Made by a program: the position numbers and the translations under genes. Positions 1-56,641 of a DNA stretch of 56,641 bases are shown in pieces. The stretch comes from Neglectibacter sp. X58 (GTDB lineage: Bacteria; Bacillota; Clostridia; Oscillospirales; Acutalibacteraceae): assembly GCF_009936035.1 (NCBI RefSeq), contig NZ_QWEO01000014.1, forward strand, positions 1 through 56,641, in the 5' to 3' direction. Position 1 is the first letter of the stretch; the number at the start of each line of letters is the position of its first letter. Below the pieces are notes generated by a model. That model ran no database searches and was not told the origin of the DNA. It was given only the letters and a program-made list of their open reading frames with translations.

Positions 1-155
1 CTGGGCCGCCCGATCTCCCGCCTCGCTTCCGGCGCCCACTGATGCCGGCATTTCTTGCACTGGTACTTTTGATGTCCATGAGCGTCTTTTCCATAGCGAT
101 AAAAGTCTGTTTTGTTGTTGCATTTCGGGCACCTTATTTGGTATAATTTTTCCAT
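1..155 (-). CDS. Transposase-type zinc-ribbon protein, N-terminus only (cut by window edge)
   Basis: The minus strand from an ATG at 155-153 encodes about 51 residues that run off the left edge. It starts MEKLYQIRCPKC and carries two Cys pairs (RCPKC and QCKKC), the zinc-ribbon layout at the N-terminus of IS1/IS1595-type transposases. A good ribosome site (AAAGGAG) lies about 10 bases upstream. The catalytic domain is outside the window, so the family cannot be fixed and intactness cannot be judged. It would bind the ends of its own element. Its presence fits the mobile character of the first 4.8 kb. Confidence 0.6.
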   Translation of the reverse strand, partial: MEKLYQIRCPKCNNKTDFYRYGKDAHGHQKYQCKKCRHQWAPEARREIGRP

Positions 156-279
156 GAAGACTCGTCTCCTTTCGGGAGGTACTTGGATTTGTGGTAAAAC
201 CATTGTACCAGAAGGGCTGGCGGGTCTTCAACTTTCATTTTAGTTTACAGTACGAATATTCTCAAAAGGAGGAATTTTT

Positions 280-1059
280 ATGAAATTCGCTTTAATTACC
301 GGAGCGACAAGCGGAATTGGATATGAGTTGGCAAAGTTATTTGCCAAAAACGAATATGGCCTAATCCTAGTATCATCAAGTCAAGATCATTTAGATAATG
401 TCAAGAAAAAGCTGCAAGGACATTATTCTACACCTATCTATGTTATTGAACAGGATTTAACTCAAATTGGGGCAGCATATGAGGTTTATCAGAAAGTAAC
501 AAAAGAACAAGTACCTGTTACAGTTCTAGTGAACAATGCAGGTTTTGGGCTTGTTGGCGCAACAAATGAAATCGACTTGAAGCAAGACGAACAGATGATA
601 ATAATTAACACGTTGAATCTTGTAATATTAACTAAATTGTTTATCGCGGAGATGTATAAATGCGGTCAAGGGAAAATACTAAATGTTGCTTCGACAGGTG
701 CATTTCAACCCGGTCCATATACTTCAACCTATTTTGCAAGTAAAGCGTTTGTATTGAGCTATTCCAGAGCTATAAGATATGAGGCAAAATCAAAAGGTGT
801 CCAAATTTCAACACTTTGCCCCGGAGCAACTAGGACAAACTTTTTCGTTCGAGAGGGAACGGTTACTCCCACAAATTCTATGACCGCTGAAAAGGTTGCT
901 CAAATTGCCTTTTCGGGTTTAATGAAAAATAAGGAGATAATTATTCCCGGTTTGAAAAACAGATTACTACAACTTTTCCCAACTAAGATTAAAATGATTA
1001 GTGTTGCCTTTAGGGACAACTCCTTATTGCGCAGATGGTGGTTTGACATGACGGTGTAG
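280..1059 (+). CDS. Short-chain dehydrogenase/reductase, 3' end replaced
   Basis: This is a 259-residue classical SDR, a cytosolic NAD(P)-dependent oxidoreductase of unknown substrate. The cofactor motif TGATSGIG is at residues 7-14, NNAG near 87, and the catalytic YFASK (Tyr-x3-Lys) near 151. An AAAGGAGGA ribosome site precedes the ATG. The gene is clearly AT-richer than the GC-rich core, so it was probably acquired. Only up to about base 1008 looks like SDR. The last 15 or so codons are read from the antisense of a replication-protein gene (see 1006-1091), so the native C-terminus has been lost and replaced. The active-site core is complete, so it may still work. Confidence 0.82.
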   Translation: MKFALITGATSGIGYELAKLFAKNEYGLILVSSSQDHLDNVKKKLQGHYSTPIYVIEQDLTQIGAAYEVYQKVTKEQVPVTVLVNNAGFGLVGATNEIDLKQDEQMIIINTLNLVILTKLFIAEMYKCGQGKILNVASTGAFQPGPYTSTYFASKAFVLSYSRAIRYEAKSKGVQISTLCPGATRTNFFVREGTVTPTNSMTAEKVAQIAFSGLMKNKEIIIPGLKNRLLQLFPTKIKMISVAFRDNSLLRRWWFDMTV

Positions 1060-1091
1060 CCACGGTTGCGCTCCACGCGGAAAACTGCCAT
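1006..1091 (-). pseudogene. 5' stump of a plasmid/ICE HTH replication-initiator-type gene
   Basis: The minus strand starts at an ATG at 1091 behind AAAGGAG and reads MAVFRVERNRGYTVMSNHHL then RNKELSLKA. I recognise this as the highly conserved N-terminus of a helix-turn-helix protein common on Clostridia integrative elements (replication-initiator or DnaD-like type, normally continuing KGLLS). At about base 1006-1012 the match stops and the sequence becomes the antisense of the SDR gene. This is therefore a recombination junction and the gene is a stump. The family call rests on memory of the conserved N-terminus. Confidence 0.65.
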
Positions 1092-1449
1092 AGTGTAATA
1101 CTCCTTTGCGGTAGATTTGTTACGCAGTAGAAGCGCGATTTTGAGGGGTCAGGTATAAACACCTTGCCCCGCCAAAACCGCGCCCGAAAAACCGTATGGC
1201 GCAAGGCTTCTTATGCCCCTACTGTGTAACAAAGGGCATAAAAAAAGCGGCGTCCCTTTTCTCCCCGCGTGGGGAGTGAAGAAACGCCGTCATGGTCGGT
1301 ATATGAAATTGTCATGGTATAGGGGCTATCTGTGTGCTGCCCTCTCCGGGCGTCTGGCTCTCGCGGTGCTGTGCATATCAAGGCTCTTTCCTCAAAAGTA
1401 GTAAATCGGTAGTAAATTCCTTGTCCATATCCGCGAAAGTGCCTGTATT
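1092..1449. other. Gene-poor mobile-element leader DNA
   Basis: No convincing gene. The 1092-1200 part is the natural upstream region of the HTH stump. TTATGCCC at 1211-1218 pairs with GGGCATAA at 1234-1241, next to the terminator at 1240-1289. An open frame on the minus strand (1211-1453) has no recognisable features and I do not call it a gene. Confidence 0.4.
1240..1289 (-). terminator. Rho-independent terminator, minus strand
   Basis: CGGCGT (1248-1253) pairs with ACGCCG (1284-1289). Inside it is a second perfect hairpin, CTCCCC-GCGT-GGGGAG. Read on the minus strand the stem is followed by a run of seven T. It lies downstream of the RES-domain gene and can end its transcript. Confidence 0.6.
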
Positions 1450-2706
1450 TCAAGGCTTTTCAGAGATAATCAAGGTTGTTTTTGATATAAGCAGTAAAGA
1501 ATGATAAAGGGCATCCAACTGTTGCATTGGAAATGCTGCATTAAGATCGTTTTCATTTTCTAATGATGAGTATATTGAATAAAGCGAATAGCATATTGCC
1601 AGCAATCGACGATACGGATGACGTCCGCTCGCAGGATTTATTAGCAAAGCTTCTTCCAGCCTTTTTGAGTATTTAATAACCTCCATCATTTCATTTTCAG
1701 TTTTTCTAATATCTTCCAATATGCTGATTTTTTCTGGAGCAGATAGTTTGAAGCATTTTTTAAGCCGTTTATCATGCCCATCCATTAGATCGATGTTCTT
1801 TGTCGGAATTACAACATTATATGAATCGAGCAAACGAGCTTCATGAAACCCTGATGCACTTTGATATGCAAGTCCATCAAAACATGAGCTTTGCTGAATC
1901 CATTCCATTAAAAGCTGCGGAATAACATACTCTTCGTAATAATATGTATTGCTTTTTAAATATTTGTGGTCAATGCCTACAAAACATGCTATCCTTAAAG
2001 GTAAAGTAAGCAAATACTGTTCTATTGCTTCCAAACGATCTGCCTTTTGTTCGTCTGTTTTTGAATCATCATACTCTTGGAGATATTCACTCCCCTTTTT
2101 TGCGAAATGCAGAAATACCAATTTTTCCTGCAACTCATATAAACAAAAATGAAATACCTTTGGCATACCACTTTCCATCCATGCCAGTTCCAACATTTCA
2201 TTTGCAAAAAGTTTTAACCCAGGGTATACAGATAAATATAGGCATGGGTCACCCGAAATGTTAAATCTCTGTGACGAGACACGCTGACGTTTGCTATAAG
2301 GTATATGAAACAACGCCTTCCTATCATAAGAACCATTTCCTTGACGAATCCGTACCATCAACGATTCCCGATCTATGGTAAGCTCCCTTATTGCCCCATC
2401 ATGTTTTAACAATTGTATTAAGTCAGCAAATTGCTTTCTCTTTTCCAGATGCTGATGATTTTGATCCAATTTTAAAATGTTTAAAATTTTTTCACATTGT
2501 ATTTTCATTTTTGGAATGATTTTTGCTGACAAATTATTATAAAAAGATGACGGAAAGTCATCGAAAACGGTCGCGGCTGAGTCAGTTAACTCCTTCAAAA
2601 TACTATCATAATACTGTGACAGCAACTCAGTCATAGGCTGATGCTCTTGCATTATCGTTATAAGCAAACTATATTTTTTTAGAATCTGATGAATATTGTA
2701 AATCAT
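1450..2706 (-). CDS. RES-domain protein with helical N-terminal extension
   Basis: 418 residues, AT-rich. Residues about 130-300 look like a RES domain: an Arg-containing QRFNISG followed by LYLS near residue 148-156, a Glu in the following helix (ANEM), and YQSASG near 280 supplying the Ser. RES domains of known toxins (MbcT, ParT types) degrade or phosphorolyse NAD+ or ADP-ribosylate targets. The N-terminal 120 residues are helical and resemble the HEPN/RES-type N-terminal extensions of longer RES proteins. It starts five bases after the stop of a small gene (2712-2927), so the two are probably co-transcribed. No Xre-type antitoxin is visible next to it. It is a likely toxin or defence effector; the domain call is from motif reading only. 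Confidence 0.6.
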   Translation of the reverse strand: MIYNIHQILKKYSLLITIMQEHQPMTELLSQYYDSILKELTDSAATVFDDFPSSFYNNLSAKIIPKMKIQCEKILNILKLDQNHQHLEKRKQFADLIQLLKHDGAIRELTIDRESLMVRIRQGNGSYDRKALFHIPYSKRQRVSSQRFNISGDPCLYLSVYPGLKLFANEMLELAWMESGMPKVFHFCLYELQEKLVFLHFAKKGSEYLQEYDDSKTDEQKADRLEAIEQYLLTLPLRIACFVGIDHKYLKSNTYYYEEYVIPQLLMEWIQQSSCFDGLAYQSASGFHEARLLDSYNVVIPTKNIDLMDGHDKRLKKCFKLSAPEKISILEDIRKTENEMMEVIKYSKRLEEALLINPASGRHPYRRLLAICYSLYSIYSSLENENDLNAAFPMQQLDALYHSLLLISKTTLIISEKP

Positions 2707-2711
2707 TCAAT

Positions 2712-2927
2712 TCAACCCCTCTTTAAAAAAATTGCCGTAGCAAGCCACAGGACTTCGTTTACCGCTTCTTCTGCTGAATATATAGGGTGGCTCATCTTAA
2801 CTTCAAACGGAATCCCCTCTATGATAATAATCTGCTTAATCACCATATTAATAACTACTGATAGCTTTGTCTCCAGCTTTTGTAATATTGCGGATGAATT
2901 CTCTTTGTCCTTCGCCGAAGTCTGCAC
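2712..2927 (-). CDS. Small hypothetical protein upstream of the RES gene, possibly a remnant
   Basis: A 71-residue frame from a GTG at 2927, ending just before the RES gene. I do not recognise it. The C-terminal half (VKMSHPIYSAEEAVNEV, then a hydrophobic stretch) looks like real protein. The N-terminal half is doubtful: a stop codon lies directly before the GTG, and a different frame at about 2880-2960 reads GDDYDKNAITVGADFGEGQ, also protein-like. That suggests a frameshifted gene fused from two frames. It might be the partner of the RES protein, or debris. Confidence 0.35.
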   Translation of the reverse strand: MQTSAKDKENSSAILQKLETKLSVVINMVIKQIIIIEGIPFEVKMSHPIYSAEEAVNEVLWLATAIFLKRG

Positions 2928-3111
2928 CTACAGTAATGGCGTTTTTGTCGTAATCATCCCCTTATCGCCATTCTATAACATCGTCATTATATTGTAAAGC
3001 ACCAAATGTCCGAAATGCTATCGTTAAAATTTGCACCCAAAGTCATGCTTGGATGCATTGTATCAAATTGTGGTACGCAAGCCAGATGGGATAGCCGATG
3101 AACACTATGTC
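2928..3111. other. AT-rich junction DNA without a recognisable gene
   Basis: Between the RES pair and the MATE fragment. Short protein-like stretches occur in changing frames, interrupted by stops, consistent with debris from recombination. No promoter or repeat is evident. Confidence 0.3.
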
Positions 3112-3465
3112 TGCCCAGCACTGTCCTCTTTGGCCTGAACAGCTTTATGGTGGTAAATTACAATGCTGTGCTGAACCAATTTTCCTCAACCGCCGTGGTG
3201 GCGTTCGGGGTCTGCTGCCGTGTGACCGGGTTCTTCTACGCCATTGTGGGCACGCTGTGCAACTCCACCATTCCCATCCTGTCCTACAATCACGGAACCA
3301 AAAACAAGCGGCGCATTAACCTGGCCGTCCGCTACGGCTATATCTACGCCCTGTGCCTGATGGCGGTGGGCACGGTGCTGTGCATGGGTTTCCCGGAGGT
3401 GTTTCTGTGGATGTTCAACGCCACCGACGACATGATCGCCTCCGACATTGTGGGCCGTGGGAGTA
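3112..3465 (+). pseudogene. Internal fragment of a MATE-family efflux transporter
   Basis: In one frame this reads TVLFGLNSFMVVNYNAVLNQ and continues through two hydrophobic segments (FYAIVGTLCNSTIPILSYNH, YIYALCLMAVGTVLCMGF). This is typical of MATE/NorM-like multidrug or sodium-coupled exporters around transmembrane helices 7-9. Both ends of the protein are missing. The GC-rich composition differs from the AT-rich RES block on its left. The frame runs directly into an IS200-like fragment, which produces a chimeric open frame with no function as a transporter. Confidence 0.7.
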
Positions 3466-3504
3466 GGATCGGTCTGATGACCGTCCCAATTGCAGTAGGG
3501 AAAA

Positions 3505-3690
3505 TAGCTAATAGAACCCGAGAACTGATACGGATGGTGTGTACAGCGAATGAGGTAGAAATAATAGCGGGCCATGTAGGGAAGAACCATATACATCTTC
3601 TGGTATCCGTACCACCGCATCTGTCAGCAAGCAAATTGGTACAATATATCAAGCGCGGATTGTCAACGCGGTTCAATACGCACCATACAC
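3505..3690 (+). pseudogene. Fragment of an IS200/IS605-type TnpA transposase
   Basis: Fused in frame behind the MATE fragment. It contains HVGKNHIHLLVSVPPHL, the HUH (His-hydrophobic-His) motif of Y1 transposases, followed by SKLVQYIKRGLSTR. The N-terminal strand and the catalytic-Tyr helix are missing. It is dead as a transposase. It abuts, head to head, a truncated hydrolase gene on the other strand. Confidence 0.72.
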
Positions 3691-4111
3691 AAGCCGCCTT
3701 TTCGGTGTCCGACGCAATGCCCCGCGCTTCGCCGTAAAGCATTTTCGCAAGGGCTTCAACCTCTGCCGTGTCCGGTATGTATTCGGGCTTGTCCTCTTCA
3801 ACCATCACAAGCGTCGGAAGGGGAGCGGGCAGCGCGTCTGCTTGCCCTGCTGCCGAAGGCGGCTTTTCCTCTGTCCCGCTCTGCGGCATAAGAAGGGCAA
3901 GCAAACCCGCTATTGTCAGAACCGCTATAACGGCGGATACGGTCAGCCGCCGAACTGCTTTCCGGTGGAGCGGGCGCGGGCTTGTCCGGCGCGGCGGACG
4001 GTGGGCGGCGCTGCTGTGCTGCGTATTCCCGCCGCTTTCGTTCGAGATTGCCAAATTCCCGCGTACCTCTTCAAAGTAGATCACATTCCCGCGCGGCTCT
4101 GTCCCCGTCAT
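3691..4111 (-). pseudogene. N-terminal part of an ICE-type cell-wall hydrolase, truncated
   Basis: The minus-strand frame from 4111 has an Arg/Pro-rich cytosolic start, one transmembrane segment (VSAVIAVLTIAGLLALLM), a linker, then ALAKMLYGEARGIAS and CVWCVLNRVDNP. This is the start of a SleB/CwlJ-like hydrolase domain, with the Glu of YGEARG as likely catalytic acid. Homology ends at about 3691, where the IS200 fragment begins on the other strand. Such hydrolases are carried by conjugative elements to open the wall. Here only the first third of the catalytic domain remains. Confidence 0.65.
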
Positions 4112-4140
4112 AGCTCCGCCCCTTCCGCGTCAAGCGAAAG

Positions 4141-4517
4141 CTACCATTTCGGATTGCTGCGGAATTCTTCGTTCGGGCAAACGTCGCAATTTTCGGCGCT
4201 GCACCCCGCGCAATACTGTTTATGAAAAGCGTCGTCCCACGGCGCTTCGAGAACCGGAAAGGAACGAAGGAAGCCCGCCAGCGTGGGCGCGTCCTTTGTG
4301 ATTGCTTCAAAGACGGTCGCTTCCTGCCACTCCCGCTCTTTGATTGCTGCTTCGTCAATTACGCACCCGTTCGCGATTTTCTCTTTAAGAAGCTGAATGA
4401 ACGGAATTGCCGCCGTTACGCAGCGTCGCGGTCTGCAAAAACTTCCGTATTGACTGAATAGCATTCGTTTTCGCTATCCCAATTCCAAAAGCGAATTTTG
4501 TACCGCATTTCTGCCAT
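4141..4517 (-). pseudogene. Frameshifted small mobile-element protein
   Basis: From an ATG at 4517 the minus strand reads MAEMRYKIRFWNWDSENECY and on to ADRDA, then hits a TAA near 4420. Shifting frame at about 4418-4428 restores VTAAIPFIQLLKEKIANG and continues to 4141 (about 125 residues in total). The tail carries CxxC-like Cys pairs (YCAGCSAENCDVCPN), perhaps a metal site. I do not know its function. Similar small proteins occur on Clostridia integrative elements. The shift looks like a one-base loss or two-base gain. Confidence 0.5.
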
Positions 4518-4541
4518 GTTGAATAGCCCCTTTCCTGTGGA

Positions 4542-4796
4542 TTATTTCGCGGCGGCGGATCGACGGTTTCCGCGCTTCGCGATATTGTATTGAAAAACAG
4601 TCTGCGCGCGGCCGGCGCTATAAATCTTCCGCTTGTTCGCGTTCCGCTCTCCCGTGTACCCGCGCTTCAACTCTTCATAAACAGCCGCGACGCTGCGCCC
4701 GATCTGTGCGGCGATTTCCTCCACTCGAACGTCCGCGTTATGCAGCTTTTCGATCTCGCGGCGCTGATCGAATGTCAAATACGTGTATTTGTCCAT
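4542..4796 (-). CDS. Small helix-turn-helix protein (HTH_38/IS30-N-terminus-like)
   Basis: 84 residues behind a strong AAGGAGG site. TYLTFDQRREIEKLHNADVR and EEIAAQIGRSVAAVYEELKR form a helix-turn-helix like those that open IS30-family transposases. Here the protein stops after a basic tail, so it is a free-standing DNA-binding protein or the head of a lost transposase. It is in the same orientation as the two mobile-element remnants downstream and about 25 bases from the next start. It may be a regulator of the former element. Confidence 0.55.
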   Translation of the reverse strand: MDKYTYLTFDQRREIEKLHNADVRVEEIAAQIGRSVAAVYEELKRGYTGERNANKRKIYSAGRAQTVFQYNIAKRGNRRSAAAK

Positions 4797-4836
4797 CTTT
4801 TAACCTCCTTCCGCCGTCCACCGAGATAAAAAAATA

Positions 4837-4866
4837 AGCAGTAGAAAACACTCTGGTTTTCTCTGC
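4837..4866. terminator. Hairpin between island and potA, usable on both strands
   Basis: AGCAG and AGAAAAC pair with GTTTTCT and CTGCT (one-base bulge), loop ACTCTG. On the minus strand it is followed by a T-rich run (TTATTTTTTTA); on the plus strand by only four T. It separates the island from the transporter operon. Confidence 0.5.
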
Positions 4867-4912
4867 TTTTAATGTTACTCTCTTCAAGGCACTCCCCAAA
4901 ATAAAAAAAGGA

Positions 4913-4941
4913 TTGACAAAAAGACTGATTTTCTGTATAGT
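4913..4941 (+). promoter_or_regulatory. Consensus sigma-A promoter of the potABCD operon
   Basis: TTGACA at 4913-4918, a 17-base spacer, and TATAGT at 4936-4941. This is close to the ideal housekeeping promoter. Transcription would start near 4948, giving a leader of about 230 bases before potA. Confidence 0.8.
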
Positions 4942-4947
4942 GTACTC

Positions 4948-5178
4948 ATTGCGTTTGCATCTGAAAAAGGGCGGCTCCCGAAGGAGGTGGGGCGGCCCAT
5001 AAAAGCGGCCCTGTTCTTTCGCCGCGAAAGCTTTTTTGCTTTTGCTTTTTATCCTTTGCGGATGGCGATCCTCCGGGCGCGTGCCGGCAAGGCTCTTGCC
5101 GGGCGTCCCAACTGGGCCGGGTTATGTGTGAATAACAAAAGACACGCAAAACTTATTTCGCAAAGGGGATGCAGAAAA
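4948..5178 (+). promoter_or_regulatory. Long structured 5' leader of potA
   Basis: No gene fits here. A frame open from 4987 reads low-complexity Arg/Ala and does not resemble any PotA N-terminus. The leader is GC-rich, with a perfect 8-bp hairpin at 5084-5102 (CCGGCAAG-GCT-CTTGCCGG) and GGGCGGCC/GGCCGC-type complementary blocks around 4991-5018. It is long enough for an attenuator or riboswitch, but I cannot match it to a known class. Confidence 0.35.
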
Positions 5179-6315
5179 TTGAACAACACCATTCTTTCCT
5201 TACAAAACATCGCTGTGTCTTATGGCGGGGAGCAGGTGCTGGGGGGCTTCCACCTGGATATCCAGGACGGGGAGTTCGTCACACTGTTAGGCCCTTCCGG
5301 CTGCGGCAAAACCACGGTTTTGCGCACCATCGGAGGCTTTATCCAGCCGGACGCGGGGGATGTGTTTTTTTATGGGAAAAACATCACGGCCCTGCCGCCG
5401 CACAAGCGGGAGGTAAACACCATTTTCCAGAAATACGCCTTGTTCCCTCACCTGAACGTGTATGACAATATCGCTTTCGGGATGCGTATCAAAGGGAAAA
5501 ACGAGAGGGAAATAAAGGCCACAGTCCATGAGATGCTCTCCATGGTGAACCTTACGGGCTATGCCCACCGGGGGATAAGCCAGCTTTCCGGAGGGCAGCA
5601 GCAGCGGGTGGCTATTGCCAGGGCCTTGGCAAACGAGCCGAAGGTGCTGCTTTTGGACGAGCCTTTAGGCGCTTTGGACTTGAAGCTGCGCAAGGACATG
5701 CAGGTGGAGCTGAAAAAGATACAGCAGCAGACAGGCATTACCTTTGTGTTTGTCACCCATGACCAGGAGGAGGCTTTGTCCATGTCTGACACAGTGGTGG
5801 TGATGGACGGGGGGGATATCCAGCAGATAGGCACGCCTACGGATATCTATAACGAACCGAAGAACGCCTTTGTGGCAGACTTTATCGGGGAGTCCAACAT
5901 CCTGGACGGCCTGATGCTGGAGGACTACAGCGTCCGCTTTGCCGGGCACACCTTCCAGTGTTTGGACAAGGGCTTTGGGAAAAACACCCCGGTGGACGTG
6001 GTGATACGGCCGGAGGACATTGACGTGGTGCAGGCAGATTCCACCCACATCACCGGAGAGGTTACAGCCGTTACCTTCAAGGGCGTGCACTATGAAATTA
6101 TTGTGGACGTGGCGGGCTTTAAATGGATGATACAGTCTACAGACTTCCGGGCTGTGGGGGATCGCATCGGCCTGTCCCTGACCCCGGACGACATCCACGT
6201 AATGGCGAAGTCGGAATACTCCGGCAGGTTCGGGGATTACAGCACCTTCTCGGATGAAATGGACGAGGATATGCAGGCGGCAGGGGAAGAGGAGGGCAAA
6301 GCAGATGAAGGCTAA
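5179..6315 (+). CDS. potA: Spermidine/putrescine ABC transporter ATPase PotA
   Basis: Cytosolic ATPase that powers polyamine uptake with PotBCD. I start it at the TTG at 5179 (LNNTILSLQNIAVSYGG), about ten bases after AAAGGGG, giving 378 residues, the normal PotA length. Motifs present: Walker A GPSGCGKTT, Q-loop QKYALFPHL, signature LSGGQQQRVAIARALA, Walker B VLLLDEPLGALD, and switch His in FVTHDQEEAL. The C-terminal 130 residues form the TOBE-type regulatory domain (IRPEDIDVV). It overlaps potB by 11 bases. An acidic tail (about 20 residues) ends the protein. Confidence 0.93.
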   Translation: MNNTILSLQNIAVSYGGEQVLGGFHLDIQDGEFVTLLGPSGCGKTTVLRTIGGFIQPDAGDVFFYGKNITALPPHKREVNTIFQKYALFPHLNVYDNIAFGMRIKGKNEREIKATVHEMLSMVNLTGYAHRGISQLSGGQQQRVAIARALANEPKVLLLDEPLGALDLKLRKDMQVELKKIQQQTGITFVFVTHDQEEALSMSDTVVVMDGGDIQQIGTPTDIYNEPKNAFVADFIGESNILDGLMLEDYSVRFAGHTFQCLDKGFGKNTPVDVVIRPEDIDVVQADSTHITGEVTAVTFKGVHYEIIVDVAGFKWMIQSTDFRAVGDRIGLSLTPDDIHVMAKSEYSGRFGDYSTFSDEMDEDMQAAGEEEGKADEG

Positions 6316-7129
6316 ATCCAGGCTCCTCTCCGCGCCCTACACGGTGTGGATGACTATTTTTATCGTGCTGCCCATGCTTTTGGTGGCATGGTTCGCTTTT
6401 ACCGACAGGGCGGGCCATTTCACCCTGGAAAATATCCTGAGCGTGGGGCAGTATTCCAATGTGTTCCTGCGTTCCATCTGGCTGGGGGCGGTGGCGACCT
6501 TTATCTCCCTGGTGATGGGCTATCCTTTGGCCTATATCATTTCTAAAATGAGCGCCAAGCGCCAGAGCGTGATGGTGATGCTGGTGATGCTGCCTATGTG
6601 GATGAATTTCCTTCTGCGCACCTATGCCTGGATGACGCTGTTAGAGGACAACGGCCTGATAAACGCGGCCCTCAGGGCTTTGGGGTTTAACGGCATACAT
6701 ATGATAAACACAGCGGGGGCTGTGGTGCTGGGAATGGTGTATAATTACATCCCTTATATGATTCTGCCCCTGTATTCTGTCCTGACAAAGATTGACCAGA
6801 GCGTAATAGAGGCAGCGGAGGATTTGGGCGCAAACAGCCGCCAAGTGTTTTTCAAGGTGGTGGTGCCCATGTCCATGCCCGGCATTATCTCCGGCGTGAC
6901 TATGGTGTTTGTGCCGGCGGTGAGCACCTTCATCATCTCCAAGATGCTGGGGGGCGGTGCGAACCTTCTCATTGGCGACCTGATTGACATGCAGTTTTTA
7001 GGCAGCGCCTATAATCCCAATTTAGGCTCCGCCATCTCCCTGGTGCTGATGGTGATTATCCTTATCTGCATGGGCATTATGAACCAGTTTGACGACGGGG
7101 AGCCAGGGGAAGGGGGTGTGTTGCTGTGA
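6305..7129 (+). CDS. potB: Polyamine ABC transporter permease PotB
   Basis: 274 residues from the ATG at 6305 (MKAKSRLLSAPYTVW), preceded by GAGGAGGGC and overlapping the potA end. It is an inner-membrane permease with six predicted helices. The BPD-permease loop that docks with the ATPase is AAEDLGANSRQVFFKVVVPM (EAA motif). The N-terminal helix (MTIFIVLPMLLVAWFAF) and the periplasmic FTLENIL segment are typical of PotB. It is coupled to potC by a GTGA overlap (start and stop share bases). It forms the membrane channel with PotC. Confidence 0.93.
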   Translation: MKAKSRLLSAPYTVWMTIFIVLPMLLVAWFAFTDRAGHFTLENILSVGQYSNVFLRSIWLGAVATFISLVMGYPLAYIISKMSAKRQSVMVMLVMLPMWMNFLLRTYAWMTLLEDNGLINAALRALGFNGIHMINTAGAVVLGMVYNYIPYMILPLYSVLTKIDQSVIEAAEDLGANSRQVFFKVVVPMSMPGIISGVTMVFVPAVSTFIISKMLGGGANLLIGDLIDMQFLGSAYNPNLGSAISLVLMVIILICMGIMNQFDDGEPGEGGVLL

Positions 7130-7932
7130 AAAAGACAGGCGGCCGGATTTACACCTTCCTGGTGTTCTTGTTCCTTTACGCGCCGATTTTGGTGCTTATT
7201 GTCTTTTCCTTCAACGATACGGAGACGGCCAGCCGCACGGTGTGGAGCGGCTTCTCCTTTAAATGGTATCAGAAGCTTTTTGAGGACAGGCTGATTCTGG
7301 AGGCTTTGCGCAACACCCTGCTGATTGCCGTAATAGCGGCGGCGGCTTCCACAGTGCTGGGCACAGTGGCGGCTGTGGGGATTAACTCCATGAAGCGCCT
7401 GCCCCAGCGGATCCTGATGAATATTACCAACTTCCCCATGGTGAACCCGGAAATTGTTACAGGCGTTTCCATGATGCTGCTGTTCGTGTTTGCCGTAGGG
7501 CTGTTTGGCGGGCGCAGCCTGGGCATGGGTTCTATCATCGCGGCCCACATCACCTTCTGCCTGCCCTATGTCATTTTGTCTGTGCTGCCAAAGCTTAGGC
7601 AGATGGATCCAAACCTCTATGAGGCCGCCCAGGACTTGGGCTGCCCGCCTGTAAAGGCCTTTTTCAAGGTGGTGCTGCCGGAAATCATGCCTGGGGTGGT
7701 GACAGGGATGATTATGGCCTTCACCCTGTCCATCGACGATTTTGTTATCAGCTATTTCACCAGCGGCACCACCCAGACCCTGCCTATTTATATCTACTCC
7801 ATGACCAGGAAGCGGGTAAGCCCGGAGATAAACGCCCTGTCCACTGTGCTCTTTGCGGTGGTGATGGCGCTGCTCATTGTGGTGAACGTGCGCCAGGGCC
7901 GGGGAAGGCGCCCGGCAAAGGAGGAAGGCTAA
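7126..7932 (+). CDS. potC: Polyamine ABC transporter permease PotC
   Basis: 268 residues from a GTG at 7126 that overlaps the potB stop. Six transmembrane helices are expected, beginning with YTFLVFLFLYAPILVLIVFSF. The EAA loop is AAQDLGCPPVKAFFKVVLPE, and the SIDDFVISYFTSG segment is characteristic of PotC. It pairs with PotB. The stop codon TAA shares one base with the potD start, so the four genes are translated as a tight block. Confidence 0.93.
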   Translation: MKKTGGRIYTFLVFLFLYAPILVLIVFSFNDTETASRTVWSGFSFKWYQKLFEDRLILEALRNTLLIAVIAAAASTVLGTVAAVGINSMKRLPQRILMNITNFPMVNPEIVTGVSMMLLFVFAVGLFGGRSLGMGSIIAAHITFCLPYVILSVLPKLRQMDPNLYEAAQDLGCPPVKAFFKVVLPEIMPGVVTGMIMAFTLSIDDFVISYFTSGTTQTLPIYIYSMTRKRVSPEINALSTVLFAVVMALLIVVNVRQGRGRRPAKEEG

Positions 7933-9089
7933 TGAAAAAGATACTTGCTTTCCTTTTCGGCCTGTGCCTGCTCTGCGCCCCCCTTCCGGCCTCTGCCTCT
8001 GAGGGCGTTACCATTAACGTGTATAACTGGGGGGAGTATATCGCAAACGGCACAGACGGCTCCATGGACGTAAACGCGGAGTTTACCCGCCGCACCGGCA
8101 TTAACGTAAACTATACCACCTTTGACAGCAATGAGTCCCTCTATTCCAAGCTGGCTGGGGGCGGGGCGGATTATGACATCATCATCCCCTCGGACTACAT
8201 GGTGTCAAAGCTGATAAGCGAGGGCCGCCTGGCCCCCCTGGATTTTGAGAATATCCCCAACTTCCAGTATATTGACAAGCAGTTCCAAAACCCCAGCTAT
8301 GACCCGGAAAACCTCTATTCCGTCCCCTACACCTGGGGGGTGGTGGGCATCTTCTACAACACGGACTACGTGGAGGAGGTGACAAGCTGGGACGCGCTGT
8401 GGGACAGCCGGTATGCCGGGAAAATCCTCACCTTTGATAACCCCCGGGACGCCTTTGCCATTGCCCAGTTCCGGCTGGGGCTTGATGTGAATTCCACGAA
8501 TCCGGACGATTGGGAGGAAGCGGCCCAGCTTTTAAAGGGGCAGAAGCCCCTTGTCCAGGCCTATGTGATGGATCAGATTTTTGATAAGATGGAAAGCGGG
8601 GAGGCCTGGCTTGCCCCCTACTATTCCGGGGACGCGGCTATCCTGGTGGACAACAGCGACACTATTGCCTTTGCCGTACCGGAGGAGGGAACCAATTTCT
8701 TTGTGGACGCCATCTGCATCCCCGCCACCTCCCAGCACAAGGCCGAGGCCGAAGCTTATATCAACTTCCTGTGCGAGCCGGAAATCTCCGGGGCTAACAT
8801 GGACTATGTGGGGTATTCCACCCCGGAGACAGCGGCAAAGGAATATCTGGATCCGGAGGTGGCGGACAGCCCCCTGCATTATCCCAGCGGGGAGGTTGTG
8901 GCAAAAGCCCAGGTTTTCGTGAACCTGCCCCAGGAGGTCAGCAGTTTGGTAGACAAGCTGTGGGCCGAGGTGAAAATGGGCGGGCCAGGGGAATCGGCGG
9001 TGCTTATCGCCATTATCCTGGGCTTTCTGGCAGTGTACATCGCCATTATTCTCTATAAACGGCGGAAGCGCAAAAGGGAAATGGAATAG
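7932..9089 (+). CDS. potD: Polyamine-binding protein PotD with a C-terminal membrane anchor
   Basis: 385 residues. It is an extracellular solute-binding protein of the PotD/PotF family: signal peptide (residues about 1-23, MKKILAFLFGLCLLCAPLPA), then VYNWGEYI, the hallmark strand of the family, YDIIIPSDYMVSKLI, and PYTWGVVGIFYNTD. It would capture spermidine or putrescine and hand it to PotBC. I see no proper lipobox at the signal peptide. Instead the protein ends with a hydrophobic helix (SAVLIAIILGFLAVYIAIIL) and a basic tail KRRKRKREME. That looks like a C-terminal transmembrane anchor replacing the usual lipid anchor. Nothing about the pocket can be judged without alignment. Confidence 0.92.
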   Translation: MKKILAFLFGLCLLCAPLPASASEGVTINVYNWGEYIANGTDGSMDVNAEFTRRTGINVNYTTFDSNESLYSKLAGGGADYDIIIPSDYMVSKLISEGRLAPLDFENIPNFQYIDKQFQNPSYDPENLYSVPYTWGVVGIFYNTDYVEEVTSWDALWDSRYAGKILTFDNPRDAFAIAQFRLGLDVNSTNPDDWEEAAQLLKGQKPLVQAYVMDQIFDKMESGEAWLAPYYSGDAAILVDNSDTIAFAVPEEGTNFFVDAICIPATSQHKAEAEAYINFLCEPEISGANMDYVGYSTPETAAKEYLDPEVADSPLHYPSGEVVAKAQVFVNLPQEVSSLVDKLWAEVKMGGPGESAVLIAIILGFLAVYIAIILYKRRKRKREME

Positions 9090-9098
9090 CGGTTTTCA

Positions 9099-9140
9099 GA
9101 TCAAACCCTTTCTCAAAAAGGTTTGCAGGCTGTGGGACAA
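9099..9140 (+). repeat. Dispersed repeat D, copy 1
   Basis: GATCAAACCCTTTCTC followed by AAAAAGGTTTGCAGG and CTGTGGGACAA. It matches 23999-24040 in the same order with scattered changes. The core AAACCCTTT...AAAGGTTT is an inverted repeat. It lies just after the pot operon and could act as an RNA hairpin at its 3' end. Confidence 0.55.
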
Positions 9141-9197
9141 TACGTTCACAAGGCGAACGTTTAGTCCCGCGGCCTTAAAAAAGGCAGGTGGAATATT

Positions 9198-9779
9198 ATG
9201 CTAAACGGCATAGAGGGCCTGCGGGCCGACTGTATGCAGTGCAAAAAATGCGGGCTGTGCGAAACCCGGAACCATGTGGTGTTCGGGGTGGGGCACCCCC
9301 AGGCAAAAGTCATGCTGGTGGGGGAAGGCCCTGGCGAGCACGAGGACTTGGAGGGGGAACCCTTTGTGGGCCGGGGCGGGCAGCTTCTGGACAAGCTGCT
9401 GGCGGCGGTGGATCTGGACAGGCACACGAATATCTATATTACCAACATCGTCAAGTGCCGGCCGCCGAAAAACCGGGATCCCCTGCCTGAGGAGCAGGAG
9501 GCCTGCATCAACTGGCTGCGGGCGCAGTTTGCCATCCTGCGGCCGAAAATCATTGTGTGCCTGGGCCGGGTGGCGGCCATGCGGATGATAAAGCCTGACA
9601 TTAAAATTACCAAAGAGCATGGCCTTTTCGCAGAGAAAAACGGGGTGGTGATGATGCCCACCCTGCACCCGGCAGCCCTGCTGCGCAACCCCTCCCAAAA
9701 GCCGGCGGCCTTTGAGGATTTCCTGAAGCTGCGGGAGAAAATTGATGAGCTGGGCTGCGATGTGGCAAAGCTGCCATGA
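9198..9779 (+). CDS. Uracil-DNA glycosylase, iron-sulfur type (family 4/5)
   Basis: 193 residues. It excises uracil from DNA in base-excision repair. Family 4-like features: the motif GEGPGEHEDLEGEPFVGRGG (residues 42-61) with the catalytic-loop Glu/Asp, Cys ligands for a 4Fe-4S cluster at C12/C15 (extra C18 and C21 nearby) and C87 plus C103 separated by 15 residues, and the C-terminal HPAALLR motif. The length fits. It stands alone, 108 bases after potD. A small hairpin (ACGTTC...GAACGT around 9142-9160) lies upstream. Confidence 0.9.
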   Translation: MLNGIEGLRADCMQCKKCGLCETRNHVVFGVGHPQAKVMLVGEGPGEHEDLEGEPFVGRGGQLLDKLLAAVDLDRHTNIYITNIVKCRPPKNRDPLPEEQEACINWLRAQFAILRPKIIVCLGRVAAMRMIKPDIKITKEHGLFAEKNGVVMMPTLHPAALLRNPSQKPAAFEDFLKLREKIDELGCDVAKLP

Positions 9780-9856
9780 GAAAAGGGCTTGAAATTTTGG
9801 CGGCAGGGTAGTACAATGAAAGCAGGAAAACCTGTATATTTAAGGAGGAGTTTGCT

Positions 9857-10423
9857 ATGAAAGTTATGGTGGAGACTTCAGCCCATCATGTCCATGTGTC
9901 TGACGCCGATCTGGCTGTGCTGTTCGGGGAGGGCGCAACCCTTACCAATAAGAAGGATTTAAGCCAGCCCGGGCAGTTTGCCTGCGTGGAAAAGGTTGAG
10001 GTGGTAGGCCCGAAGGGTTCCATGTCCATGTCTATTTTAGGGCCGACCCGCAAGGAAACCCAGGTGGAAATCTCCCTGACAGACGCCCGCAAGCTGGGCG
10101 TTACCGCGCCCATCCGGGAGTCCGGCGACCTAGAGGGTACCCCTGGCTGCACCTTGAAAGGGCCTAAGGGAGAAGTTGCCATTGAGAAAGGCGTCATTGC
10201 CGCCAAGCGCCACATTCATTTTGCCCCTGCCGAGGCAGAGGAAGCCGGCGTGGTGGACAAGCAGATTGTTTCTGTGAAGGTGGATTACAACGGCCGCAGC
10301 CTGACCTTTGGGGACGTGGTGTGCCGGGTGAACCCTGCCTATGCCCTTGCCATGCATGTGGACACGGATGAATCCAACGCCGCTGCCCTGCCGGGCACAG
10401 TGGATGGAGAAATTGTGCTGTAA
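9857..10423 (+). CDS. pduL: Phosphate propanoyltransferase/phosphotransacylase PduL
   Basis: 188 residues, with a good AAGGAGGAG site. PduL converts acyl-CoA plus phosphate to acyl-phosphate (acetyl or propanoyl), feeding acetate/propionate kinase. The two zinc-binding His clusters are visible: SAHHVHVS near residue 9-16 and AKRHIHFAP near 115-123. GPTRKETQVEIS and the C-terminal VNPAYALAMHVDTDESNAA are further family marks. The first cluster reads HHVH where most relatives have RHVH. No microcompartment genes are nearby and there is no obvious encapsulation peptide at the N-terminus, so it is probably the soluble housekeeping enzyme used in place of Pta. Confidence 0.92.
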   Translation: MKVMVETSAHHVHVSDADLAVLFGEGATLTNKKDLSQPGQFACVEKVEVVGPKGSMSMSILGPTRKETQVEISLTDARKLGVTAPIRESGDLEGTPGCTLKGPKGEVAIEKGVIAAKRHIHFAPAEAEEAGVVDKQIVSVKVDYNGRSLTFGDVVCRVNPAYALAMHVDTDESNAAALPGTVDGEIVL

Positions 10424-10640
10424 GATTTCTGGAGAATGAGAAGTCCCCCGCCTGCTGGCGGGGGACTTGCTTATCTCTCGGAAACCACTTGCAAGGCGAG
10501 TGGTTCAAAAGAAGGCTTTTGCCAATGATGTAAAAAGGAAAATACCTTTTTCTGTAGAATAAGCTTGCGTTCTTTATTTTGGGGAGTGCCGGCACCCATT
10601 GCAAAATTCTGAAAATTTTTGTTGCGCCCCGGGCCAAACA
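10424..10640. other. Intergenic DNA with small hairpins
   Basis: Beyond the terminator, CCACT-TGCAAGGCG-AGTGG (about 10488-10506) is an inverted repeat with an AAGGCG loop, similar in design to ACGTTC-ACAAGGC-GAACGT near 9142. I see no gene. Confidence 0.35.
10443..10466 (+). terminator. Strong hairpin after pduL
   Basis: GTCCCCCGCC pairs perfectly with GGCGGGGGAC around a TGCT loop. The following TTGCTTATCT is only moderately T-rich. It starts 20 bases after the pduL stop. Confidence 0.65.
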
Positions 10641-10733
10641 TGGTATAATAACCTTACAGGTTATTATACTTGATTTCAAATTTGCCCCGCCCAGTTCTTC
10701 CCTCCGGTCAGACGGGCCATGGGCAGATACCAC
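10641..10733 (+). repeat. REPIN-like repeat A, partial copy 1
   Basis: Starts with the hairpin TGGTATAATAACC-TTACA-GGTTATTATAC, then TTGATTTCAAATTTGCCCC, GCCCAGTTCTTCCC, GGTCAGACGGGC and GGGCAGATACCA. It matches the complete copy at 23763-23901 in inverted orientation but lacks the second terminal hairpin. It precedes the YhhN-family gene. Confidence 0.7.
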
Positions 10734-10752
10734 AAGCACAAAGCGGCAAACT

Positions 10753-10831
10753 CGTAAGAAAGGAGCGGGTGCCGGGCACAAAAGGCTGCGGCTTCATGCC
10801 TTTTGCAACCCCCTGCACCCCATGCAATTTT
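10753..10831 (+). repeat. Leader repeat C, copy 1 (upstream of the YhhN gene)
   Basis: AAGAAAGGAGCGGGTGCCGG then GCACAAAAGGCTG. The element folds as CAAAAGGC pairing with GCCTTTTG. The end of the repeat (CCCATGCAATTTTATG) falls at the most likely start codon. See the other copies at 17188, 28822 and 28900. Confidence 0.55.
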
Positions 10832-11482
10832 ATGAACCTTTGGGTATTTTCCTGCCAAATTCTGCCTTTGTGGGGCGGCTTTTTCGCCCTGTACTTTATC
10901 CTGCGCCGGGAGGGCCTTGCACGCCAGAGCCTGATAGCCAAATGCGGCGGCAGCTTTCTGGCAGTGGGCTCAGCGGGGTCGGCCCTGTACCTACGGGGGA
11001 TAAACCCCTTCTCCCAGCCGGTGTTCTGGTTCTTCCTCCTGTGTACGGCGGCGGACGCCCTGCTGGAAATCCGCTTTGTCGCCGGGATGCTGGTGTTCGG
11101 CGCCGCCCATGCCTGCCTTGTTATTTGGCTTTGGGAAGCGGCCCCGCCCTCCCTGTGGAGCCTGTGCCTGTGGGTGCTGGCCTATGCCTGCACCGCATTC
11201 CTGTTCCGCCGGGAGCTTCCCAAGCTGGGAAAGCTGACGGTTCCCTTCTGCCTGTATCCCGGCCTGCTGGGGGCTTCCCTGGCCCTGGCGCTGCCCCTGC
11301 CCTTTTTGGCGGGGCCTGCGTGGTGGCCTGCCGCCATAGGGGCCTTGTGCTTCTTTGTTTCCGACATGATGGTAGCCAAAGGGGAGCTTTCCGGCCTGCC
11401 GCCCAAATTCCAAAAGCCTGTGATGCTGCTCTATTGGGCGGCGCTGTACCTGCTAAGCTGGCCCTTGTGGGCAGGGATATGA
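10832..11482 (+). CDS. YhhN/TMEM86-family membrane protein (lysoplasmalogenase-like)
   Basis: 216 residues from the ATG at 10832 (MNLWVFSCQIL). An upstream extension exists but is built from repeat sequence. About eight hydrophobic helices cover almost the whole protein. The family marks are FLLCTAADALLEIRFVAGM with acidic residues in the membrane, and FFVSDMMVAKGELSG near the C-terminus. Family members hydrolyse the vinyl-ether bond of lysoplasmalogens, and plasmalogens are common in anaerobic Clostridia, so a lipid role is reasonable. There is no good ribosome site directly at the start; AAAGGAG lies on the far side of the repeat hairpin. It is followed 13 bases later by a hydrolase, likely in one operon. 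Confidence 0.75.
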   Translation: MNLWVFSCQILPLWGGFFALYFILRREGLARQSLIAKCGGSFLAVGSAGSALYLRGINPFSQPVFWFFLLCTAADALLEIRFVAGMLVFGAAHACLVIWLWEAAPPSLWSLCLWVLAYACTAFLFRRELPKLGKLTVPFCLYPGLLGASLALALPLPFLAGPAWWPAAIGALCFFVSDMMVAKGELSGLPPKFQKPVMLLYWAALYLLSWPLWAGI

Positions 11483-11495
11483 AGGAGAAAAAACC

Positions 11496-12305
11496 ATGAC
11501 AGAGAAAACCTTTTCCACGCCTATGGGGCAGATTCACTACTGGACAGCGGAAGCCCCCGGCAGGCCCTGGCTTGTGTTCCTGCCCGGCCTTACGGCGGAC
11601 CGCCGGCTTTTTGACAAGCAGACCCAGGCCCTTTCCCCCCGCTTTAACTGCCTTGTGTGGGACGCCCCTGCCCATGGCGCTTCCCGGCCCTTTACGCTGG
11701 CGTTTTCCATGGAGGATCTCACCTGCTGGCTTCATGCCATCCTGGAGCGGGAGGGTATAAAAAAGCCCCTGCTTGTGGGGCAGTCCATGGGCGGGTGCAT
11801 TGCCCAAAGCTATAGGAAGGCTTATCCTGAAAGCGCGGCGGGGCTTGTTACCATAGACGCCCCGCCCCTGGGCCGCCGCTATTACACCAGGGCCGAACTG
11901 TGGCTTTTAAAGCACACCAAATGGATGTACCGCTCCATCCCCTGGGGGCTGCTGCAAAAATGCGGGGTTGCGGGCACGTCGGAAAGCCCCTATGGGCGCG
12001 GCCTGATGAAGGAGATGATGGCGGGCTACCGGAAGGAGGAATACTGCGCCCTTGCCACCCATGGCTACAAGCTGCTGGCCCAGGCTGTAGAGGCCTATGG
12101 GGAAAGCACCCTTGCCTGCCCGGCGCTGCTGCTGTGCGGGGAAAAAGATGGGGCGGGTTCCTGCAGGCGGTATGACAAGGCCTGGGCAAAGGCTGAGGGC
12201 CTGCCCCTGGTTTGGGTGCCGGAAGCGGGGCACAACGCCAACACAGACGCGCCGGATTTTGTAAACAGCCATATAGAGGGCTTTGCCCGGAAACTTTTTC
12301 TGTAA
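11496..12305 (+). CDS. Alpha/beta hydrolase
   Basis: 269 residues behind GAAGGAG. The fold is clear: oxyanion strand LVFLPGLTADRRLF, nucleophile elbow LVGQSMGGCIAQ with Ser near residue 96, acid in LLCGEKDGAG, and His in EAGHNANTD. This is the standard Ser-Asp-His triad of cytosolic esterases and lipases. The substrate is unknown. Its position right after the YhhN gene suggests lipid or lysolipid hydrolysis, but this is only inference. A cap domain (residues about 135-205, Lys/Tyr-rich) is present. Confidence 0.85.
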   Translation: MTEKTFSTPMGQIHYWTAEAPGRPWLVFLPGLTADRRLFDKQTQALSPRFNCLVWDAPAHGASRPFTLAFSMEDLTCWLHAILEREGIKKPLLVGQSMGGCIAQSYRKAYPESAAGLVTIDAPPLGRRYYTRAELWLLKHTKWMYRSIPWGLLQKCGVAGTSESPYGRGLMKEMMAGYRKEEYCALATHGYKLLAQAVEAYGESTLACPALLLCGEKDGAGSCRRYDKAWAKAEGLPLVWVPEAGHNANTDAPDFVNSHIEGFARKLFL

Positions 12306-12319
12306 TTGGAGGGAAACCC

Positions 12320-12679
12320 ATGGAAGAAAACGCCATGCTGAAAGCCATTTTGAACAGCTACCCCTACCCCATCGTCTTTGTAGACGATACCTACACCATC
12401 CGCTATATGAACCGCTATGCCCAATACCATTATTACCAGGAACGGGGCTACCGGGATCTGATTGGGAAGTCCCTTTTCGACTGTCACGACAAGGACAGCT
12501 CTAAGGAGCGCATCAAGGTTGCCTTTGAAAAGATGAAAAGCGACGGCAAGGAAGCCTTTGTGGGGGTGAACCTGCGGAACCTCCGCATTTACATGCAGCC
12601 CGTGCGGGATGAGCAGGGAAAGCTTATCGGCTTTTTCGAGCGCTTCGAGCAGAACCTGCGCATAGACAAAAAGGCATGA
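12320..12679 (+). CDS. Single PAS-domain protein
   Basis: 119 residues from the ATG at 12320 after GGAGGG. ILNSYPYPIVFVDDTYTIRY and MQPVRDEQGKLIGFFERFEQ are the first and last strands of a PAS fold. No kinase, cyclase or HTH output domain follows, so it may sense a ligand and act through a partner, or have another role. It lies 14 bases after the hydrolase and is the last gene of this plus-strand run. Confidence 0.75.
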   Translation: MEENAMLKAILNSYPYPIVFVDDTYTIRYMNRYAQYHYYQERGYRDLIGKSLFDCHDKDSSKERIKVAFEKMKSDGKEAFVGVNLRNLRIYMQPVRDEQGKLIGFFERFEQNLRIDKKA

Positions 12680-12682
12680 CAG

Positions 12683-12720
12683 AAAGATGCCCGGCCCCCT
12701 AGCAGAGGCCGGGCATCTTT
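12683..12720. terminator. Bidirectional terminator between convergent genes
   Basis: AAAGATGCCCGGCC pairs perfectly with GGCCGGGCATCTTT. T runs follow on both strands (TTTTTTC on plus, CTTTC on minus). It ends the PAS operon and the sigma/DUF4179 operon. Confidence 0.85.
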
Positions 12721-12757
12721 TTTCTTCTTGTCAGCTTTCCTGCATGGGGCAAATCAC

Positions 12758-15040
12758 TCAGTATTTTGATCTGCCTATGCCTTCCGCCGTTATCACGATG
12801 TTGTTAATCCGCACCCCCAGCACGTCGGAAAGCTTCACAGGCACCTCTGTGCTGAAAATCGCGCTCTGCTTGCGGTGAAGCTCCTCCACAGCCTCCCATT
12901 CCTTGTCCCAGGCATAACCGGAACTGACGCGTATACCGCCGGTGTCAACCTCGCAGGCAACCACCTTCCTGCTGCACAGGATCTCCACGGTTTCAATTTT
13001 CTCATCATGGATATCGCATCCGGAAATCCGCAGGCCGCCGTCTATAATGGTAATTTCGCTAATATCCATCCCAGCCTGCCACAGGGCCTCATAGCCGCAG
13101 GAGGGCAGGAAGGAGGCTTTGGGGATTTCCACCCCGTTTATCTCCACAGCCGTCACGTTCTGCGCATCAAATTCCCGCTCCGGCTGATACCAGTGCTCCT
13201 CTGTGTCAGAGCCGGAAGTCCCTGCGCTGACATCATATGTGCAGGCAAGCTTTTCCTCCCCGCACACCAGGGAAACAGACTGCACAGAGTCATAAAGATC
13301 CCGGCTGCCCCGCAGGCATACCCCTTCCTGAGTGGCCTTCACACCAGTAATGTGTACCCACTGCTCCCAAAGCGCTTCATACCCCGCCGTGTCCCACAGG
13401 CTCCCGGCGGCCAGGGGCCTTTCCGCGCCGTTTATCCGCAGGGCAGAGGCCTCCTGGACCCTTTGCCCGCCGGCAGGGGCAAATTCCACCGAACCCAGGG
13501 TGTAATATTCCTTCACTTCGCCCGTTCCGTCCTGGGCCCAGGCAGTCTGGAAATGCCCGCTGTTTTCCTGCCGCTGGAAGGGGACTGCCGTATCCCCGCA
13601 CACCAGCTCCAGGCTGTCCACCCCGCCGATGCCTTTATAATTTGCCCCGTCAGCCTCCGGCCCGCTGAGGAACACGCCCCAGGGGGTAATCTCCAGCTTA
13701 TCCACCCGCACGTCCCCCACCTGCATGGGGCCGTACACTGCCATATTGCTGGGCAGCTCCTCTCCCAGGGGGAATTCCGCCTGGATGTCCTCCTCCGCCT
13801 GCTGGGAGGTGTGGGTCATGGCAAAGAACTCGTATTCATCCAGTTCCTCCGGGGAAATCTCAAAGTAATACTCCTCATACTTGGGGCCAAAATAGGAGGG
13901 CCACGCAATGGGCCTGCCTGCTTCGTCCAGTTCAAAGAAGCTGGAGCTGGCAGACTTGAACATATAGTAATCAGAAAGCTCCTTGCTGCCAGGGTTTTCC
14001 TCCTGCAGAGCCTGGATTTTTTCAGCGGTCTTTTGCCCTTCTCCCGCCTTTGCGCAGACAATGGTGCATTGGGTGTAGGGCGTGCCCTCTGTCCGCCCGG
14101 GCAGATACACCTGCACGCAGAATTTCCCGTTTACAAAGCCTATCCCGGTTATTTTCAGCCCGCTGCCTGCAAACAGTTCCTCCCCCTCCGCAGGCTTCAG
14201 CGCCGACCACAGCCTGCCGTCTCTATAGTCAGTGTCTCCCGTTTCCTCCACAGGCTGCGGCAAAAGGTCTGCCCCCTGTTTCCGGAATTCCTCCACAGCA
14301 AAATCCTCCGCGCCCTTGCTGTTCCAGACGCGCACGCCGGAAGGCTCTTCCATATTGGCGCTGCCGTATATATATTGCGCATACACAGGAAGTGTTTTCG
14401 GGTTTGTCCAGGCCCCGCTCACATCCAGGGGAATATAATCCTCCTGCTGGAGAGTTTTCGTGACAGCCAGAAGGCTCAGCTTCACCTGGGCGCCCTCCAC
14501 GTCATAGGTGTCGTTGGTGTCGAAATCCATGCGGCACAGGGCAGTCTGGGTTTCTGCGTCGTAATGCAGCACCCGGTTATACCACATGGCCCCGTCCAGC
14601 AGCTCGTTATCCACCTTGGGGAATTCCTTGTTGAGCTTCAGCCGGGCGATAACATCCATGTTTCCGCTTAAGCGGTTTTCCTTCTCCTTGTCCTGAAGGG
14701 TGAAATAAACGGACAGAGCGTCCTCTGTGTTGGTGGTGCCCAGCACCTCCAGCAGCAGGCCATCCTTTTCCGCCTGGGCCAGGGCAGGCGCGCCCAAAAG
14801 CCCCTTCCCCGCCTCCAAAAGCATGTTCCGGAAGCCGGGCACAGCCGCCGCGGCCGCCGTCAGGGAAATGCACAGCACCAGCACCAGTGCCAGCGCGGCC
14901 GTGGCAAACCGCCGGGGCTTTACAGGCCCCACCCAGCGGACGCCCCTGCGCCTGTCCGCCATGCGGCGCAGGGTGTCCTCTACCAGCCGGCTTTCCGGAG
15001 CCAGCCGCTCGTTCATGGAATCGTATGTCTGCTTAAACAT
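12758..15040 (-). CDS. DUF4179-type membrane protein, likely anti-sigma partner
   Basis: 760 residues. The N-terminal 45 residues are cytosolic and basic (MFKQTYDSMNERLAPESRLV), followed by one helix (ALALVLVLCISLTAAAAA) and a large extracellular region. Residues about 55-160 match DUF4179 (LLLEVLGTTNTEDALSVYFT). The rest is beta-rich with repeated GGLRISG and VEINGVEIP units. It overlaps the sigma gene by eight bases. This arrangement (sigma factor plus a membrane protein with short cytosolic head) is the usual layout of sigma/anti-sigma pairs, so I infer that it holds the sigma factor at the membrane and releases it on an outside signal. The length is unusual: most DUF4179 proteins are about 300-450 residues. 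Confidence 0.75.
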   Translation of the reverse strand: MFKQTYDSMNERLAPESRLVEDTLRRMADRRRGVRWVGPVKPRRFATAALALVLVLCISLTAAAAAVPGFRNMLLEAGKGLLGAPALAQAEKDGLLLEVLGTTNTEDALSVYFTLQDKEKENRLSGNMDVIARLKLNKEFPKVDNELLDGAMWYNRVLHYDAETQTALCRMDFDTNDTYDVEGAQVKLSLLAVTKTLQQEDYIPLDVSGAWTNPKTLPVYAQYIYGSANMEEPSGVRVWNSKGAEDFAVEEFRKQGADLLPQPVEETGDTDYRDGRLWSALKPAEGEELFAGSGLKITGIGFVNGKFCVQVYLPGRTEGTPYTQCTIVCAKAGEGQKTAEKIQALQEENPGSKELSDYYMFKSASSSFFELDEAGRPIAWPSYFGPKYEEYYFEISPEELDEYEFFAMTHTSQQAEEDIQAEFPLGEELPSNMAVYGPMQVGDVRVDKLEITPWGVFLSGPEADGANYKGIGGVDSLELVCGDTAVPFQRQENSGHFQTAWAQDGTGEVKEYYTLGSVEFAPAGGQRVQEASALRINGAERPLAAGSLWDTAGYEALWEQWVHITGVKATQEGVCLRGSRDLYDSVQSVSLVCGEEKLACTYDVSAGTSGSDTEEHWYQPEREFDAQNVTAVEINGVEIPKASFLPSCGYEALWQAGMDISEITIIDGGLRISGCDIHDEKIETVEILCSRKVVACEVDTGGIRVSSGYAWDKEWEAVEELHRKQSAIFSTEVPVKLSDVLGVRINNIVITAEGIGRSKY

Positions 15041-15518
15041 TCTGTAAACCCTCCTCTTCCAGTATCTCCTTCATCATGGCCCTGGCCCGTTTAAGCTGCT
15101 GGCGCACCGCGGCAGGCTTTGCCCCGGTTATTCTGCCTATCTCCGCCGCAGGCAGATCCTCCCAGTAAAACAGGTGCAGCACCACCCGGTATTTAGGCGG
15201 CAGCTTTAAAAGCTCCTGGTGCAGCCCCCACTGATCCCTGGTTTCAAAAGGCAGGCTTTCATCCAAGGGCACGTGCCGTTTGTGCCAGGGGGCACGCCAT
15301 ACGTTCCGGCAGCAGTTCAGGGTGACCCGCAAAAACCAGGCCTTCTCGTGCTCCTGGCTTTCAAAAGCAGGCTCCTTCTCCACATACCGCAAAAACACCT
15401 CCTGGAATACGTCCTCCGCGTCCGCTTTGCTGCGCAGTTGGGCAAAGGCCAGCCTGTAGACCCGCGGCCCCTGCCGGGCCACTATCTCCTCGTCCTGCCG
15501 CCGTTTTTCCTCTTCCAC
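15033..15518 (-). CDS. ECF-type RNA polymerase sigma factor
   Basis: 161 residues from a GTG at 15518 after GGGAGGGAAG. Region 2 is at residues about 15-75 (YRLAFAQLRSKADAEDVFQE, the helix that contacts core polymerase and the -10 box). Region 4 is at about 105-155 (LKLPPKYRVVLHLFYWEDLP, with the HTH ending RQQLKRARAMMKEIL). This two-domain size is typical of ECF sigma factors. It is translationally coupled to the DUF4179 gene. Targets may include the S-layer genes nearby, but no shared promoter motif could be established. Confidence 0.9.
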   Translation of the reverse strand: MEEEKRRQDEEIVARQGPRVYRLAFAQLRSKADAEDVFQEVFLRYVEKEPAFESQEHEKAWFLRVTLNCCRNVWRAPWHKRHVPLDESLPFETRDQWGLHQELLKLPPKYRVVLHLFYWEDLPAAEIGRITGAKPAAVRQQLKRARAMMKEILEEEGLQNV

Positions 15519-15672
15519 ACGCTTCCCTCCCTTCTGCCCTCTATACGTTCCAGCATAGCGGATTGTGACAAACCCGCCCTGTTTTTTTATAAATCGGCAG
15601 AAAGCCTGCGTCCGATAGGCAATTCTGCTATATTTTTCCTTGCGTATTCCCGGGAAAAGCGGTATGCTTATC

Positions 15673-15838
15673 TAGGGCTTGTTTGAAAAATCGCAAACAC
15701 CGTCTTTTTGTCCAAAACAGGCGTTTCCTGTGTTGGAAATCCTCGACAGGCGACAGCCTGTCTTGCGGTTTCCGCCTTGAAAACCACCTTGTTTTGTCTT
15801 AAAAATCCGGCACTTTCTCTATTTTCAAACAAGCCCTA
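15673..15838. mobile_element. MITE-like element with perfect 17-bp terminal inverted repeats
   Basis: TAGGGCTTGTTTGAAAA at 15673-15689 is the exact reverse complement of TTTTCAAACAAGCCCTA at 15822-15838. The 166-bp body has no gene. It contains the inner hairpin GACAGGC-GACA-GCCTGTC-like block near 15744-15762. TA at both outer edges suggests a TA target duplication, as with mariner/IS630-type elements. A second element of matching size and layout is at 41349-41510. It lies between the sigma operon and the S-layer gene. Confidence 0.75.
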
Positions 15839-15882
15839 AAAAGCAGAATTTATTTTCTGCGTTGGAGGAGGAGAATATCGAG

Positions 15883-17010
15883 ATGAAAAAGAAAGCACCT
15901 ACCCGCATCCTGTCCCTGGCGCTGGCAGCGGCGCTGCTCTGCAGCCTGCCCGTTTTCGCACAGGCCGCTGTTTCCACAGGGTCAGCGGGCGGCAGCACCC
16001 GTTGGGCATATGACAGCTCCGCCCGCACCCTAACCTTCACAGGCTCCGGCTCCACCGGGGATTACCGCTGGTCCAGCTCGGCGGCAGGCAAGTGCACGTA
16101 TATGTCCGTCCTGATGAAATCCCGCACTGTCGCTGTGAAAGAGGGTATCACCCGCTTGGGTGACAGCTTTCTCGCCAACGGCGGCAATTCCATATCCAGT
16201 GTAAGCCTGCCCCAGTCCCTGCGGGAAATAGGGCCTTTTGCTTTTATGGAAACCAGGAAACTGAAAAGCATTACCATTCCCGCCGGCGTCAGGAAAATTG
16301 ATCATGGCGCTTTTGCCCAAAGCGGGATTGCGGACGTCTATTTTGAAGGCACCCGCGCCCAGTGGGACGCCATAGACAAGGCGCCTAACGCAAGCTTCGC
16401 CCCCGGGGTAGACGGCCTGAAAAACGCCGCCATCCATTTCCTGGGCGACACGCCCTATCCCGGCACTCCCTTTACAGACATCAACAGCCATTGGGGCCGG
16501 GAGGCCGTCAAGTGGGCCTATGGGGAAAAGCTTTTCAGCGGCGTAAGCGGGACGGAGTTCGGCCCTGAGGGCAGGATGGAGCGGGGCATGCTGGTCACAG
16601 TGCTCCACCGCCTGGCAGGAGAGCCTGCGCCTCAAAGCGCCTGCGCCTTTACAGATGTGCCCAAAGGCAGGTATTACGAGAAGGCCGTGGCCTGGGCCTC
16701 TGAAAACGGCATTGTCAGCGGGGAGGGCGGCGGCCGCTTTGGGCCTGGCGGCAAAATAACACGGGAGCAGGCGGCAAAAATCCTCTATAGCTATGCGGTG
16801 AAGTATGGGAAGGATGTCTCCATCCGCCCCGGCGCCCTTTCCGGTTTTTCCGATCAGGAAAAAATATCCTCCTGGGCACAGGAAGCTATGGAATGGGCCG
16901 TCTCCCACGGCGTACTCAATGGCAGCGGCGGGAAGCTGAATCCCGGCGGCACAGCCAGCCGGGCCGAGGTTGCCCAGATCTTCTACAACAGCCGCGCCCT
17001 TCTGGCATAA
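15883..17010 (+). CDS. S-layer-homology protein with leucine-rich repeats
   Basis: 375 residues from the ATG at 15883 (TTGGAGGAGGAG upstream). Signal peptide with ALAAALLCSLPVFAQA, cut after about residue 27. Residues about 90-170 are BspA-like LRR_5 repeats (VSLPQSLREIGPFAFMETRK, IPAGVRKIDHGAFA). Three SLH domains fill residues about 200-370, each with a FTD/FSD start and a GRM.R or KITREQ-type end. SLH domains bind pyruvylated wall polysaccharide, so this is a non-covalently attached surface protein. LRR_5 repeats often mediate adhesion. A terminator follows directly. Confidence 0.88.
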   Translation: MKKKAPTRILSLALAAALLCSLPVFAQAAVSTGSAGGSTRWAYDSSARTLTFTGSGSTGDYRWSSSAAGKCTYMSVLMKSRTVAVKEGITRLGDSFLANGGNSISSVSLPQSLREIGPFAFMETRKLKSITIPAGVRKIDHGAFAQSGIADVYFEGTRAQWDAIDKAPNASFAPGVDGLKNAAIHFLGDTPYPGTPFTDINSHWGREAVKWAYGEKLFSGVSGTEFGPEGRMERGMLVTVLHRLAGEPAPQSACAFTDVPKGRYYEKAVAWASENGIVSGEGGGRFGPGGKITREQAAKILYSYAVKYGKDVSIRPGALSGFSDQEKISSWAQEAMEWAVSHGVLNGSGGKLNPGGTASRAEVAQIFYNSRALLA

Positions 17011-17035
17011 AGCAGAGCTATAAACAAATATCACA

Positions 17036-17075
17036 GGAACCGCAGGGACACAAACAGCCCTTGCGGTTCTTTTTT
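17036..17075 (+). terminator. Rho-independent terminator after the SLH-LRR gene
   Basis: GAACCGCA and GGG pair with CCC and TTGCGGTTC, followed by TTTTTT. About 25 bases after the stop codon. Confidence 0.85.
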
Positions 17076-17145
17076 GCGCCCAGGGCCAGCTCTATGTGTA
17101 AATTAAAAAAATCAAGCAGTTTTATTAAAAAAATTGATTTTATTA

Positions 17146-17174
17146 TTGACAAAATTAAATTCACAGCGTATACT
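17146..17174 (+). promoter_or_regulatory. Consensus promoter of the DUF2089-DUF4097 operon
   Basis: TTGACA at 17146-17151, a 17-base spacer, TATACT at 17169-17174. The flanking DNA is strongly AT-rich compared with its surroundings. It is placed well for the two genes that follow. Confidence 0.78.
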
Positions 17175-17187
17175 GTAGAAAACGCAA

Positions 17188-17231
17188 AAGAAAGGGACGG
17201 TACCGGGCAGGGGAGGGCTGCTTTGTACCGC
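17188..17231 (+). repeat. Leader repeat C, copy 2 (upstream of the DUF2089 gene)
   Basis: AAGAAAGGGACGGTACCGGG matches copies 1, 3 and 4, followed by GGGCTG and TTTGTACCGCATGG. Unlike the other copies the hairpin arm is not preserved. Its 3' end again coincides with a start codon (ATG at 17232). Confidence 0.5.
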
Positions 17232-17642
17232 ATGGTGATGAAAATGGGCAGAGAACAATACCACGCGCCGGCAAAGTGTCCGGTGTGCGGACAGACTATG
17301 GAGGTAACCCGGCTACAGTGTACCTGCTGCGGCTCTGAGCTTACCGGGCGCTTTTCCCCCTGCAGGTTCTGCGCCTTAGAGGAAAAGCACCTCTCTTTTA
17401 TCGAAACCTTCCTGCGGTGCCGCGGATCCATTAAAGAGGTGGAAAAGGAGCTGGGGGTAAGCTATCCCACTGTAAAGAATATGCTGGAAGCAGCCCTGGG
17501 CGCTTTGCAGCTTGAGTCTCCCCAGGAGCGGCAGGCCAGGCGGAAGGAGGAGAAAGCCGACGTACTTTCCCGGCTCTCCCAGGGGGATCTGACTGTAGAG
17601 CAGGCCGTGGAGGAGCTGAACCGCCTGCGGGGGAAAAACTGA
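17232..17642 (+). CDS. DUF2089 zinc-ribbon/HTH regulator
   Basis: 136 residues from the ATG at 17232; ATGs at 17238 and 17244 are alternatives. Residues about 15-60 hold Cys pairs (KCPVCGQTM, CTCCGSEL, PCRFCALE) of a zinc ribbon. SFIETFLRCRGSIKEVEKEL then GVSYPTVKNMLEAAL is a helix-turn-helix. DUF2089 proteins are probable transcription factors paired with adhesin-like DUF4097 genes, as here (54-base spacing). I infer that it regulates its own operon. No good ribosome site is directly before the start; the repeat C leader occupies that place. Confidence 0.82.
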   Translation: MVMKMGREQYHAPAKCPVCGQTMEVTRLQCTCCGSELTGRFSPCRFCALEEKHLSFIETFLRCRGSIKEVEKELGVSYPTVKNMLEAALGALQLESPQERQARRKEEKADVLSRLSQGDLTVEQAVEELNRLRGKN

Positions 17643-17696
17643 CCTGATAATATTTTGAAGAAAGGGAGGAGCCGGCTTGCGCCGGCGGCGACAGAT

Positions 17697-18977
17697 ATGG
17701 ACAGCGAGAAGCGCAGAATTTTAGAGATGGTGGGAGAGGGAAAAATCTCCCAGGAGGATGCCCTGCGGCTGTTAGACGCCCTGGAGGACGAGCGGGTGGA
17801 CCGTGCTTTTGAGGACGCCATGGCCCGCCTGCGGGAAAATCCAGGCGGCCCTGCCGGGCAGCCCCAGGCCGGACCCGGGCCTGCGGAGCCAGAGGTCATG
17901 CCGCCCCAGCCGGCGGAAGGGGATATCTGGGGGGAAGTGGAAGAAGCCGCCCGGGAAGTGGGCCAGGTGCTCAGCCAAACAGCCGCCGTAACCATGGACG
18001 CCATTGCGGAAGGGATGCAGTGGGCCAAGGGCGCAGTGCAGAAAATCCCCGGGGTGTCTGTGTGGTGGGGAAACCAGCAGGATATCCCCGAAGGCGAGCA
18101 GCCCCTTCCCTATCATTACCCCGACGGCAGCACCCAGGTCAGCAAGCTGGACATCCAGTGGGTAAACGGCCCGGTAGAAATCGTCCCCTGGGAAGGCCAG
18201 TGGGTAAACGTGACGGAATACGCCCAATACCCTTTGCAGGAAAGCCAGCAGTTAGAGCTTACCGTAACAGACGGGGGTACCATGCGCATCCGCTGGACAA
18301 AAGACAAAAGCTTCTGGAAGGGCCTGCGGCTTTCCAAATACCTGCTGGTGCAGGTGCCCGCGGCCATGGGGCTGGAAAAAATCAAGGTGGAAAATGTTTC
18401 CGGCAGCGTGCAGGCGGAAAACCTTCACGGAGAGGATTTCTCCCTGAGCACCACCTCGGGCCAGATAGAGGCCCTGGGCCTGCGGGCGGAAAAGCTGAAG
18501 CTGGCCTCTGTTTCCGGCAGGGTATACGGGAAAAACCTCCAGGCCGGGCTGATTGACGCTGGCTCCACTTCCGGAAAGGTAGACCTGTATGGCTTTGGGT
18601 GCCAGCGGCTGAAGGCCAACACAGTTTCCGGCTCCATCCATCTGTATGGCAACGGGGAAAGCCTGCAGGCCAAAAGCGTTTCCGGCAAAATCACCCTGCA
18701 AACAGAGCCGCTTACAGAGCGGATCCGGCTGGAAAGCCTTTCAGGCCGCCTCACCCTGCTGCTGCCCCAGGGCTTCCCAGAGTCTCCGGGCTTCCGGGCA
18801 GACTTTGACTCCATGTCCGGCAGCTTTTCCAGCGGCTTCCCTGTAGGCGGGATCCTGGGCGGGAAGTCGGGCCAGGCAGTGTATGGGCAGGGAGAAATGA
18901 AAATCCACCTGCACACCCTTTCCGGCAAAATGGAAATACAGCCTGTGCTGGAAGAAAGTGCCTCCCCCGCGCCCTAA
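17697..18977 (+). CDS. DUF4097-family protein with SHOCT-like N-terminus
   Basis: 426 residues from the ATG at 17697. The start DSEKRRILEMVGEGKISQED is the short helical pair (SHOCT-like) typical of this family. A Pro/Gly-rich linker follows at about 55-85. From about residue 205 the protein is a right-handed beta solenoid built of repeats such as VENVSGSVQAENLHG, LASVSGRVYGKNL and NTVSGSIHLYGNG. DUF4097 proteins are often called putative adhesins, but no signal peptide is present, so it is probably cytosolic or a scaffold. A perfect hairpin (GCCGGC-TTGC-GCCGGC, 17673-17688) lies between GGGAGG and the ATG and could hide or bring together the ribosome site. Confidence 0.8.
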   Translation: MDSEKRRILEMVGEGKISQEDALRLLDALEDERVDRAFEDAMARLRENPGGPAGQPQAGPGPAEPEVMPPQPAEGDIWGEVEEAAREVGQVLSQTAAVTMDAIAEGMQWAKGAVQKIPGVSVWWGNQQDIPEGEQPLPYHYPDGSTQVSKLDIQWVNGPVEIVPWEGQWVNVTEYAQYPLQESQQLELTVTDGGTMRIRWTKDKSFWKGLRLSKYLLVQVPAAMGLEKIKVENVSGSVQAENLHGEDFSLSTTSGQIEALGLRAEKLKLASVSGRVYGKNLQAGLIDAGSTSGKVDLYGFGCQRLKANTVSGSIHLYGNGESLQAKSVSGKITLQTEPLTERIRLESLSGRLTLLLPQGFPESPGFRADFDSMSGSFSSGFPVGGILGGKSGQAVYGQGEMKIHLHTLSGKMEIQPVLEESASPAP

Positions 18978-18992
18978 CGCCAGCCAGCCATC

Positions 18993-19026
18993 AAATGCCC
19001 CCTGTCTTTTTAGGCAGGGGGCATTT
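18993..19026 (+). terminator. Terminator after the DUF4097 gene
   Basis: AAATGCCCCCTG pairs perfectly with CAGGGGGCATTT over a TCTTTTTAGG loop. The trailing T run is short (TTTAG), but the stem is strong. Confidence 0.7.
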
Positions 19027-19078
19027 AGCCTGTTTTCATCCTCTTACGCGTTACAGGCAATGCAGTTCCAATAGGTGT

Positions 19079-19118
19079 GCACCGTAGATATAAACCGCGT
19101 GTTCGGACACTCCCCAAT
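19079..19118 (+). repeat. Dispersed repeat B, copy 1
   Basis: CCGTAGATATAAA then GCGTG-TTCGGACACTCCCC. It matches 24054-24096 (CCGTAGATATAAA, GCATGGTTCAGACACTCCC). The fragment CACTCCCCAAAAT also appears near 4890 and, inverted, near 10580, so the element may be wider than two copies. Confidence 0.5.
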
Positions 19119-19130
19119 ATTTTCCAAAGC

Positions 19131-19160
19131 TTGCATTGTTCTTCTGTTTTGTGGTATGCT
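19131..19160 (+). promoter_or_regulatory. Probable promoter of the SLH-GH3 gene
   Basis: TTGCAT at 19131-19136, an 18-base spacer, TATGCT at 19155-19160. The start codon is about 40 bases further. Both boxes depart from consensus by one or two bases. Confidence 0.5.
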
Positions 19161-19199
19161 ATTGTTAGAAATATGATATGATATGCTATGGGGAATTTT

Positions 19200-20873
19200 A
19201 TGAAAAAACTGCTTGCACTGTTTTTAACCCTCCTGCTTTCTGCAGCCGCCCAAAAGGCCGCCGCAGTGGCAGAGCCTGCTTTGCTGCCTTTTCAGGATGT
19301 AAAGCAGGGCGACTGGTTCTATGACGCTGTGTCATACGCCTATGGGGAAAAGCTGTTCCAAGGTGTTTCAGCCAGCTCCTTCAACCCCTCCGGACAAATG
19401 GACAGGGCCATGTTTGTCACAGTTCTTGCAAACTTAGCCGGGGCAGACACCTCCAGCTTTACCCAGCAGCATTTTACAGACACAGCCCCCGGGCAGTGGT
19501 ATACGAAAAATGTGGAGTGGGCCGCTTCCTTCGGCATCGTCTCCGGCATGGGCAATTTCCAGTTTGCCCCCCGCAGCCCCATCACCCGGGAGCAGATGGC
19601 AGCGCTGCTGTACCGCTTTGCCGAAGCCGCAGGCAACGACATGTACGTAAGCGGCAGCCCGGCAGGCTTTACAGATTACAACAAAATCTCCAGCTACGCT
19701 AAAACCGCTATGGACTGGGCCATCAGCAAAAAACTGATCCGCGGCCTTTCGGAAACCGTTCTGGATCCCCAGGGCACTGCCACCCGCGCCCAAGCCGCCC
19801 AGATTTTCTGCAACGCCCAAAGCGTCCTGCTGAAAAAACAGGTGGCAGCCCCGCCTGTGGCCCTGCCCCTGCCCACGGAAATTGACAAAAAGCTTTACAC
19901 CATGACACTGGAAGAAAAGGTGGGCCAGCTTTTCCTTCCCCGCTTTCCAGGCAAGGATGCAAGCACCTGGACAAAGGGCTATTTCCCAGCAGGCTACGTC
20001 CTGTTTGCCAAAGACTTTTCCGGCAAAACAAAAGCCCAGGTGCAAAACATGCTCTCAGAGTGCCAGTCCGCAGCAGAAACGCCCCTGTTCCTGGGGGTGG
20101 ACGAGGAAGGCGGCACAGTGGTGCGGGTAAGCTCCAACAAGAATTTGGCAAGCGCCCCCTTTGCCTCTCCGCAGAAGGTATACCAGCAGGGAGGCGTGGA
20201 AGGCATCAAGCAGGACACTGAGAAAAAGGCAGCGCTGCTGCTGGATTTGGGCCTGAACCTGAACCTGGCCCCAGTGTGCGATATCTCCACCGACCCCGGG
20301 GACTACATCTATGCCCGCACCCTGGGCGTTCCCGCAGAGGAAGCCGTCCAGGTGACAGCAGAGCTGGTGGGAGTCATGGAGAAGCAGAACCTTTCCAGCA
20401 CCCTGAAGCACTTCCCTGGCTATGGCAATAACCTGGACACCCACACAGGCATTGCCGTGGACGAGCGGCCTTACCAGCAGTTCCAGGAGGAGGATTTTCT
20501 CCCCTTTGCAGCCGGCATAGAGGCTGGTGCCCCCAGCGTGCTGGTGTCCCACAACATTATCAACTGCATGGATCCTTCTAATCCCGCCTCCCTCTCCAAG
20601 CCTGTGCATGATATCTTGCGGGAGGAGCTGGGCTTTGAAGGGGTCATCATGACCGACGACCTTTCCATGGATGCCATCAAACTGTATACAAACCGCCAGT
20701 CCCCGGCGGTAACAGCCTTTCTGGCAGGCAACGATCTGCTGCTCACCTCCGACTGGAAAGCAGACTATGACGCTCTTTTAGCCGCCGCCAAAAGCGGGGA
20801 AATCCCCTTAACGCGGATAGAGGAATCTGTGCGGCGCACCCTGGAATGGAAGGCAAAAAAGGGCCTGCTGTGA
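19200..20873 (+). CDS. S-layer-anchored glycoside hydrolase family 3 (NagZ-like beta-hexosaminidase)
   Basis: 557 residues from the ATG at 19200 (GGGGAA upstream). Signal peptide MKKLLALFLTLLLSAAA. Three SLH domains (residues about 25-205: DVKQGDWFYDAVSYAYGEKL; DTAPGQWYTKNVEWAASFG; YNKISSYAKTAMDWAIS). A GH3 N-terminal domain covers about 215-550: LGVDEEGGTVVRVS, TLKHFPGYGNNLDTHTG (the NagZ loop carrying the His acid/base) and GVIMTDDLSMDAI with the Asp nucleophile. Known relatives cleave GlcNAc from wall fragments or glycans. Being SLH-anchored, it should act on extracellular sugar chains, perhaps self wall or host mucin; the substrate is not shown by sequence. Confidence 0.9.
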   Translation: MKKLLALFLTLLLSAAAQKAAAVAEPALLPFQDVKQGDWFYDAVSYAYGEKLFQGVSASSFNPSGQMDRAMFVTVLANLAGADTSSFTQQHFTDTAPGQWYTKNVEWAASFGIVSGMGNFQFAPRSPITREQMAALLYRFAEAAGNDMYVSGSPAGFTDYNKISSYAKTAMDWAISKKLIRGLSETVLDPQGTATRAQAAQIFCNAQSVLLKKQVAAPPVALPLPTEIDKKLYTMTLEEKVGQLFLPRFPGKDASTWTKGYFPAGYVLFAKDFSGKTKAQVQNMLSECQSAAETPLFLGVDEEGGTVVRVSSNKNLASAPFASPQKVYQQGGVEGIKQDTEKKAALLLDLGLNLNLAPVCDISTDPGDYIYARTLGVPAEEAVQVTAELVGVMEKQNLSSTLKHFPGYGNNLDTHTGIAVDERPYQQFQEEDFLPFAAGIEAGAPSVLVSHNIINCMDPSNPASLSKPVHDILREELGFEGVIMTDDLSMDAIKLYTNRQSPAVTAFLAGNDLLLTSDWKADYDALLAAAKSGEIPLTRIEESVRRTLEWKAKKGLL

Positions 20874-20926
20874 TGGGATGCTCCCTGCAACAGGCCCTGG
20901 GTTCCTTTTCTTTATGCTGCCCTATA

Positions 20927-20946
20927 AGAACCTGTATTCACAACCA
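20927..20946 (+). repeat. Solo end of the 41349-type MITE
   Basis: AAGAACCTGTATTCACAACC is the same as the left terminal repeat of the element at 41349-41510. No matching right end is present, so it is a truncated copy or solo terminus in the GH3-PPK2 gap. Confidence 0.55.
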
Positions 20947-21011
20947 GGACCCCCTCCCGCCCTTTTCTTTTCGCCCTCCGAAAATATTTCTAAAATTTTT
21001 CAAAACAGGGG

Positions 21012-21040
21012 GTGACTTTTAGACAAATTTGTGATATACT
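21012..21040 (+). promoter_or_regulatory. Probable extended -10 promoter of the polyphosphate kinase gene
   Basis: GTGACT at 21012-21017, 17 bases, TATACT at 21035-21040 preceded by TGA, which makes an extended -10 element. The start codon is 40 bases downstream. Confidence 0.5.
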
Positions 21041-21080
21041 GATAACAACCTAAAACAAATCCCCAAGAGGTGTATTGGTT

Positions 21081-22550
21081 ATGCTCAAAAACTGGATGCC
21101 CCCGGAAAAACCGGAAAAAGAAGAGCTGAAGGCCCGCCTGAAGGCCGCCCAAGAAAAGCTTGCCCTCCAGCAGATGCAGCTTAAAGACAGGAAGCTGCCT
21201 GTGCTGGTTCTCATTGAGGGCTGGGGCGCCGCCGGCAAGGGAAGCGCCATCGGCCGGGTTATCCGCAATATTGACCCCCGCTTTTTCAAGGTGTTCTCCA
21301 TGGGCGCTCCCACCGAGGAGGAGCAGCGCCTGCCTTTCCTGTACCGCTATTTTGAGAAAATCCCGGAGGCCGGAAAGTTCACGTTCCTGGATTCCGGCTG
21401 GATGGACGAAATTATGAAGGACAGGCTCCAGGGCGGCATGAGCGACGAGGTGTATGCCCAGCGGGTGGACAGCGTAAAGCGGTTCGAGCGGCAGCTCACC
21501 GACAACGGCTATCTGGTGCTGAAATTCTTCTTTAACATAAACAAAAAGGAGCAGGCAAAGCGCATTGACGGCCTGCTGGAAGATAAAGACACTGCCTGGC
21601 GGGTAGGCCGCCGGGACGTGTGGCAAAACCGCCATTATGAAGACTGCCTGGATGCCTTTGACCGGTATCTTACCGATACCAACACCCCCAGCGCCCCCTG
21701 GTACTTAATAGACGCGAAAAACAAGAAATTTGCGGAGCTGCAGGTGATGGAAACCCTGTGCATGGGCATTGAAACAGCCCTGCACAACGACAAGCTGGCA
21801 GTGCCCCTGCTGCAAAACGCCTTCCCCTTAGTGAAAATGCCTAAGCTGAAGGATGTGCCTTTAGACAAAACCATCAGCGATGAAGAATATAAGTCGGAGC
21901 TTGACCGCCTCCAGGCAAAGCTGCGGATGCTCCACAACCGGCTGTACCGCAAGCGGGTGCCTGTCATCATGGTATACGAGGGCTGGGACGCTGCCGGCAA
22001 GGGCGGCAACATCAAGCGGGTAACCGGGGCTTTGGATCCCCGGGGGTTTGAGGTGCATCCCATTGCCAGCCCGGAGCCTAAAGAAAAAGCCCGGCACTAT
22101 CTGTGGCGTTTCTGGACGCGCCTGCCCAAAACAGGCCACATCGCCATTTTCGACCGGAGCTGGTATGGACGGGTTATGGTAGAGCGCCTGGAGGGCTTCT
22201 GCTCTGAAAACGACTGGCAGCGGGCCTTTTATGAGATGAACGAGTTTGAACAGGAGCTTCACAACTGGGGCGCTGTCATCCTGAAATTCTGGGTGCATAT
22301 AGATTCCGACACCCAGTTGGCCCGTTTCACCGACCGCCAGAACACCCCCTCGAAGCAGTGGAAAATCACAGATGAGGACTGGCGCAACCGGGAAAAATGG
22401 GACGAATATGAAATGGCCATTGACGAAATGCTGCAAAAAACCAGCACCACCTTTGCGCCTTGGCATATCTTAGAGTCCGTAGACAAAAAGTATGCCCGTA
22501 TTAAGGCGCTGCAAATTGTGGTGGACACCCTGGAAAAGGCCCTTGATTAA
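21081..22550 (+). CDS. pap: Polyphosphate kinase 2, two fused domains (polyphosphate:AMP phosphotransferase type)
   Basis: 489 residues from the ATG at 21081. Two PPK2 domains in tandem: the first has Walker A GWGAAGKGSAIGR near residue 48, the second GWDAAGKGGNIKR near 300 with Walker B IAIFDRSWYGRVM and the lid RFTDRQNTPSKQWKITDEDW. In the first domain the Walker B region reads FLDSGWMDE, unlike the FDRSWY of the second. This double-domain layout is that of class II PPK2 (Pap), which makes ADP from AMP using polyphosphate; in characterised Pap the C-terminal copy is catalytic. I infer the same division here. It is monocistronic, with its own promoter and terminator. Confidence 0.88.
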   Translation: MLKNWMPPEKPEKEELKARLKAAQEKLALQQMQLKDRKLPVLVLIEGWGAAGKGSAIGRVIRNIDPRFFKVFSMGAPTEEEQRLPFLYRYFEKIPEAGKFTFLDSGWMDEIMKDRLQGGMSDEVYAQRVDSVKRFERQLTDNGYLVLKFFFNINKKEQAKRIDGLLEDKDTAWRVGRRDVWQNRHYEDCLDAFDRYLTDTNTPSAPWYLIDAKNKKFAELQVMETLCMGIETALHNDKLAVPLLQNAFPLVKMPKLKDVPLDKTISDEEYKSELDRLQAKLRMLHNRLYRKRVPVIMVYEGWDAAGKGGNIKRVTGALDPRGFEVHPIASPEPKEKARHYLWRFWTRLPKTGHIAIFDRSWYGRVMVERLEGFCSENDWQRAFYEMNEFEQELHNWGAVILKFWVHIDSDTQLARFTDRQNTPSKQWKITDEDWRNREKWDEYEMAIDEMLQKTSTTFAPWHILESVDKKYARIKALQIVVDTLEKALD

Positions 22551-22595
22551 ATCCGATTAAAAGACTTCATTTTCTTCTTTCCTTATTTATACTGA

Positions 22596-22621
22596 GGGGG
22601 AGGCTGTAAAAAGCCTCCCCC
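22596..22621. terminator. Terminator between convergent PPK2 and pilT
   Basis: GGGGGAGGCT pairs perfectly with AGCCTCCCCC around GTAAAA. On plus it is followed by TTGGTATCTTTTT. Confidence 0.7.
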
Positions 22622-22651
22622 TTGGTATCTTTTTATGAAGCAGCTTCCCAG

Positions 22652-23707
22652 CTATGCCAGCCGCTTGGACATCACCTCATAGTGGGTGCAGTAAACCAAA
22701 GCGGTTTCCTTGGTTATCCGCCCTTCCCGGCAAAGCTTCAGCAGGCTGCCGTCCATGGTACACATGCCGTCGGTAGCGCCGGACTGGAGAACAGATTCCA
22801 ACTGGTGCAGCTTATCCTCCCGGATCATATTCTGGATGGCGTTGGTGCTCTTCATAATCTCAAAAACCGGAATCAGCCCGCCGTCCACGCTGGGCACCAA
22901 CTGCTGGCACACCACGCCTTTGAGAAGCTGGGAAAGCTGGATTTTCACCTGTTGCTGCTGGTTTGCCGGGAACACGTCGATAATGCGGGTGATGGTGTGG
23001 GCCACGCTGCTGGTATGTAGGGTGCTGAACAGCAAAAGCCCTGTTTCCGTAGCGGTGATGGCGGCGGATACGGTGTCGTAATCCCGCATTTCTCCCAGCA
23101 AAATCACGTCCGGGCTTTCCCGCAGGGCAGAGCGCAGCGCCGCCGGATAGCCGGGGGTGTCGATAGAGATTTCCCGCTGGGTGACAATAGCCTTTTCATG
23201 GCGGTAAATATACTCAATGGGATCCTCCATGGTGATGATGTGGCAGTCACGGCCCTGGTTAATGCGCTGAATCATGCAGGCAATGGTGGTGGATTTCCCT
23301 GTGCCCACCGCCCCGGTAACCAGCACCAGCCCTTTCTGGTTCTCCGCCAGGGACAGCACCTCCTCCGGGATGCCCAAAGCCGCCGGATCCGGCAGGCCGA
23401 ACTGAATAAGCCGTATCACAGCCGCCAGCGTGCCCCGCTGCCGGAACACATTCACCCGGAAGCGCCCCAGGCCCCCAATGGCAAAAGAGAAGTCATCGTC
23501 CTCACCCCGGCAGAGGTGGGTGTCCTCCCGCTTGGCAACGGTGTAAATCTGCTCCACAAACCGCTGGGTGTCCGCAGGCTTGCAGAAGCCCTCCCCCCAG
23601 CGCTCCTGGTGCCCCTTTATTTTCAAGGTAATGGGCAGGCCCGCCACCAGAAAGATGTCTGACGCCTGCTCGTTACACGCCCTCTCTAAAAGCTCCTGTA
23701 TGTCCAT
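22652..23707 (-). CDS. pilT: PilT-like twitching-motility ATPase
   Basis: 351 residues from the ATG at 23707 (GGAGGAAAGG upstream). PilT is the hexameric ATPase that retracts type IV pili. Motifs: N-terminal domain start DIQELLERACNEQASDIFLV, Walker A GAVGTGKSTT near residue 134, Asp box (TMEDPIEYIY), Walker B VILLGEMRDYDT, His box TLHTSSVAHTITRI. The C-terminal LLKGVVCQQLVPSVDGG is PilT/PilU-like. The expected AIRNLIRE box appears as AIQNMIREDKLHQLESVLQS. It is the only traffic ATPase in the window: no PilB assembly ATPase is next to it. It is separated from the pseudopilin genes upstream by 410 bases of repeats, so it may have its own promoter. Confidence 0.88.
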   Translation of the reverse strand: MDIQELLERACNEQASDIFLVAGLPITLKIKGHQERWGEGFCKPADTQRFVEQIYTVAKREDTHLCRGEDDDFSFAIGGLGRFRVNVFRQRGTLAAVIRLIQFGLPDPAALGIPEEVLSLAENQKGLVLVTGAVGTGKSTTIACMIQRINQGRDCHIITMEDPIEYIYRHEKAIVTQREISIDTPGYPAALRSALRESPDVILLGEMRDYDTVSAAITATETGLLLFSTLHTSSVAHTITRIIDVFPANQQQQVKIQLSQLLKGVVCQQLVPSVDGGLIPVFEIMKSTNAIQNMIREDKLHQLESVLQSGATDGMCTMDGSLLKLCREGRITKETALVYCTHYEVMSKRLA

Positions 23708-23762
23708 AGTGTTTATCCTTTCCTCCTCCAACTCTTTGAGATCCTCCACAGGGCAAAAAGAA

Positions 23763-23901
23763 TGGTATAATAACCTCACAGGTTATTATACCATAAGCGC
23801 AAAGCGCGTTGGTACTGCCCGTCGCCCGTCTGACCGAAGGGAAGAACTGGGCGGGGCAATTTGAAAATCAAGTATAATAACCGCTCTGCGGTTATTATAC
23901 C
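23763..23901 (-). repeat. REPIN-like repeat A, complete copy
   Basis: Both ends are hairpins made of TGGTATAATAACC and its complement: TCACA loop on the left, GCTCTGC loop on the right. The 139-bp element thus has mirrored hairpin termini, the layout of a REPIN or MITE. The interior (GTCTGACCGAAGGGAAGAAC, TGGGCGGGGCAATTTG) matches 10641-10733 in the opposite direction. No coding capacity. Confidence 0.75.
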
Positions 23902-24117
23902 ATCTGCCTGCCTTTTTGTAAATACGCTCAAAATCATGGGAGTGGCTGAAACACAGAGTTTTAAATGGAATTTAACAAATGCAAGAAATTAGTTTTAGGA
24001 TCAACCCCTTTTTTAAAAGGGGTTGTGGGGTGTGGGGCAAAGCCCCATGGACTTGCGCCGTAGATATAAAATGCATGGTTCAGACACTCCCTAAATCATG
24101 GAGATTCCGCGCCAGCC
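23902..24117. repeat. Repeat-rich intergenic region holding repeat D (23999-24040) and repeat B (24054-24096)
   Basis: GATCAACCCCTTTTTT, AAAAGGGGTTGTGGGG and TGTGGGGCAA form copy 2 of repeat D, whose core CCCCTTTT/AAAAGGGG is a perfect hairpin. TGCGCCGTAGATATAAA and TTCAGACACTCCC form copy 2 of repeat B. No gene. This region lies just downstream of the last pseudopilin gene. Confidence 0.5.
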
Positions 24118-24591
24118 TCATTCTCCCGCCCACAGGCCGCCAATCTCCTCCGGCGCCTGCCACTCCCGGGAAAACTGCCAGCAGACCACTGTAAAGCCTT
24201 TCCCCTCATGATCCGCCGCATCCGCAAAGTCCAGCCCAATCCGCAGCGTCTGGCTGTCATGGCTCAGTTCTTTCCAATAAACCCCGTTTTCGTCCTTCTC
24301 CATCCCCAGCGCAGACAAGGCTTCCTGCGTAAATCCATAGATTTTATATGATACACCGCCTGTTACCTTTGTCACAAACTCTTTGCCAGCCGCCTCTGCC
24401 GCTTCCTGCAAAAATGCCTGGCCCTCTGCCTCCAGCTCATACCGCTGCTGGGTAGAGGCCGCCAGCTTCTGCGCCATAGCCAGATCCGCCCGGGCAGTGG
24501 AAAAGGTGAGCAGGCCCAGCACTGTCATGCAGATGGCCACCACCGTGAGCAGCAGGGCCAGCGGCCCTAAACGGACAGGTATATGCTTCAT
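24118..24591 (-). CDS. Pseudopilin-like membrane protein 4
   Basis: 157 residues. Short basic start, one N-terminal helix (LGPLALLLTVVAICMTVLGLLTFSTA), then an extracytoplasmic domain with an alpha spine (AMAQKLAASTQQRYELEAEG) and beta sheet. This shape is that of minor pilins, though no clear prepilin-peptidase G-F site is seen. It overlaps the preceding gene by four bases (ATGA), so it is translated with it. I do not recognise a named family. It is probably a subunit of the type IV pilus or type II-like structure encoded with GspF and PilT. Confidence 0.6.
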   Translation of the reverse strand: MKHIPVRLGPLALLLTVVAICMTVLGLLTFSTARADLAMAQKLAASTQQRYELEAEGQAFLQEAAEAAGKEFVTKVTGGVSYKIYGFTQEALSALGMEKDENGVYWKELSHDSQTLRIGLDFADAADHEGKGFTVVCWQFSREWQAPEEIGGLWAGE

Positions 24592-25022
24592 GCCCCGTCA
24601 CCCCCTCTATAGGCCCCGGTGCGCAGGATGTACACAGGCTCTGTCCCGTTCTGCCAGTATACGGCAATTTCGCTTTCCACCAGCCTGCCCTCCTCCTGCC
24701 AGGACACATCCACACAGAAATCCCCGTCCCAGCGGGGCTGCATATCCCTGCTGTACCAGGCCCGCACGCCGCCGTCAGCCTCCTGCTGGGCATTGTCCCC
24801 CTGGTTCAAAAGGGCCAGCAGCTCCTGGGGGCTTTGGGCCGCCCCCACCAGCTCGGCGGCGTTTTCCGCCAGACACACCGCCCGGGTGAGCACCTGGGCT
24901 TGCCCGCTCTCCTCTTTGGCAAAGGCGAAAATCCGGGTGAGGGTGAGTATAACGCCCAGGAACACCAGGATGAGCACCAGCAGCTCAATATAAAAAGCTG
25001 TTATCCCCTGTTTACGATTCAT
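24588..25022 (-). CDS. Pseudopilin-like protein 3
   Basis: 144 residues from the ATG at 25022. The N-terminus MNRKQGITAFYIELLVLILV resembles a class III/type IV prepilin: a short basic leader, a Gly before the hydrophobic stretch, and a Glu (YIE) near position 5 of the mature helix, where pilins carry Glu5. The rest is a small beta domain (DVSWQEEGRLVESEIAVYWQ). It overlaps the upstream gene slightly. It is likely a minor pilin needing a prepilin peptidase encoded elsewhere. Confidence 0.6.
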   Translation of the reverse strand: MNRKQGITAFYIELLVLILVFLGVILTLTRIFAFAKEESGQAQVLTRAVCLAENAAELVGAAQSPQELLALLNQGDNAQQEADGGVRAWYSRDMQPRWDGDFCVDVSWQEEGRLVESEIAVYWQNGTEPVYILRTGAYRGGDGA

Positions 25023-25500
25023 TCCCACACCTCAAAACAAGGCCGCTGCGCAGGCGCAGGGGCACCTCCCCCCCGTCTGTCACCACGTAGGCCAGCCCGT
25101 CCCTTTCCTGAATCTCAAAAAGCGCCGTCTCTCCCAGCACCTGGGCATCCTCCGGCTGCAAAGGCCCGTCCACAGGGCCATAGTCCTCCAAAAGCTGCCC
25201 CTCCCACTGGTAGATGCGCAGGGCATAGCCGCTGTCTCCGTCCGCAATGGTCAAAAGCGCCCCGTTCAGCCCGTCCTGCTCTGTGCAGGCTTCCCAGGAC
25301 AGCGCCCCTGCCCTGTCGTTTGCTTTCAGGCAGGTGGAAAGATAGCTTACCAAAGCCCGGGTGCGGTTGTTCTCCCCCTGGCCCTCCACTGTTTCCCGGT
25401 AGGTGGCGGCCCCAAAGGTGACCAGCAGGAAAAATCCCGCCAGGAACAGTCCGGCTATGCCCAGGGTGAAAAACCCCTGGGAAAAGCTTCCCCTTTTCAC
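25012..25500 (-). CDS. DUF4860-like pseudopilin protein 2
   Basis: 162 residues from a GTG at 25500. Starts with basic residues, then GFFTLGIAGLFLAGFFLLVT, a membrane helix. The ectodomain (LVSYLSTCLKANDRAGALSW, TIADGDSGYALRIYQWEGQL, GLVLRCGNE) fits DUF4860, a family found next to type II secretion F genes in Clostridia. It has two Cys in the N-terminal half that might pair. It is co-transcribed with the two genes that follow. Confidence 0.65.
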   Translation of the reverse strand: MKRGSFSQGFFTLGIAGLFLAGFFLLVTFGAATYRETVEGQGENNRTRALVSYLSTCLKANDRAGALSWEACTEQDGLNGALLTIADGDSGYALRIYQWEGQLLEDYGPVDGPLQPEDAQVLGETALFEIQERDGLAYVVTDGGEVPLRLRSGLVLRCGNES

Positions 25501-25626
25501 ATGTACCAGCTCCCTTCCGGCCTGTTTTTGAAAGATGACAAATGATTACAAAAGATTACAAGTAGTTTACAAAGCAGCAGGTTTTTGCCAAATTTTCCCA
25601 TGTTTAACAGTTTGTTCATCATTCTA
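25501..25626 (-). other. AT-rich gap inside the pseudopilin cluster
   Basis: 126 bases with three GATTACAA-like repeats (25545-25570). A frame of about 40 codons from an ATG near 25619 (MMNKLLNMGKFGKNLLLC) exists but has no recognisable feature. It may be an internal promoter region for the last three genes. Confidence 0.3.
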
Positions 25627-25968
25627 CTACGGAATTAAACCCGTTTCCTGCCTGGGGCGGGGCACCACCGTCACCTCCGGGGGCAGGTTTACGGCGAACA
25701 CATCGTACACCACGTAAAAGTCCTCCCGGTTTATCTGCAAGCCATAATTTTCCTCCAAATGTTCCAGGGTGGGAGGATAGGCCCCCTCCACCGCATAACA
25801 CTGCATGGCGCTTTGCCGCACAGCGTTTTTCACAGCCTGCGCCCCTTCTTCCTCCATCTCCTGGCGGGAAAGCCCCCTTCCCTGCCAGAAAACCAGCGCC
25901 AGAACTGCTGCCAGGGCAATCCCGCACAGTATAAGGGGCCAGCGCCGCCTTTTTTTATCTATGTACAT
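25627..25968 (-). CDS. Pseudopilin-like protein 1
   Basis: 113 residues. Basic start KKRRRWP, one helix (LILCGIALAAVLALVFW), then a helix AVKNAVRQSAMQCYAVEGAYPPTLEHLEENYG and a short beta tail with IPP-like prolines. The AVEG-YPPTLE stretch is typical of GspG/PilE-like (pseudo)pilins, where the disordered loop follows the long helix. It starts 10 bases after the GspF gene. No prepilin cleavage site is evident, so it may be an anchored assembly protein. Confidence 0.6.
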   Translation of the reverse strand: MYIDKKRRRWPLILCGIALAAVLALVFWQGRGLSRQEMEEEGAQAVKNAVRQSAMQCYAVEGAYPPTLEHLEENYGLQINREDFYVVYDVFAVNLPPEVTVVPRPRQETGLIP

Positions 25969-25978
25969 AGCCCGCCCC

Positions 25979-27022
25979 CTAGCCGATGGAGTTCATAATG
26001 CCCAGCAGGGGCAGCATAACGCTTAACAGGGAGATGCCCACTGTCACCAGCAGCACGCCGGAAAGCAGGGGATCCACCACGCCCACCAGGCGGTCTGTCC
26101 GGGCGCCGCACTGCTCCTCTAAAAGCTCTGCCAGCCGCCACAGCACCGGCTCCAGGCTGCCGCTGCGCTCTCCTGCCAGCAGCATCCGCCCGTAAACCGG
26201 CTGGAAAAGCTGTTCCTCAAAAGCAGACTGGGCAATGCTGTGGCCCTCCTCCATCCGGAGGATGCACTTTTTCACCTTTTCCTCTACAGGCTGGCACTCC
26301 GTCATTTTCAGGCTCTCCATCACGGCGATGTCCTGCACCTCGCCGCTGGCCAGGAAGGTGGCCAAAGCGCAGGTGAAACGGTACATGCCCAGCTCTTGCA
26401 GGATGTCCCTCGTAACAGGGATTTTATAGAGCAGCCCCTCTATTAAGGGGCGCTTTTTGCTGTTCCACAGGGTAAGCCCTATAAGCAGGGCCGCCGCCAG
26501 CAGCACCATCACCCCTAAAGCCGCCCAGCAGAAGCCATAGGCCCACTGTATATAGCTGTAGGCGGAATGGGCCAGGCTGCCTGTAAGCCTGTTATACACC
26601 TGGGTGAAGGCAGGCAGCACCATGGTGAGCATCAGCACCAGCACCACAATAATCAGCACCAGCATGGCGGCAGGATAGGTTACGGCGCTGCGCAGCTTTT
26701 CCGACATGGTTTTCTGCCCGGCGTAATACCGGCTTAAACGGAAGAGCACATCCTCCAGCCTGCCGGAGGACTCTCCCGCCGCCACCATTTTGCAGGCATA
26801 GGCCGGGAAAATCCCGGTTTTTTCCAGCGCGCCGGAAAGGCTTCCCCCCTGCTCCAGTTCTCCCTGCACCAGGGCAAGGGCCTGTTCCAGAGGGCCGGGC
26901 TTTTCCTTTTCCTGGCGCAAAAGCTGCACAGCCTCCTCTGTCTGGATGCCCGCCTGCAGCATCATCGCCATGCTTTCGCAAAAAGCGCTGATTCCCAGCG
27001 CGTCCAGCTTTCTTTTTCCCAT
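25979..27022 (-). CDS. Type II secretion/type IV pilus inner-membrane platform protein (GspF/PilC)
   Basis: 347 residues after a GAAGGAGG site. Two GspF domains: residues about 10-130 (CESMAMMLQAGIQTEEAVQL, MVAAGESSGRLEDVLFRLSR) and about 215-335 (FTCALATFLASGEVQDIAVM, MLLAGERSGSLEPVLWRLAE), each followed by membrane helices. It is the platform on which the assembly ATPase works. No GspE/PilB gene is adjacent, which is unusual. It heads the pseudopilin gene run and follows the transglutaminase gene by 29 bases. Confidence 0.88.
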   Translation of the reverse strand: MGKRKLDALGISAFCESMAMMLQAGIQTEEAVQLLRQEKEKPGPLEQALALVQGELEQGGSLSGALEKTGIFPAYACKMVAAGESSGRLEDVLFRLSRYYAGQKTMSEKLRSAVTYPAAMLVLIIVVLVLMLTMVLPAFTQVYNRLTGSLAHSAYSYIQWAYGFCWAALGVMVLLAAALLIGLTLWNSKKRPLIEGLLYKIPVTRDILQELGMYRFTCALATFLASGEVQDIAVMESLKMTECQPVEEKVKKCILRMEEGHSIAQSAFEEQLFQPVYGRMLLAGERSGSLEPVLWRLAELLEEQCGARTDRLVGVVDPLLSGVLLVTVGISLLSVMLPLLGIMNSIG

Positions 27023-27051
27023 AACTTCCTCCTTCGCCTGGCAGGGGCCTG

Positions 27052-28014
27052 TCAGTAGTAATAAACGTCTGTATAGTTTGTTCCGTCCCCCACAAACCCG
27101 CTTTCCTGGCTGTTTGCGGAGAAGGTGGGATCCAGCCGGTTCCAGGTGTTGGATTCCACCTCATACTGTACGGAAACCCACCCGCTTTCCTGGGTGTAGA
27201 ACATATTCCAGGCGTGGTATAAATCGTCGGGCTGCACATAGCCGAACACCATTTTCGTGGGGATTCCCTGGCTGCGCAGCATGGCCGCCGCAAGGCTGGC
27301 ATAGTCAAAGCAAATGCCCGTCCCGGTTTCCAGGGTTTTGTCCGGATCCGGCAGATATGTTTTCTCCACCGTTTTCGCCAGCTCCTTGTCATAGGTGACG
27401 CTTTCGCAGATGTAGCCCAGCACCGCGTCCACCACGCCTAAAGCGTCTGCCTGCCCGGAGGCAATTTCCCCTGCCTTTTTCACACAGGCGGAATTTTCCC
27501 CATAGGGCACATACTGGCTGGGCCGCAGGAAGGGCTGGAAGGGATCCTGTAGGGCCACAGAAGCGCTTGCCTCATAGAGCTTGGCGTATTTGCCCTCTGT
27601 CACCTCCTGCATCACCCGGAAGGTATAGTCCCCGTCCCCGCTTTGCAGGGGCAGGATGGCAGGCGTGCCGTCAGAGCCGATGTTGTACGTGTATGTCGTT
27701 TCCCCTTGCAGCACCTGGAATTTCAGCCTGCCTTCCCCTTGGGCGGAAACCCCCACATACCCCTGGGCTGTGGCGGAAAAATCCAGCAGCACCCCGCTTT
27801 CCCCCTGGGCCTGTTCGCTGTGGAAAGCGGAATCTGCAAAAGCCGGGGCCTGGTAAGGGGTGAAATCCCCTGGGGCGCTTTCCTCCGGGCGGGAATCAGC
27901 CTCCTGGGAAGCCGGTTCCTCTGGCAGCTCCGGATCCGTGCCGGCCTGGGTGACGCACCCCCACAGGTTCAGCAGCAAAAGGAGGGCCAAAAGCCCTGCA
28001 ATCTTCCGTCCCAT
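27052..28014 (-). CDS. Transglutaminase-like lipoprotein
   Basis: 320 residues. Lipoprotein signal MGRKIAGLLALLLLLNLWGC with Cys20 as likely lipid site. The C-terminal half is a transglutaminase/protease core fold: Cys in GTGICFDYASLAAAMLRSQG, His in YHAWNMFYTQESGW, Asp in WNRLDPTFS, so all three catalytic residues are present. Such enzymes crosslink or cleave proteins outside the cell. Sitting between a class B sortase (6-base gap) and the GspF gene, it may modify or crosslink surface fibres. This role is inference. Confidence 0.8.
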   Translation of the reverse strand: MGRKIAGLLALLLLLNLWGCVTQAGTDPELPEEPASQEADSRPEESAPGDFTPYQAPAFADSAFHSEQAQGESGVLLDFSATAQGYVGVSAQGEGRLKFQVLQGETTYTYNIGSDGTPAILPLQSGDGDYTFRVMQEVTEGKYAKLYEASASVALQDPFQPFLRPSQYVPYGENSACVKKAGEIASGQADALGVVDAVLGYICESVTYDKELAKTVEKTYLPDPDKTLETGTGICFDYASLAAAMLRSQGIPTKMVFGYVQPDDLYHAWNMFYTQESGWVSVQYEVESNTWNRLDPTFSANSQESGFVGDGTNYTDVYYY

Positions 28015-28020
28015 GGAACG

Positions 28021-28821
28021 CTACCACCCCCGTCCGTGAGGGCCTACAGGCTCCAGTTTGCCATGGACCACATAGCGGGCCTCCTCGAAATCGTAAGCGC
28101 AGGTGGAAAGCACCACATAGCGCCCGTTGGGATCCATTTCGCCCACCCGGGCGTCAAAGTCCGACAGCGCCAGGTTTTCCTCCAGATACTGGGTAAACTC
28201 CGGCATGGGCGCCCGGAAAATGGAGTATACATCCCCATAGGCAGACACTGTGTGGCCGCTGAACAGCACCACCCGATAGTCTGTGGTGGGGGTGAGCAGC
28301 CACATAACAGGGTGCTCTTCATAATAGCTCTGCTCCCGCCAAAGCTCCAGCCCCGCGAACATAGATCCGTCGTTCATGTTGTGCCCATACAGCACTGTGT
28401 TGGAGTCTGCAAAGTCCGGGGCTGTCTGGGCGTCTGCAAAGATGGCCCCGCAGTTGTCCTCCAGCTTTTCATAGCTGTAATGCAGGTAATATTCGTTGTC
28501 GTCCCCCTGCACTACCGGGTAGTTGATTTTAGTACCCTCGCAGTAAATCCATCCCACCACCTGGGGGTTTATCCCCTGAAGCTTTTCAAAATCCACTGTA
28601 AACGGGGTTAGGGGGCCTTCCCCATCTGTCTGGGACTGGCCCCCGCTGCCTGTTTTAGCGCTATCCGCCTGTTTTCCCTGTGTTGTAAATTCCTCCGCGG
28701 CCTTGGCATATACCTGCTGGCTTTTGGCATACCGCTGCTGGGCCACTAACACAGCCCCGCCCGAGCCTGCAAACACCAGCAGCAGAGCCGCCACCGCAAT
28801 CCATTTCAGCTTTCTCCCCAT
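28021..28821 (-). CDS. srtB: Class B sortase
   Basis: 266 residues from the ATG at 28821. An N-terminal membrane helix (WIAVAALLLVFAGSGGAVLV) and a linker lead to the sortase domain: NPQVVGWIYCEGTKINYPVV, then YYLHYSYEKLEDNCGAIFAD, His in NTVLYGHNMNDGSMF, Cys in VVLSTCAYDFEEARYVVHGK with Arg 7 residues after the Tyr. The catalytic His-Cys-Arg set is complete. Class B enzymes anchor dedicated substrates. The probable substrate here is the VKTGD protein at 30533-31294. The start is preceded by repeat C instead of a normal ribosome site. Confidence 0.88.
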   Translation of the reverse strand: MGRKLKWIAVAALLLVFAGSGGAVLVAQQRYAKSQQVYAKAAEEFTTQGKQADSAKTGSGGQSQTDGEGPLTPFTVDFEKLQGINPQVVGWIYCEGTKINYPVVQGDDNEYYLHYSYEKLEDNCGAIFADAQTAPDFADSNTVLYGHNMNDGSMFAGLELWREQSYYEEHPVMWLLTPTTDYRVVLFSGHTVSAYGDVYSIFRAPMPEFTQYLEENLALSDFDARVGEMDPNGRYVVLSTCAYDFEEARYVVHGKLEPVGPHGRGW

Positions 28822-28899
28822 ACATCGCCATGCGATACAGGTTTCGCACAAAAGGCCATTTAAAAAACAGCCCCTTGTGCCCGGTACCGTTCCTTTCTT
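28822..28899 (-). repeat. Leader repeat C, copy 3 (upstream of srtB)
   Basis: On minus: GAAAGGAACGGTACCGGG, then GCACAAGGGGC...GGCCTTTTGTGC, a hairpin, ending TATCGCATGGCGATGTATGG at the srtB start. Hairpin ends GCACAA/TTGTGC differ from copy 4 (GCGCAAA/TTTGCGC) on both arms, so pairing is kept. Confidence 0.65.
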
Positions 28900-28985
28900 C
28901 TGTTTTTTTATGTACCGCCATAGGGAACCTGCGCAAAAAGCTGTGAAAAACAGCCCTTTGCGCCCAGCACCGTTCCTTCCCTTTA
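28900..28985 (-). repeat. Leader repeat C, copy 4 (tandem with copy 3)
   Basis: On minus: GGAAGGAACGGTGCTGGG, then GCGCAAAGGGCTGT...ACAGCTTTTTGCGC, followed by TATGGCGGTACATAAAA. It is about 85 bases from copy 3 and in the same direction. No start codon of a gene follows it directly, so it may be the result of a tandem duplication. Confidence 0.65.
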
Positions 28986-29005
28986 TTTTTCACGCCGAAC
29001 GCTCT

Positions 29006-29527
29006 CTATCGGTAATCCTCCGCTTCGCCGCTCTCCCTGGCCCGCTGGCGTATCCTGCCTCCCAGTATGTTCAGCATGGCCCCGCAGGCGGCAAAGCATA
29101 TCACGTATATTTTGCCCACTGTGGTGGAAAACAGCACCAGCATAGCGCCCAGGTAAGGGAAATGCCGCTCTACCCGGCCTATCAGCTCCCTGTAGGCTAC
29201 CGGGTCGATGTCCTTTTGCTCATTGGCATCCCCTTTGGTGACAAGCTGGCCCTCGATTATATTGTTTTCCAGCACCCGGTGTGCCACCACTGCGTCCTCC
29301 CGCCAAAAGGCGATGATTTCCCCTTCCCCCACTTCCTCGGCCGGGACGGGGGAGACATATATCACACTGCCCACAGGGATTTCCGGCTCCATGCTGCCGG
29401 TGACAATGTGGTAAATCTCATAGCCCAGCAGGCGCGGAAGCGTGGCGGCAAGGCTTAAGCCTATCACCAGCACCAATATCAGCGTGCCCAGCACATTGCA
29501 CAGCAGGGCAATTATTTTTTTACTCAT
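29006..29527 (-). CDS. sipW: SipW/ER-type signal peptidase I
   Basis: 173 residues with an N-terminal helix (NVLGTLILVLVIGLSLAATL) and a C-terminal helix. Catalytic Ser45 lies in VTGSMEPEIPVGSVIYV and the second catalytic residue is His83 in DAVVAHRVL. Ser plus His instead of Ser plus Lys marks the SipW/archaeal-ER type. In Bacillus SipW matures TasA and TapA. Here TasA-like proteins lie two genes upstream in the same operon, so they are the natural substrates. It overlaps the upstream gene by four bases. Confidence 0.88.
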   Translation of the reverse strand: MSKKIIALLCNVLGTLILVLVIGLSLAATLPRLLGYEIYHIVTGSMEPEIPVGSVIYVSPVPAEEVGEGEIIAFWREDAVVAHRVLENNIIEGQLVTKGDANEQKDIDPVAYRELIGRVERHFPYLGAMLVLFSTTVGKIYVICFAACGAMLNILGGRIRQRARESGEAEDYR

Positions 29528-30543
29528 AGGTGTTCATCTTCCATGGAAACTTCCTCCCTGTCCCGCCGGAAAAACAGCAGGAACCAAAGGCCAGTGGCAA
29601 TGGCGCCCAGCACCAGCACCCCGGCTGTAATCTTTGTCCACAGGGGGATATTTTGCCAGAACAGCTTTCCTTCCGACTGCAGCTCCATTTGGGAGGGCTT
29701 AAAGCCCTCGCCTGCATTGGCCAAAGGCACCTCGCCTTCATCAATGTCTATCAGCTCCGGCGGCTCTTCCGGCTGGGCCTCGGGCACAGGATTCTCCGGG
29801 ATTTCCGCAGGGGCCTCAGAGGAGGGTTCAGACTCCTCCTCTTCCGGGGCAGAGGAAGGCTCTGCCTCCTCATCCTCGTCGGTGTCAGGCGTGTCTGCCG
29901 GGGTGATGACAGTGGCCCCGGGGCCGGAAGGAGGTATCACCGTTGTACCGCCGCCGCTCGGCGTGGTGCTGGGCTGGGTTATCCGGGTGTACACAAAGGT
30001 GAGGATATTTTCCATGGGGTTGGATGACAGGGTTTTGGTCAGGTTATAGCTTTGGGGCTGATAGCCCTCTATATAAAGGTAGGCCACCACAGGGCGATCC
30101 CCCACGTTGCCCATATAGGTTTCGCTGGGGGCCAGGGTGTTGCCCTGGGCGTCCTGGAAATTCACAGTGTATTCCACCATGTCGCCCTTTAAGCCATAGG
30201 CCACCACATAGTCCTGATCCCTTGTCACCAGGAAGGTGGAAAGCCTGTTGCCAACACCCAACACTTCCTCTGTGCCTTTGCCGCTTTCCCGGAAGCCTTT
30301 TATATAATATTTGCTGTCATTATCCAGGGTAACGGAATAATCCCGCAGGTTCACGCGCTCCCCCGCGGCCTTTTTCTCCGTTATCATGTTTCCCCCGTTG
30401 ATTTTCCCCTGCTGCCCGGCGAAAACGCGGATCGTATAGATATACTGGGGCTTTGCCGCCAGAGCGGGGAGCGTACAGGCGCAGGCCAGACAGAAAGCCC
30501 CCAGGACAGAAAGAAGCCTGAAAAGAATGGATTTACCTTTCAT
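29524..30543 (-). CDS. Membrane-anchored surface protein with MucBP-like domain
   Basis: 339 residues. Signal peptide to about residue 30 (CTLPALAAKPQ). Residues about 125-185 (YTVNFQDAQGNTLAPSETYM, GYQPQSYNLTKTL) resemble a MucBP domain. A long Pro/Glu/Ser linker (about 190-285) follows, then a C-terminal helix (ITAGVLVLGAIATGLWFLLFF) with basic and acidic tail. I see no LPXTG-like motif, so it is held by the membrane helix. MucBP domains bind mucin or self proteins. The linker should span the wall. It overlaps its neighbours by 11 and 4 bases. Confidence 0.7.
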   Translation of the reverse strand: MKGKSILFRLLSVLGAFCLACACTLPALAAKPQYIYTIRVFAGQQGKINGGNMITEKKAAGERVNLRDYSVTLDNDSKYYIKGFRESGKGTEEVLGVGNRLSTFLVTRDQDYVVAYGLKGDMVEYTVNFQDAQGNTLAPSETYMGNVGDRPVVAYLYIEGYQPQSYNLTKTLSSNPMENILTFVYTRITQPSTTPSGGGTTVIPPSGPGATVITPADTPDTDEDEEAEPSSAPEEEESEPSSEAPAEIPENPVPEAQPEEPPELIDIDEGEVPLANAGEGFKPSQMELQSEGKLFWQNIPLWTKITAGVLVLGAIATGLWFLLFFRRDREEVSMEDEHL

Positions 30544-31294
30544 GCCGGCTGCCCTCCTCTCCGCCTTCCCGCTTCTTTTTCACGCTGAAGCAGGCAATAA
30601 TCAGCAGCAGGACGCCGCTGGCCGCCATAAGGGCATATAAGGGCAAAAGGTTGGTTTCATCGCCGGTTTTCACAACCTGGTTGCGGCTGCTGGTGTTGTT
30701 GTCGTTCACCTCGTCCACCGCAAACTCCAGTTCCACGTCCGCAATGGTATTCTGGTACAGATTGTTCTGGGTTTCCCCGTCCAGCGCCACATGCAGTTCT
30801 ACCTTGGCTGTATCCCCGGTTTGCAGGGTGTCCAGATAGAAGAAGTCCTCCATGGAATCAGTGGCCTGGTGCAGCCCCTCTTTTTCAGAGGTTACACCGT
30901 CTGTTTCGCCGCCCACTGTTTCGCTGTCAAAAAGGACATTCACCTTTCCGGCCCTGTCTGTATAGGTGAGCCGGTAGGTATAGGCGCCGCCCTCTGCCAC
31001 AGTGCCGTCCTCCAGGGAGGTGATGGCCTCGTTGAGCATATACCAGTTGGTGGCCTTGCTGCTCTCGTTGCGCAGGTTAATGACAATATCGCTGGAATCC
31101 CCGGGCTGCATACCCTGCACCAGCTTGCTGATACTTCCGGAATCAAAATTGCCGGACATCTTCTTGTCCTTTGTAAAGGTGAGGTACCAATTCTCCTCCT
31201 GCTGGCTGTCTATGGCCCCAGCCGGCAGGCAGAAAGCCCACAGGCACAGGGCCGCGAGCAGCCCTGCCAGCATGGGTTTTGCAAGTCGCTTCAT
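30533..31294 (-). CDS. VKTGD-anchored surface protein
   Basis: 253 residues. Signal peptide (LLAALCLWAFCLPAGA), a beta-rich ectodomain (YLTFTKDKKMSGNFDSGSIS, VQGMQPGDSSDIVINLRNES), then VVKTGDETN, a helix (LPLYALMAASGVLLLIIACF) and KKKRE. The end is a sortase signal of the VKTGD/PKTGD type. QPGDS-IVINLRN matches the donor-like strand of camelysin/TasA-type domains. Probable substrate of the class B sortase three genes downstream. It starts 16 bases after the TasA-like gene. Confidence 0.75.
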   Translation of the reverse strand: MKRLAKPMLAGLLAALCLWAFCLPAGAIDSQQEENWYLTFTKDKKMSGNFDSGSISKLVQGMQPGDSSDIVINLRNESSKATNWYMLNEAITSLEDGTVAEGGAYTYRLTYTDRAGKVNVLFDSETVGGETDGVTSEKEGLHQATDSMEDFFYLDTLQTGDTAKVELHVALDGETQNNLYQNTIADVELEFAVDEVNDNNTSSRNQVVKTGDETNLLPLYALMAASGVLLLIIACFSVKKKREGGEEGSRHER

Positions 31295-31309
31295 GCCTTC
31301 CCTCCTCCT

Positions 31310-32080
31310 TTAGCCCAGGCGCAGGGGCTTGCCATTGGGATGCACATCCACATCCCGGCCCCAGGCGCTGATAATCGCGTCCTCAGCGTTGTGGGTCTGT
31401 ACGGCGTTGGCTTCCACTTCCAGGCGGAATTCCACGCCGTTATAATCATAGGTGGTGCGGGTTACGGTTTTCCCGTCCACCTGCAGGGTTTCCTTTGTCA
31501 CAAATTTCGCCACCCCGCCGTCAATGGTCAGGGTTTTGCTGAAGGGCAGGGCAACCTCCCCGGCAGCCAGCGGCTCTGTATAATACAGTACCAGCCGTTC
31601 CGCTGTGGTGGCAGTTTCGTCCTCTATCCATAAATCCTCATTTGCCCGCTCCAGCTTGATAAGCTCTGGGGAAAGCTCCTGGCATTTTTCCTCTTTTTCG
31701 CCCTTCACCCAGTACCGGTAAATATTCACCCGCACAAATTCGTCAATTTTCCCGCTGTTGCGCACAGTCAGCTCCTCAGGATACGCCTTGCCCAGCTTCA
31801 GGGTTTCCCCTTCTGCCAGCATGTTCCCCAAAAGCCCGCTGCCGCTCTCCTCCCAATTGCCGTCAGCCTCATTGCCGTAATTCCGGTAGGCCACGTCCTG
31901 GCCGTTTTCCACCAGCGTCACGCCGATGTTGTAAAGCTCCACCTGGGATTTATAGGTTTCCGAAAAATAGGTCAGCGCCGCCTGGGCACTGCCAATGCTG
32001 CTGGTGAGCAGCAGGGCCGCCGAGGCAATGAACATCAGCAGGGTGCCGATGGGCAGCGCCTTCCTCCTTCTGTTTTTCAT
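31310..32080 (-). CDS. TasA/camelysin-like secreted protein
   Basis: 256 residues. Positively charged start, then a hydrophobic stretch (LLMFIASAALLLTSSIGSA) and AQAALTYFSETYKSQVELYN with IGVTLVE. This YFS-x-N-GT pattern after the signal is that of SipW-dependent TasA/CalY proteins. TasA forms matrix fibres in Bacillus biofilms. The central region has repeated VRNSGKIDEFVRVNIYRYWV, and the end is ISAWGRDVDVHPNG. No sorting signal is seen. Together with SipW it suggests a second, non-pilus fibre. Family assignment is from the pattern, not alignment. Confidence 0.65.
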   Translation of the reverse strand: MKNRRRKALPIGTLLMFIASAALLLTSSIGSAQAALTYFSETYKSQVELYNIGVTLVENGQDVAYRNYGNEADGNWEESGSGLLGNMLAEGETLKLGKAYPEELTVRNSGKIDEFVRVNIYRYWVKGEKEEKCQELSPELIKLERANEDLWIEDETATTAERLVLYYTEPLAAGEVALPFSKTLTIDGGVAKFVTKETLQVDGKTVTRTTYDYNGVEFRLEVEANAVQTHNAEDAIISAWGRDVDVHPNGKPLRLG

Positions 32081-32082
32081 AC

Positions 32083-32589
32083 TCAGGCCCCCTCCTCATA
32101 GCTGGTAAGCACATTGCTCCAGTCGGCATAAGGATTGCCGTCTTTGTCATACAGCACCAGGGTGGATTCATACACTACCACCACGTTGAACTCGTCTCCC
32201 TCCTCCGGCTCCTCGCCAGCAGGGAAGCTTATCTTCACATCCAGGGTTTTGGTGGTTTCCCCAGGCTGCAAAATTGCTTCATAATACCACCAGCCGTCCT
32301 CCTCATGCCAGCCGCCCTCCGGGGCGCTGTAGGTAAGGCTGTGGCTGCCGTCTGTAAAGCCTCTGGCCCGCACAAAGACAGGGGACAGCTCTGAGGTGTT
32401 TTCAATGGTAACGTGCTTAGTCCAGTCAGAAAAATCCTCGTGGATTTCCGTTTCCTGGCCCAGGTACAGGGGATAGCCGCCTTTTGCCTGGGTATAGGTA
32501 GTGAAATATCCCCACGCCGCCGGCAGGGAAGCGCACACAGTCAGCACCGCCGCCAAAAGGGCCGCGCAAATGGAAGCCTTTTTCATCAC
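32083..32589 (-). CDS. Small SipW-dependent-type secreted protein
   Basis: 168 residues. Signal peptide LLAAVLTVCASLPAAWGYFT, then beta-rich protein (HVTIENTSELSPVFVRARGF, DVKISFPAGEEPEEGDEFNV). The GYFTTYTQ start of the mature protein resembles the AYFTD mark of TasA/TapA-like proteins. The gene sits two bases from the TasA-like gene and overlaps the upstream one by four. It may be the anchor or minor subunit (TapA-like role) of the fibre; this is inference. Confidence 0.55.
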   Translation of the reverse strand: MMKKASICAALLAAVLTVCASLPAAWGYFTTYTQAKGGYPLYLGQETEIHEDFSDWTKHVTIENTSELSPVFVRARGFTDGSHSLTYSAPEGGWHEEDGWWYYEAILQPGETTKTLDVKISFPAGEEPEEGDEFNVVVVYESTLVLYDKDGNPYADWSNVLTSYEEGA

Positions 32590-33683
32590 GTCTCCCCTCC
32601 CCCATTGATTTCAGATTTTGTCAGGTGCCAGCCCAGCTTGCCGTCCTCGTCCGGCCCATAGGTGAAATGGTTCTGGATGCCATGGCCCTGGTTGGGGCCG
32701 TCCATATCGTTTGTAAACACAAACTCCAGGATTTCCTCCAGGGTCACGGTGGGATCCGCCGGGCTGGAGCAGCCCTCCGGCACCAGCGTGCAGCTTGCCC
32801 CTGAATAGATTTCCTCTACCGTCACAACAGAGCCTACAGGCAAATCTGTGAGGGTGAGGGTTTTTGTGCCTGCCTCTGTAAAGTCCAGGGAAACCACCTT
32901 GTCATACACCAGCTTGCCATCCCGGGTGGCCTTCACATGGAACACAAAGGTGTTGGCCTTTCCGGCAAAGGAGCGCAGGTTTTTGGTGATGGTGATGGAA
33001 CCCAGGGCATCGTTTACGCCGGGCTTCAGGTATATTGTCACGTCCTCCAGCCACTCGCCGGGATTGGCGGTATTGATGACCCCGTTCTCGTCTGCCTCCT
33101 TGCTGGGCAGGGTGATAACCTCCGGGATGAAGGTGTACAGGTTCTGGCTGCCCTGGAACTGGGTAACCAGGCTGCCGGCCTTTTCTGTCACATAATCCTT
33201 ATAATCCTCCCCCAGCTTGTGGGCAATCACCAGGTAGACCCCAGGCTCCAGCCCTGTACACTGGGTTTCGCCGCCCAGGGGCATATCCCTTTTCACCGGC
33301 TCTATCTCCAGCACATCCCGCAGCTTGCCGTCCTGCCAGAAAATTTTCTCCGCCGCATTCTGGGCAATTTCCCGCCAGCCCTCGCTGGTGATGTCGTCCT
33401 GAATCTCCACCTCCGGGAAATCCTCCGCGGGGGTGAAATCGTAGGTATCAAAAGAAGGGGAACGGCTCATGTCCGCCACTTTGTATAAATCAAAAACCAG
33501 CAGGGAGGAACTTCCGTCAGGGGCTGGCTCCAGCAAATCCTTCATCTCCTCCGACTTAGCCGGGTCGCAGGGGTATACGGTAAGGGAGCAAGGCCCTGCG
33601 GCGCCTGCCAGCATTTGCAGGGCCAGCAGCAGGCACAGGGCCGCCGCCAGGACGCCAGCCGCCCGGATCCATTTCTTTTTCAT
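32586..33683 (-). CDS. Secreted pilus-associated protein with DUF5979-like domain, no sorting signal
   Basis: 365 residues from the ATG at 33683 (AAAGGAGGA upstream). Signal peptide (AAALCLLLALQMLAGAAG). Residues about 25-200 look like a pilin D1-type domain (DMPLGGETQCTGLEPGVYLV with a GLxPGxYL motif). Residues about 225-330 (ITITKNLRSFAGKANTFVFH, LTLTDLPVGSVVTVEEIY) resemble the DUF5979/Cna-B fold. Most such proteins end with LPXTG, but this one ends FTYGPDEDGKLGWHL without helix or motif. It may be released or bound through other subunits. Confidence 0.65.
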   Translation of the reverse strand: MKKKWIRAAGVLAAALCLLLALQMLAGAAGPCSLTVYPCDPAKSEEMKDLLEPAPDGSSSLLVFDLYKVADMSRSPSFDTYDFTPAEDFPEVEIQDDITSEGWREIAQNAAEKIFWQDGKLRDVLEIEPVKRDMPLGGETQCTGLEPGVYLVIAHKLGEDYKDYVTEKAGSLVTQFQGSQNLYTFIPEVITLPSKEADENGVINTANPGEWLEDVTIYLKPGVNDALGSITITKNLRSFAGKANTFVFHVKATRDGKLVYDKVVSLDFTEAGTKTLTLTDLPVGSVVTVEEIYSGASCTLVPEGCSSPADPTVTLEEILEFVFTNDMDGPNQGHGIQNHFTYGPDEDGKLGWHLTKSEINGGGET

Positions 33684-33725
33684 GGGCAAATTCCTCCTTT
33701 GGGATTGAAAGGCTATAGGAAGCCG

Positions 33726-34592
33726 CTATTTGCGCTTAAAGGGGTCCCGCAAATCCTCCGCTGTCAGGCGGGGGCGGCGCTTATAGAAAATCAGCAGGAT
33801 GGCAAGCAGGATGAACAGCATGGGGACGCCCACAGCGGGAATTACCACATAGGTGGGCACCCGCACAGCCTCTGCCGCCGCAATCAGCGCTTCCTTCACG
33901 TCGCCAATGCGCTTGCCCCGCAAAAGCAGGCGGTGGGTATTGACGCCATAAGGGGTGCAGGTTTGCAGGGTGCAGTAATCCTCCCCCCGGTACAGCTCCA
34001 TCTCCGAGGTGTCCTCCGGGAGGACAATGCGGATTTGCACAATTTGGTATGTAAGCACCTGGCCCAGGACTGTGACGGTGAAGATGTCGCCCTCGGAAAG
34101 CTTATCCAGATCAGTGAAAAGCTTGGCAGAGGGCAGGCCCCTGTGGCCGGAAATGGCGGCATGGGTATCCGCCCCGCCTACCGGCAGGCTGGTACCCTCA
34201 ATGTGGCCGCTGGCAACCTGCAAAACTGCCTCGTCAGTGCCATGGTATATGGGCAGGCTCACGTCTATCACAGGTATGTTTACATAACCCATAATGCCGG
34301 TGCCCGACACATCTAAAAGACTGCGGTACTCCTCCGCCTCCTGGGGGGAGGGGATCCAGCGGTTGCCCTTGTCCCACAACCGTTCGTTGTAGGCCCGGGC
34401 CTCCTCCAGCAGGGCGTCCATTTCCTCCTGGGACATGCCTTCCACCGTCTCCACATAGGAGGCGATGGCCCGGGACTGGTGCAGGGAGTTCCACCAGTCG
34501 CTGAAAGTGGGATACAGCAGTAAGCAAAGCCCTGCAAGAATCACAACGGCTAAAAATATATTGATCATATTTTTTTTCAACCATTTTGCCAT
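33726..34592 (-). CDS. srtC: Class C (pilin-polymerising) sortase
   Basis: 288 residues from the ATG at 34592 (AAGGAGAG upstream). N-terminal helix (NIFLAVVILAGLCLLLYPTF), a lid region, catalytic His in THAAISGHRGLPSAKLF, Cys in YCTLQTCTPYGVNTHRLLLR with Arg shortly after, and a second helix at the C-terminus (VVIPAVGVPMLFILLAILLI). The TLxTCTPYGxNTHRLLxRG block and the two helices are the mark of class C enzymes. It lies directly after the major pilin gene and should link pilin subunits through its LPSTG motif and a Lys. Confidence 0.93.
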   Translation of the reverse strand: MAKWLKKNMINIFLAVVILAGLCLLLYPTFSDWWNSLHQSRAIASYVETVEGMSQEEMDALLEEARAYNERLWDKGNRWIPSPQEAEEYRSLLDVSGTGIMGYVNIPVIDVSLPIYHGTDEAVLQVASGHIEGTSLPVGGADTHAAISGHRGLPSAKLFTDLDKLSEGDIFTVTVLGQVLTYQIVQIRIVLPEDTSEMELYRGEDYCTLQTCTPYGVNTHRLLLRGKRIGDVKEALIAAAEAVRVPTYVVIPAVGVPMLFILLAILLIFYKRRPRLTAEDLRDPFKRK

Positions 34593-34615
34593 ATGCAAGG
34601 CTCTCCTTACTGATG

Positions 34616-34648
34616 TTTATCCCCGCCGCCAGAGACAGCGGGGATAAA
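34616..34648 (-). promoter_or_regulatory. Hairpin between pilin and sortase genes
   Basis: TTTATCCCCGC pairs with GCGGGGATAAA. No T run follows on minus, so it is more likely a stability or partial-termination hairpin that lets pilin be made in excess over sortase. Confidence 0.5.
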
Positions 34649-34700
34649 ACGAATCAGTTATCTGTGTAATTTGGTGCGCTCTTTTTCAAGAGCACTGGGC

Positions 34701-36428
34701 TTAGCCCTTGGAACCCATGCGCTTCTTTACAAAGAGCAGGATGCCAGCGCCAACCACCAGCGCAGCGCCAACAGCGTAGAAAATGGTGGTGCCGATGCCG
34801 CCAGTGCTGGGCAGCAGGGTGCCGGTCTTGTTGACAACCTGAATAGCAGCGCCGTCGCCAGCTACAGGAGCGTTATCGTTCAGCTTGTCAGCGTCCTCGT
34901 CTGTAACATCCTCGTTGCCAATATACTTCTTTGTGACTGTGCAGGTGATAGTATGGGTAGCCGGATCCTTTTCACCCGCTGTTACAGTAATGAGAATATC
35001 AGCGGATCTGTTGTAACCGCCTTCAGGCACAGTAGTCTCGCTCAGGATATAGTTGCCAGGGCCAAGGCCGTTAAAGACAAACTTGCCTTCTGTCCCAGTT
35101 GTAATCTCAGTGCCTTTGCCTGCCTCATCATCAACTTTATCATAGAACATGCCTTTACCGTCAACTTCTTTAAAGAGTATAGGCTTACCCTTTACCCACT
35201 TACTGTTCTCGTCCTGCTCTGCAGTGTACAGTGTGAAGCCAGCACCTGCAAGCAGGTTATCATCACTAATTGCATCCTTATACTTGGTGCCGTCAATTTT
35301 CAGGGTGAATACATAACTCTCGTCCGGCGTGGTGCTGCCTATTCCCTCGTCATCAGGGTTCCTGGTGAAGTCAAGAGAGCCTGTGTTCTTGTTGGCATTA
35401 TTATCATTAAGCCCAGTGCCATTTTCATCTGTGCCACTGCCCATTACGATGGCGTTCTCGTTCAGATATGCGTCATAGGTGAGGACAACTTTTACATACT
35501 CAAGCCCAGTTTCCTCGTCTGTAACTGTAGGCCAATCCTTCTCGCCAATGAAATCAAACAGGTTTTCAATTTTTACAGTGAAGGAAACGCCGGCCTTGCT
35601 TTCAGGCTCCTCCTCCAATGCATTGTACGTATTATCTGTATACTGGAACTTATAGCCATCTGCAGGAATTTCACTGCCATTTACAACTTGAACGTTTATA
35701 TTCCCAGCATAGGTCAGGCCATCGGACATAGTATCCTTGAAACGGATCATGTACTTGTCAAAGCTGGAAAGCTGGGCTACAGGAATTTTAGCCTCCAGTT
35801 TAAACTGGAAGACTTCGCCAATGGTGTGGCCTGCGTCGTCAGTGAATTCGTCCGGGTTCACAGTCTGCACAGTCTTATCCATAGTGGTGTCAGTTGTCTT
35901 GGTCTTTACGCTGGTGTCGCCAATAATCTGAACCATCAAAGCGGAAAGCTTATCGCCTTCAGGAGCAGGATCATTTTCACGTCCATTGTCAACAATCAGA
36001 TAATAGCCAGTTTCTACCTCAACTGTTAAAGAACTGCCATCTTCTGCCGGGCCCATGGTCTGATAAGCATCACCCCGGAGGGCTCTGAGCAGGTCGTTGG
36101 CAAAGCCTTCGCCAGCACCCAAAATGGCATCTGTAACGCTGCTGTCAACTGCAGTGCCAACAGACTGCAGAGCATCGGCATCAAAGCCGCCAAAGTTTAC
36201 GCCATACTTAATGTTGGCAAGAGCGTCTTTCCCATCTTTTTCTCCAACATCACCAGTGAAAATCTGGTAAACGCTGTAGGTGTGGCCCGGGGTGGGATTC
36301 TCCAGGGTTAAGGTCTGCGTTTTAGCTGCCGCAACATTTTCACCCTCTGTTGCCATCGCCGGGATGGCCATAGCAAAGCACAGGGCCAGCGCCAGGGCAA
36401 GTGCTAAGAACTTTTTCATAGATTTCAT
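34701..36428 (-). CDS. Major pilin (isopeptide-forming, LPSTG-anchored)
   Basis: 575 residues. Signal peptide KKFLALALALALCFAMAIPAMA. The N-terminal pilin domain has GHTYSVYQIFTGDV and LTVEVETGYYLIVDN. A fimbrial isopeptide domain spans about 215-330 (DEFTDDAGHTIGEVFQFKLE). A SpaA/Cna-B domain follows with LAGAGFTLYT and the E-box PGNYILSETTVPEGGY (the Glu that helps the Lys-Asn isopeptide bond). The end is LLPSTGGIG plus helix and KKRMGSKG, a complete sorting signal. Candidate pilin-motif lysines (TTMDKTVQTVNP) are near residue 205. The gene composition is less GC-rich than its neighbours, as is common for surface antigens under diversifying selection. Confidence 0.92.
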   Translation of the reverse strand: MKSMKKFLALALALALCFAMAIPAMATEGENVAAAKTQTLTLENPTPGHTYSVYQIFTGDVGEKDGKDALANIKYGVNFGGFDADALQSVGTAVDSSVTDAILGAGEGFANDLLRALRGDAYQTMGPAEDGSSLTVEVETGYYLIVDNGRENDPAPEGDKLSALMVQIIGDTSVKTKTTDTTMDKTVQTVNPDEFTDDAGHTIGEVFQFKLEAKIPVAQLSSFDKYMIRFKDTMSDGLTYAGNINVQVVNGSEIPADGYKFQYTDNTYNALEEEPESKAGVSFTVKIENLFDFIGEKDWPTVTDEETGLEYVKVVLTYDAYLNENAIVMGSGTDENGTGLNDNNANKNTGSLDFTRNPDDEGIGSTTPDESYVFTLKIDGTKYKDAISDDNLLAGAGFTLYTAEQDENSKWVKGKPILFKEVDGKGMFYDKVDDEAGKGTEITTGTEGKFVFNGLGPGNYILSETTVPEGGYNRSADILITVTAGEKDPATHTITCTVTKKYIGNEDVTDEDADKLNDNAPVAGDGAAIQVVNKTGTLLPSTGGIGTTIFYAVGAALVVGAGILLFVKKRMGSKG

Positions 36429-36475
36429 ACGCTCATTTCCTTTCTTATTTTTATATAATAGGTTTGCATTGGTTT

Positions 36476-39400
36476 TTAAGACTTTTGCACACCCTCCTTC
36501 CCCCGCCTCCGAGAAGTTTTATATACCAGGGCCAGCCCTGCCGCGCTTAACAGCGCCGCGCCTGCCCAAATATATCCCTGTATGCCTCCGCCGCCCGTTT
36601 TCGGCAGCTCGTAAGCATAAACGGTATTCACATAGGTGACAACCTGGATTTTGTCATCTGTTTCCCCAAGGTGTACCTGGCCCGACATAGTTCTGTCAGT
36701 GTCTCTGCCAAAGTCTGTCGGCTCGCCCTGCACCATCTGCCCGATTTCCTTGTTATACTGCGTTATATAGGCAGAGCAGAGGTAATCGTTATCCGGGTCT
36801 TTTTCCTTTATCTTATATCCCGTAACATTGCCGTTATCATCCTTCACCTCTTCCAGCCCGCCGGAAACCTGCTCCCGGTTTTCTGTAACCGTATACTTAG
36901 TTCCATCCGGCAGCATGTTGATGATGATATACTCGCCGTTTTTCAGGGTGAAGTCCGCGCCGCTATGCAGCACCATGTCTTTGTCCAGTATGCCGCCGCC
37001 GTCTACAACAGGCTGGCCGTCGGCGTTATACTTGGCATAGGAGTAGTCGTCCGGCAGCCTGCCGCCGTCGGCTGTAGTCAGCTTTAAGTTGAAGATGAAT
37101 TCCTCATCATGGCTGGGAAGCTGGCTGATGTCAAAGCCGCCAGAGGACAGGTTCCCTCCAACTGTCAGCCCCTCCACCTTCTTCTCTATCTTCAACTGCG
37201 TGTAGGCTTCCTCCACCGTTGTGGTGCCGCCATGGACAGAGGGCAGTGTAAACTGCATCCAGCAGGTAGAGCCGGAAGCGCCGCGCTCGGTGTAGTAGAA
37301 ATCCAGTTTGTAGCCGCCGGATTGCCCCTGCTCAATGTAGTTCCACAGGTCTACATACTCGCCCACTGAACGGTGTACGCCGCCGATATCGCAAATCAAC
37401 TGGGAATTCCCACTTGGGTCGGTCAGGAACACCCACATGTCATCATCGCCAAAGAACAGATACTCCAGCGGGCCAGCATAATTTGCCGTCAGGTCAAATT
37501 CTATCGTGCTATGCATGGCAAAATAGCTGTTGTGGGCTATACCGTTGTCACTGGTTGGCATCTTAGTCCAGTCACCTATTTCTCTAAAATACCGGATGTT
37601 TTCCGGGTTGCCAAATAGGCCGTCACCATCTGGATTGGGGAAACTATCCATTGGCCAGAAATGGTTCGTCCAGATCTTTTTCTTGTTTTGTATTCCATCA
37701 TATTGGCCGGGATGGCTGAATCTGTCCAGCCCGGTAAGAGCCGCACCATCTACGCTTACGGAAGTGAGCGTGTAGGTATCACCTAAACGGTTAAACGTCA
37801 GCCCGCCATTCTCAAACACACGTTTTCCCGTAAATGTGCCTGTGCTGAACAGGTCAGGGACTTCAATACCTTCGGCAAATTGCAGCACACCATTTTGTAT
37901 ACCTGTGACAAGGCCGAATGTACAACCTTCATAGCTGGCTGTATTAAACTTATTGAGATAGTTGCCGTTCCAGCTTAAAGTTCCATAATCGGTGCCGGCA
38001 TTATTATTGCCGAAAGCAAAGGGGACTCCTGTCTTTTTAAAATAGGCGTTTATGCCGCTTGACTTTGTATCCAGTATTTTCTTATCCCCAGGCCCGGAGC
38101 TGATATCATAGTCATAAAAAACTCCGTTAACTGTTTCCGGCCCATCAGTAGGCTCATATACAAGGCGCAGGATAGATTCATGGGCAATATGGATGTAGAC
38201 ATCCTCGCCATATTTCCCCGCCGCATCTCTTCTGTTGGTAAAATGCAGCTTATTCTCGCAATTCGCTACCAGTTTGTCTTCATCCGGAACAATGTCGCGG
38301 CACGATTCTCCATAAATATCCCAATACACCGGCTTGCTCCGCTCTTCCTCGTCCATTATATCCTTCGCGCTGTCTTTCAGCACCCAAATCTGCTTCAAAA
38401 TGTAAGAATCAGACTTTTTGCCTGTGTCCGGGTCTACCAGCGCGTCAATATAGTGGATGTTGGGCTTTGTGAAATAGGTACAGACATCATCCGGATCGTC
38501 TGTTTTGCCCTTTGCCTTATAGATTTCCGTCAGCTTTTCCGTTGACTTGACCTTTCCATATTTATCCGCGCTTGTCTCAATCTGCAAATTGGTCAGTGTC
38601 TGTATCGGGGAATTAACGGGTAATTTCCGCGTGCCACCGTTGCTTGCCGCGCTGGTGTCAATTACAGACAAGCTGTTTGCGACATCATTGGCAAGCCTCC
38701 TGTCCACCCTGTCCAGATAAGCGTAATACTCCACTGCATAGTGGGGGTTTACAGAGGTGTTTGTGGTCAGGGCAATGGTGTTCCGGCTTACGGCCCGGTT
38801 TGCGTTCTCAGGCTCTTCGGCGGTTGTGGGCATGGGCACCCCCTGCTTATGCACAACCATATTCATAATGACTTCCTCGCTGTCCTGGGTCACCTCCCGG
38901 GAATCCAGCATACAAATATCCGATTCTTCGCTGACAGCAAGGCGCTGCTCCTCCACCATCCGGGGCGCATTCTGGATGTCCTCTTCCGCTTTTGCCGCGG
39001 CAACGGCCTCGGCGCTGGGGTAGATAACCTTTTCGCCCACAGCCTCTTCGCCGTTTCCGGCAGGCGCCAGCATGGAAAGGATTACGCCTACATCACCTTC
39101 CGCCTCGCTTGCCACGTCCTCCGGCGTCAGAGCCTTGATCTGCTCCTCCAGCTCCTGGGTAGATCGAACCTCCACTGTCACCCGGCAGGCGGAGATATCC
39201 AGCTCCTGCCCGCCATAGCGCAGCTTATAAGACATAACCTCCAGAGGAGACAGGCCTGTTTCCTCCTGGGATTCGCTTTCATCCTTCCCCGCCTGCACAT
39301 AGTCGGCATAGGGCAGATAGGCCGGTTCGCCTGCCTGCACCTTTTCCACCACGAACTCCACCGGCTGCTCCAGATACAGCACCGAGTTTGCAGGCAGGAT

Positions 39401-41311
39401 GCCGCCTGTTGCTACGATAGCGCCGCCCAGCCGCAGCTTGGGCGCGGCCTCTGCGGGCTGGGAATCGGTTTCCGGCTGGGAAACTGTCTCATCCGCCAAC
39501 TGGCTGGAGGAACTTTCCTCCTGGATCGGTTCCTCCGGGCTTTCCGCAGCAGAGGGCAGCGGATCCCCTTCATCCTTTGTATCTGCTGCCTGGCTTTCCG
39601 TTTCTTCCTCTCCCCATTTCAGGGCAGGATCCGCCTGGGAGGAAACTTCCGGCTCCTCCGGGCTTTCCGGCTCCGCCTGCTCCGGCAGGGTGGCGTCACC
39701 CTCTACATGGAACACCAGGTTAAAGAGGGAATCTGTGTCATAGGAGAAGGACTGGGACACGTGAAGCACATTGGCGTCCTCATCCTCCTGCTCCTGCACG
39801 CCGTTCACCTGATCGGCGTCAACCTTCACCGGGGCTTTGCTGCCAAAGCCCAGCAGCGTCTCCTCCTCTATCTGGGTGACAGCCCCGCCGCCTTCTCCCA
39901 GGGTTACAGGAAGCTGCTGTGCCCGTTCCCTGTCCAGCACCATGCCAGGCACTGTCTCCAGGGTGTCATCCTCCGGGGCCTCCGCAAAGGCAACGGCGCA
40001 CACCTTGCCGCCCTCGGCGGAAACGCCCTCACCGAAAAATTCCGCTTTCAGGGAAACCGGCCCGTCAAAGGGCACCTGCTCCCCGTTTTCATCCTGCAAG
40101 CCCACTTGCAGCAGGGCGTGGAGGGCATACTCCTCATCCTCCATAGCCTGTTTCAGCTTGGCCTGGCGCTGGGCAAGCTGCTGGGGATCTTCCAAGCGCT
40201 CCACCACCAGATGGGTTCCCTCCGGCAATTCCCCTTCCACTTTCACCTTTAAGGTGGCGTCCTCATAGGCAGCTTCTTTCTGGGGCGCCTTGTCCGGCTG
40301 AGGCTCTGCCTCCTCCGGCTGGCTGCTGGGGGTGTCCTCCCCGCTTTCCAAGCCGCTGCTCTCTACATCACTGCTGGCAAGGCCGCTGCTTTCCAGCGCG
40401 CTGCTGGAGGCAGCGCTTTCCTCCAGGGCGCTGCTCTGTTCCCCGCCGCTTTCCGGCAGGCTTTCCACTGTGCTTTCTTCCTGCTCCGGCTTCCGGAAGC
40501 ATTCGTTGCCATGCTCATGCTTCTCTGTTTGCAGCATACCGCAGGTAAGCACAAGCACCTGATCTGTCTCCCCGCCTTCCGGCAGGCTTTCCACCTTAGA
40601 AAGCGTCCCGTCCTCGCCCAGCACGGAATAGCATTCCTTTGTATGGGCGTGCAGGCTGATTTCCGGCTTGCCGCAGGTGAGGATCAGCTCTGTCTCTTTA
40701 CAGTCGTCTGTATGGATGTGGGAGCCAGCCCCAGCCTCCTGGCCGCAGACAAGCTCTTTCTCAGAGCAGTCTGGCCCGTGGCTGTGTCCAACCCCTTCTT
40801 CCAGGCCGCAGACCAGCTCCTGGTTTTCATCATAGCAGGCAGCGCCATGGGCATGGGCCGGGGACTCCTCCAACTGGCAGGTTAAGGCTTCCTCATAGCA
40901 GTCATCCAAATGCACGTGGCCCACTGTCTGCTCTTGCCCGCAGATCATCACCTCGCGCTTTTCATAGCAGGCTTCCACGTGGTGATGCTCCCGGATTTCC
41001 GGCAGGGCGCACACAAGGGCCGCTTCCTTATCGTAACAGTTATCATTATGTTCATGGACTACATAGTTTGCGTAGCCGCAGGCAAGCTTTTCCTCTCCGT
41101 CAAAGCACGCCTCAGAGTGCTGGTGGACAGGCACCGCGCAGTCCAGCACCATGTCCCGCCGGGCCATTGCCTGCCCCTGCTGGATCATAAAATAAAAGGT
41201 GCCCACTGTTACAACCAGCGCAAGGCCCGCTACCACCGGAATCCATCGGCGAACCCGCCGCCGCTTTCCCAGCATTTTTGCCGCCTGCTTGTCAAATACC
41301 GCGTTTGCCAT
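36476..41311 (-). CDS. Giant LPKTG adhesin with Cys/His repeats and fibro-slime domain
   Basis: 1611 residues from the ATG at 41311 (GAAAGGATGGAG upstream; an ATG nine bases earlier lacks spacing). N-terminal basic head and one helix (RRWIPVVAGLALVVTVGTFYF), then nine repeats of the form Cys-x(5-9)-His-x-His-x(4)-Cys over residues about 55-285, for example CGQEQTVGHVHLDDCY. A Ser/Glu/Pro linker, beta-rich modules, a second acidic linker near 560-640, and a large central region follow. Residues about 1220-1370 are a fibro-slime/PA14-like domain (YLFFGDDDMWVFLTDPSGNS, DIGGVHRSV). A Cna-B-like module precedes the sorting signal ELPKTGGGG, helix and RRRGKEG. It lies directly upstream of the major pilin, so it is likely the tip adhesin. 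Confidence 0.85.
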   Translation of the reverse strand: MANAVFDKQAAKMLGKRRRVRRWIPVVAGLALVVTVGTFYFMIQQGQAMARRDMVLDCAVPVHQHSEACFDGEEKLACGYANYVVHEHNDNCYDKEAALVCALPEIREHHHVEACYEKREVMICGQEQTVGHVHLDDCYEEALTCQLEESPAHAHGAACYDENQELVCGLEEGVGHSHGPDCSEKELVCGQEAGAGSHIHTDDCKETELILTCGKPEISLHAHTKECYSVLGEDGTLSKVESLPEGGETDQVLVLTCGMLQTEKHEHGNECFRKPEQEESTVESLPESGGEQSSALEESAASSSALESSGLASSDVESSGLESGEDTPSSQPEEAEPQPDKAPQKEAAYEDATLKVKVEGELPEGTHLVVERLEDPQQLAQRQAKLKQAMEDEEYALHALLQVGLQDENGEQVPFDGPVSLKAEFFGEGVSAEGGKVCAVAFAEAPEDDTLETVPGMVLDRERAQQLPVTLGEGGGAVTQIEEETLLGFGSKAPVKVDADQVNGVQEQEDEDANVLHVSQSFSYDTDSLFNLVFHVEGDATLPEQAEPESPEEPEVSSQADPALKWGEEETESQAADTKDEGDPLPSAAESPEEPIQEESSSSQLADETVSQPETDSQPAEAAPKLRLGGAIVATGGILPANSVLYLEQPVEFVVEKVQAGEPAYLPYADYVQAGKDESESQEETGLSPLEVMSYKLRYGGQELDISACRVTVEVRSTQELEEQIKALTPEDVASEAEGDVGVILSMLAPAGNGEEAVGEKVIYPSAEAVAAAKAEEDIQNAPRMVEEQRLAVSEESDICMLDSREVTQDSEEVIMNMVVHKQGVPMPTTAEEPENANRAVSRNTIALTTNTSVNPHYAVEYYAYLDRVDRRLANDVANSLSVIDTSAASNGGTRKLPVNSPIQTLTNLQIETSADKYGKVKSTEKLTEIYKAKGKTDDPDDVCTYFTKPNIHYIDALVDPDTGKKSDSYILKQIWVLKDSAKDIMDEEERSKPVYWDIYGESCRDIVPDEDKLVANCENKLHFTNRRDAAGKYGEDVYIHIAHESILRLVYEPTDGPETVNGVFYDYDISSGPGDKKILDTKSSGINAYFKKTGVPFAFGNNNAGTDYGTLSWNGNYLNKFNTASYEGCTFGLVTGIQNGVLQFAEGIEVPDLFSTGTFTGKRVFENGGLTFNRLGDTYTLTSVSVDGAALTGLDRFSHPGQYDGIQNKKKIWTNHFWPMDSFPNPDGDGLFGNPENIRYFREIGDWTKMPTSDNGIAHNSYFAMHSTIEFDLTANYAGPLEYLFFGDDDMWVFLTDPSGNSQLICDIGGVHRSVGEYVDLWNYIEQGQSGGYKLDFYYTERGASGSTCWMQFTLPSVHGGTTTVEEAYTQLKIEKKVEGLTVGGNLSSGGFDISQLPSHDEEFIFNLKLTTADGGRLPDDYSYAKYNADGQPVVDGGGILDKDMVLHSGADFTLKNGEYIIINMLPDGTKYTVTENREQVSGGLEEVKDDNGNVTGYKIKEKDPDNDYLCSAYITQYNKEIGQMVQGEPTDFGRDTDRTMSGQVHLGETDDKIQVVTYVNTVYAYELPKTGGGGIQGYIWAGAALLSAAGLALVYKTSRRRGKEGVQKS

Positions 41312-41348
41312 GCTCTCCATCCTTTCGTGCTTTCAATACAGGGCACTT

Positions 41349-41510
41349 AGAACCTGTATTCACAACCTGTAACCACCGTCTAAACGGCCTTTTTGAAGCC
41401 ACTCTATGTTAAATTTTCTTGCAAGGCGACAGCCTTGCTGCGAACATTTGCCTTGATTGGCTTCAAAAATTCCCGCTCATCCGGCAATTTCGATTATGAA
41501 TACAGGTTCT
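41349..41510. mobile_element. MITE-like element with 14-bp terminal inverted repeats
   Basis: AGAACCTGTATTCA at 41349-41362 and TGAATACAGGTTCT at 41497-41510 are exact reverse complements; TTA flanks both. The 162-bp body has an inner hairpin (CAAGGC-GACA-GCCTTG type, near 41423-41437) like the element at 15673-15838. The right end touches the stop codon of the signal peptidase gene. A solo copy of one end lies at 20927. Confidence 0.72.
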
Positions 41511-42148
41511 TACTTTACCGCCCCCAGCCCGCTTAAGGGCCATACCCGGAACAAAAGCTTTCCTACAATCAGTTCCTTGTTTACACAGCCCACCGCTGTG
41601 TTCCGGCTGTCAATGGAGGTTTCCCTGTGATCCCCCATGACAAAAATGCGTTCCTCCGGCACCTGGTAAGGCAGGGTGATGTTGCACTCCCCCAAGGCCT
41701 TGCCGGAAACATAAGGCTCCTCCAGCTCCTCACCGTTTACAAACACATTGCCGTCCTTATCTATATCCACCCAGTCGCCGGTTGTGGCGATAACCCGCTT
41801 CACCAGCAGGGTGTTGTTGTAATAAAAGGCGATAACATCCCCGGTGGCGAAGTCTGAGGTGTTCATGGTCACCACAATGTCCCCGTCCATCAGGGTGTTG
41901 GTCATAGACGTGCCGCTTATGCGCAGCACCGGGAACACCAGCACCGCCACAATCACCGCGGCGGCGGCCGCCACCATCAGGGCAAAGACTGTGGTGCGCA
42001 GCACCCGGCTGTGCTCCTTCTTGCTCAGTTCCTTTTCAAGCTCTGCCTCCACCTGGGCAACAGTGGGCAGATCCACCTCTTTTTCCTTTTCTTCCTTCTT
42101 TTCTTCCTTCTTTTCTTTCTTTTCCCTCAAGCGCACCCCTCGCTTCAA
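41510..42148 (-). CDS. lepB: Signal peptidase I (LepB type) in the pilus locus
   Basis: 212 residues if started at the TTG at 42148; a GTG at 42136 or a TTG at 42130 is also possible. A very Lys/Glu-rich cytosolic head (residues 6-50) precedes the helix (TTVFALMVAAAAAVIVAVLV). Catalytic Ser is in ISGTSMTNTLMDGD and Lys in NNTLLVKRVIATTGD. VMGDHRETSIDSRN is box E. Ser-Lys chemistry makes it a normal bacterial type I enzyme, unlike the SipW-type one at 29006. It lies directly upstream of the adhesin gene and may be dedicated to the large pilus subunits. The final codon sits inside the end of a MITE. Confidence 0.9.
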   Translation of the reverse strand: MKRGVRLREKKEKKEEKKEEKEKEVDLPTVAQVEAELEKELSKKEHSRVLRTTVFALMVAAAAAVIVAVLVFPVLRISGTSMTNTLMDGDIVVTMNTSDFATGDVIAFYYNNTLLVKRVIATTGDWVDIDKDGNVFVNGEELEEPYVSGKALGECNITLPYQVPEERIFVMGDHRETSIDSRNTAVGCVNKELIVGKLLFRVWPLSGLGAVK

Positions 42149-42335
42149 CTGATTTATGAAGTACCCGTCCGGCCCTGAGTGGCCTGCTGCCTTTCAGGGA
42201 CTGCCGTGGGGCCGCGCTCCGTTATAGCGTATGCGGTTCAAATAAGGATAAGGCGCCTTTTGAACCGGCCTTCCCCCGTTTTCCACCGCGTTTACTAACC
42301 CGCTTTATCCACCATACAGACACATCCGGTTTGAT
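42149..42335 (-). other. Intergenic region upstream of the pilus-locus signal peptidase
   Basis: No gene. CGGTTCAAA (42234-42242) pairs with TTTGAACCG (42259-42267) around an AAGGCG-containing loop, the same loop sequence as in hairpins near 9142 and 10488. Confidence 0.35.
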
Positions 42336-42896
42336 TCAGGAGCCTTCCTCCACCCGCTGGGAGCGCAGAAGCATCCTGCTCTGGGGCTGTAATTTCCCCT
42401 GTACCACCTGTACCACTTCCAGCACCCGGGGCGCCTGCTGCTCCCTGCCCCCTCTAACAGGCGGCGGGGCCAAAGGCATTCCCTGGCCCTGGGCGTGGCG
42501 GGGCTTCCTCCCAGCGGAAGGCGGCTCCTCCCGCTGCTGGGGGCGGGGCGGCGGGCTTGCGTATACCTGCCGCCGGGGGGCCTCCTGCAAAACAGGCGGG
42601 GGCAGAGGCGCAGCCTGGCCTCTTCCCCGCACCTGGGCAAAATCCATGTCAAAATCTTCCTCCGGCGCAAAGCCCTGCCTTTGCCGCTGGGCCTGCAGGC
42701 TTTCCCGAAGCTGTAAAATCTGGGCGTCCTTATCATTCAGGCGTTCCTTCAGGCGCTCATACCCTTCCTCCAGCTTGCTCATTTCCTCCTGCACCTCGGC
42801 AAGCTTGGCCTTCGCCTTTTCCGCTTCCCTGCCTTGGGCCAGCAAAAGCTGCAAAAGCTCACGCCTGCCCAGCTTATGCAATTCCTTGTCAGTCAA
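42336..42896 (-). CDS. Coiled-coil protein with Pro/Gln-rich tail
   Basis: I place the start at the TTG at 42896, eight or nine bases after AAAGGGGGAG; it gives 186 residues (LTDKELHKLGRRELLQLLLA). An ATG at 42917 is the alternative. Residues about 15-75 are a continuous coiled coil (LAEVQEEMSKLEEGYERLKE, RLNDKDAQILQLRESLQAQR). The rest is rich in Pro, Arg and Gln (PPPRPQQREE). There is no signal peptide. The same gene type (a short KELxKLGRRELLxLL head plus coiled coil) sits beside pilus loci in related bacteria as far as I remember. It may act as a cytosolic scaffold. Function unknown. Confidence 0.65.
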   Translation of the reverse strand: MTDKELHKLGRRELLQLLLAQGREAEKAKAKLAEVQEEMSKLEEGYERLKERLNDKDAQILQLRESLQAQRQRQGFAPEEDFDMDFAQVRGRGQAAPLPPPVLQEAPRRQVYASPPPRPQQREEPPSAGRKPRHAQGQGMPLAPPPVRGGREQQAPRVLEVVQVVQGKLQPQSRMLLRSQRVEEGS

Positions 42897-42959
42897 TGGC
42901 GCGGCTCCCCCTTTCATCCGGCAGGCCCGTCGCATTGCCGCTGCTATCAGGCTTAGCAT

Positions 42960-43000
42960 GAAACGGGCGGCCGCCCGTTTCATTTTCCATATGGAAAATG
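42960..43000. repeat. Palindrome doublet 1
   Basis: A 22-bp perfect palindrome with half-site GAAACGGGCGG (42960-42981) is immediately followed by a 20-bp perfect palindrome CATTTTCCATATGGAAAATG (42981-43000). They share one base. It lies about 65 bases upstream of the coiled-coil gene start. Confidence 0.75.
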
Positions 43001-43183
43001 GCCTTGCGACATACCCATTTAAAAAACATGCTTCTAAACTGAAAACCAATGTACAGTATACAGTATTACACTATGCTAAACAAAACAAGAACAATATTAC
43101 TCCATCCATAATACTACACCATCTACCGGGAAAAATCAACCCCGGGCGGCCCGAAAAACCACCTTTCGCCGCCAAGTGTATGA

Positions 43184-43225
43184 TTAAGCGGGAGGCCTCC
43201 CGCTTAACTTTGGAATATTCCAAAG
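43184..43225. repeat. Palindrome doublet 2
   Basis: A 24-bp perfect palindrome with half-site TTAAGCGGGAGG (43184-43207) is directly followed by an 18-bp perfect palindrome CTTTGGAATATTCCAAAG (43208-43225). Layout (GC-rich then AT-rich) is the same as doublet 1. It lies just downstream of the likely promoter. Confidence 0.75.
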
Positions 43226-43473
43226 TCGCCCAGTCCTGCCTTTACATGTATTATACTATGGATCCGCCCTCTTTGCAAGGCCAAACACCAGATCTGGCGG
43301 CTTGTCACCTTTTTGTAATATCCGCAGGCAAATCCTGTATACATTCAATTTACGATTCATTCTTATTTTACTCGTATAAGCTGGAAAAGTCTACCTGCTT
43401 TCTGCACGAAGATTCTCCTCTAATTTTATGCAATTTTGGATGGAAGGGAAAACCAGCGCTGCCTCCTGAAAAC

Positions 43474-43503
43474 AAAAAAGGGAATCCCGCAGGATCCCCT
43501 TTC
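43474..43503 (-). terminator. Terminator of the rplK-rplA operon
   Basis: On minus, AAGGGGATCC and GGGATTCCCTT pair with a TGC loop, followed by TTTTTT. It begins about 18 bases after the rplA stop, so rplA ends this transcript. Confidence 0.85.
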
Positions 43504-43520
43504 ACTTTGCAATATTCTTT

Positions 43521-44213
43521 TTAGATAAACTTGGCAGGGCTAATCTTCACGCCAGGGCCCATGGTGGCGCTTACCACGCAGGAGCGCACATACTGGCCTT
43601 TAGCGGCGGAGGGCTTTGCCTTCACAATGGCGTCCATCAGGGTGTTGAAGTTTTCAGAAAGCTTCTCCACGCCAAAGGAAACCTTGCCGATGGGGCAGTG
43701 GATGATGTTGGTCTTGTCCAAGCGGTACTCGATTTTACCAGCCTTGGCTTCCTGGACAGCACGTGCCACGTCGGGGGTCACAGTGCCGGCCTTGGGGTTG
43801 GGCATCAGGCCCCGGGGGCCTAAGAGCTTGCCCAGACGGCCTACCATGCCCATCATGTCCGGGGTGGTAATCAGCACGTCAAAATCCATCCAGCCTTCGC
43901 CCTGGATCTTCTGCACCATTTCCTCAGAGCCTACAAAGTCCGCGCCAGCGTTCTGAGCGTCCTCAATCTTCTCAGGCTTGCAGATAACCAGCACCCGCAC
44001 GTTTTTGCCGGTGCCATTGGGCAGCACGATGGCGCCGCGCACCTGCTGGTCTGCATGGCGGCCGTCAACGCCCAGCTTCACATGCAGCTCTACCGTCTCG
44101 TCAAACTTGGCGGTGCCGGTCTTTACAGCCAAATCAAGGGCTTCGTTTACCTCATACAACTTCTGGCGGTCAATGAGCTTTGCGCCCTCTCTATATTTCT
44201 TACCGTGTTTCAT
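43521..44213 (-). CDS. rplA: 50S ribosomal protein L1
   Basis: 230 residues, normal length. Starts [40 protein letters not shown] and [20 protein letters not shown] are the L1 signature regions. L1 binds 23S rRNA at the E-site stalk and represses its own operon in many bacteria. It lies 20 bases after rplK. The partners rplJ and rplL that usually follow are not here; a terminator comes instead. Confidence 0.98.
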
Positions 44214-44233
44214 TCGTCTATACCCCCTGCCCC

Positions 44234-44659
<426 letters not shown>

Positions 44660-44810
44660 TTTCTGATCTCTTCCTTTCCGTTGTGGTTCGGACGACCCAG
44701 GCGGCTGCGGTATTCCGCTTAAAAATCCGCCTGTATCTCCCACTGGGCAGCTTCCTGCCCAATACAGAGCAAATCAAACAAAAACCTTTCTTTCCGGTGA
44801 CTTCCGGCGC

Positions 44811-45335
44811 TTAGCCCACAGGCTCCGCCTGATCCAGCTCCAGCTCCACAGGGGTGTCCCTGCCGAACATGGAAACCGTCACCCGGACGCGGTTCTTCTC
44901 CACGTCCAATTCCTCCACTGTGCCGATGAAGCCCTCCAGGGGGCCGTCTACGATGTTTACCGAATCCCCCACCTGGTAGCTGATTTCAAACTCCCGGTTC
45001 TCTATCCCCAGCCGGGCGACTTCGTCCTCCGTCAGGGGGATGGGCTTGGAGGAGGGGCCGACAAAGCCTGTGCAGCCGCGGATGTTGCGCACGGCATACC
45101 AGGATTCGTCTGTCATAACCATTTTCACAATCACATAGCCGGGGAAAATCTTGCGCTCCACTTCCTTGCGCTTGCCGGCGTCCGTGATTTCAGTGACCTT
45201 TTCGGTGGGCACACGGATCTCTTGAATCAACTCCTGCAGTTGGCGGTTCTCCACCGTTTTTTCCAGGTTCGAGGCCACCTTGTTCTCATAGCCGGAGTAG
45301 GTGTGTACCACATACCATTTTGCTTCCTCTGCCAT
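44811..45335 (-). CDS. nusG: Transcription termination/antitermination factor NusG
   Basis: 174 residues. NGN domain at residues 1-110 (KWYVVHTYSGYENKVASNLE, FPGYVIVKMVMTDESWYAVR) and KOW domain at about 120-170 (GDSVNIVDGPLEGFIGTVEE). It binds RNA polymerase and couples it to Rho or ribosomes. It follows secE by 23 bases in the usual order. Confidence 0.98.
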   Translation of the reverse strand: MAEEAKWYVVHTYSGYENKVASNLEKTVENRQLQELIQEIRVPTEKVTEITDAGKRKEVERKIFPGYVIVKMVMTDESWYAVRNIRGCTGFVGPSSKPIPLTEDEVARLGIENREFEISYQVGDSVNIVDGPLEGFIGTVEELDVEKNRVRVTVSMFGRDTPVELELDQAEPVG

Positions 45336-45358
45336 GTGTTACCTCCGATGCAGCCATC

Positions 45359-45619
45359 TCAGCCCTTGGCCACGTCCATGACAAGGCCCAGAAGGTTCAT
45401 GAACACAGTATCCAAGGCAAACACAAACAGCCCCAGCACAATGATGGTGACCAGCACCACCCCCGTGTTCTTGAAAACGGCCTTGGGCGTGGGCCAGACA
45501 ATTTTTTTCATTTCGCCCTTGCAATCCTTAAAGAACTTTGCGATGCGCTTAAAAAAGCGCACAAAGGGGTTTTCCTTTTTCTCAGGCTTCTTTTCGGTCT
45601 TTTTTGCGTTATCCGCCAT
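45359..45619 (-). CDS. secE: Preprotein translocase subunit SecE
   Basis: 86 residues from the ATG at 45619 (AAGGGGTGTC upstream). Lys-rich head (MADNAKKTEKKPEKKENPFV), amphipathic helix (RFFKRIAKFFKDCKGEMKKIVWP) and one membrane helix (VVLVTIIVLGLFVFALDTVF). It holds SecY together in the Sec channel. An in-frame extension upstream belongs to the rpmG end. Confidence 0.95.
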   Translation of the reverse strand: MADNAKKTEKKPEKKENPFVRFFKRIAKFFKDCKGEMKKIVWPTPKAVFKNTGVVLVTIIVLGLFVFALDTVFMNLLGLVMDVAKG

Positions 45620-45630
45620 GCTGACACCCC

Positions 45631-45780
45631 TTATCTTGTTTCCCTGTGCAGGGTGTGTTTCCGGCAGAACCTGCAATACTTATTCATTTCCAGTCTGTCG
45701 GGGTCATTCTTCTTGTTCTTCTTGGTGAGATAGTTCCTCTGCTTGCACTCTGTGCAGGCCAGTGTGATCTTCACGCGCAT
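45631..45780 (-). CDS. rpmG: 50S ribosomal protein L33
   Basis: A 49-residue gene from the ATG at 45780 (GGGAGGTGCC upstream) to a TAA at 45633-45631. It reads [20 protein letters not shown] and ends [16 protein letters not shown]. Two CxxC pairs (CTEC, CRFC) bind zinc, so this is the zinc-containing L33 form. First gene of the secE-nusG-rplK-rplA run. Confidence 0.95.
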
Positions 45781-45900
45781 TTGTCGGCACCTCCCGTTTT
45801 ACGGAAATAAATTTGGGGTCTCCCCCAGCCTCCCTCCAAAAAGGGCCAGCCGCCTGCATTTCCAGGCAACACAAATAAAGCCTCTTTTCGAGGTGCTCCC

Positions 45901-45930
45901 AGTATACCACATCTTGTTGGGGCTTGTCAA
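45901..45930 (-). promoter_or_regulatory. Promoter of the rpmG-secE-nusG operon
   Basis: On minus, TTGACA (45930-45925), 18 bases, TATACT (45906-45901). Leader about 115 bases to rpmG. Confidence 0.8.
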
Positions 45931-46236
45931 CTTTTTCTTTTGGGCGGGCGTGCGGCGGCAGGCGTCTGCCCCCGTTGCAGTAAACCCGCGGCGGATGGGA
46001 ATATCGTAAAAGTCTGGCGGGAGCGCTTGGAAAAGCAGCCCACGCAGCTTGTATTCCGCGATTCCCCACTCTGAAAAAGCAGCGGATTCAACAGCTATGA
46101 TAATATAAAACCATGTGAAAATATTTTGAAATGTATACTTTTTAGCAATCCAATCTGAAAACTTTTTGTTTGTATAATTTTACCACTATTTCCCCCAAAA
46201 AGCAAGGCTTTTACCCTGTGTTTTGGATAAATCTGT
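45931..46236. other. Intergenic region between core cluster and ABC/protease operon
   Basis: No gene or short peptide with a ribosome site found on either strand. Becomes AT-rich from about 46080, marking the edge of the acquired operon. AAAAGC-AAG-GCTTTT near 46196-46211 may be a weak terminator for the protease gene (followed by T-rich sequence on minus only in part). Confidence 0.4.
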
Positions 46237-47244
46237 TTATCCTGCCCGCTGGCAAAAAGGTATGCAATTATTCACGTCACTTTTTGACAGTTGGTACCAC
46301 CCGGCTTCAAAATCCGACTGGCTAAAGAGATCATATAAGATAGTGCAGGTATATCCTCCACATTCAAATTGATTCTGAAGCCGTTTCCCTAGCAGCATTA
46401 TATAGTCATAGTCTTGATCTGCGTATCGGAAAAGCAATATTGGAATAATATTATCACTGGATGCTGTACGAAGATTGTCTGCCGCTTCGCCAAATTTTTC
46501 TGCTTCTACAGTCTGCGCATCGAATAATGCAAGTATATTTTCTTTCGGGAGAAGCCGTTGATTTTGTGCCAGAATATATGCAATTTCTGCACTTATCTGT
46601 GGAACCAAAATACTGTTAGAAGTTTCATAGTTTAAATTGTATTCGTCTCTAAGAGTTTTTAAGACAGAGGTTTCTGTATAAGCCGCAGCCACTTCAATCC
46701 CGTCAATGGGATTATGGACAAGCCTAATCAGCTTCTGCGACACATTGCTTTTGCAAACCTGGCGCTTCACCCCAAGAACGCAGGGAAATGCCGCTGGATA
46801 TGTTAGTTTTAAATCATTAGATGCGGCGGCTACTAAAACAGCACTGCTTTGGAGTTGATGCAGTAATGGCAGCATCTGCCTGGCATACAGCAAATGATAC
46901 ATTCGCAGACTCGTAGATATGATATCATATTTTTCTGTGATACAGTATTGCAATGCACGAATCAATGTAGGAAGTGAATGGTTACTATATCCATGATTCA
47001 TCATTAAACCGGAAATCACAACTTGTTCCAAAGTTCCTTTTTTATGCAAGCTTTCAATCAAAAGCGCCGTACATAAAGTCCCGTGAGTAACCCGCAGGGG
47101 AAAAGAAGATGATGGCGTTCCCTTATTGCCGCCGTTTCCTTCCAGTTCTTTTACAGAGAAGCGCTTTTGATAGTATGGCACAAGCTTATGCAGTACTTCC
47201 CAGTCAATCCTATCATCGATCACGCAAATTTTTATCGGCACCAT
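46237..47244 (-). CDS. Subtilisin-like (S8) serine protease, cytosolic, divergent
   Basis: 335 residues, AT-rich. The subtilase triad can be traced: Asp10 in KICVIDDRID, His54 in LRVTHGTLCTALL, oxyanion Asn143 in VLVAAASNDLKLTYPAAFPC, and Ser211 in TSNSILVPQISAEIAYI (usual form G-x-S-x-x-x-P). The triad seems complete, but the surroundings are far from ordinary subtilases, the usual GTS is SNS, and there is no signal peptide or propeptide. The C-terminal 100 residues are not subtilase. It is the last gene of an ABC exporter operon. Such cytosolic S8 proteins next to exporters often process leader peptides of bacteriocins or RiPPs. Here that is inference. Confidence 0.65.
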   Translation of the reverse strand: MVPIKICVIDDRIDWEVLHKLVPYYQKRFSVKELEGNGGNKGTPSSSFPLRVTHGTLCTALLIESLHKKGTLEQVVISGLMMNHGYSNHSLPTLIRALQYCITEKYDIISTSLRMYHLLYARQMLPLLHQLQSSAVLVAAASNDLKLTYPAAFPCVLGVKRQVCKSNVSQKLIRLVHNPIDGIEVAAAYTETSVLKTLRDEYNLNYETSNSILVPQISAEIAYILAQNQRLLPKENILALFDAQTVEAEKFGEAADNLRTASSDNIIPILLFRYADQDYDYIMLLGKRLQNQFECGGYTCTILYDLFSQSDFEAGWYQLSKSDVNNCIPFCQRAG

Positions 47245-47330
47245 ATCCCGCCTTACTGTTATAGTTGATAAAATTAAAACATACTTTCAACTTTATCAGA
47301 TAGATAAGTCATGTTGGGCTGCCCCGCCTG

Positions 47331-49184
47331 CTATTCCTCCCGCTGGCTCAGCAGGAGGATAGGCTCCGTTTTGAGATTCCGGTTTACCAAAATCACCGAC
47401 AATGTAAGGGTAAACAGCAGCAAAAAGGCGGAAATTCCCGCCGCTAAGGGCAGCGCCGCGCCTTCTGTGGCTAATCGGGAGGCTAAATCTCCGTTTGCCT
47501 CTTCCGTCACCCAGGAACTGAATTCCGTACTGTAGGCAGACTCCTGCTCATTTCCCAGAGATTCCATCTGGTTTGCGGCAAGCAGGCCAACCCCGCTTCC
47601 CAGCACCACCGCCACAACAGCCAGCCCCATTATGCCGCCAATGAGGGAAACGCGGCACTGACGGCGGCTCATGCCCAAGCCGCGCTCGATAGCCGTTCTT
47701 TTTTTCTGTTTCACAATAAAGAAGTACAGGAGCAGAAGGATGATGATCATGGCCGAAAGCATCCCGGCCATGCACAGCAAGGCCGCTATGCTGCCTGTCT
47801 GCCGCAGATTTTCCGCAATCTGTTCATAACCGTTGTCATCATAGCTGATTTCCAGAAACTCGCCTGCCCCCGATTTTTGAAAGGCACTGTCAAAAGCGGC
47901 AACCGAACCATTGGGGATCTGAAAAGAGGTGGTATAGGCAAGCATGGGGCCGAAATCGGCAATATTCTGCTCATCGGACGCCTGCACGGATTTTGAGGGG
48001 ATAATTACCGTATCCCTTCCCAGCTCGCTTATGTGCGCCTGATCGGGATTGGGTCCCTGATAGCGGTAAATCCCAACAATTTCATAGGCCGCGTCCCAAA
48101 AGACCGGGTATACATCCCCCTGGGTATTGGCAAGTGAGAAATCAATAGCGCCAAAGTTATAACCAAAGGTGAAGCCGGGGCTTGTCCTATAGTTTGCGAA
48201 AAACAGCGGCAGTTGAAGGCTGTCCCCCACTTCCAAGCTGTTGTGCTTTGCAAAGTCCTCCGGCACCATGCAGGCCAAAGCCCCGCTTTGAAACTCCTCT
48301 TCTGAGATTTCCCGCCCCGCAGACACGGTCGCTTCCCTCTTATGGAAGGATGGCAGGAGGGAACAGCTTTCAGTAGGCAGTACGGGGAGGATATCTTCAA
48401 AAAGTGCCTGCCGTTCTACAAGGCTCAGCCAGCCCTTTCCTCTCGCTGTTTCATAGAAGCCGTCCGTCACTTCTTCCCAGCGCACCCCATCCGGCATATT
48501 CATGTCGCTGTCCAGTCTGACGCCCTGCCCATCCGTCTGGGTAGATTCAGGCCGGAGCCAGGGCGTGAACTCCAGTCCCGAGGGTATCTGCACATCCGGG
48601 TGGGTGTTAGCTTGATACTGCAGTCCGGCAATATATGTTTTTCCAGCTTCTAAAGGGGCCGGGTTCTCTGTGAAATGGTCGCAGAACCAAAGGGTCTTGC
48701 TGCCGCGGGCGTCTCCCCACAGGACTTTTTTAATGTCTACCAGCACAGGCTGGGTGGGAATACAGTCTTCCACCGGGCTGAACTCAATAATAAGATAAAA
48801 ATTGTATTCTTCCGCATTGATGGGGGTTCTCTCGCAGTCCTGCAAAAGAGCGCCATAGTATGGGCGCTTTTCCGGGCCTTTCAGATACTCCGCCCCCTCA
48901 AACTCCAGGACGCTCTCCGGCAGGACGGTATCATAGGCAGGATATGTCCAGTGAACATACTCCTGCAGCGCGGCATCCCACTGGTCGTATGTGGCGGTTT
49001 GAGTTTCCTTTTGCGTCACCGTGCCGATAGTGGTAAAAATTTCTTCCATCTTTTTCAACTGCTGAGCCGACTTCATCCACAGGGCCGCGCCGACCATCAG
49101 CAGCGCTGTGCCCGCCGCCAGCAGGATCAGGAATAAAACCAGCTTAAACGGAGTCCTGAAAAGCTGCTTGATACTGTTTCCCAT
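47331..49184 (-). CDS. ABC transporter permease, MacB/FtsX-like (large ectodomain)
   Basis: 617 residues. Helix at the N-terminus (FKLVLFLILLAAGTALLMVGAAL), a roughly 420-residue extracytoplasmic region, then three helices near the C-terminus (IAALLCMAGMLSAMIIILLL; IGGIMGLAVVAVVLGSGVGL; AAGISAFLLLFTLTLSVILV). GLGMSRRQCRVSLIGGIMG between the helices is the FtsX-type coupling loop. It works with the ATPase at 49330 and the permease at 50036. It ends 86 bases before the protease gene. Confidence 0.82.
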   Translation of the reverse strand: MGNSIKQLFRTPFKLVLFLILLAAGTALLMVGAALWMKSAQQLKKMEEIFTTIGTVTQKETQTATYDQWDAALQEYVHWTYPAYDTVLPESVLEFEGAEYLKGPEKRPYYGALLQDCERTPINAEEYNFYLIIEFSPVEDCIPTQPVLVDIKKVLWGDARGSKTLWFCDHFTENPAPLEAGKTYIAGLQYQANTHPDVQIPSGLEFTPWLRPESTQTDGQGVRLDSDMNMPDGVRWEEVTDGFYETARGKGWLSLVERQALFEDILPVLPTESCSLLPSFHKREATVSAGREISEEEFQSGALACMVPEDFAKHNSLEVGDSLQLPLFFANYRTSPGFTFGYNFGAIDFSLANTQGDVYPVFWDAAYEIVGIYRYQGPNPDQAHISELGRDTVIIPSKSVQASDEQNIADFGPMLAYTTSFQIPNGSVAAFDSAFQKSGAGEFLEISYDDNGYEQIAENLRQTGSIAALLCMAGMLSAMIIILLLLYFFIVKQKKRTAIERGLGMSRRQCRVSLIGGIMGLAVVAVVLGSGVGLLAANQMESLGNEQESAYSTEFSSWVTEEANGDLASRLATEGAALPLAAGISAFLLLFTLTLSVILVNRNLKTEPILLLSQREE

Positions 49185-49201
49185 AATTTCCTCCTATTGC
49201 A

Positions 49202-49233
49202 GGGCAGTCCCATCTTTACGATGGGACTGTCCC
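49202..49233 (-). promoter_or_regulatory. Hairpin before the second permease gene
   Basis: AGTCCCATC pairs with GATGGGACT, loop TTTAC, with outer GGG/CCC pairs. It sits just upstream of AGGAGG of the gene at 47331-49184, in a 145-base gap. No T run, so an RNA stability or translation hairpin rather than a terminator. Confidence 0.5.
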
Positions 49234-49329
49234 TATTCCATATAAAAAGCATATCGTTTTTACAAAGCTTTCAGAAAGGACTTGAAAAACAGTATCTAAA
49301 AGGTGTCTTATACAAAAAAACTAAAGGTT

Positions 49330-50010
49330 TCATACAGCTCTTTCCTCTCTGTCCAGCTTTCCGTCTGTCATTCGGTAAACCACATCTGCCTGCGCGGCAA
49401 TGTCCAAATCGTGTGTAACTACAATTACACAATAATTTTTTTCTGCTACCAACTGCTTGAGCAGGCCGATAACCACCTTCCCATTCTCTGTGTCCAGATT
49501 GCCTGTAGGCTCATCCGCCAAAATCACTTTTGCCGAGGAGGATAGCGCCCGCGCGATTGCCACCCGCTGCTGCTCTCCGCCGCTGAGCATCGCCGGAAAC
49601 TTCTTTTCCTGTTCTTTCTTCAGACCAACGCTTGCCAGCAATTCCCTAGCCCGTGCGGCGGCCTCTTTTTGGGAACGCTTTACAATCTGCATGGGGTACA
49701 TCACGTTTTCCAAAACGGTAAGAGTGGGGAAAAGATGGAATCCCTGATAAATAAGGGAGACGTTCTCCCGCCGATGGCGTTCCTGTCCAATCTCGTCAAG
49801 GGGCGTTTCCCCCACATAAACGGAACCTCTCACAGGCGTTCCCAAGCCGGCAAGCACAGAGAGCAGGGTTGTTTTCCCGCTGCCGGAATGACCAATTATA
49901 GCATAAAATGTTCCCGCTTCAAAGGAACACGACACGTCTTTCAACGCCTGGACTTTTTGATATTTGCTTTGGTAGATATAGTCCACATTCTTTGCAGAGA
50001 GCATTTCCAT
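49330..50010 (-). CDS. ABC transporter ATPase, LolD/MacB type
   Basis: 226 residues behind GGGAGGAAG. Walker A IGHSGSGKTTLLSVLAG, Q-loop IYQGFHLFPTLTVLENV, signature LSGGEQQRVAIARALS, Walker B VILADEPTGNLDTENG and switch His VVTHDLDIA. The short size and sequence are typical of mechanotransmission exporters (MacB, LolD, FtsE, BceA). It serves the two FtsX-type permeases on either side of it. Confidence 0.93.
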   Translation of the reverse strand: MEMLSAKNVDYIYQSKYQKVQALKDVSCSFEAGTFYAIIGHSGSGKTTLLSVLAGLGTPVRGSVYVGETPLDEIGQERHRRENVSLIYQGFHLFPTLTVLENVMYPMQIVKRSQKEAAARARELLASVGLKKEQEKKFPAMLSGGEQQRVAIARALSSSAKVILADEPTGNLDTENGKVVIGLLKQLVAEKNYCVIVVTHDLDIAAQADVVYRMTDGKLDREERAV

Positions 50011-50035
50011 AACGGTACTTCCTCCCTTTCCATTC

Positions 50036-51256
50036 TCAATCGATCTTTGTTAACAATTCTAAGACGTTCATGCTGAACAGGAACGCCAGGGCAATGATAA
50101 TACTGAGAAAAGCGCAGACTAAAAAGATGCCCTCCATCACAAGGATATCGCCCAGGCCCAGGCTGGTTGCCGCCAGCAGTACAGGCAGGGTGACAACACA
50201 GCCCAAAAGCATCAGCAGGGCGTTTTCCAAAAAGCAGCGCAGGGCGCATAGAAAGCCGGGCCGTCCCAGAGACAGGGCAATCGCGATTTCCCTGCGGGAG
50301 CTGCGCAGCACCAGAAACAGAACGAAAACAATCAATAAAACTATAAGAGATAAAAACGGGGCCTGAAACCACCGGAAAATACGGATATTCTCCTGTATCC
50401 TGTCTGCGGTTTCTATAAACAGCCTGTCGTTGACTTCCAGCGCATTGCCCTCCCGCTCTTTGAAGGAGTCGGGATCAACCTCCTGAAAGCCCGCTTTTTT
50501 CATCCCGGCCTTCCATTCGTTAAGCTGTAAAGGGTCAGCCACTGTCCCCTGAAAGGACGCATACGTATAATCCAAGCCAGCGTCCTGCAAAAAAGACTGA
50601 AGCCAGCGGGCCGGAACTGCCACATCGCTGGCATTGCCCGCAGCAACTTCGCTGGAGACATAAGTACCCGCTACGACCAGACTGGCCTTTCCAACCTCTA
50701 CAAAGCGAAAATGCATGTCATCCTCCTCATATTCCCAGACATACAGAGGAAATTCTATCGTACCGCCCAGGGAAATGCGGTGGCGGGAGGCGTAATCCGT
50801 GCTGATAACGCAGGCAGGCTGATCGCCGGAAAACAAGCTCTCATCCCACCCCTGGGCGTAGGATATCTGTTCCCGTATAAGAGGGGAGAGCAGGCTGCTG
50901 TCGTTAATCCCTATCATAGAGGTGTCGCAATATTGAATAGGCTGCTTCTGGTTCTTTTCATCTATGTTCCCGCCCGCAAGCATGGTGTAGAGGGAGTCAC
51001 TGATGCCCCCGGAAAGCAGGGCCTCTATATGCTTCTGATCGATTTCCAGCCCCGCCTGCCGATTCCCATTCGTGCCGACCACCTGCACGGTTACTGGTAT
51101 CGTTTGCGAAAGGTTCCGCAGTATAGCCTCATTGTTTTGGATGTTCCCCATGTAAAACGCGATACAAAAAATCACTAGAATCCCAAATAAAAAAACCAGA
51201 AAACTTTTCCCTTTATTGCGGTATAAATCCCGCCAAACTTCAGTTAGCGCAAACAT
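50036..51256 (-). CDS. ABC transporter permease, FtsX/MacB-like
   Basis: 406 residues from the ATG at 51256 (CCGGAGGAAT upstream; an upstream in-frame start has no ribosome site). First helix KSFLVFLFGILVIFCIAFYM, an ectodomain of about 240 residues, then helices around ALALVLIVFVLFLVL-like, LLMLLGCVVTLPVLLAA and IFLVCAFLSIIIALAFLF. LSLGRPGFLCALRCFLEN is the coupling loop. First gene of the operon, with its own promoter. Confidence 0.82.
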   Translation of the reverse strand: MFALTEVWRDLYRNKGKSFLVFLFGILVIFCIAFYMGNIQNNEAILRNLSQTIPVTVQVVGTNGNRQAGLEIDQKHIEALLSGGISDSLYTMLAGGNIDEKNQKQPIQYCDTSMIGINDSSLLSPLIREQISYAQGWDESLFSGDQPACVISTDYASRHRISLGGTIEFPLYVWEYEEDDMHFRFVEVGKASLVVAGTYVSSEVAAGNASDVAVPARWLQSFLQDAGLDYTYASFQGTVADPLQLNEWKAGMKKAGFQEVDPDSFKEREGNALEVNDRLFIETADRIQENIRIFRWFQAPFLSLIVLLIVFVLFLVLRSSRREIAIALSLGRPGFLCALRCFLENALLMLLGCVVTLPVLLAATSLGLGDILVMEGIFLVCAFLSIIIALAFLFSMNVLELLTKID

Positions 51257-51295
51257 GATATTCCTCCGGGATGGGCAAACAATAATTTTACACAA

Positions 51296-51325
51296 ATTTT
51301 ACTACCAGTGAATGCTTTTTGTCAA
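51296..51325 (-). promoter_or_regulatory. Promoter of the ABC-protease operon
   Basis: On minus, TTGACA (51325-51320), 18 bases, TAAAAT (51301-51296). The transcript start would be about 33 bases before the first permease gene. It is intact although IS30 debris begins about 130 bases away. Confidence 0.75.
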
Positions 51326-51454
51326 TAGAAAAACCTAAAAAAGCTATCTCCGTTTTCGTTTTATAAAAAAGTATAATGAAACAGGGTAATGAAAAATGGA
51401 AGAAATCCGAGCAAAGATTGACGATATTAAGGCCGAACAGCGGGAACAGCGCAA

Positions 51455-52103
51455 TAAAGGGCGTATCCCTTCGCCTGACGAACGCGGACTTGCCGGAAAA
51501 GCCGAAACGCAAGCGGCCATATCACACCGTTAAAACAGTGAAGCGCGCGCCGAAGGGCGAAAGCATAGAGAAACGCCCCGCCGAAGTGGACACGCGGGAA
51601 GATGTGGGACATTGGGAAATGGACACCGTTTATTCAAAAAAGAAGAGTTCAAAGAAAACCCTTCTTGTGCTGACCGAACGGAAAAGCCGTCTTCCCATTA
51701 TGGAGCTAATGCCAGATCGGACGGCTGAAAGCGTGGTTGCCGCCCTTGACCGTATAGAAAGGCGTTTCGGTTCGCGCCTATTCCGGTTGATCTTCCGAAC
51801 GATCACCGTTGACAACGGCAGGGAATTCGCGGATGTGGAACGGCTGGAACCTTCCGCACTGACGAAGGGAAAGCGCACAGCACAAAGGTTTACTATTGCC
51901 AGCCATACAGCAGTTACGAGCGGGGAAGCAATGAAAACGAAAATAAAATAAAGCGGCGGCACTTCCCGAAAGGAACGGACTTCGGGAAAGTAACCGCCGC
52001 AGAAGTCAAGCGCGTGGAAATCTGGATTGCAAACTATCCGCGTAAAATATTAGGCTGGAAAACATCTGAAATGGTCTTTCGTGCCGCCGTCGCCGCCCTC
52101 TGA
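51455..52103 (+). pseudogene. IS30-family transposase remnant, 5'-truncated and frameshifted
   Basis: The first frame reads NADLPEKPKRKRPYHT, VGHWEMDTVYSKKK (first catalytic Asp) and TITVDNGREFADVE (second Asp). At about 51885 a one-base shift moves the reading to KVYYCQPYSSYERGSNENEN (third residue Glu in NEN) and NYPRKILGWKTSEMVFRAAV, ending in a TGA at 52101-52103. The N-terminal HTH domain is missing. The DDE core is recognisable but the gene cannot make transposase. No inverted repeats could be identified with confidence. Confidence 0.85.
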
Positions 52104-52180
52104 AAAAATATTTCAAATTTTTTCGCATTTGCTCTTGACATTTCCGGCCTGCAAAGATTTTTGACAAGCACAAACCCCAG

Positions 52181-53008
52181 TTAGTATTCCTGCTTCCCTG
52201 TAAGCCGCCGAAAACATTCCTTATAAAGCCCCTCAGTAGTGTGCACGATATCCTTCGGCAGCGCTGGCCCAGGCTCTACTCCATCCAGCCCATTGTCTGT
52301 AAGCCAATCCCGCACGAACTGCTTGTCAAAGCACTTTGGCGATATGCCCGTCCGGTAGTCCTCCGCTGCCCAAAACCGGCTGGAATCCGGTGTGCAAATT
52401 TCATCGCCCAAGGTGAGAGTACCATCTCCATCATACCCAAACTCGAATTTTGCGTCTACAAGGATGATGCCCTTTTGTAAAGCGTGTGCTGCACAGGTTT
52501 CATAAAGAGCAAAGCTGATTTTATAGATTTTTTCTGTCTCATCAGGGCCCAAATCCTGCCGCAGCTTTTCCATTGATATATTTTCATCGTGCCCCGCGCT
52601 GTTCTTTGCCGCAGGCGTCAGGACAGGCTCCGACAGCTTTTCTGCCAGTTGATACTTGTTCCCATTATAACTCCCAGCCGCCTGATACTCTTTCCACAAG
52701 CTGCCAAACATATAGCCCCGCACGATGAATTCGTAAGGCAGCATGTTCAGTTTCTTAACCAAGACTGTGCGCTTTTGGCAGGGCTGGGGCAGCCCCGCAG
52801 GGTTAGCTGAAAGGATGTGGTTTGGCACAATAGCGCGGGTATAATCAAACCAGAAATTGCTAATCTGCGTAAGCGCCACTCCTTTGTCTTTTATAACGGA
52901 GTCCAGGATGACATCGAATGCCGAGATCCTGTCCGTAGCTACGATGGCCAGTTGGCTTTCTCCCGTTTCGTAAACTTCTCTTACTTTGCCGGAAATAATT
53001 TTTTTCAT
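52181..53008 (-). CDS. purC: Phosphoribosylaminoimidazole-succinocarboxamide synthase (SAICAR synthetase)
   Basis: 275 residues. It joins CAIR and aspartate using ATP in purine synthesis. SGKVREVYETGE is the nucleotide loop; ATDRISAFDVILDSVIKDKG, MLPYEFIVRGYMFGSLWKEY, and GDEICTPDSSRFW with DLxD-like KFEFG before it are family marks. It is longer than the usual 235-240 residues, with a C-terminal extension (DKQFVRDWLTDNGLDGVEPG), like the eukaryote-type PurC/Ade1. No other pur gene is nearby. It begins 22 bases after the methyltransferase gene and has a site GGAAAGGGATG. Confidence 0.95.
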   Translation of the reverse strand: MKKIISGKVREVYETGESQLAIVATDRISAFDVILDSVIKDKGVALTQISNFWFDYTRAIVPNHILSANPAGLPQPCQKRTVLVKKLNMLPYEFIVRGYMFGSLWKEYQAAGSYNGNKYQLAEKLSEPVLTPAAKNSAGHDENISMEKLRQDLGPDETEKIYKISFALYETCAAHALQKGIILVDAKFEFGYDGDGTLTLGDEICTPDSSRFWAAEDYRTGISPKCFDKQFVRDWLTDNGLDGVEPGPALPKDIVHTTEGLYKECFRRLTGKQEY

Positions 53009-53030
53009 AGGCTCATCCCTTTCCGAATAC

Positions 53031-53861
53031 TCAGATCACGGCGGTCTGCTTGATAGCGTACAGGGTGTCCATGCAATGCCTATGCGGGGAACCGCCGCTC
53101 ATGCAGTCGAAAATTTTCTCCTCGCAGTGGACGATGAGCCAGTCGGCGTAATAAGTGAAAAGCTCACCGGACACCCATTTATAACGGCCCTCCCGCTGGT
53201 CGGATTCCGTAATGAGGAAGGGCTTCCTCACAAATACGTTCAGGGCATGAAGCCCGGCATCTGTTGTGTGCGCCTGGTAATTTTCCAATATCTCCCGCCG
53301 CAGCTCTTGAGAAATGTAGTGCAGAGAGCCAGAGCAGAACACAATATCAAAATGGCTGTCCAGCCGGAAATCACGCAGATCAGCCCGGAAGAAGTTGATA
53401 TCCACCTGAACCTTTTCGGCAAGGCGTTTTGCCTTGTCCAACCCCAGGCGTGCCGCGTCAAAAGCGGTGACGCTGTACCCATTGCGGGCAAAGAACACCG
53501 CGTTTTTCCCTTCGCCGCAAGCCACATCCAGCAGGCGCAGAGGCTTTATGGGAGGACAAAGCTTCATTATCTCATAACACATAGGAGAGGGCTGCACGCC
53601 CCAATAGTAGCCATCGGCCTTATAGCGTTCTTCATAGTCGGTAATGCGTTTCTGCTCTGCCGCATAGCCCATCAGTTGATCAATGCTGCAGTGCAGGACA
53701 TTGGCCAGCAGCGGCAAAACAGAAGTATCTGGCAAAGAACTTCCATTTTCCCACTTGGAAACAGCCTGAAAGGATACCCTTACCTGTTCGGCCAGTTTCT
53801 CTTGGGTCAACCCCTGCTGCTTACGGAGAGCGTGTATGTTTTTGCCGATTTGATTGCCCAT
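53031..53861 (-). CDS. XRE-type HTH fused to SAM-dependent methyltransferase
   Basis: 276 residues from the ATG at 53861 (CGAAAGGGGCGG upstream). Residues about 1-65 are a lambda-repressor-like HTH (IGKNIHALRKQQGLTQEKLA, FQAVSKWENGSSLPDTSVLP). Residues about 85-260 are a class I methyltransferase with the SAM loop LLDVACGEGKNAVFFARNG and FRADLRDFRLDSHFDIVFCS, like TehB tellurite/thiopurine-type enzymes. The fusion suggests that one protein senses a compound or its own substrate and regulates. The substrate is unknown. It may be co-transcribed with purC. Confidence 0.85.
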   Translation of the reverse strand: MGNQIGKNIHALRKQQGLTQEKLAEQVRVSFQAVSKWENGSSLPDTSVLPLLANVLHCSIDQLMGYAAEQKRITDYEERYKADGYYWGVQPSPMCYEIMKLCPPIKPLRLLDVACGEGKNAVFFARNGYSVTAFDAARLGLDKAKRLAEKVQVDINFFRADLRDFRLDSHFDIVFCSGSLHYISQELRREILENYQAHTTDAGLHALNVFVRKPFLITESDQREGRYKWVSGELFTYYADWLIVHCEEKIFDCMSGGSPHRHCMDTLYAIKQTAVI

Positions 53862-53971
53862 AAAATCCGCCCCTTTCGGGTTAAGTATAACACAAAAGGG
53901 GCGAGCCATGTATAACTTGTTTTTTGAGATGGGCTAAGGATTCAACTGGAGGTAGAATAGGAGTATACGGC

Positions 53972-54037
53972 CTAATACTCCCATGAATAAGGCTGGTTTT
54001 GAACCATCGGATAAAAAAGCAGAAGTTTCGCGTTCAT
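53972..54037 (-). CDS. Possible 21-residue small protein
   Basis: From an ATG at 54037 behind a perfect GGAGG at eight bases: MNAKLLLFYPMVQNQPYSWEY, stop TAG. No homology known to me. Its stop lies in the inverted repeat GGAGTAT...ATACTCC. It might be a leader peptide or the head of a truncated gene. Very uncertain. Confidence 0.25.
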   Translation of the reverse strand: MNAKLLLFYPMVQNQPYSWEY

Positions 54038-54148
54038 TTTGTTTACCTCCGTGGTTTGATTGTGTCTGTATATTACCATGCAAACGCCGTAATTGCAAGA
54101 GGCTAAGGCGCACAAACTTTCGCCTTGATACCTGGTGCATATGCCGGC

Positions 54149-54177
54149 TTGACAAAACCACGCATTTGAGGGATAAT
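54149..54177 (+). promoter_or_regulatory. Promoter of the small XRE gene
   Basis: TTGACA at 54149-54154, 17 bases, GATAAT at 54172-54177, about 28 bases before the ATG. Confidence 0.72.
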
Positions 54178-54205
54178 AGAGTAAAATGGAGAAGGGGCTC
54201 TCATA

Positions 54206-54454
54206 ATGAGGCGTATGACATACAAAGAGGACATGACCCCGATGGACAAGCTCTGCATTGAAAAGGGCATCACCCGGCGGGAGCTGGCGCGGCAGAGCAG
54301 GGTACCGATCCGCACCATAGAGGGCTGGGCCAAGAGGTCGCGCACCAGCCCAAACGTCTATCAGCTCTACAAGGTAGCCCAGGTGCTGGGATGCCAGATA
54401 GAGAACCTGTTGGAATTGGACAGGCTTGAACAGGAGGAAAGCGGCAGGGAATAA
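54206..54454 (+). CDS. Small XRE-family DNA-binding protein
   Basis: 82 residues. IEKGITRRELARQSRVPIRT and IEGWAKRSRTSPNVYQLYKV form a helix-turn-helix, followed by VLGCQIENLLELD. It is the size of a phage or ICE repressor or antitoxin. It has its own promoter and terminator. Candidate operators cannot be picked out. It probably regulates the mobile-element genes next to it or itself. Confidence 0.75.
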   Translation: MRRMTYKEDMTPMDKLCIEKGITRRELARQSRVPIRTIEGWAKRSRTSPNVYQLYKVAQVLGCQIENLLELDRLEQEESGRE

Positions 54455-54457
54455 GTA

Positions 54458-54483
54458 AAGGGGAACCGTTTTCGGTTCCCCTT
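54458..54483. terminator. Bidirectional terminator
   Basis: AAGGGGAACCG pairs perfectly with CGGTTCCCCTT, loop TTTT. Lies between the convergent XRE gene and the coiled-coil gene. Confidence 0.7.
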
Positions 54484-54493
54484 GCGTATTCAT

Positions 54494-54832
54494 TTAGGCC
54501 GTTATATAGTCGTACAATTTGGCTTTCAGGACAATCATCTGGGCCTCCGCCGCCTCGGCCCGGGCCTTGTATTCGTCCCGCTCTTCGGCCAGCTGACCGG
54601 CCTGCACCGTGCACTGGGCCAGCTGCTCTCCCAGATCCTGGGCCTGCTCCACCGGGTTTCCGGAGAAGTCGTTGTCGATGTTCTCCTCCGCGATGTCGAA
54701 TACGCCCCTGAACGCCGTGGCGATGTAGCTGCGCGGTCCCAGGTCGTCCACCATAGCTTTTATCTGCTGAAGGACTTCACGCTCCTGGTCTTTGGTGGCC
54801 ATAGCGGCCTCCGCTGTGTTTTCGATGCACAT
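54494..54832 (-). CDS. Small coiled-coil mobile-element protein
   Basis: 112 residues behind AAGGAGG ten bases upstream of the ATG at 54832; a second ATG at 54802 is possible. The C-terminal half is a coiled coil (VQAGQLAEERDEYKARAEAA). I do not recognise the family. Similar short acidic proteins occur on phages and integrative elements. No signal peptide. Paired convergently with an XRE gene. Confidence 0.5.
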   Translation of the reverse strand: MCIENTAEAAMATKDQEREVLQQIKAMVDDLGPRSYIATAFRGVFDIAEENIDNDFSGNPVEQAQDLGEQLAQCTVQAGQLAEERDEYKARAEAAEAQMIVLKAKLYDYITA

Positions 54833-55203
54833 TTTTGATTTACCTCCTTGATTTTTCTTTCCTGCTCTGTTAAAATCAAGTTAGCCGGGGGCAGGTTTCC
54901 CCGGCCCGCCTTGTTTGAGGCATCGGAGGATAGCGGGGTAACATTGGCGTGTGTACCGCTATCCTAGTTTTTTCACTCCTTCCCGCCTCGGGACTATATG
55001 CAAAAGAAAAAGCACCCGGTTTTTACCGAGTGCTTTTCTAATTGCCTCATTCAGTGGGCAACATCATGGCCAACACGAACGCCGGGCCTACAAAATAGAT
55101 TGTGGCGGGGTTCGTATGACTCTGGTATGTGAGGTGGATACGAAAAAGATATTTTTGCCAAATCGGTGGATGTATATGAACTTTCAATATGCATATATCA
55201 GAT
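54833..55203. other. Gene-free region with several hairpins
   Basis: GCCGGGG...CCCCGGC near 54881-54905; GGATAGCGG/CCGCTATCC (54928-54964) followed by GTTTTTTC, a plus-strand terminator; and AAAAGCAC/GTGCTTTT (55007-55036), usable on both strands. No gene upstream explains the plus-strand terminator, so a small RNA starting near 54840 is possible. No promoter could be fixed. Confidence 0.35.
54928..54974 (+). terminator. Orphan plus-strand terminator
   Basis: Nine-base stem GGATAGCGG/CCGCTATCC with a 19-base loop, then TAGTTTTTT. There is no plus-strand gene immediately before it. Confidence 0.55.
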
Positions 55204-56553
55204 TTAAAATATCTTTTTGATAATGTTCTTTCGACTTTCTAATGGCACTCCAGCTTTTGACATAATTAATAGATAAATAAAACACCTTAATATTCGGTAT
55301 GTAGCGAAATCGACAGGCTCCAATTGCTTTATTGAGCCGTGGGCGATACAATTTCTTGTAGTGCTATATTCTTCAGCAAAACCTGACTGGGGTGGTAATT
55401 GTGAATCAATGCAAATTTATTCCATCTGACAAACCATCTCTGGAGCGAATTCTGTTTCACAAAATGCAAATTTGTCCTTAATTGTTACATCATAATGACT
55501 TATTAAATTCTTAAAGCTACGTAAAGATGAATTCCTCTTATTATTTATGCCATACCCAGATTGCATTACTGCTTTTTCGATAGTATCCAATAATTGATTT
55601 TTGACAGCACGGAATGTCTCATCCTTTTCAGATTTAAAGCTTGAGAAAATATTGTTAAACTCGCCTTCAAAGCTAATTGCAGTTATTAGCCATTTAGCGG
55701 GATCTATTGTTAGCTTGTCTTGACTATCATTTGGAAAAAAGTACGGATTTTAATTACCTGTAGTCCTTCTCTCTGCTACCAAAGAAAACAATCTGGGTAA
55801 AATATTTATATCGAGATCATCAAACGTAATAGTATTCTTGCAACTCGGCTTATAATTCAAATAATCACGTTGGAAAATTACCGCTTTTCCAGATTCAGCA
55901 TATTGACCATCTGGCCTTAGTTTATAAATAACAATGTCCTCCATTGGGATGTCATTTTGAAAATTAGCAAACACCAAGAAGTCTCGTACATACAAGTAAT
56001 ATTTCCCGATATCAGTTGACTTTTTAGGAGATTTAAATGTTATGGACCATTTGGGATTAATCGAAAGCGGAGTATTGTCTTCAAACTTGAGATTAAGCCT
56101 ACTGCTGAATTCAAGGATACATTCAATGTTTTCTCCATCAATAGTACAGGTAAACTCCTGATTTATATCAGACCATTGATTAAGAGATATGCCAGATATT
56201 TTATATAACTGTTCGGATTGAAAATTATAGGCTTTACGCGGCGAGAAAAAAGCTCTTAATGCTGGAGATTGGAACACCAACTTATCATAGCTATCTTCGC
56301 ACCCATAATAAGTCGCATATATTTGAATAGAGAATCTAATACTTTCTTGTATTGCCGCCATTGCACCGCCTAGTCTTTTGCAATAAAGGAAGACAATTTT
56401 TCTATTTGACGTGCTTCCTTCAAGGTAATCAATAGAATCTATACTATCAAACCCACCAAGATATTCATTTTTGGCTCGAACGACTGTAAGAATTCTTCCA
56501 TCCAATACGAAAGGATACTCGCCACCTTTAAAATTGAATTTGCCACAAATCAT
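55204..56553 (-). pseudogene. ApeA/HEPN-like defence protein with two in-frame TAA codons
   Basis: From the ATG at 56553 the frame gives 267 residues (MICGKFNFKGGEYPFVLDGR, IDYLEGSTSNRKIVFLYCKR), resembling an ApeA N-terminal domain, to a TAA at 55752-55750. The same frame continues without shift: NPYFFPNDSQDKLTIDPAKW, then a second TAA at 55419-55417, then FAEEYSTTRNCIAHGSIKQL and on to a final TAA at 55206-55204. TTRNCIAHG contains Arg-x4-His, the HEPN ribonuclease active motif. So 450 codons stay open except for two nonsense codons. ApeA proteins abort phage infection by cutting RNA. AT-rich and probably acquired. Either freshly inactivated or read through. Confidence 0.7.
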
Positions 56554-56641
56554 ATTCCAATTTAACCAATGTCATTAAGTTAGTACGCAAGGACGCACGC
56601 CAAAGGGCCAGGGGGCACAAAAAAGAGCAAAAGGAATTGGG

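Follow-up and report, generated by a model that had tools for sequence, protein, structure and literature searches.

The 56,641-nucleotide window, contig NZ_QWEO01000014.1 of Neglectibacter sp. X58, contains a run of 19 minus-strand genes at positions 22652–42917, whose families were assigned by profile searches scored against model cut-offs. A preliminary description of the run as joined by tiny gaps or overlaps holds for 12 of the 18 junctions, which are 50 bp or shorter by annotated start codons and include overlaps at pil2–TasA1 and along VKTGD–MucBP–SipW; it does not hold for the other six (coil–LepB 187 bp, LepB–adhesin 189 bp, SpaH–SrtC 102 bp, SipW–SrtB 184 bp, pp1–pp3 126 bp and pp5–PilT 368 bp). 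The pilin, sortase and SipW fibre genes are referred to here as module A, and the genes TG–GspF–pp1–pp3–pp4–pp5–PilT as module B. Conservation of gene order in relatives, on which the preliminary description had staked its reading in advance, is strict: the order from pilin to PilT is constant in all 12 of 29 genus genomes that carry the locus (the window's and 11 others), so the gene run is not a matter of chance. The 12 loci have eight different downstream contexts.

The run is headed by a gene that the earlier gene list overlooked (42336–42917), encoding a coiled-coil-like protein with an N-terminus around T-D-K-E-L-H-K-L-G-R-R-E. All of its Pfam matches in the profile search are below cut-off, and look-alike ORFs, recognised by eye, precede LepB in relatives. 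LepB itself is a Ser-Lys signal peptidase I (41510–42148; TIGR02227, 117 bits; PF10502, 113 bits); some genomes have two LepB paralogs. The pilus genes named at the outset, an LPSTG pilin, a class C sortase and an LPKTG adhesin, all have profile matches above cut-off. The adhesin (36476–41320; 1614 aa), a predicted tip or ancillary pilin, matches the fibro-slime domain TIGR02148 (50.6 bits, cut-off 45), DUF7601 (54.7 bits, cut-off 27) and the LPXTG anchor TIGR01167 (19.9 bits, cut-off 15.9). The SpaH/RrgB-like backbone pilin (34701–36428) contains the RrgB-type isopeptide domain TIGR04226 (44.2 bits, cut-off 30) with SpaA and Gram_pos_anchor matches above cut-off, scores 66 bits against the SpaH subfamily model NF033902, below its cut-off of 95, and has an LPxTG motif in all 12 genus loci. 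SrtC (33726–34598) scores 265 bits against NF033745 (cut-off 160), and its Cys, His and Arg are conserved in the alignment columns of 12/12 genus genomes with the locus. By these sequence features, a class C sortase with its Cys-His-Arg residues together with an LPXTG/isopeptide backbone pilin, this is a SpaA-type pilus gene set, and its product is a predicted surface polymer. The following gene, pil2 (32586–33689), encodes a secreted pilin-like protein that lacks a sorting signal, as judged from the C-termini, and matches DUF5979 slightly below cut-off (24.4 bits against 25).

The next part of module A includes a SipW-type signal peptidase and a class B sortase, and both assignments made earlier stand. 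The Ser-His signal peptidase (29006–29527) scores 86.5 bits against the SipW/ER-type model TIGR02228 (cut-off 51.85) and 72 bits against the Bacillus SipW equivalog model, below its cut-off of 190; the Ser and His are conserved in 11/11 aligned sequences, the twelfth genome having been judged by eye. Upstream are two small fibre proteins for which the names TasA1 and TasA2 are labels coined for this locus. Their proposed TasA/camelysin-like character is only partly retained. TasA2 (31310–32080; aligned across 12 orthologs) is the one fibre protein that touches the BsaA model, at 24 bits against a cut-off of 60, and its predicted structure is beta-rich (mean pLDDT 76) with no clear fold match, while the profile search places TasA1 (32083–32589) in no Pfam family, its labelling as a SipW-type fibre protein following from its kept position and a signal-peptide type judged by eye. 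SrtB (28021–28851; alternative start 28821) scores 160.6 bits against TIGR03064 (cut-off 153.75) with its Cys, His and Arg conserved in 12/12 genus genomes with the locus. Its candidate substrate, the VKTGD protein (30533–31294), has a C-terminal V[KRT]TGD motif followed by a hydrophobic stretch and basic tail in all 12 orthologs, a sorting signal that SrtB probably cleaves. The MucBP-domain protein encoded between VKTGD and SipW (29524–30543; PF06458, 24.0 bits, cut-off 23) has a C-terminal hydrophobic anchor.

Module B begins with the transglutaminase-like lipoprotein TG (27052–28014), correctly recognised as such from the start: Transglut_core PF01841 matches with 79.6 bits (cut-off 23), and the Cys-His-Asp triad is invariant in 17 aligned sequences and in 12/12 genus genomes with the locus. 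The lipobox was judged by eye. Many members of the transglutaminase-like family are proteases or have no assigned activity. The GspF/PilC platform protein (25979–27022) matches T2SSF PF00482 in two stretches (140.8 bits, cut-off 25.2). The PilT-type ATPase (22652–23779; alternative start 23749) scores 393 bits against TIGR01420 (cut-off 319), has PilT 2ewv as its best PDB match (E 1.4e-95; AIRNLIRE aligned to AIQNMIRE), and has no full-length companion of the T2SSE family among the ATPases found in the window's genome. Four pilin-like genes lie between them: pp1 (25627–25968), which has the signature C-Y-x-x-E-G-x-Y-P, presumably a likeness to GspG, and a predicted pilin-like shape; pp3 (25012–25500), a DUF4860 protein (PF16152, 30.2 bits, cut-off 25); pp4 (24588–25028), whose hydrophobic helix begins with a Glu; and pp5 (24118–24591), with an N-terminal hydrophobic helix. 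pp3 is called pilin-like from its position, and pp4 and pp5 from positions that are kept. Of the GspF/pseudopilin/PilT set first described, the platform and motor are therefore well matched, whereas the pseudopilins owe their name to position and to the signature and predicted shape of pp1; no prepilin motif turned up to support it.

The strict prepilin motif is absent from four sets of pilin-like sequences (0/48, 0/69, 0/67 and 0/69; 0/253 in total, five duplicate loci having been removed), and a loose motif occurs in 2, 4, 3 and 0 sequences of these sets, respectively; the scan is imperfect, its control finding strict motifs in 2/5 canonical loci, with no ORFs called in L256. No prepilin peptidase (A24, PF01478) scores above cut-off in any of the 12 genus genomes with the locus, the window's included, and PilB is absent from all 12. 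One A24-like ORF is present in genome G087 (22.6 bits, cut-off 26.5).

The modules also occur separately. Module B is widespread in Clostridia, Erysipelotrichia and two Coriobacteria MAGs (by record titles), mostly with no module A in view. Searches confirmed 581 TG relatives, and locus counts refer to the best 80 of these. GspF was called at 74 of the 80, mostly adjoining TG, and GspF or PilT is in view at 75, whereas no module A gene is in view at 65, 13 of which cannot be judged because the sequence upstream of TG is shorter than 2.5 kb. At loci outside the island, module B is accompanied by a BTAD regulator of its own and by GGDEF/EAL neighbours. Conversely, module A occurs with no PilT-family ATPase above cut-off in three genomes (G465, G484 and G486), two of which have no TG match and one a 40-bit TG fragment. 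On the TG tree, A–B linkage changes 10 times, five of which are forced by supported branches. The tree leaves out eight loci that repeat genomes (L118, L119, L120, L122, L128, L146, L245 and L246), and the neighbourhoods of G006, G040 and G022, for which no ORFs were called, are outside the gene-order reading. The label 'linked' was set by hand and counts partial cases: L121 and L188 (SrtB only), L147 (SrtB and SipW, both encoded on the opposite strand) and L085 (distant SrtB, SipW and TasA1-like genes); L135 (SipW) and L196 (VKTGD) were scored as not linked despite a listed A gene. This recurrent change makes a functional link between A and B likely, judging from gene neighbourhoods. The proposal of a single composite thus has conserved order and recurring linkage in its favour, but the predominance of TG in module B without A, and A without a PilT-family ATPase above cut-off in three genomes, weaken it as worded; overall it is partly supported.

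Several known systems share parts of this organisation. The sipW-bsaA operon of Clostridium perfringens has a SipW peptidase and an adjacent srtB, whose deletion leaves the BsaA polymers unaffected, and a type IV pilin mutant alters sipW-bsaA expression; the operon as described there carries no mention of a SrtC pilus, TG or PilT/GspF, all of which are in this locus (PMC7395162). The sortase-built pilus islands of Streptococcus pyogenes (Spy0129; PMC3019223) and C. perfringens (VR-10B; PMC8088525) similarly combine pilins, sortase and signal peptidase in one operon, and their class B sortase participates in pilus assembly, but the accounts of these islands report neither fibre proteins of the SipW type nor a TG or a pilus motor. 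Bacillus TasA/CalY/TapA matrix fibres are likewise built of small secreted subunits matured by SipW, but are described as sortase-independent with no mention in those descriptions of an LPXTG pilus or motor, and TasA1 and TasA2 are putative counterparts by SipW context (PMC13082335, PMC9674648, PMC10151520). Module B shares its PilT-type ATPase, GspF platform and pilin-like proteins with the type IV filament superfamily (T4P, T2SS, Com, Tad), from which it differs in the lack of PilB and of a prepilin peptidase above cut-off in the 12 genus genomes, in pilin-like proteins with no cleavage motif found, and in TG as a regular partner (PMC6668835, PMC3244431).

We interpret module B as a relative of type IV filaments that has one ATPase, lacks PilD and serves the fibre island. 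The whole would then be a modular envelope-assembly island of fibre system A, reduced filament machine B and TG effector, an interpretation to which we give an even chance. LepB and SrtC would build an LPXTG pilus bearing the fibro-slime adhesin, SipW would mature the two small secreted fibre proteins, and SrtB would fix the VKTGD protein to the wall, the MucBP protein remaining in the membrane, probably at the base. One PilT-type ATPase would drive the GspF platform to move a short pseudopilus in which pp1 is the major subunit, alongside pp3–pp5. Since no prepilin peptidase is found, we propose that these four proteins keep their N-termini and that no long pilus is extruded. TG joins A and B as a hinge and is above all the leading gene of module B; it may be that module's dedicated effector outside the membrane, modifying fibre or wall proteins, most simply by crosslinks. 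We infer that A and B form one regulon, with a short, uncleaved pseudopilus and with TG acting on module A products. A bolder version seems to us unlikely: module B would be a new kind of machine in the type IV filament superfamily, with pilin-like subunits that stay uncleaved, one PilT-type motor and TG as its dedicated effector, and in this island the motor-driven TG would join sortase pili to SipW fibres covalently in a single surface structure.

That the sortase pilus, SipW fibre and motor module are independent and share the island for common regulation, with no contact, is a real though lesser possibility. The modules each occur alone, the gap is wider than 100 bp at six junctions, module B comes with separate regulatory neighbours at other loci, and the C. 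perfringens srtB lies beside sipW-bsaA with no effect on the polymer (PMC7395162); against this, A and B repeatedly join and part on the TG tree, order is strict in 12 genomes despite changing flanks, genes overlap at pil2–TasA1 and VKTGD–MucBP–SipW, and TG adjoins A in two genomes where B is elsewhere. Slightly less probable is that module B is a type II secretion-like machine exporting TG or module A proteins with the pseudopilus as piston; it overlaps the envelope-assembly interpretation, differing in the motor's role. The top GspF-family model is indeed type II secretion GspF, yet far below cut-off (176 against 424 bits), and the frequent GspF neighbour of TG and the missing PilB and PilD fit as well, but the ATPase, with its AIQNMIRE motif, belongs to the PilT type and not to the GspE type. 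Furthermore, a monoderm has no need of outer-membrane secretion, and Sec alone can export a lipoprotein. An ordinary type IV pilus locus, with prepilin peptidase, PilB and major pilin elsewhere or missed, would be consistent with the draft state of most surveyed genomes, the sub-threshold ORF in G087, the imperfect motif scan and the PilB-size ATPases of two composite genomes outside the genus (G253 and G489). It is improbable, as neither the window's genome (99.99% complete) nor G082, assembled as one contig, contains a second full-length T2SSE ATPase, no strict motif was found, and all 12 genus genomes lack A24 above cut-off whereas the three surveyed genomes with a PilB-size ATPase (G006, G025 and G040) all show PilD.

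If the envelope-assembly interpretation is correct, it breaks the expectation that type IV filament machines require a prepilin peptidase, and also the expectation that Gram-positive fibres are made either by sortase or by SipW/TasA, as one island holds both plus a pilus motor. The recurrent joining of A and B predicts functional coupling, and the crosslinking idea stays alive through the two genomes in which TG adjoins module A alone with B elsewhere (L123, with two copies, and L141). The best 80 TG loci are largely from MAGs of digestive tracts, and with 75 of them having GspF or PilT in view, common gut bacteria may carry an uncharacterised surface machine.

The island occupies the minus strand from 42917 down to 22652 of the window, which is contig C32 of a 3.36 Mb genome (99.99% complete), and ORF calls and profile searches place 19 genes in it. 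The 5′ part encodes a coiled-coil-like protein, a LepB-type signal peptidase, a 1614-aa fibro-slime LPKTG adhesin and a SpaH/RrgB-like LPSTG pilin; the middle part encodes a class C sortase (SrtC), pil2, TasA1, TasA2, a VKTGD protein, a MucBP protein, SipW and a class B sortase (SrtB). The 3′ part contains a transglutaminase-like lipoprotein (TG), GspF, the pilin-like proteins pp1, pp3 (DUF4860), pp4 and pp5, and PilT. Enzyme and domain families are from profile searches, and the names pil2, TasA1/2 and pp1–5 were coined in the present analysis. The pilin, sortase and SipW fibre genes are referred to here as module A, and TG to PilT as module B. An rplJ-rplL pair is expected after nusG, rplK and rplA; in the window (42336–44659) and in genome G087 none is called there, and the island starts at this point instead.

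Matches to SrtB are present in 25 of 29 genus genomes and reach at least 45% identity in 12, the window's genome counted. The preliminary description treated these genes as one composite locus whose order should recur in relatives, and it does so: in all 12 carriers the genes called across the SpaH–PilT span have a single order and a single strand, a count resting on called genes (pp1 is uncalled in G088, G099 and G082, and pp5 in G082; the sequence of G104 starts within the pilin gene and that of G103 just before it). Alignment columns show the Cys-His-Arg residues of SrtC and SrtB and the Cys-His-Asp of TG kept in 12/12 genus orthologs. The Ser and His of SipW are kept in 11/11 aligned orthologs, and the twelfth, in G082, was missed by the ORF caller and later found and read by eye. 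The arrangement upstream of SpaH is variable: the window shares coil-LepB-adhesin with G087 and G100, while a second LepB or none, followed by adhesin-coil-LepB, is seen in G095, G088, G089, G099, G097 and G082 (coil by eye throughout).

TasA2 is present in 12 of the 29 genus genomes, precisely the island carriers, and TG in 17, including all 12. Elsewhere, G105 and G101 have a divergent TG adjoining module B, G081 has TG with neither GspF nor PilT called within 20 kb, the TG of G092 sits on a 6-kb contig, and G085 has TG as weak pieces only. On the 3′ side the window shares PPK2 with G102 and G104, and G088, G089 and G099 share one 341-aa gene, while the first two or three 3′ genes of the remaining six carriers have none in common, giving eight downstream contexts; the nusG-rplK-rplA flank is found in the window and G087 only. 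The fixed order amid eight changing downstream contexts indicates that the island stays whole while its surroundings vary.

Nine more family genomes with TG were examined, and since G006, G040 and G022 gave no called ORFs, neighbourhoods are those of the other six. TG-GspF-pp-PilT occurs without sortases in G065, G077 and G025 (pp1 uncalled in G065), G038 has regulator-TG-GspF reaching the contig end, and PilT alone is seen in G054; G051 encodes TG, pp1 and PilT; an SrtB-like gene lies at some distance past PilT, and SipW/TasA1-like genes are on the opposite side. A scan of named genomes confirmed 581 TG relatives, and among the best 80 of these GspF or PilT is called in 75 loci and both in 58. 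At least one module A gene (>60 bits) is present in 15 of the best 80, and five of these 15 loci belong to genus genomes included in the counts above. Of the 65 unlinked to module A, 13 have too little DNA upstream of TG (<2.5 kb) to be judged. Titles of these 80 loci include Oscillospiraceae, Lachnospiraceae, Erysipelotrichaceae, Eubacterium and two Coriobacteria MAGs, although MAG titles may err.

Among 394 order genomes, 12 matched the TasA2 profile. Three are island carriers (the window's genome, G087 and G088), four others match strongly (G253, G465, G484 and G486), and five match weakly. Module A genes are accompanied by SrtB in G465 (SrtC uncalled) and by SrtC and SpaH in G484 and G486 (SrtB uncalled). 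No PilT-family ATPase exceeded the cut-off in these three genomes: G465 gave 0 matches, and G484 and G486 gave pieces scoring below it. A TG search gave no match in G484 and G486 and one 40-bit fragment in G465. Sortase and SipW parts thus occur together in the absence of the motor.

The two modules also adjoin outside the genus. In G253, from another family, module A ends in TG at the end of contig C29, and at the end of C88 a TG C-terminus adjoins GspF-pp1-pp3-pp4-pp5-PilT-regulator; these were kept as separate contigs. Module A adjoins B, with SrtB uncalled, in three loci: L182 and L156, both under Lachnospiraceae titles, and L153, whose title is Erysipelotrichaceae and whose TG was identified by tblastn alone. 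The order in L123 and L141 is A, TG and then the regulator, at which L141 stops; GspF/PilT are uncalled there, and both genomes have a further TG <4 kb from a PilT-family gene on a different contig (coordinates only). On a TG tree of 100 rows, 23 of them labelled by hand as A-linked, the label clusters (10 changes vs 20.9 in shuffles; 0/500 shuffles as low), yet it still requires 10 changes, 5 of them forced by supported branches, with gains and losses of the link not distinguishable. Modules A and B have met or parted several times, and this repetition is taken as the strongest sign that they are functionally linked.

In the proposed working, module A would build fibres and module B would form a short motor-driven pseudopilus of uncleaved subunits serving TG. 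Domain layouts suggest that SrtB acts on the VKTGD protein, that the MucBP protein forms a base in the membrane and that the adhesin sits at the tip. Pil2 is without a sorting signal, and the C-terminal stretch of its orthologs is built around N-x-F; a fuller N-x-F/Y...W-x-W ends pil2 in L141, L211 and L210 (W-H-L in the window), and the same form ends giant proteins encoded close to SipW genes in G446 and G406. As a guess, this candidate docking signal might attach pilins to SipW fibres. Two 1150-aa proteins near SipW genes (L215 14082–17555; L216 13243–16686) carry the C-terminal N-x-F ... W-x-W seen in pil2 at several loci. Crosslinking is the simplest guess for the modification made by TG, with proteolysis a real alternative. 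A short A24-peptidase-like ORF in G087 (L105 1423–1761), under the family cut-off, is a possible prepilin peptidase or remnant.

Among the best 80 of 581 TG loci, 35 have a BTAD regulator one gene beyond the closest module B gene, 34 have GGDEF/EAL proteins and 36 have an Hpt protein. The regulator also carries a GGDEF-like stretch, under cut-off, and its family adjoins SipW/TasA/SrtB-like genes in G168, G446 and G406, and likewise in L123 and L141. It is often accompanied by a 161-aa protein 3′ of module B or TG (L123, L141, L147 and L259 among others).

Every enzyme family of the island is already known, and class B sortases are reported in pilus operons (PMC3019223, PMC8088525). As in the island, a SipW-type peptidase gene lies beside srtB at Clostridium perfringens sipW-bsaA (Obana and colleagues, PMC7395162), where srtB deletion is reported to leave BsaA polymers unaltered, so adjacency need not imply joint assembly. 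The preliminary view that the families are known singly, with no composite described, agrees with the open-licence literature searched: it yielded no description of an SrtC-SipW-SrtB-TG-PilT island or of a TG-GspF-DUF4860-PilT module, and within it neither this set of machine parts nor its repeated association with sortase-SipW fibres is described.

Two repeats stand out in the window. The palindrome GGTATAATAACC-loop-GGTTATTATACC is present in three copies (10642–10670, 23762–23794 and 23871–23901), two of them in the long pp5-PilT gap; six half-sites occur with ≤1 mismatch vs 0.12 expected, and the exact half-site is absent from all fetched loci except the window's own. The 19-bp repeat AGAACCTGTATTCACAACC is at 20927–20945, 41349–41367 and 41492–41510, the last copy with two mismatches. 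The latter two form an inverted pair between the LepB and giant adhesin genes, with a spacing of ~160 bp, and look like a small inverted-repeat element.
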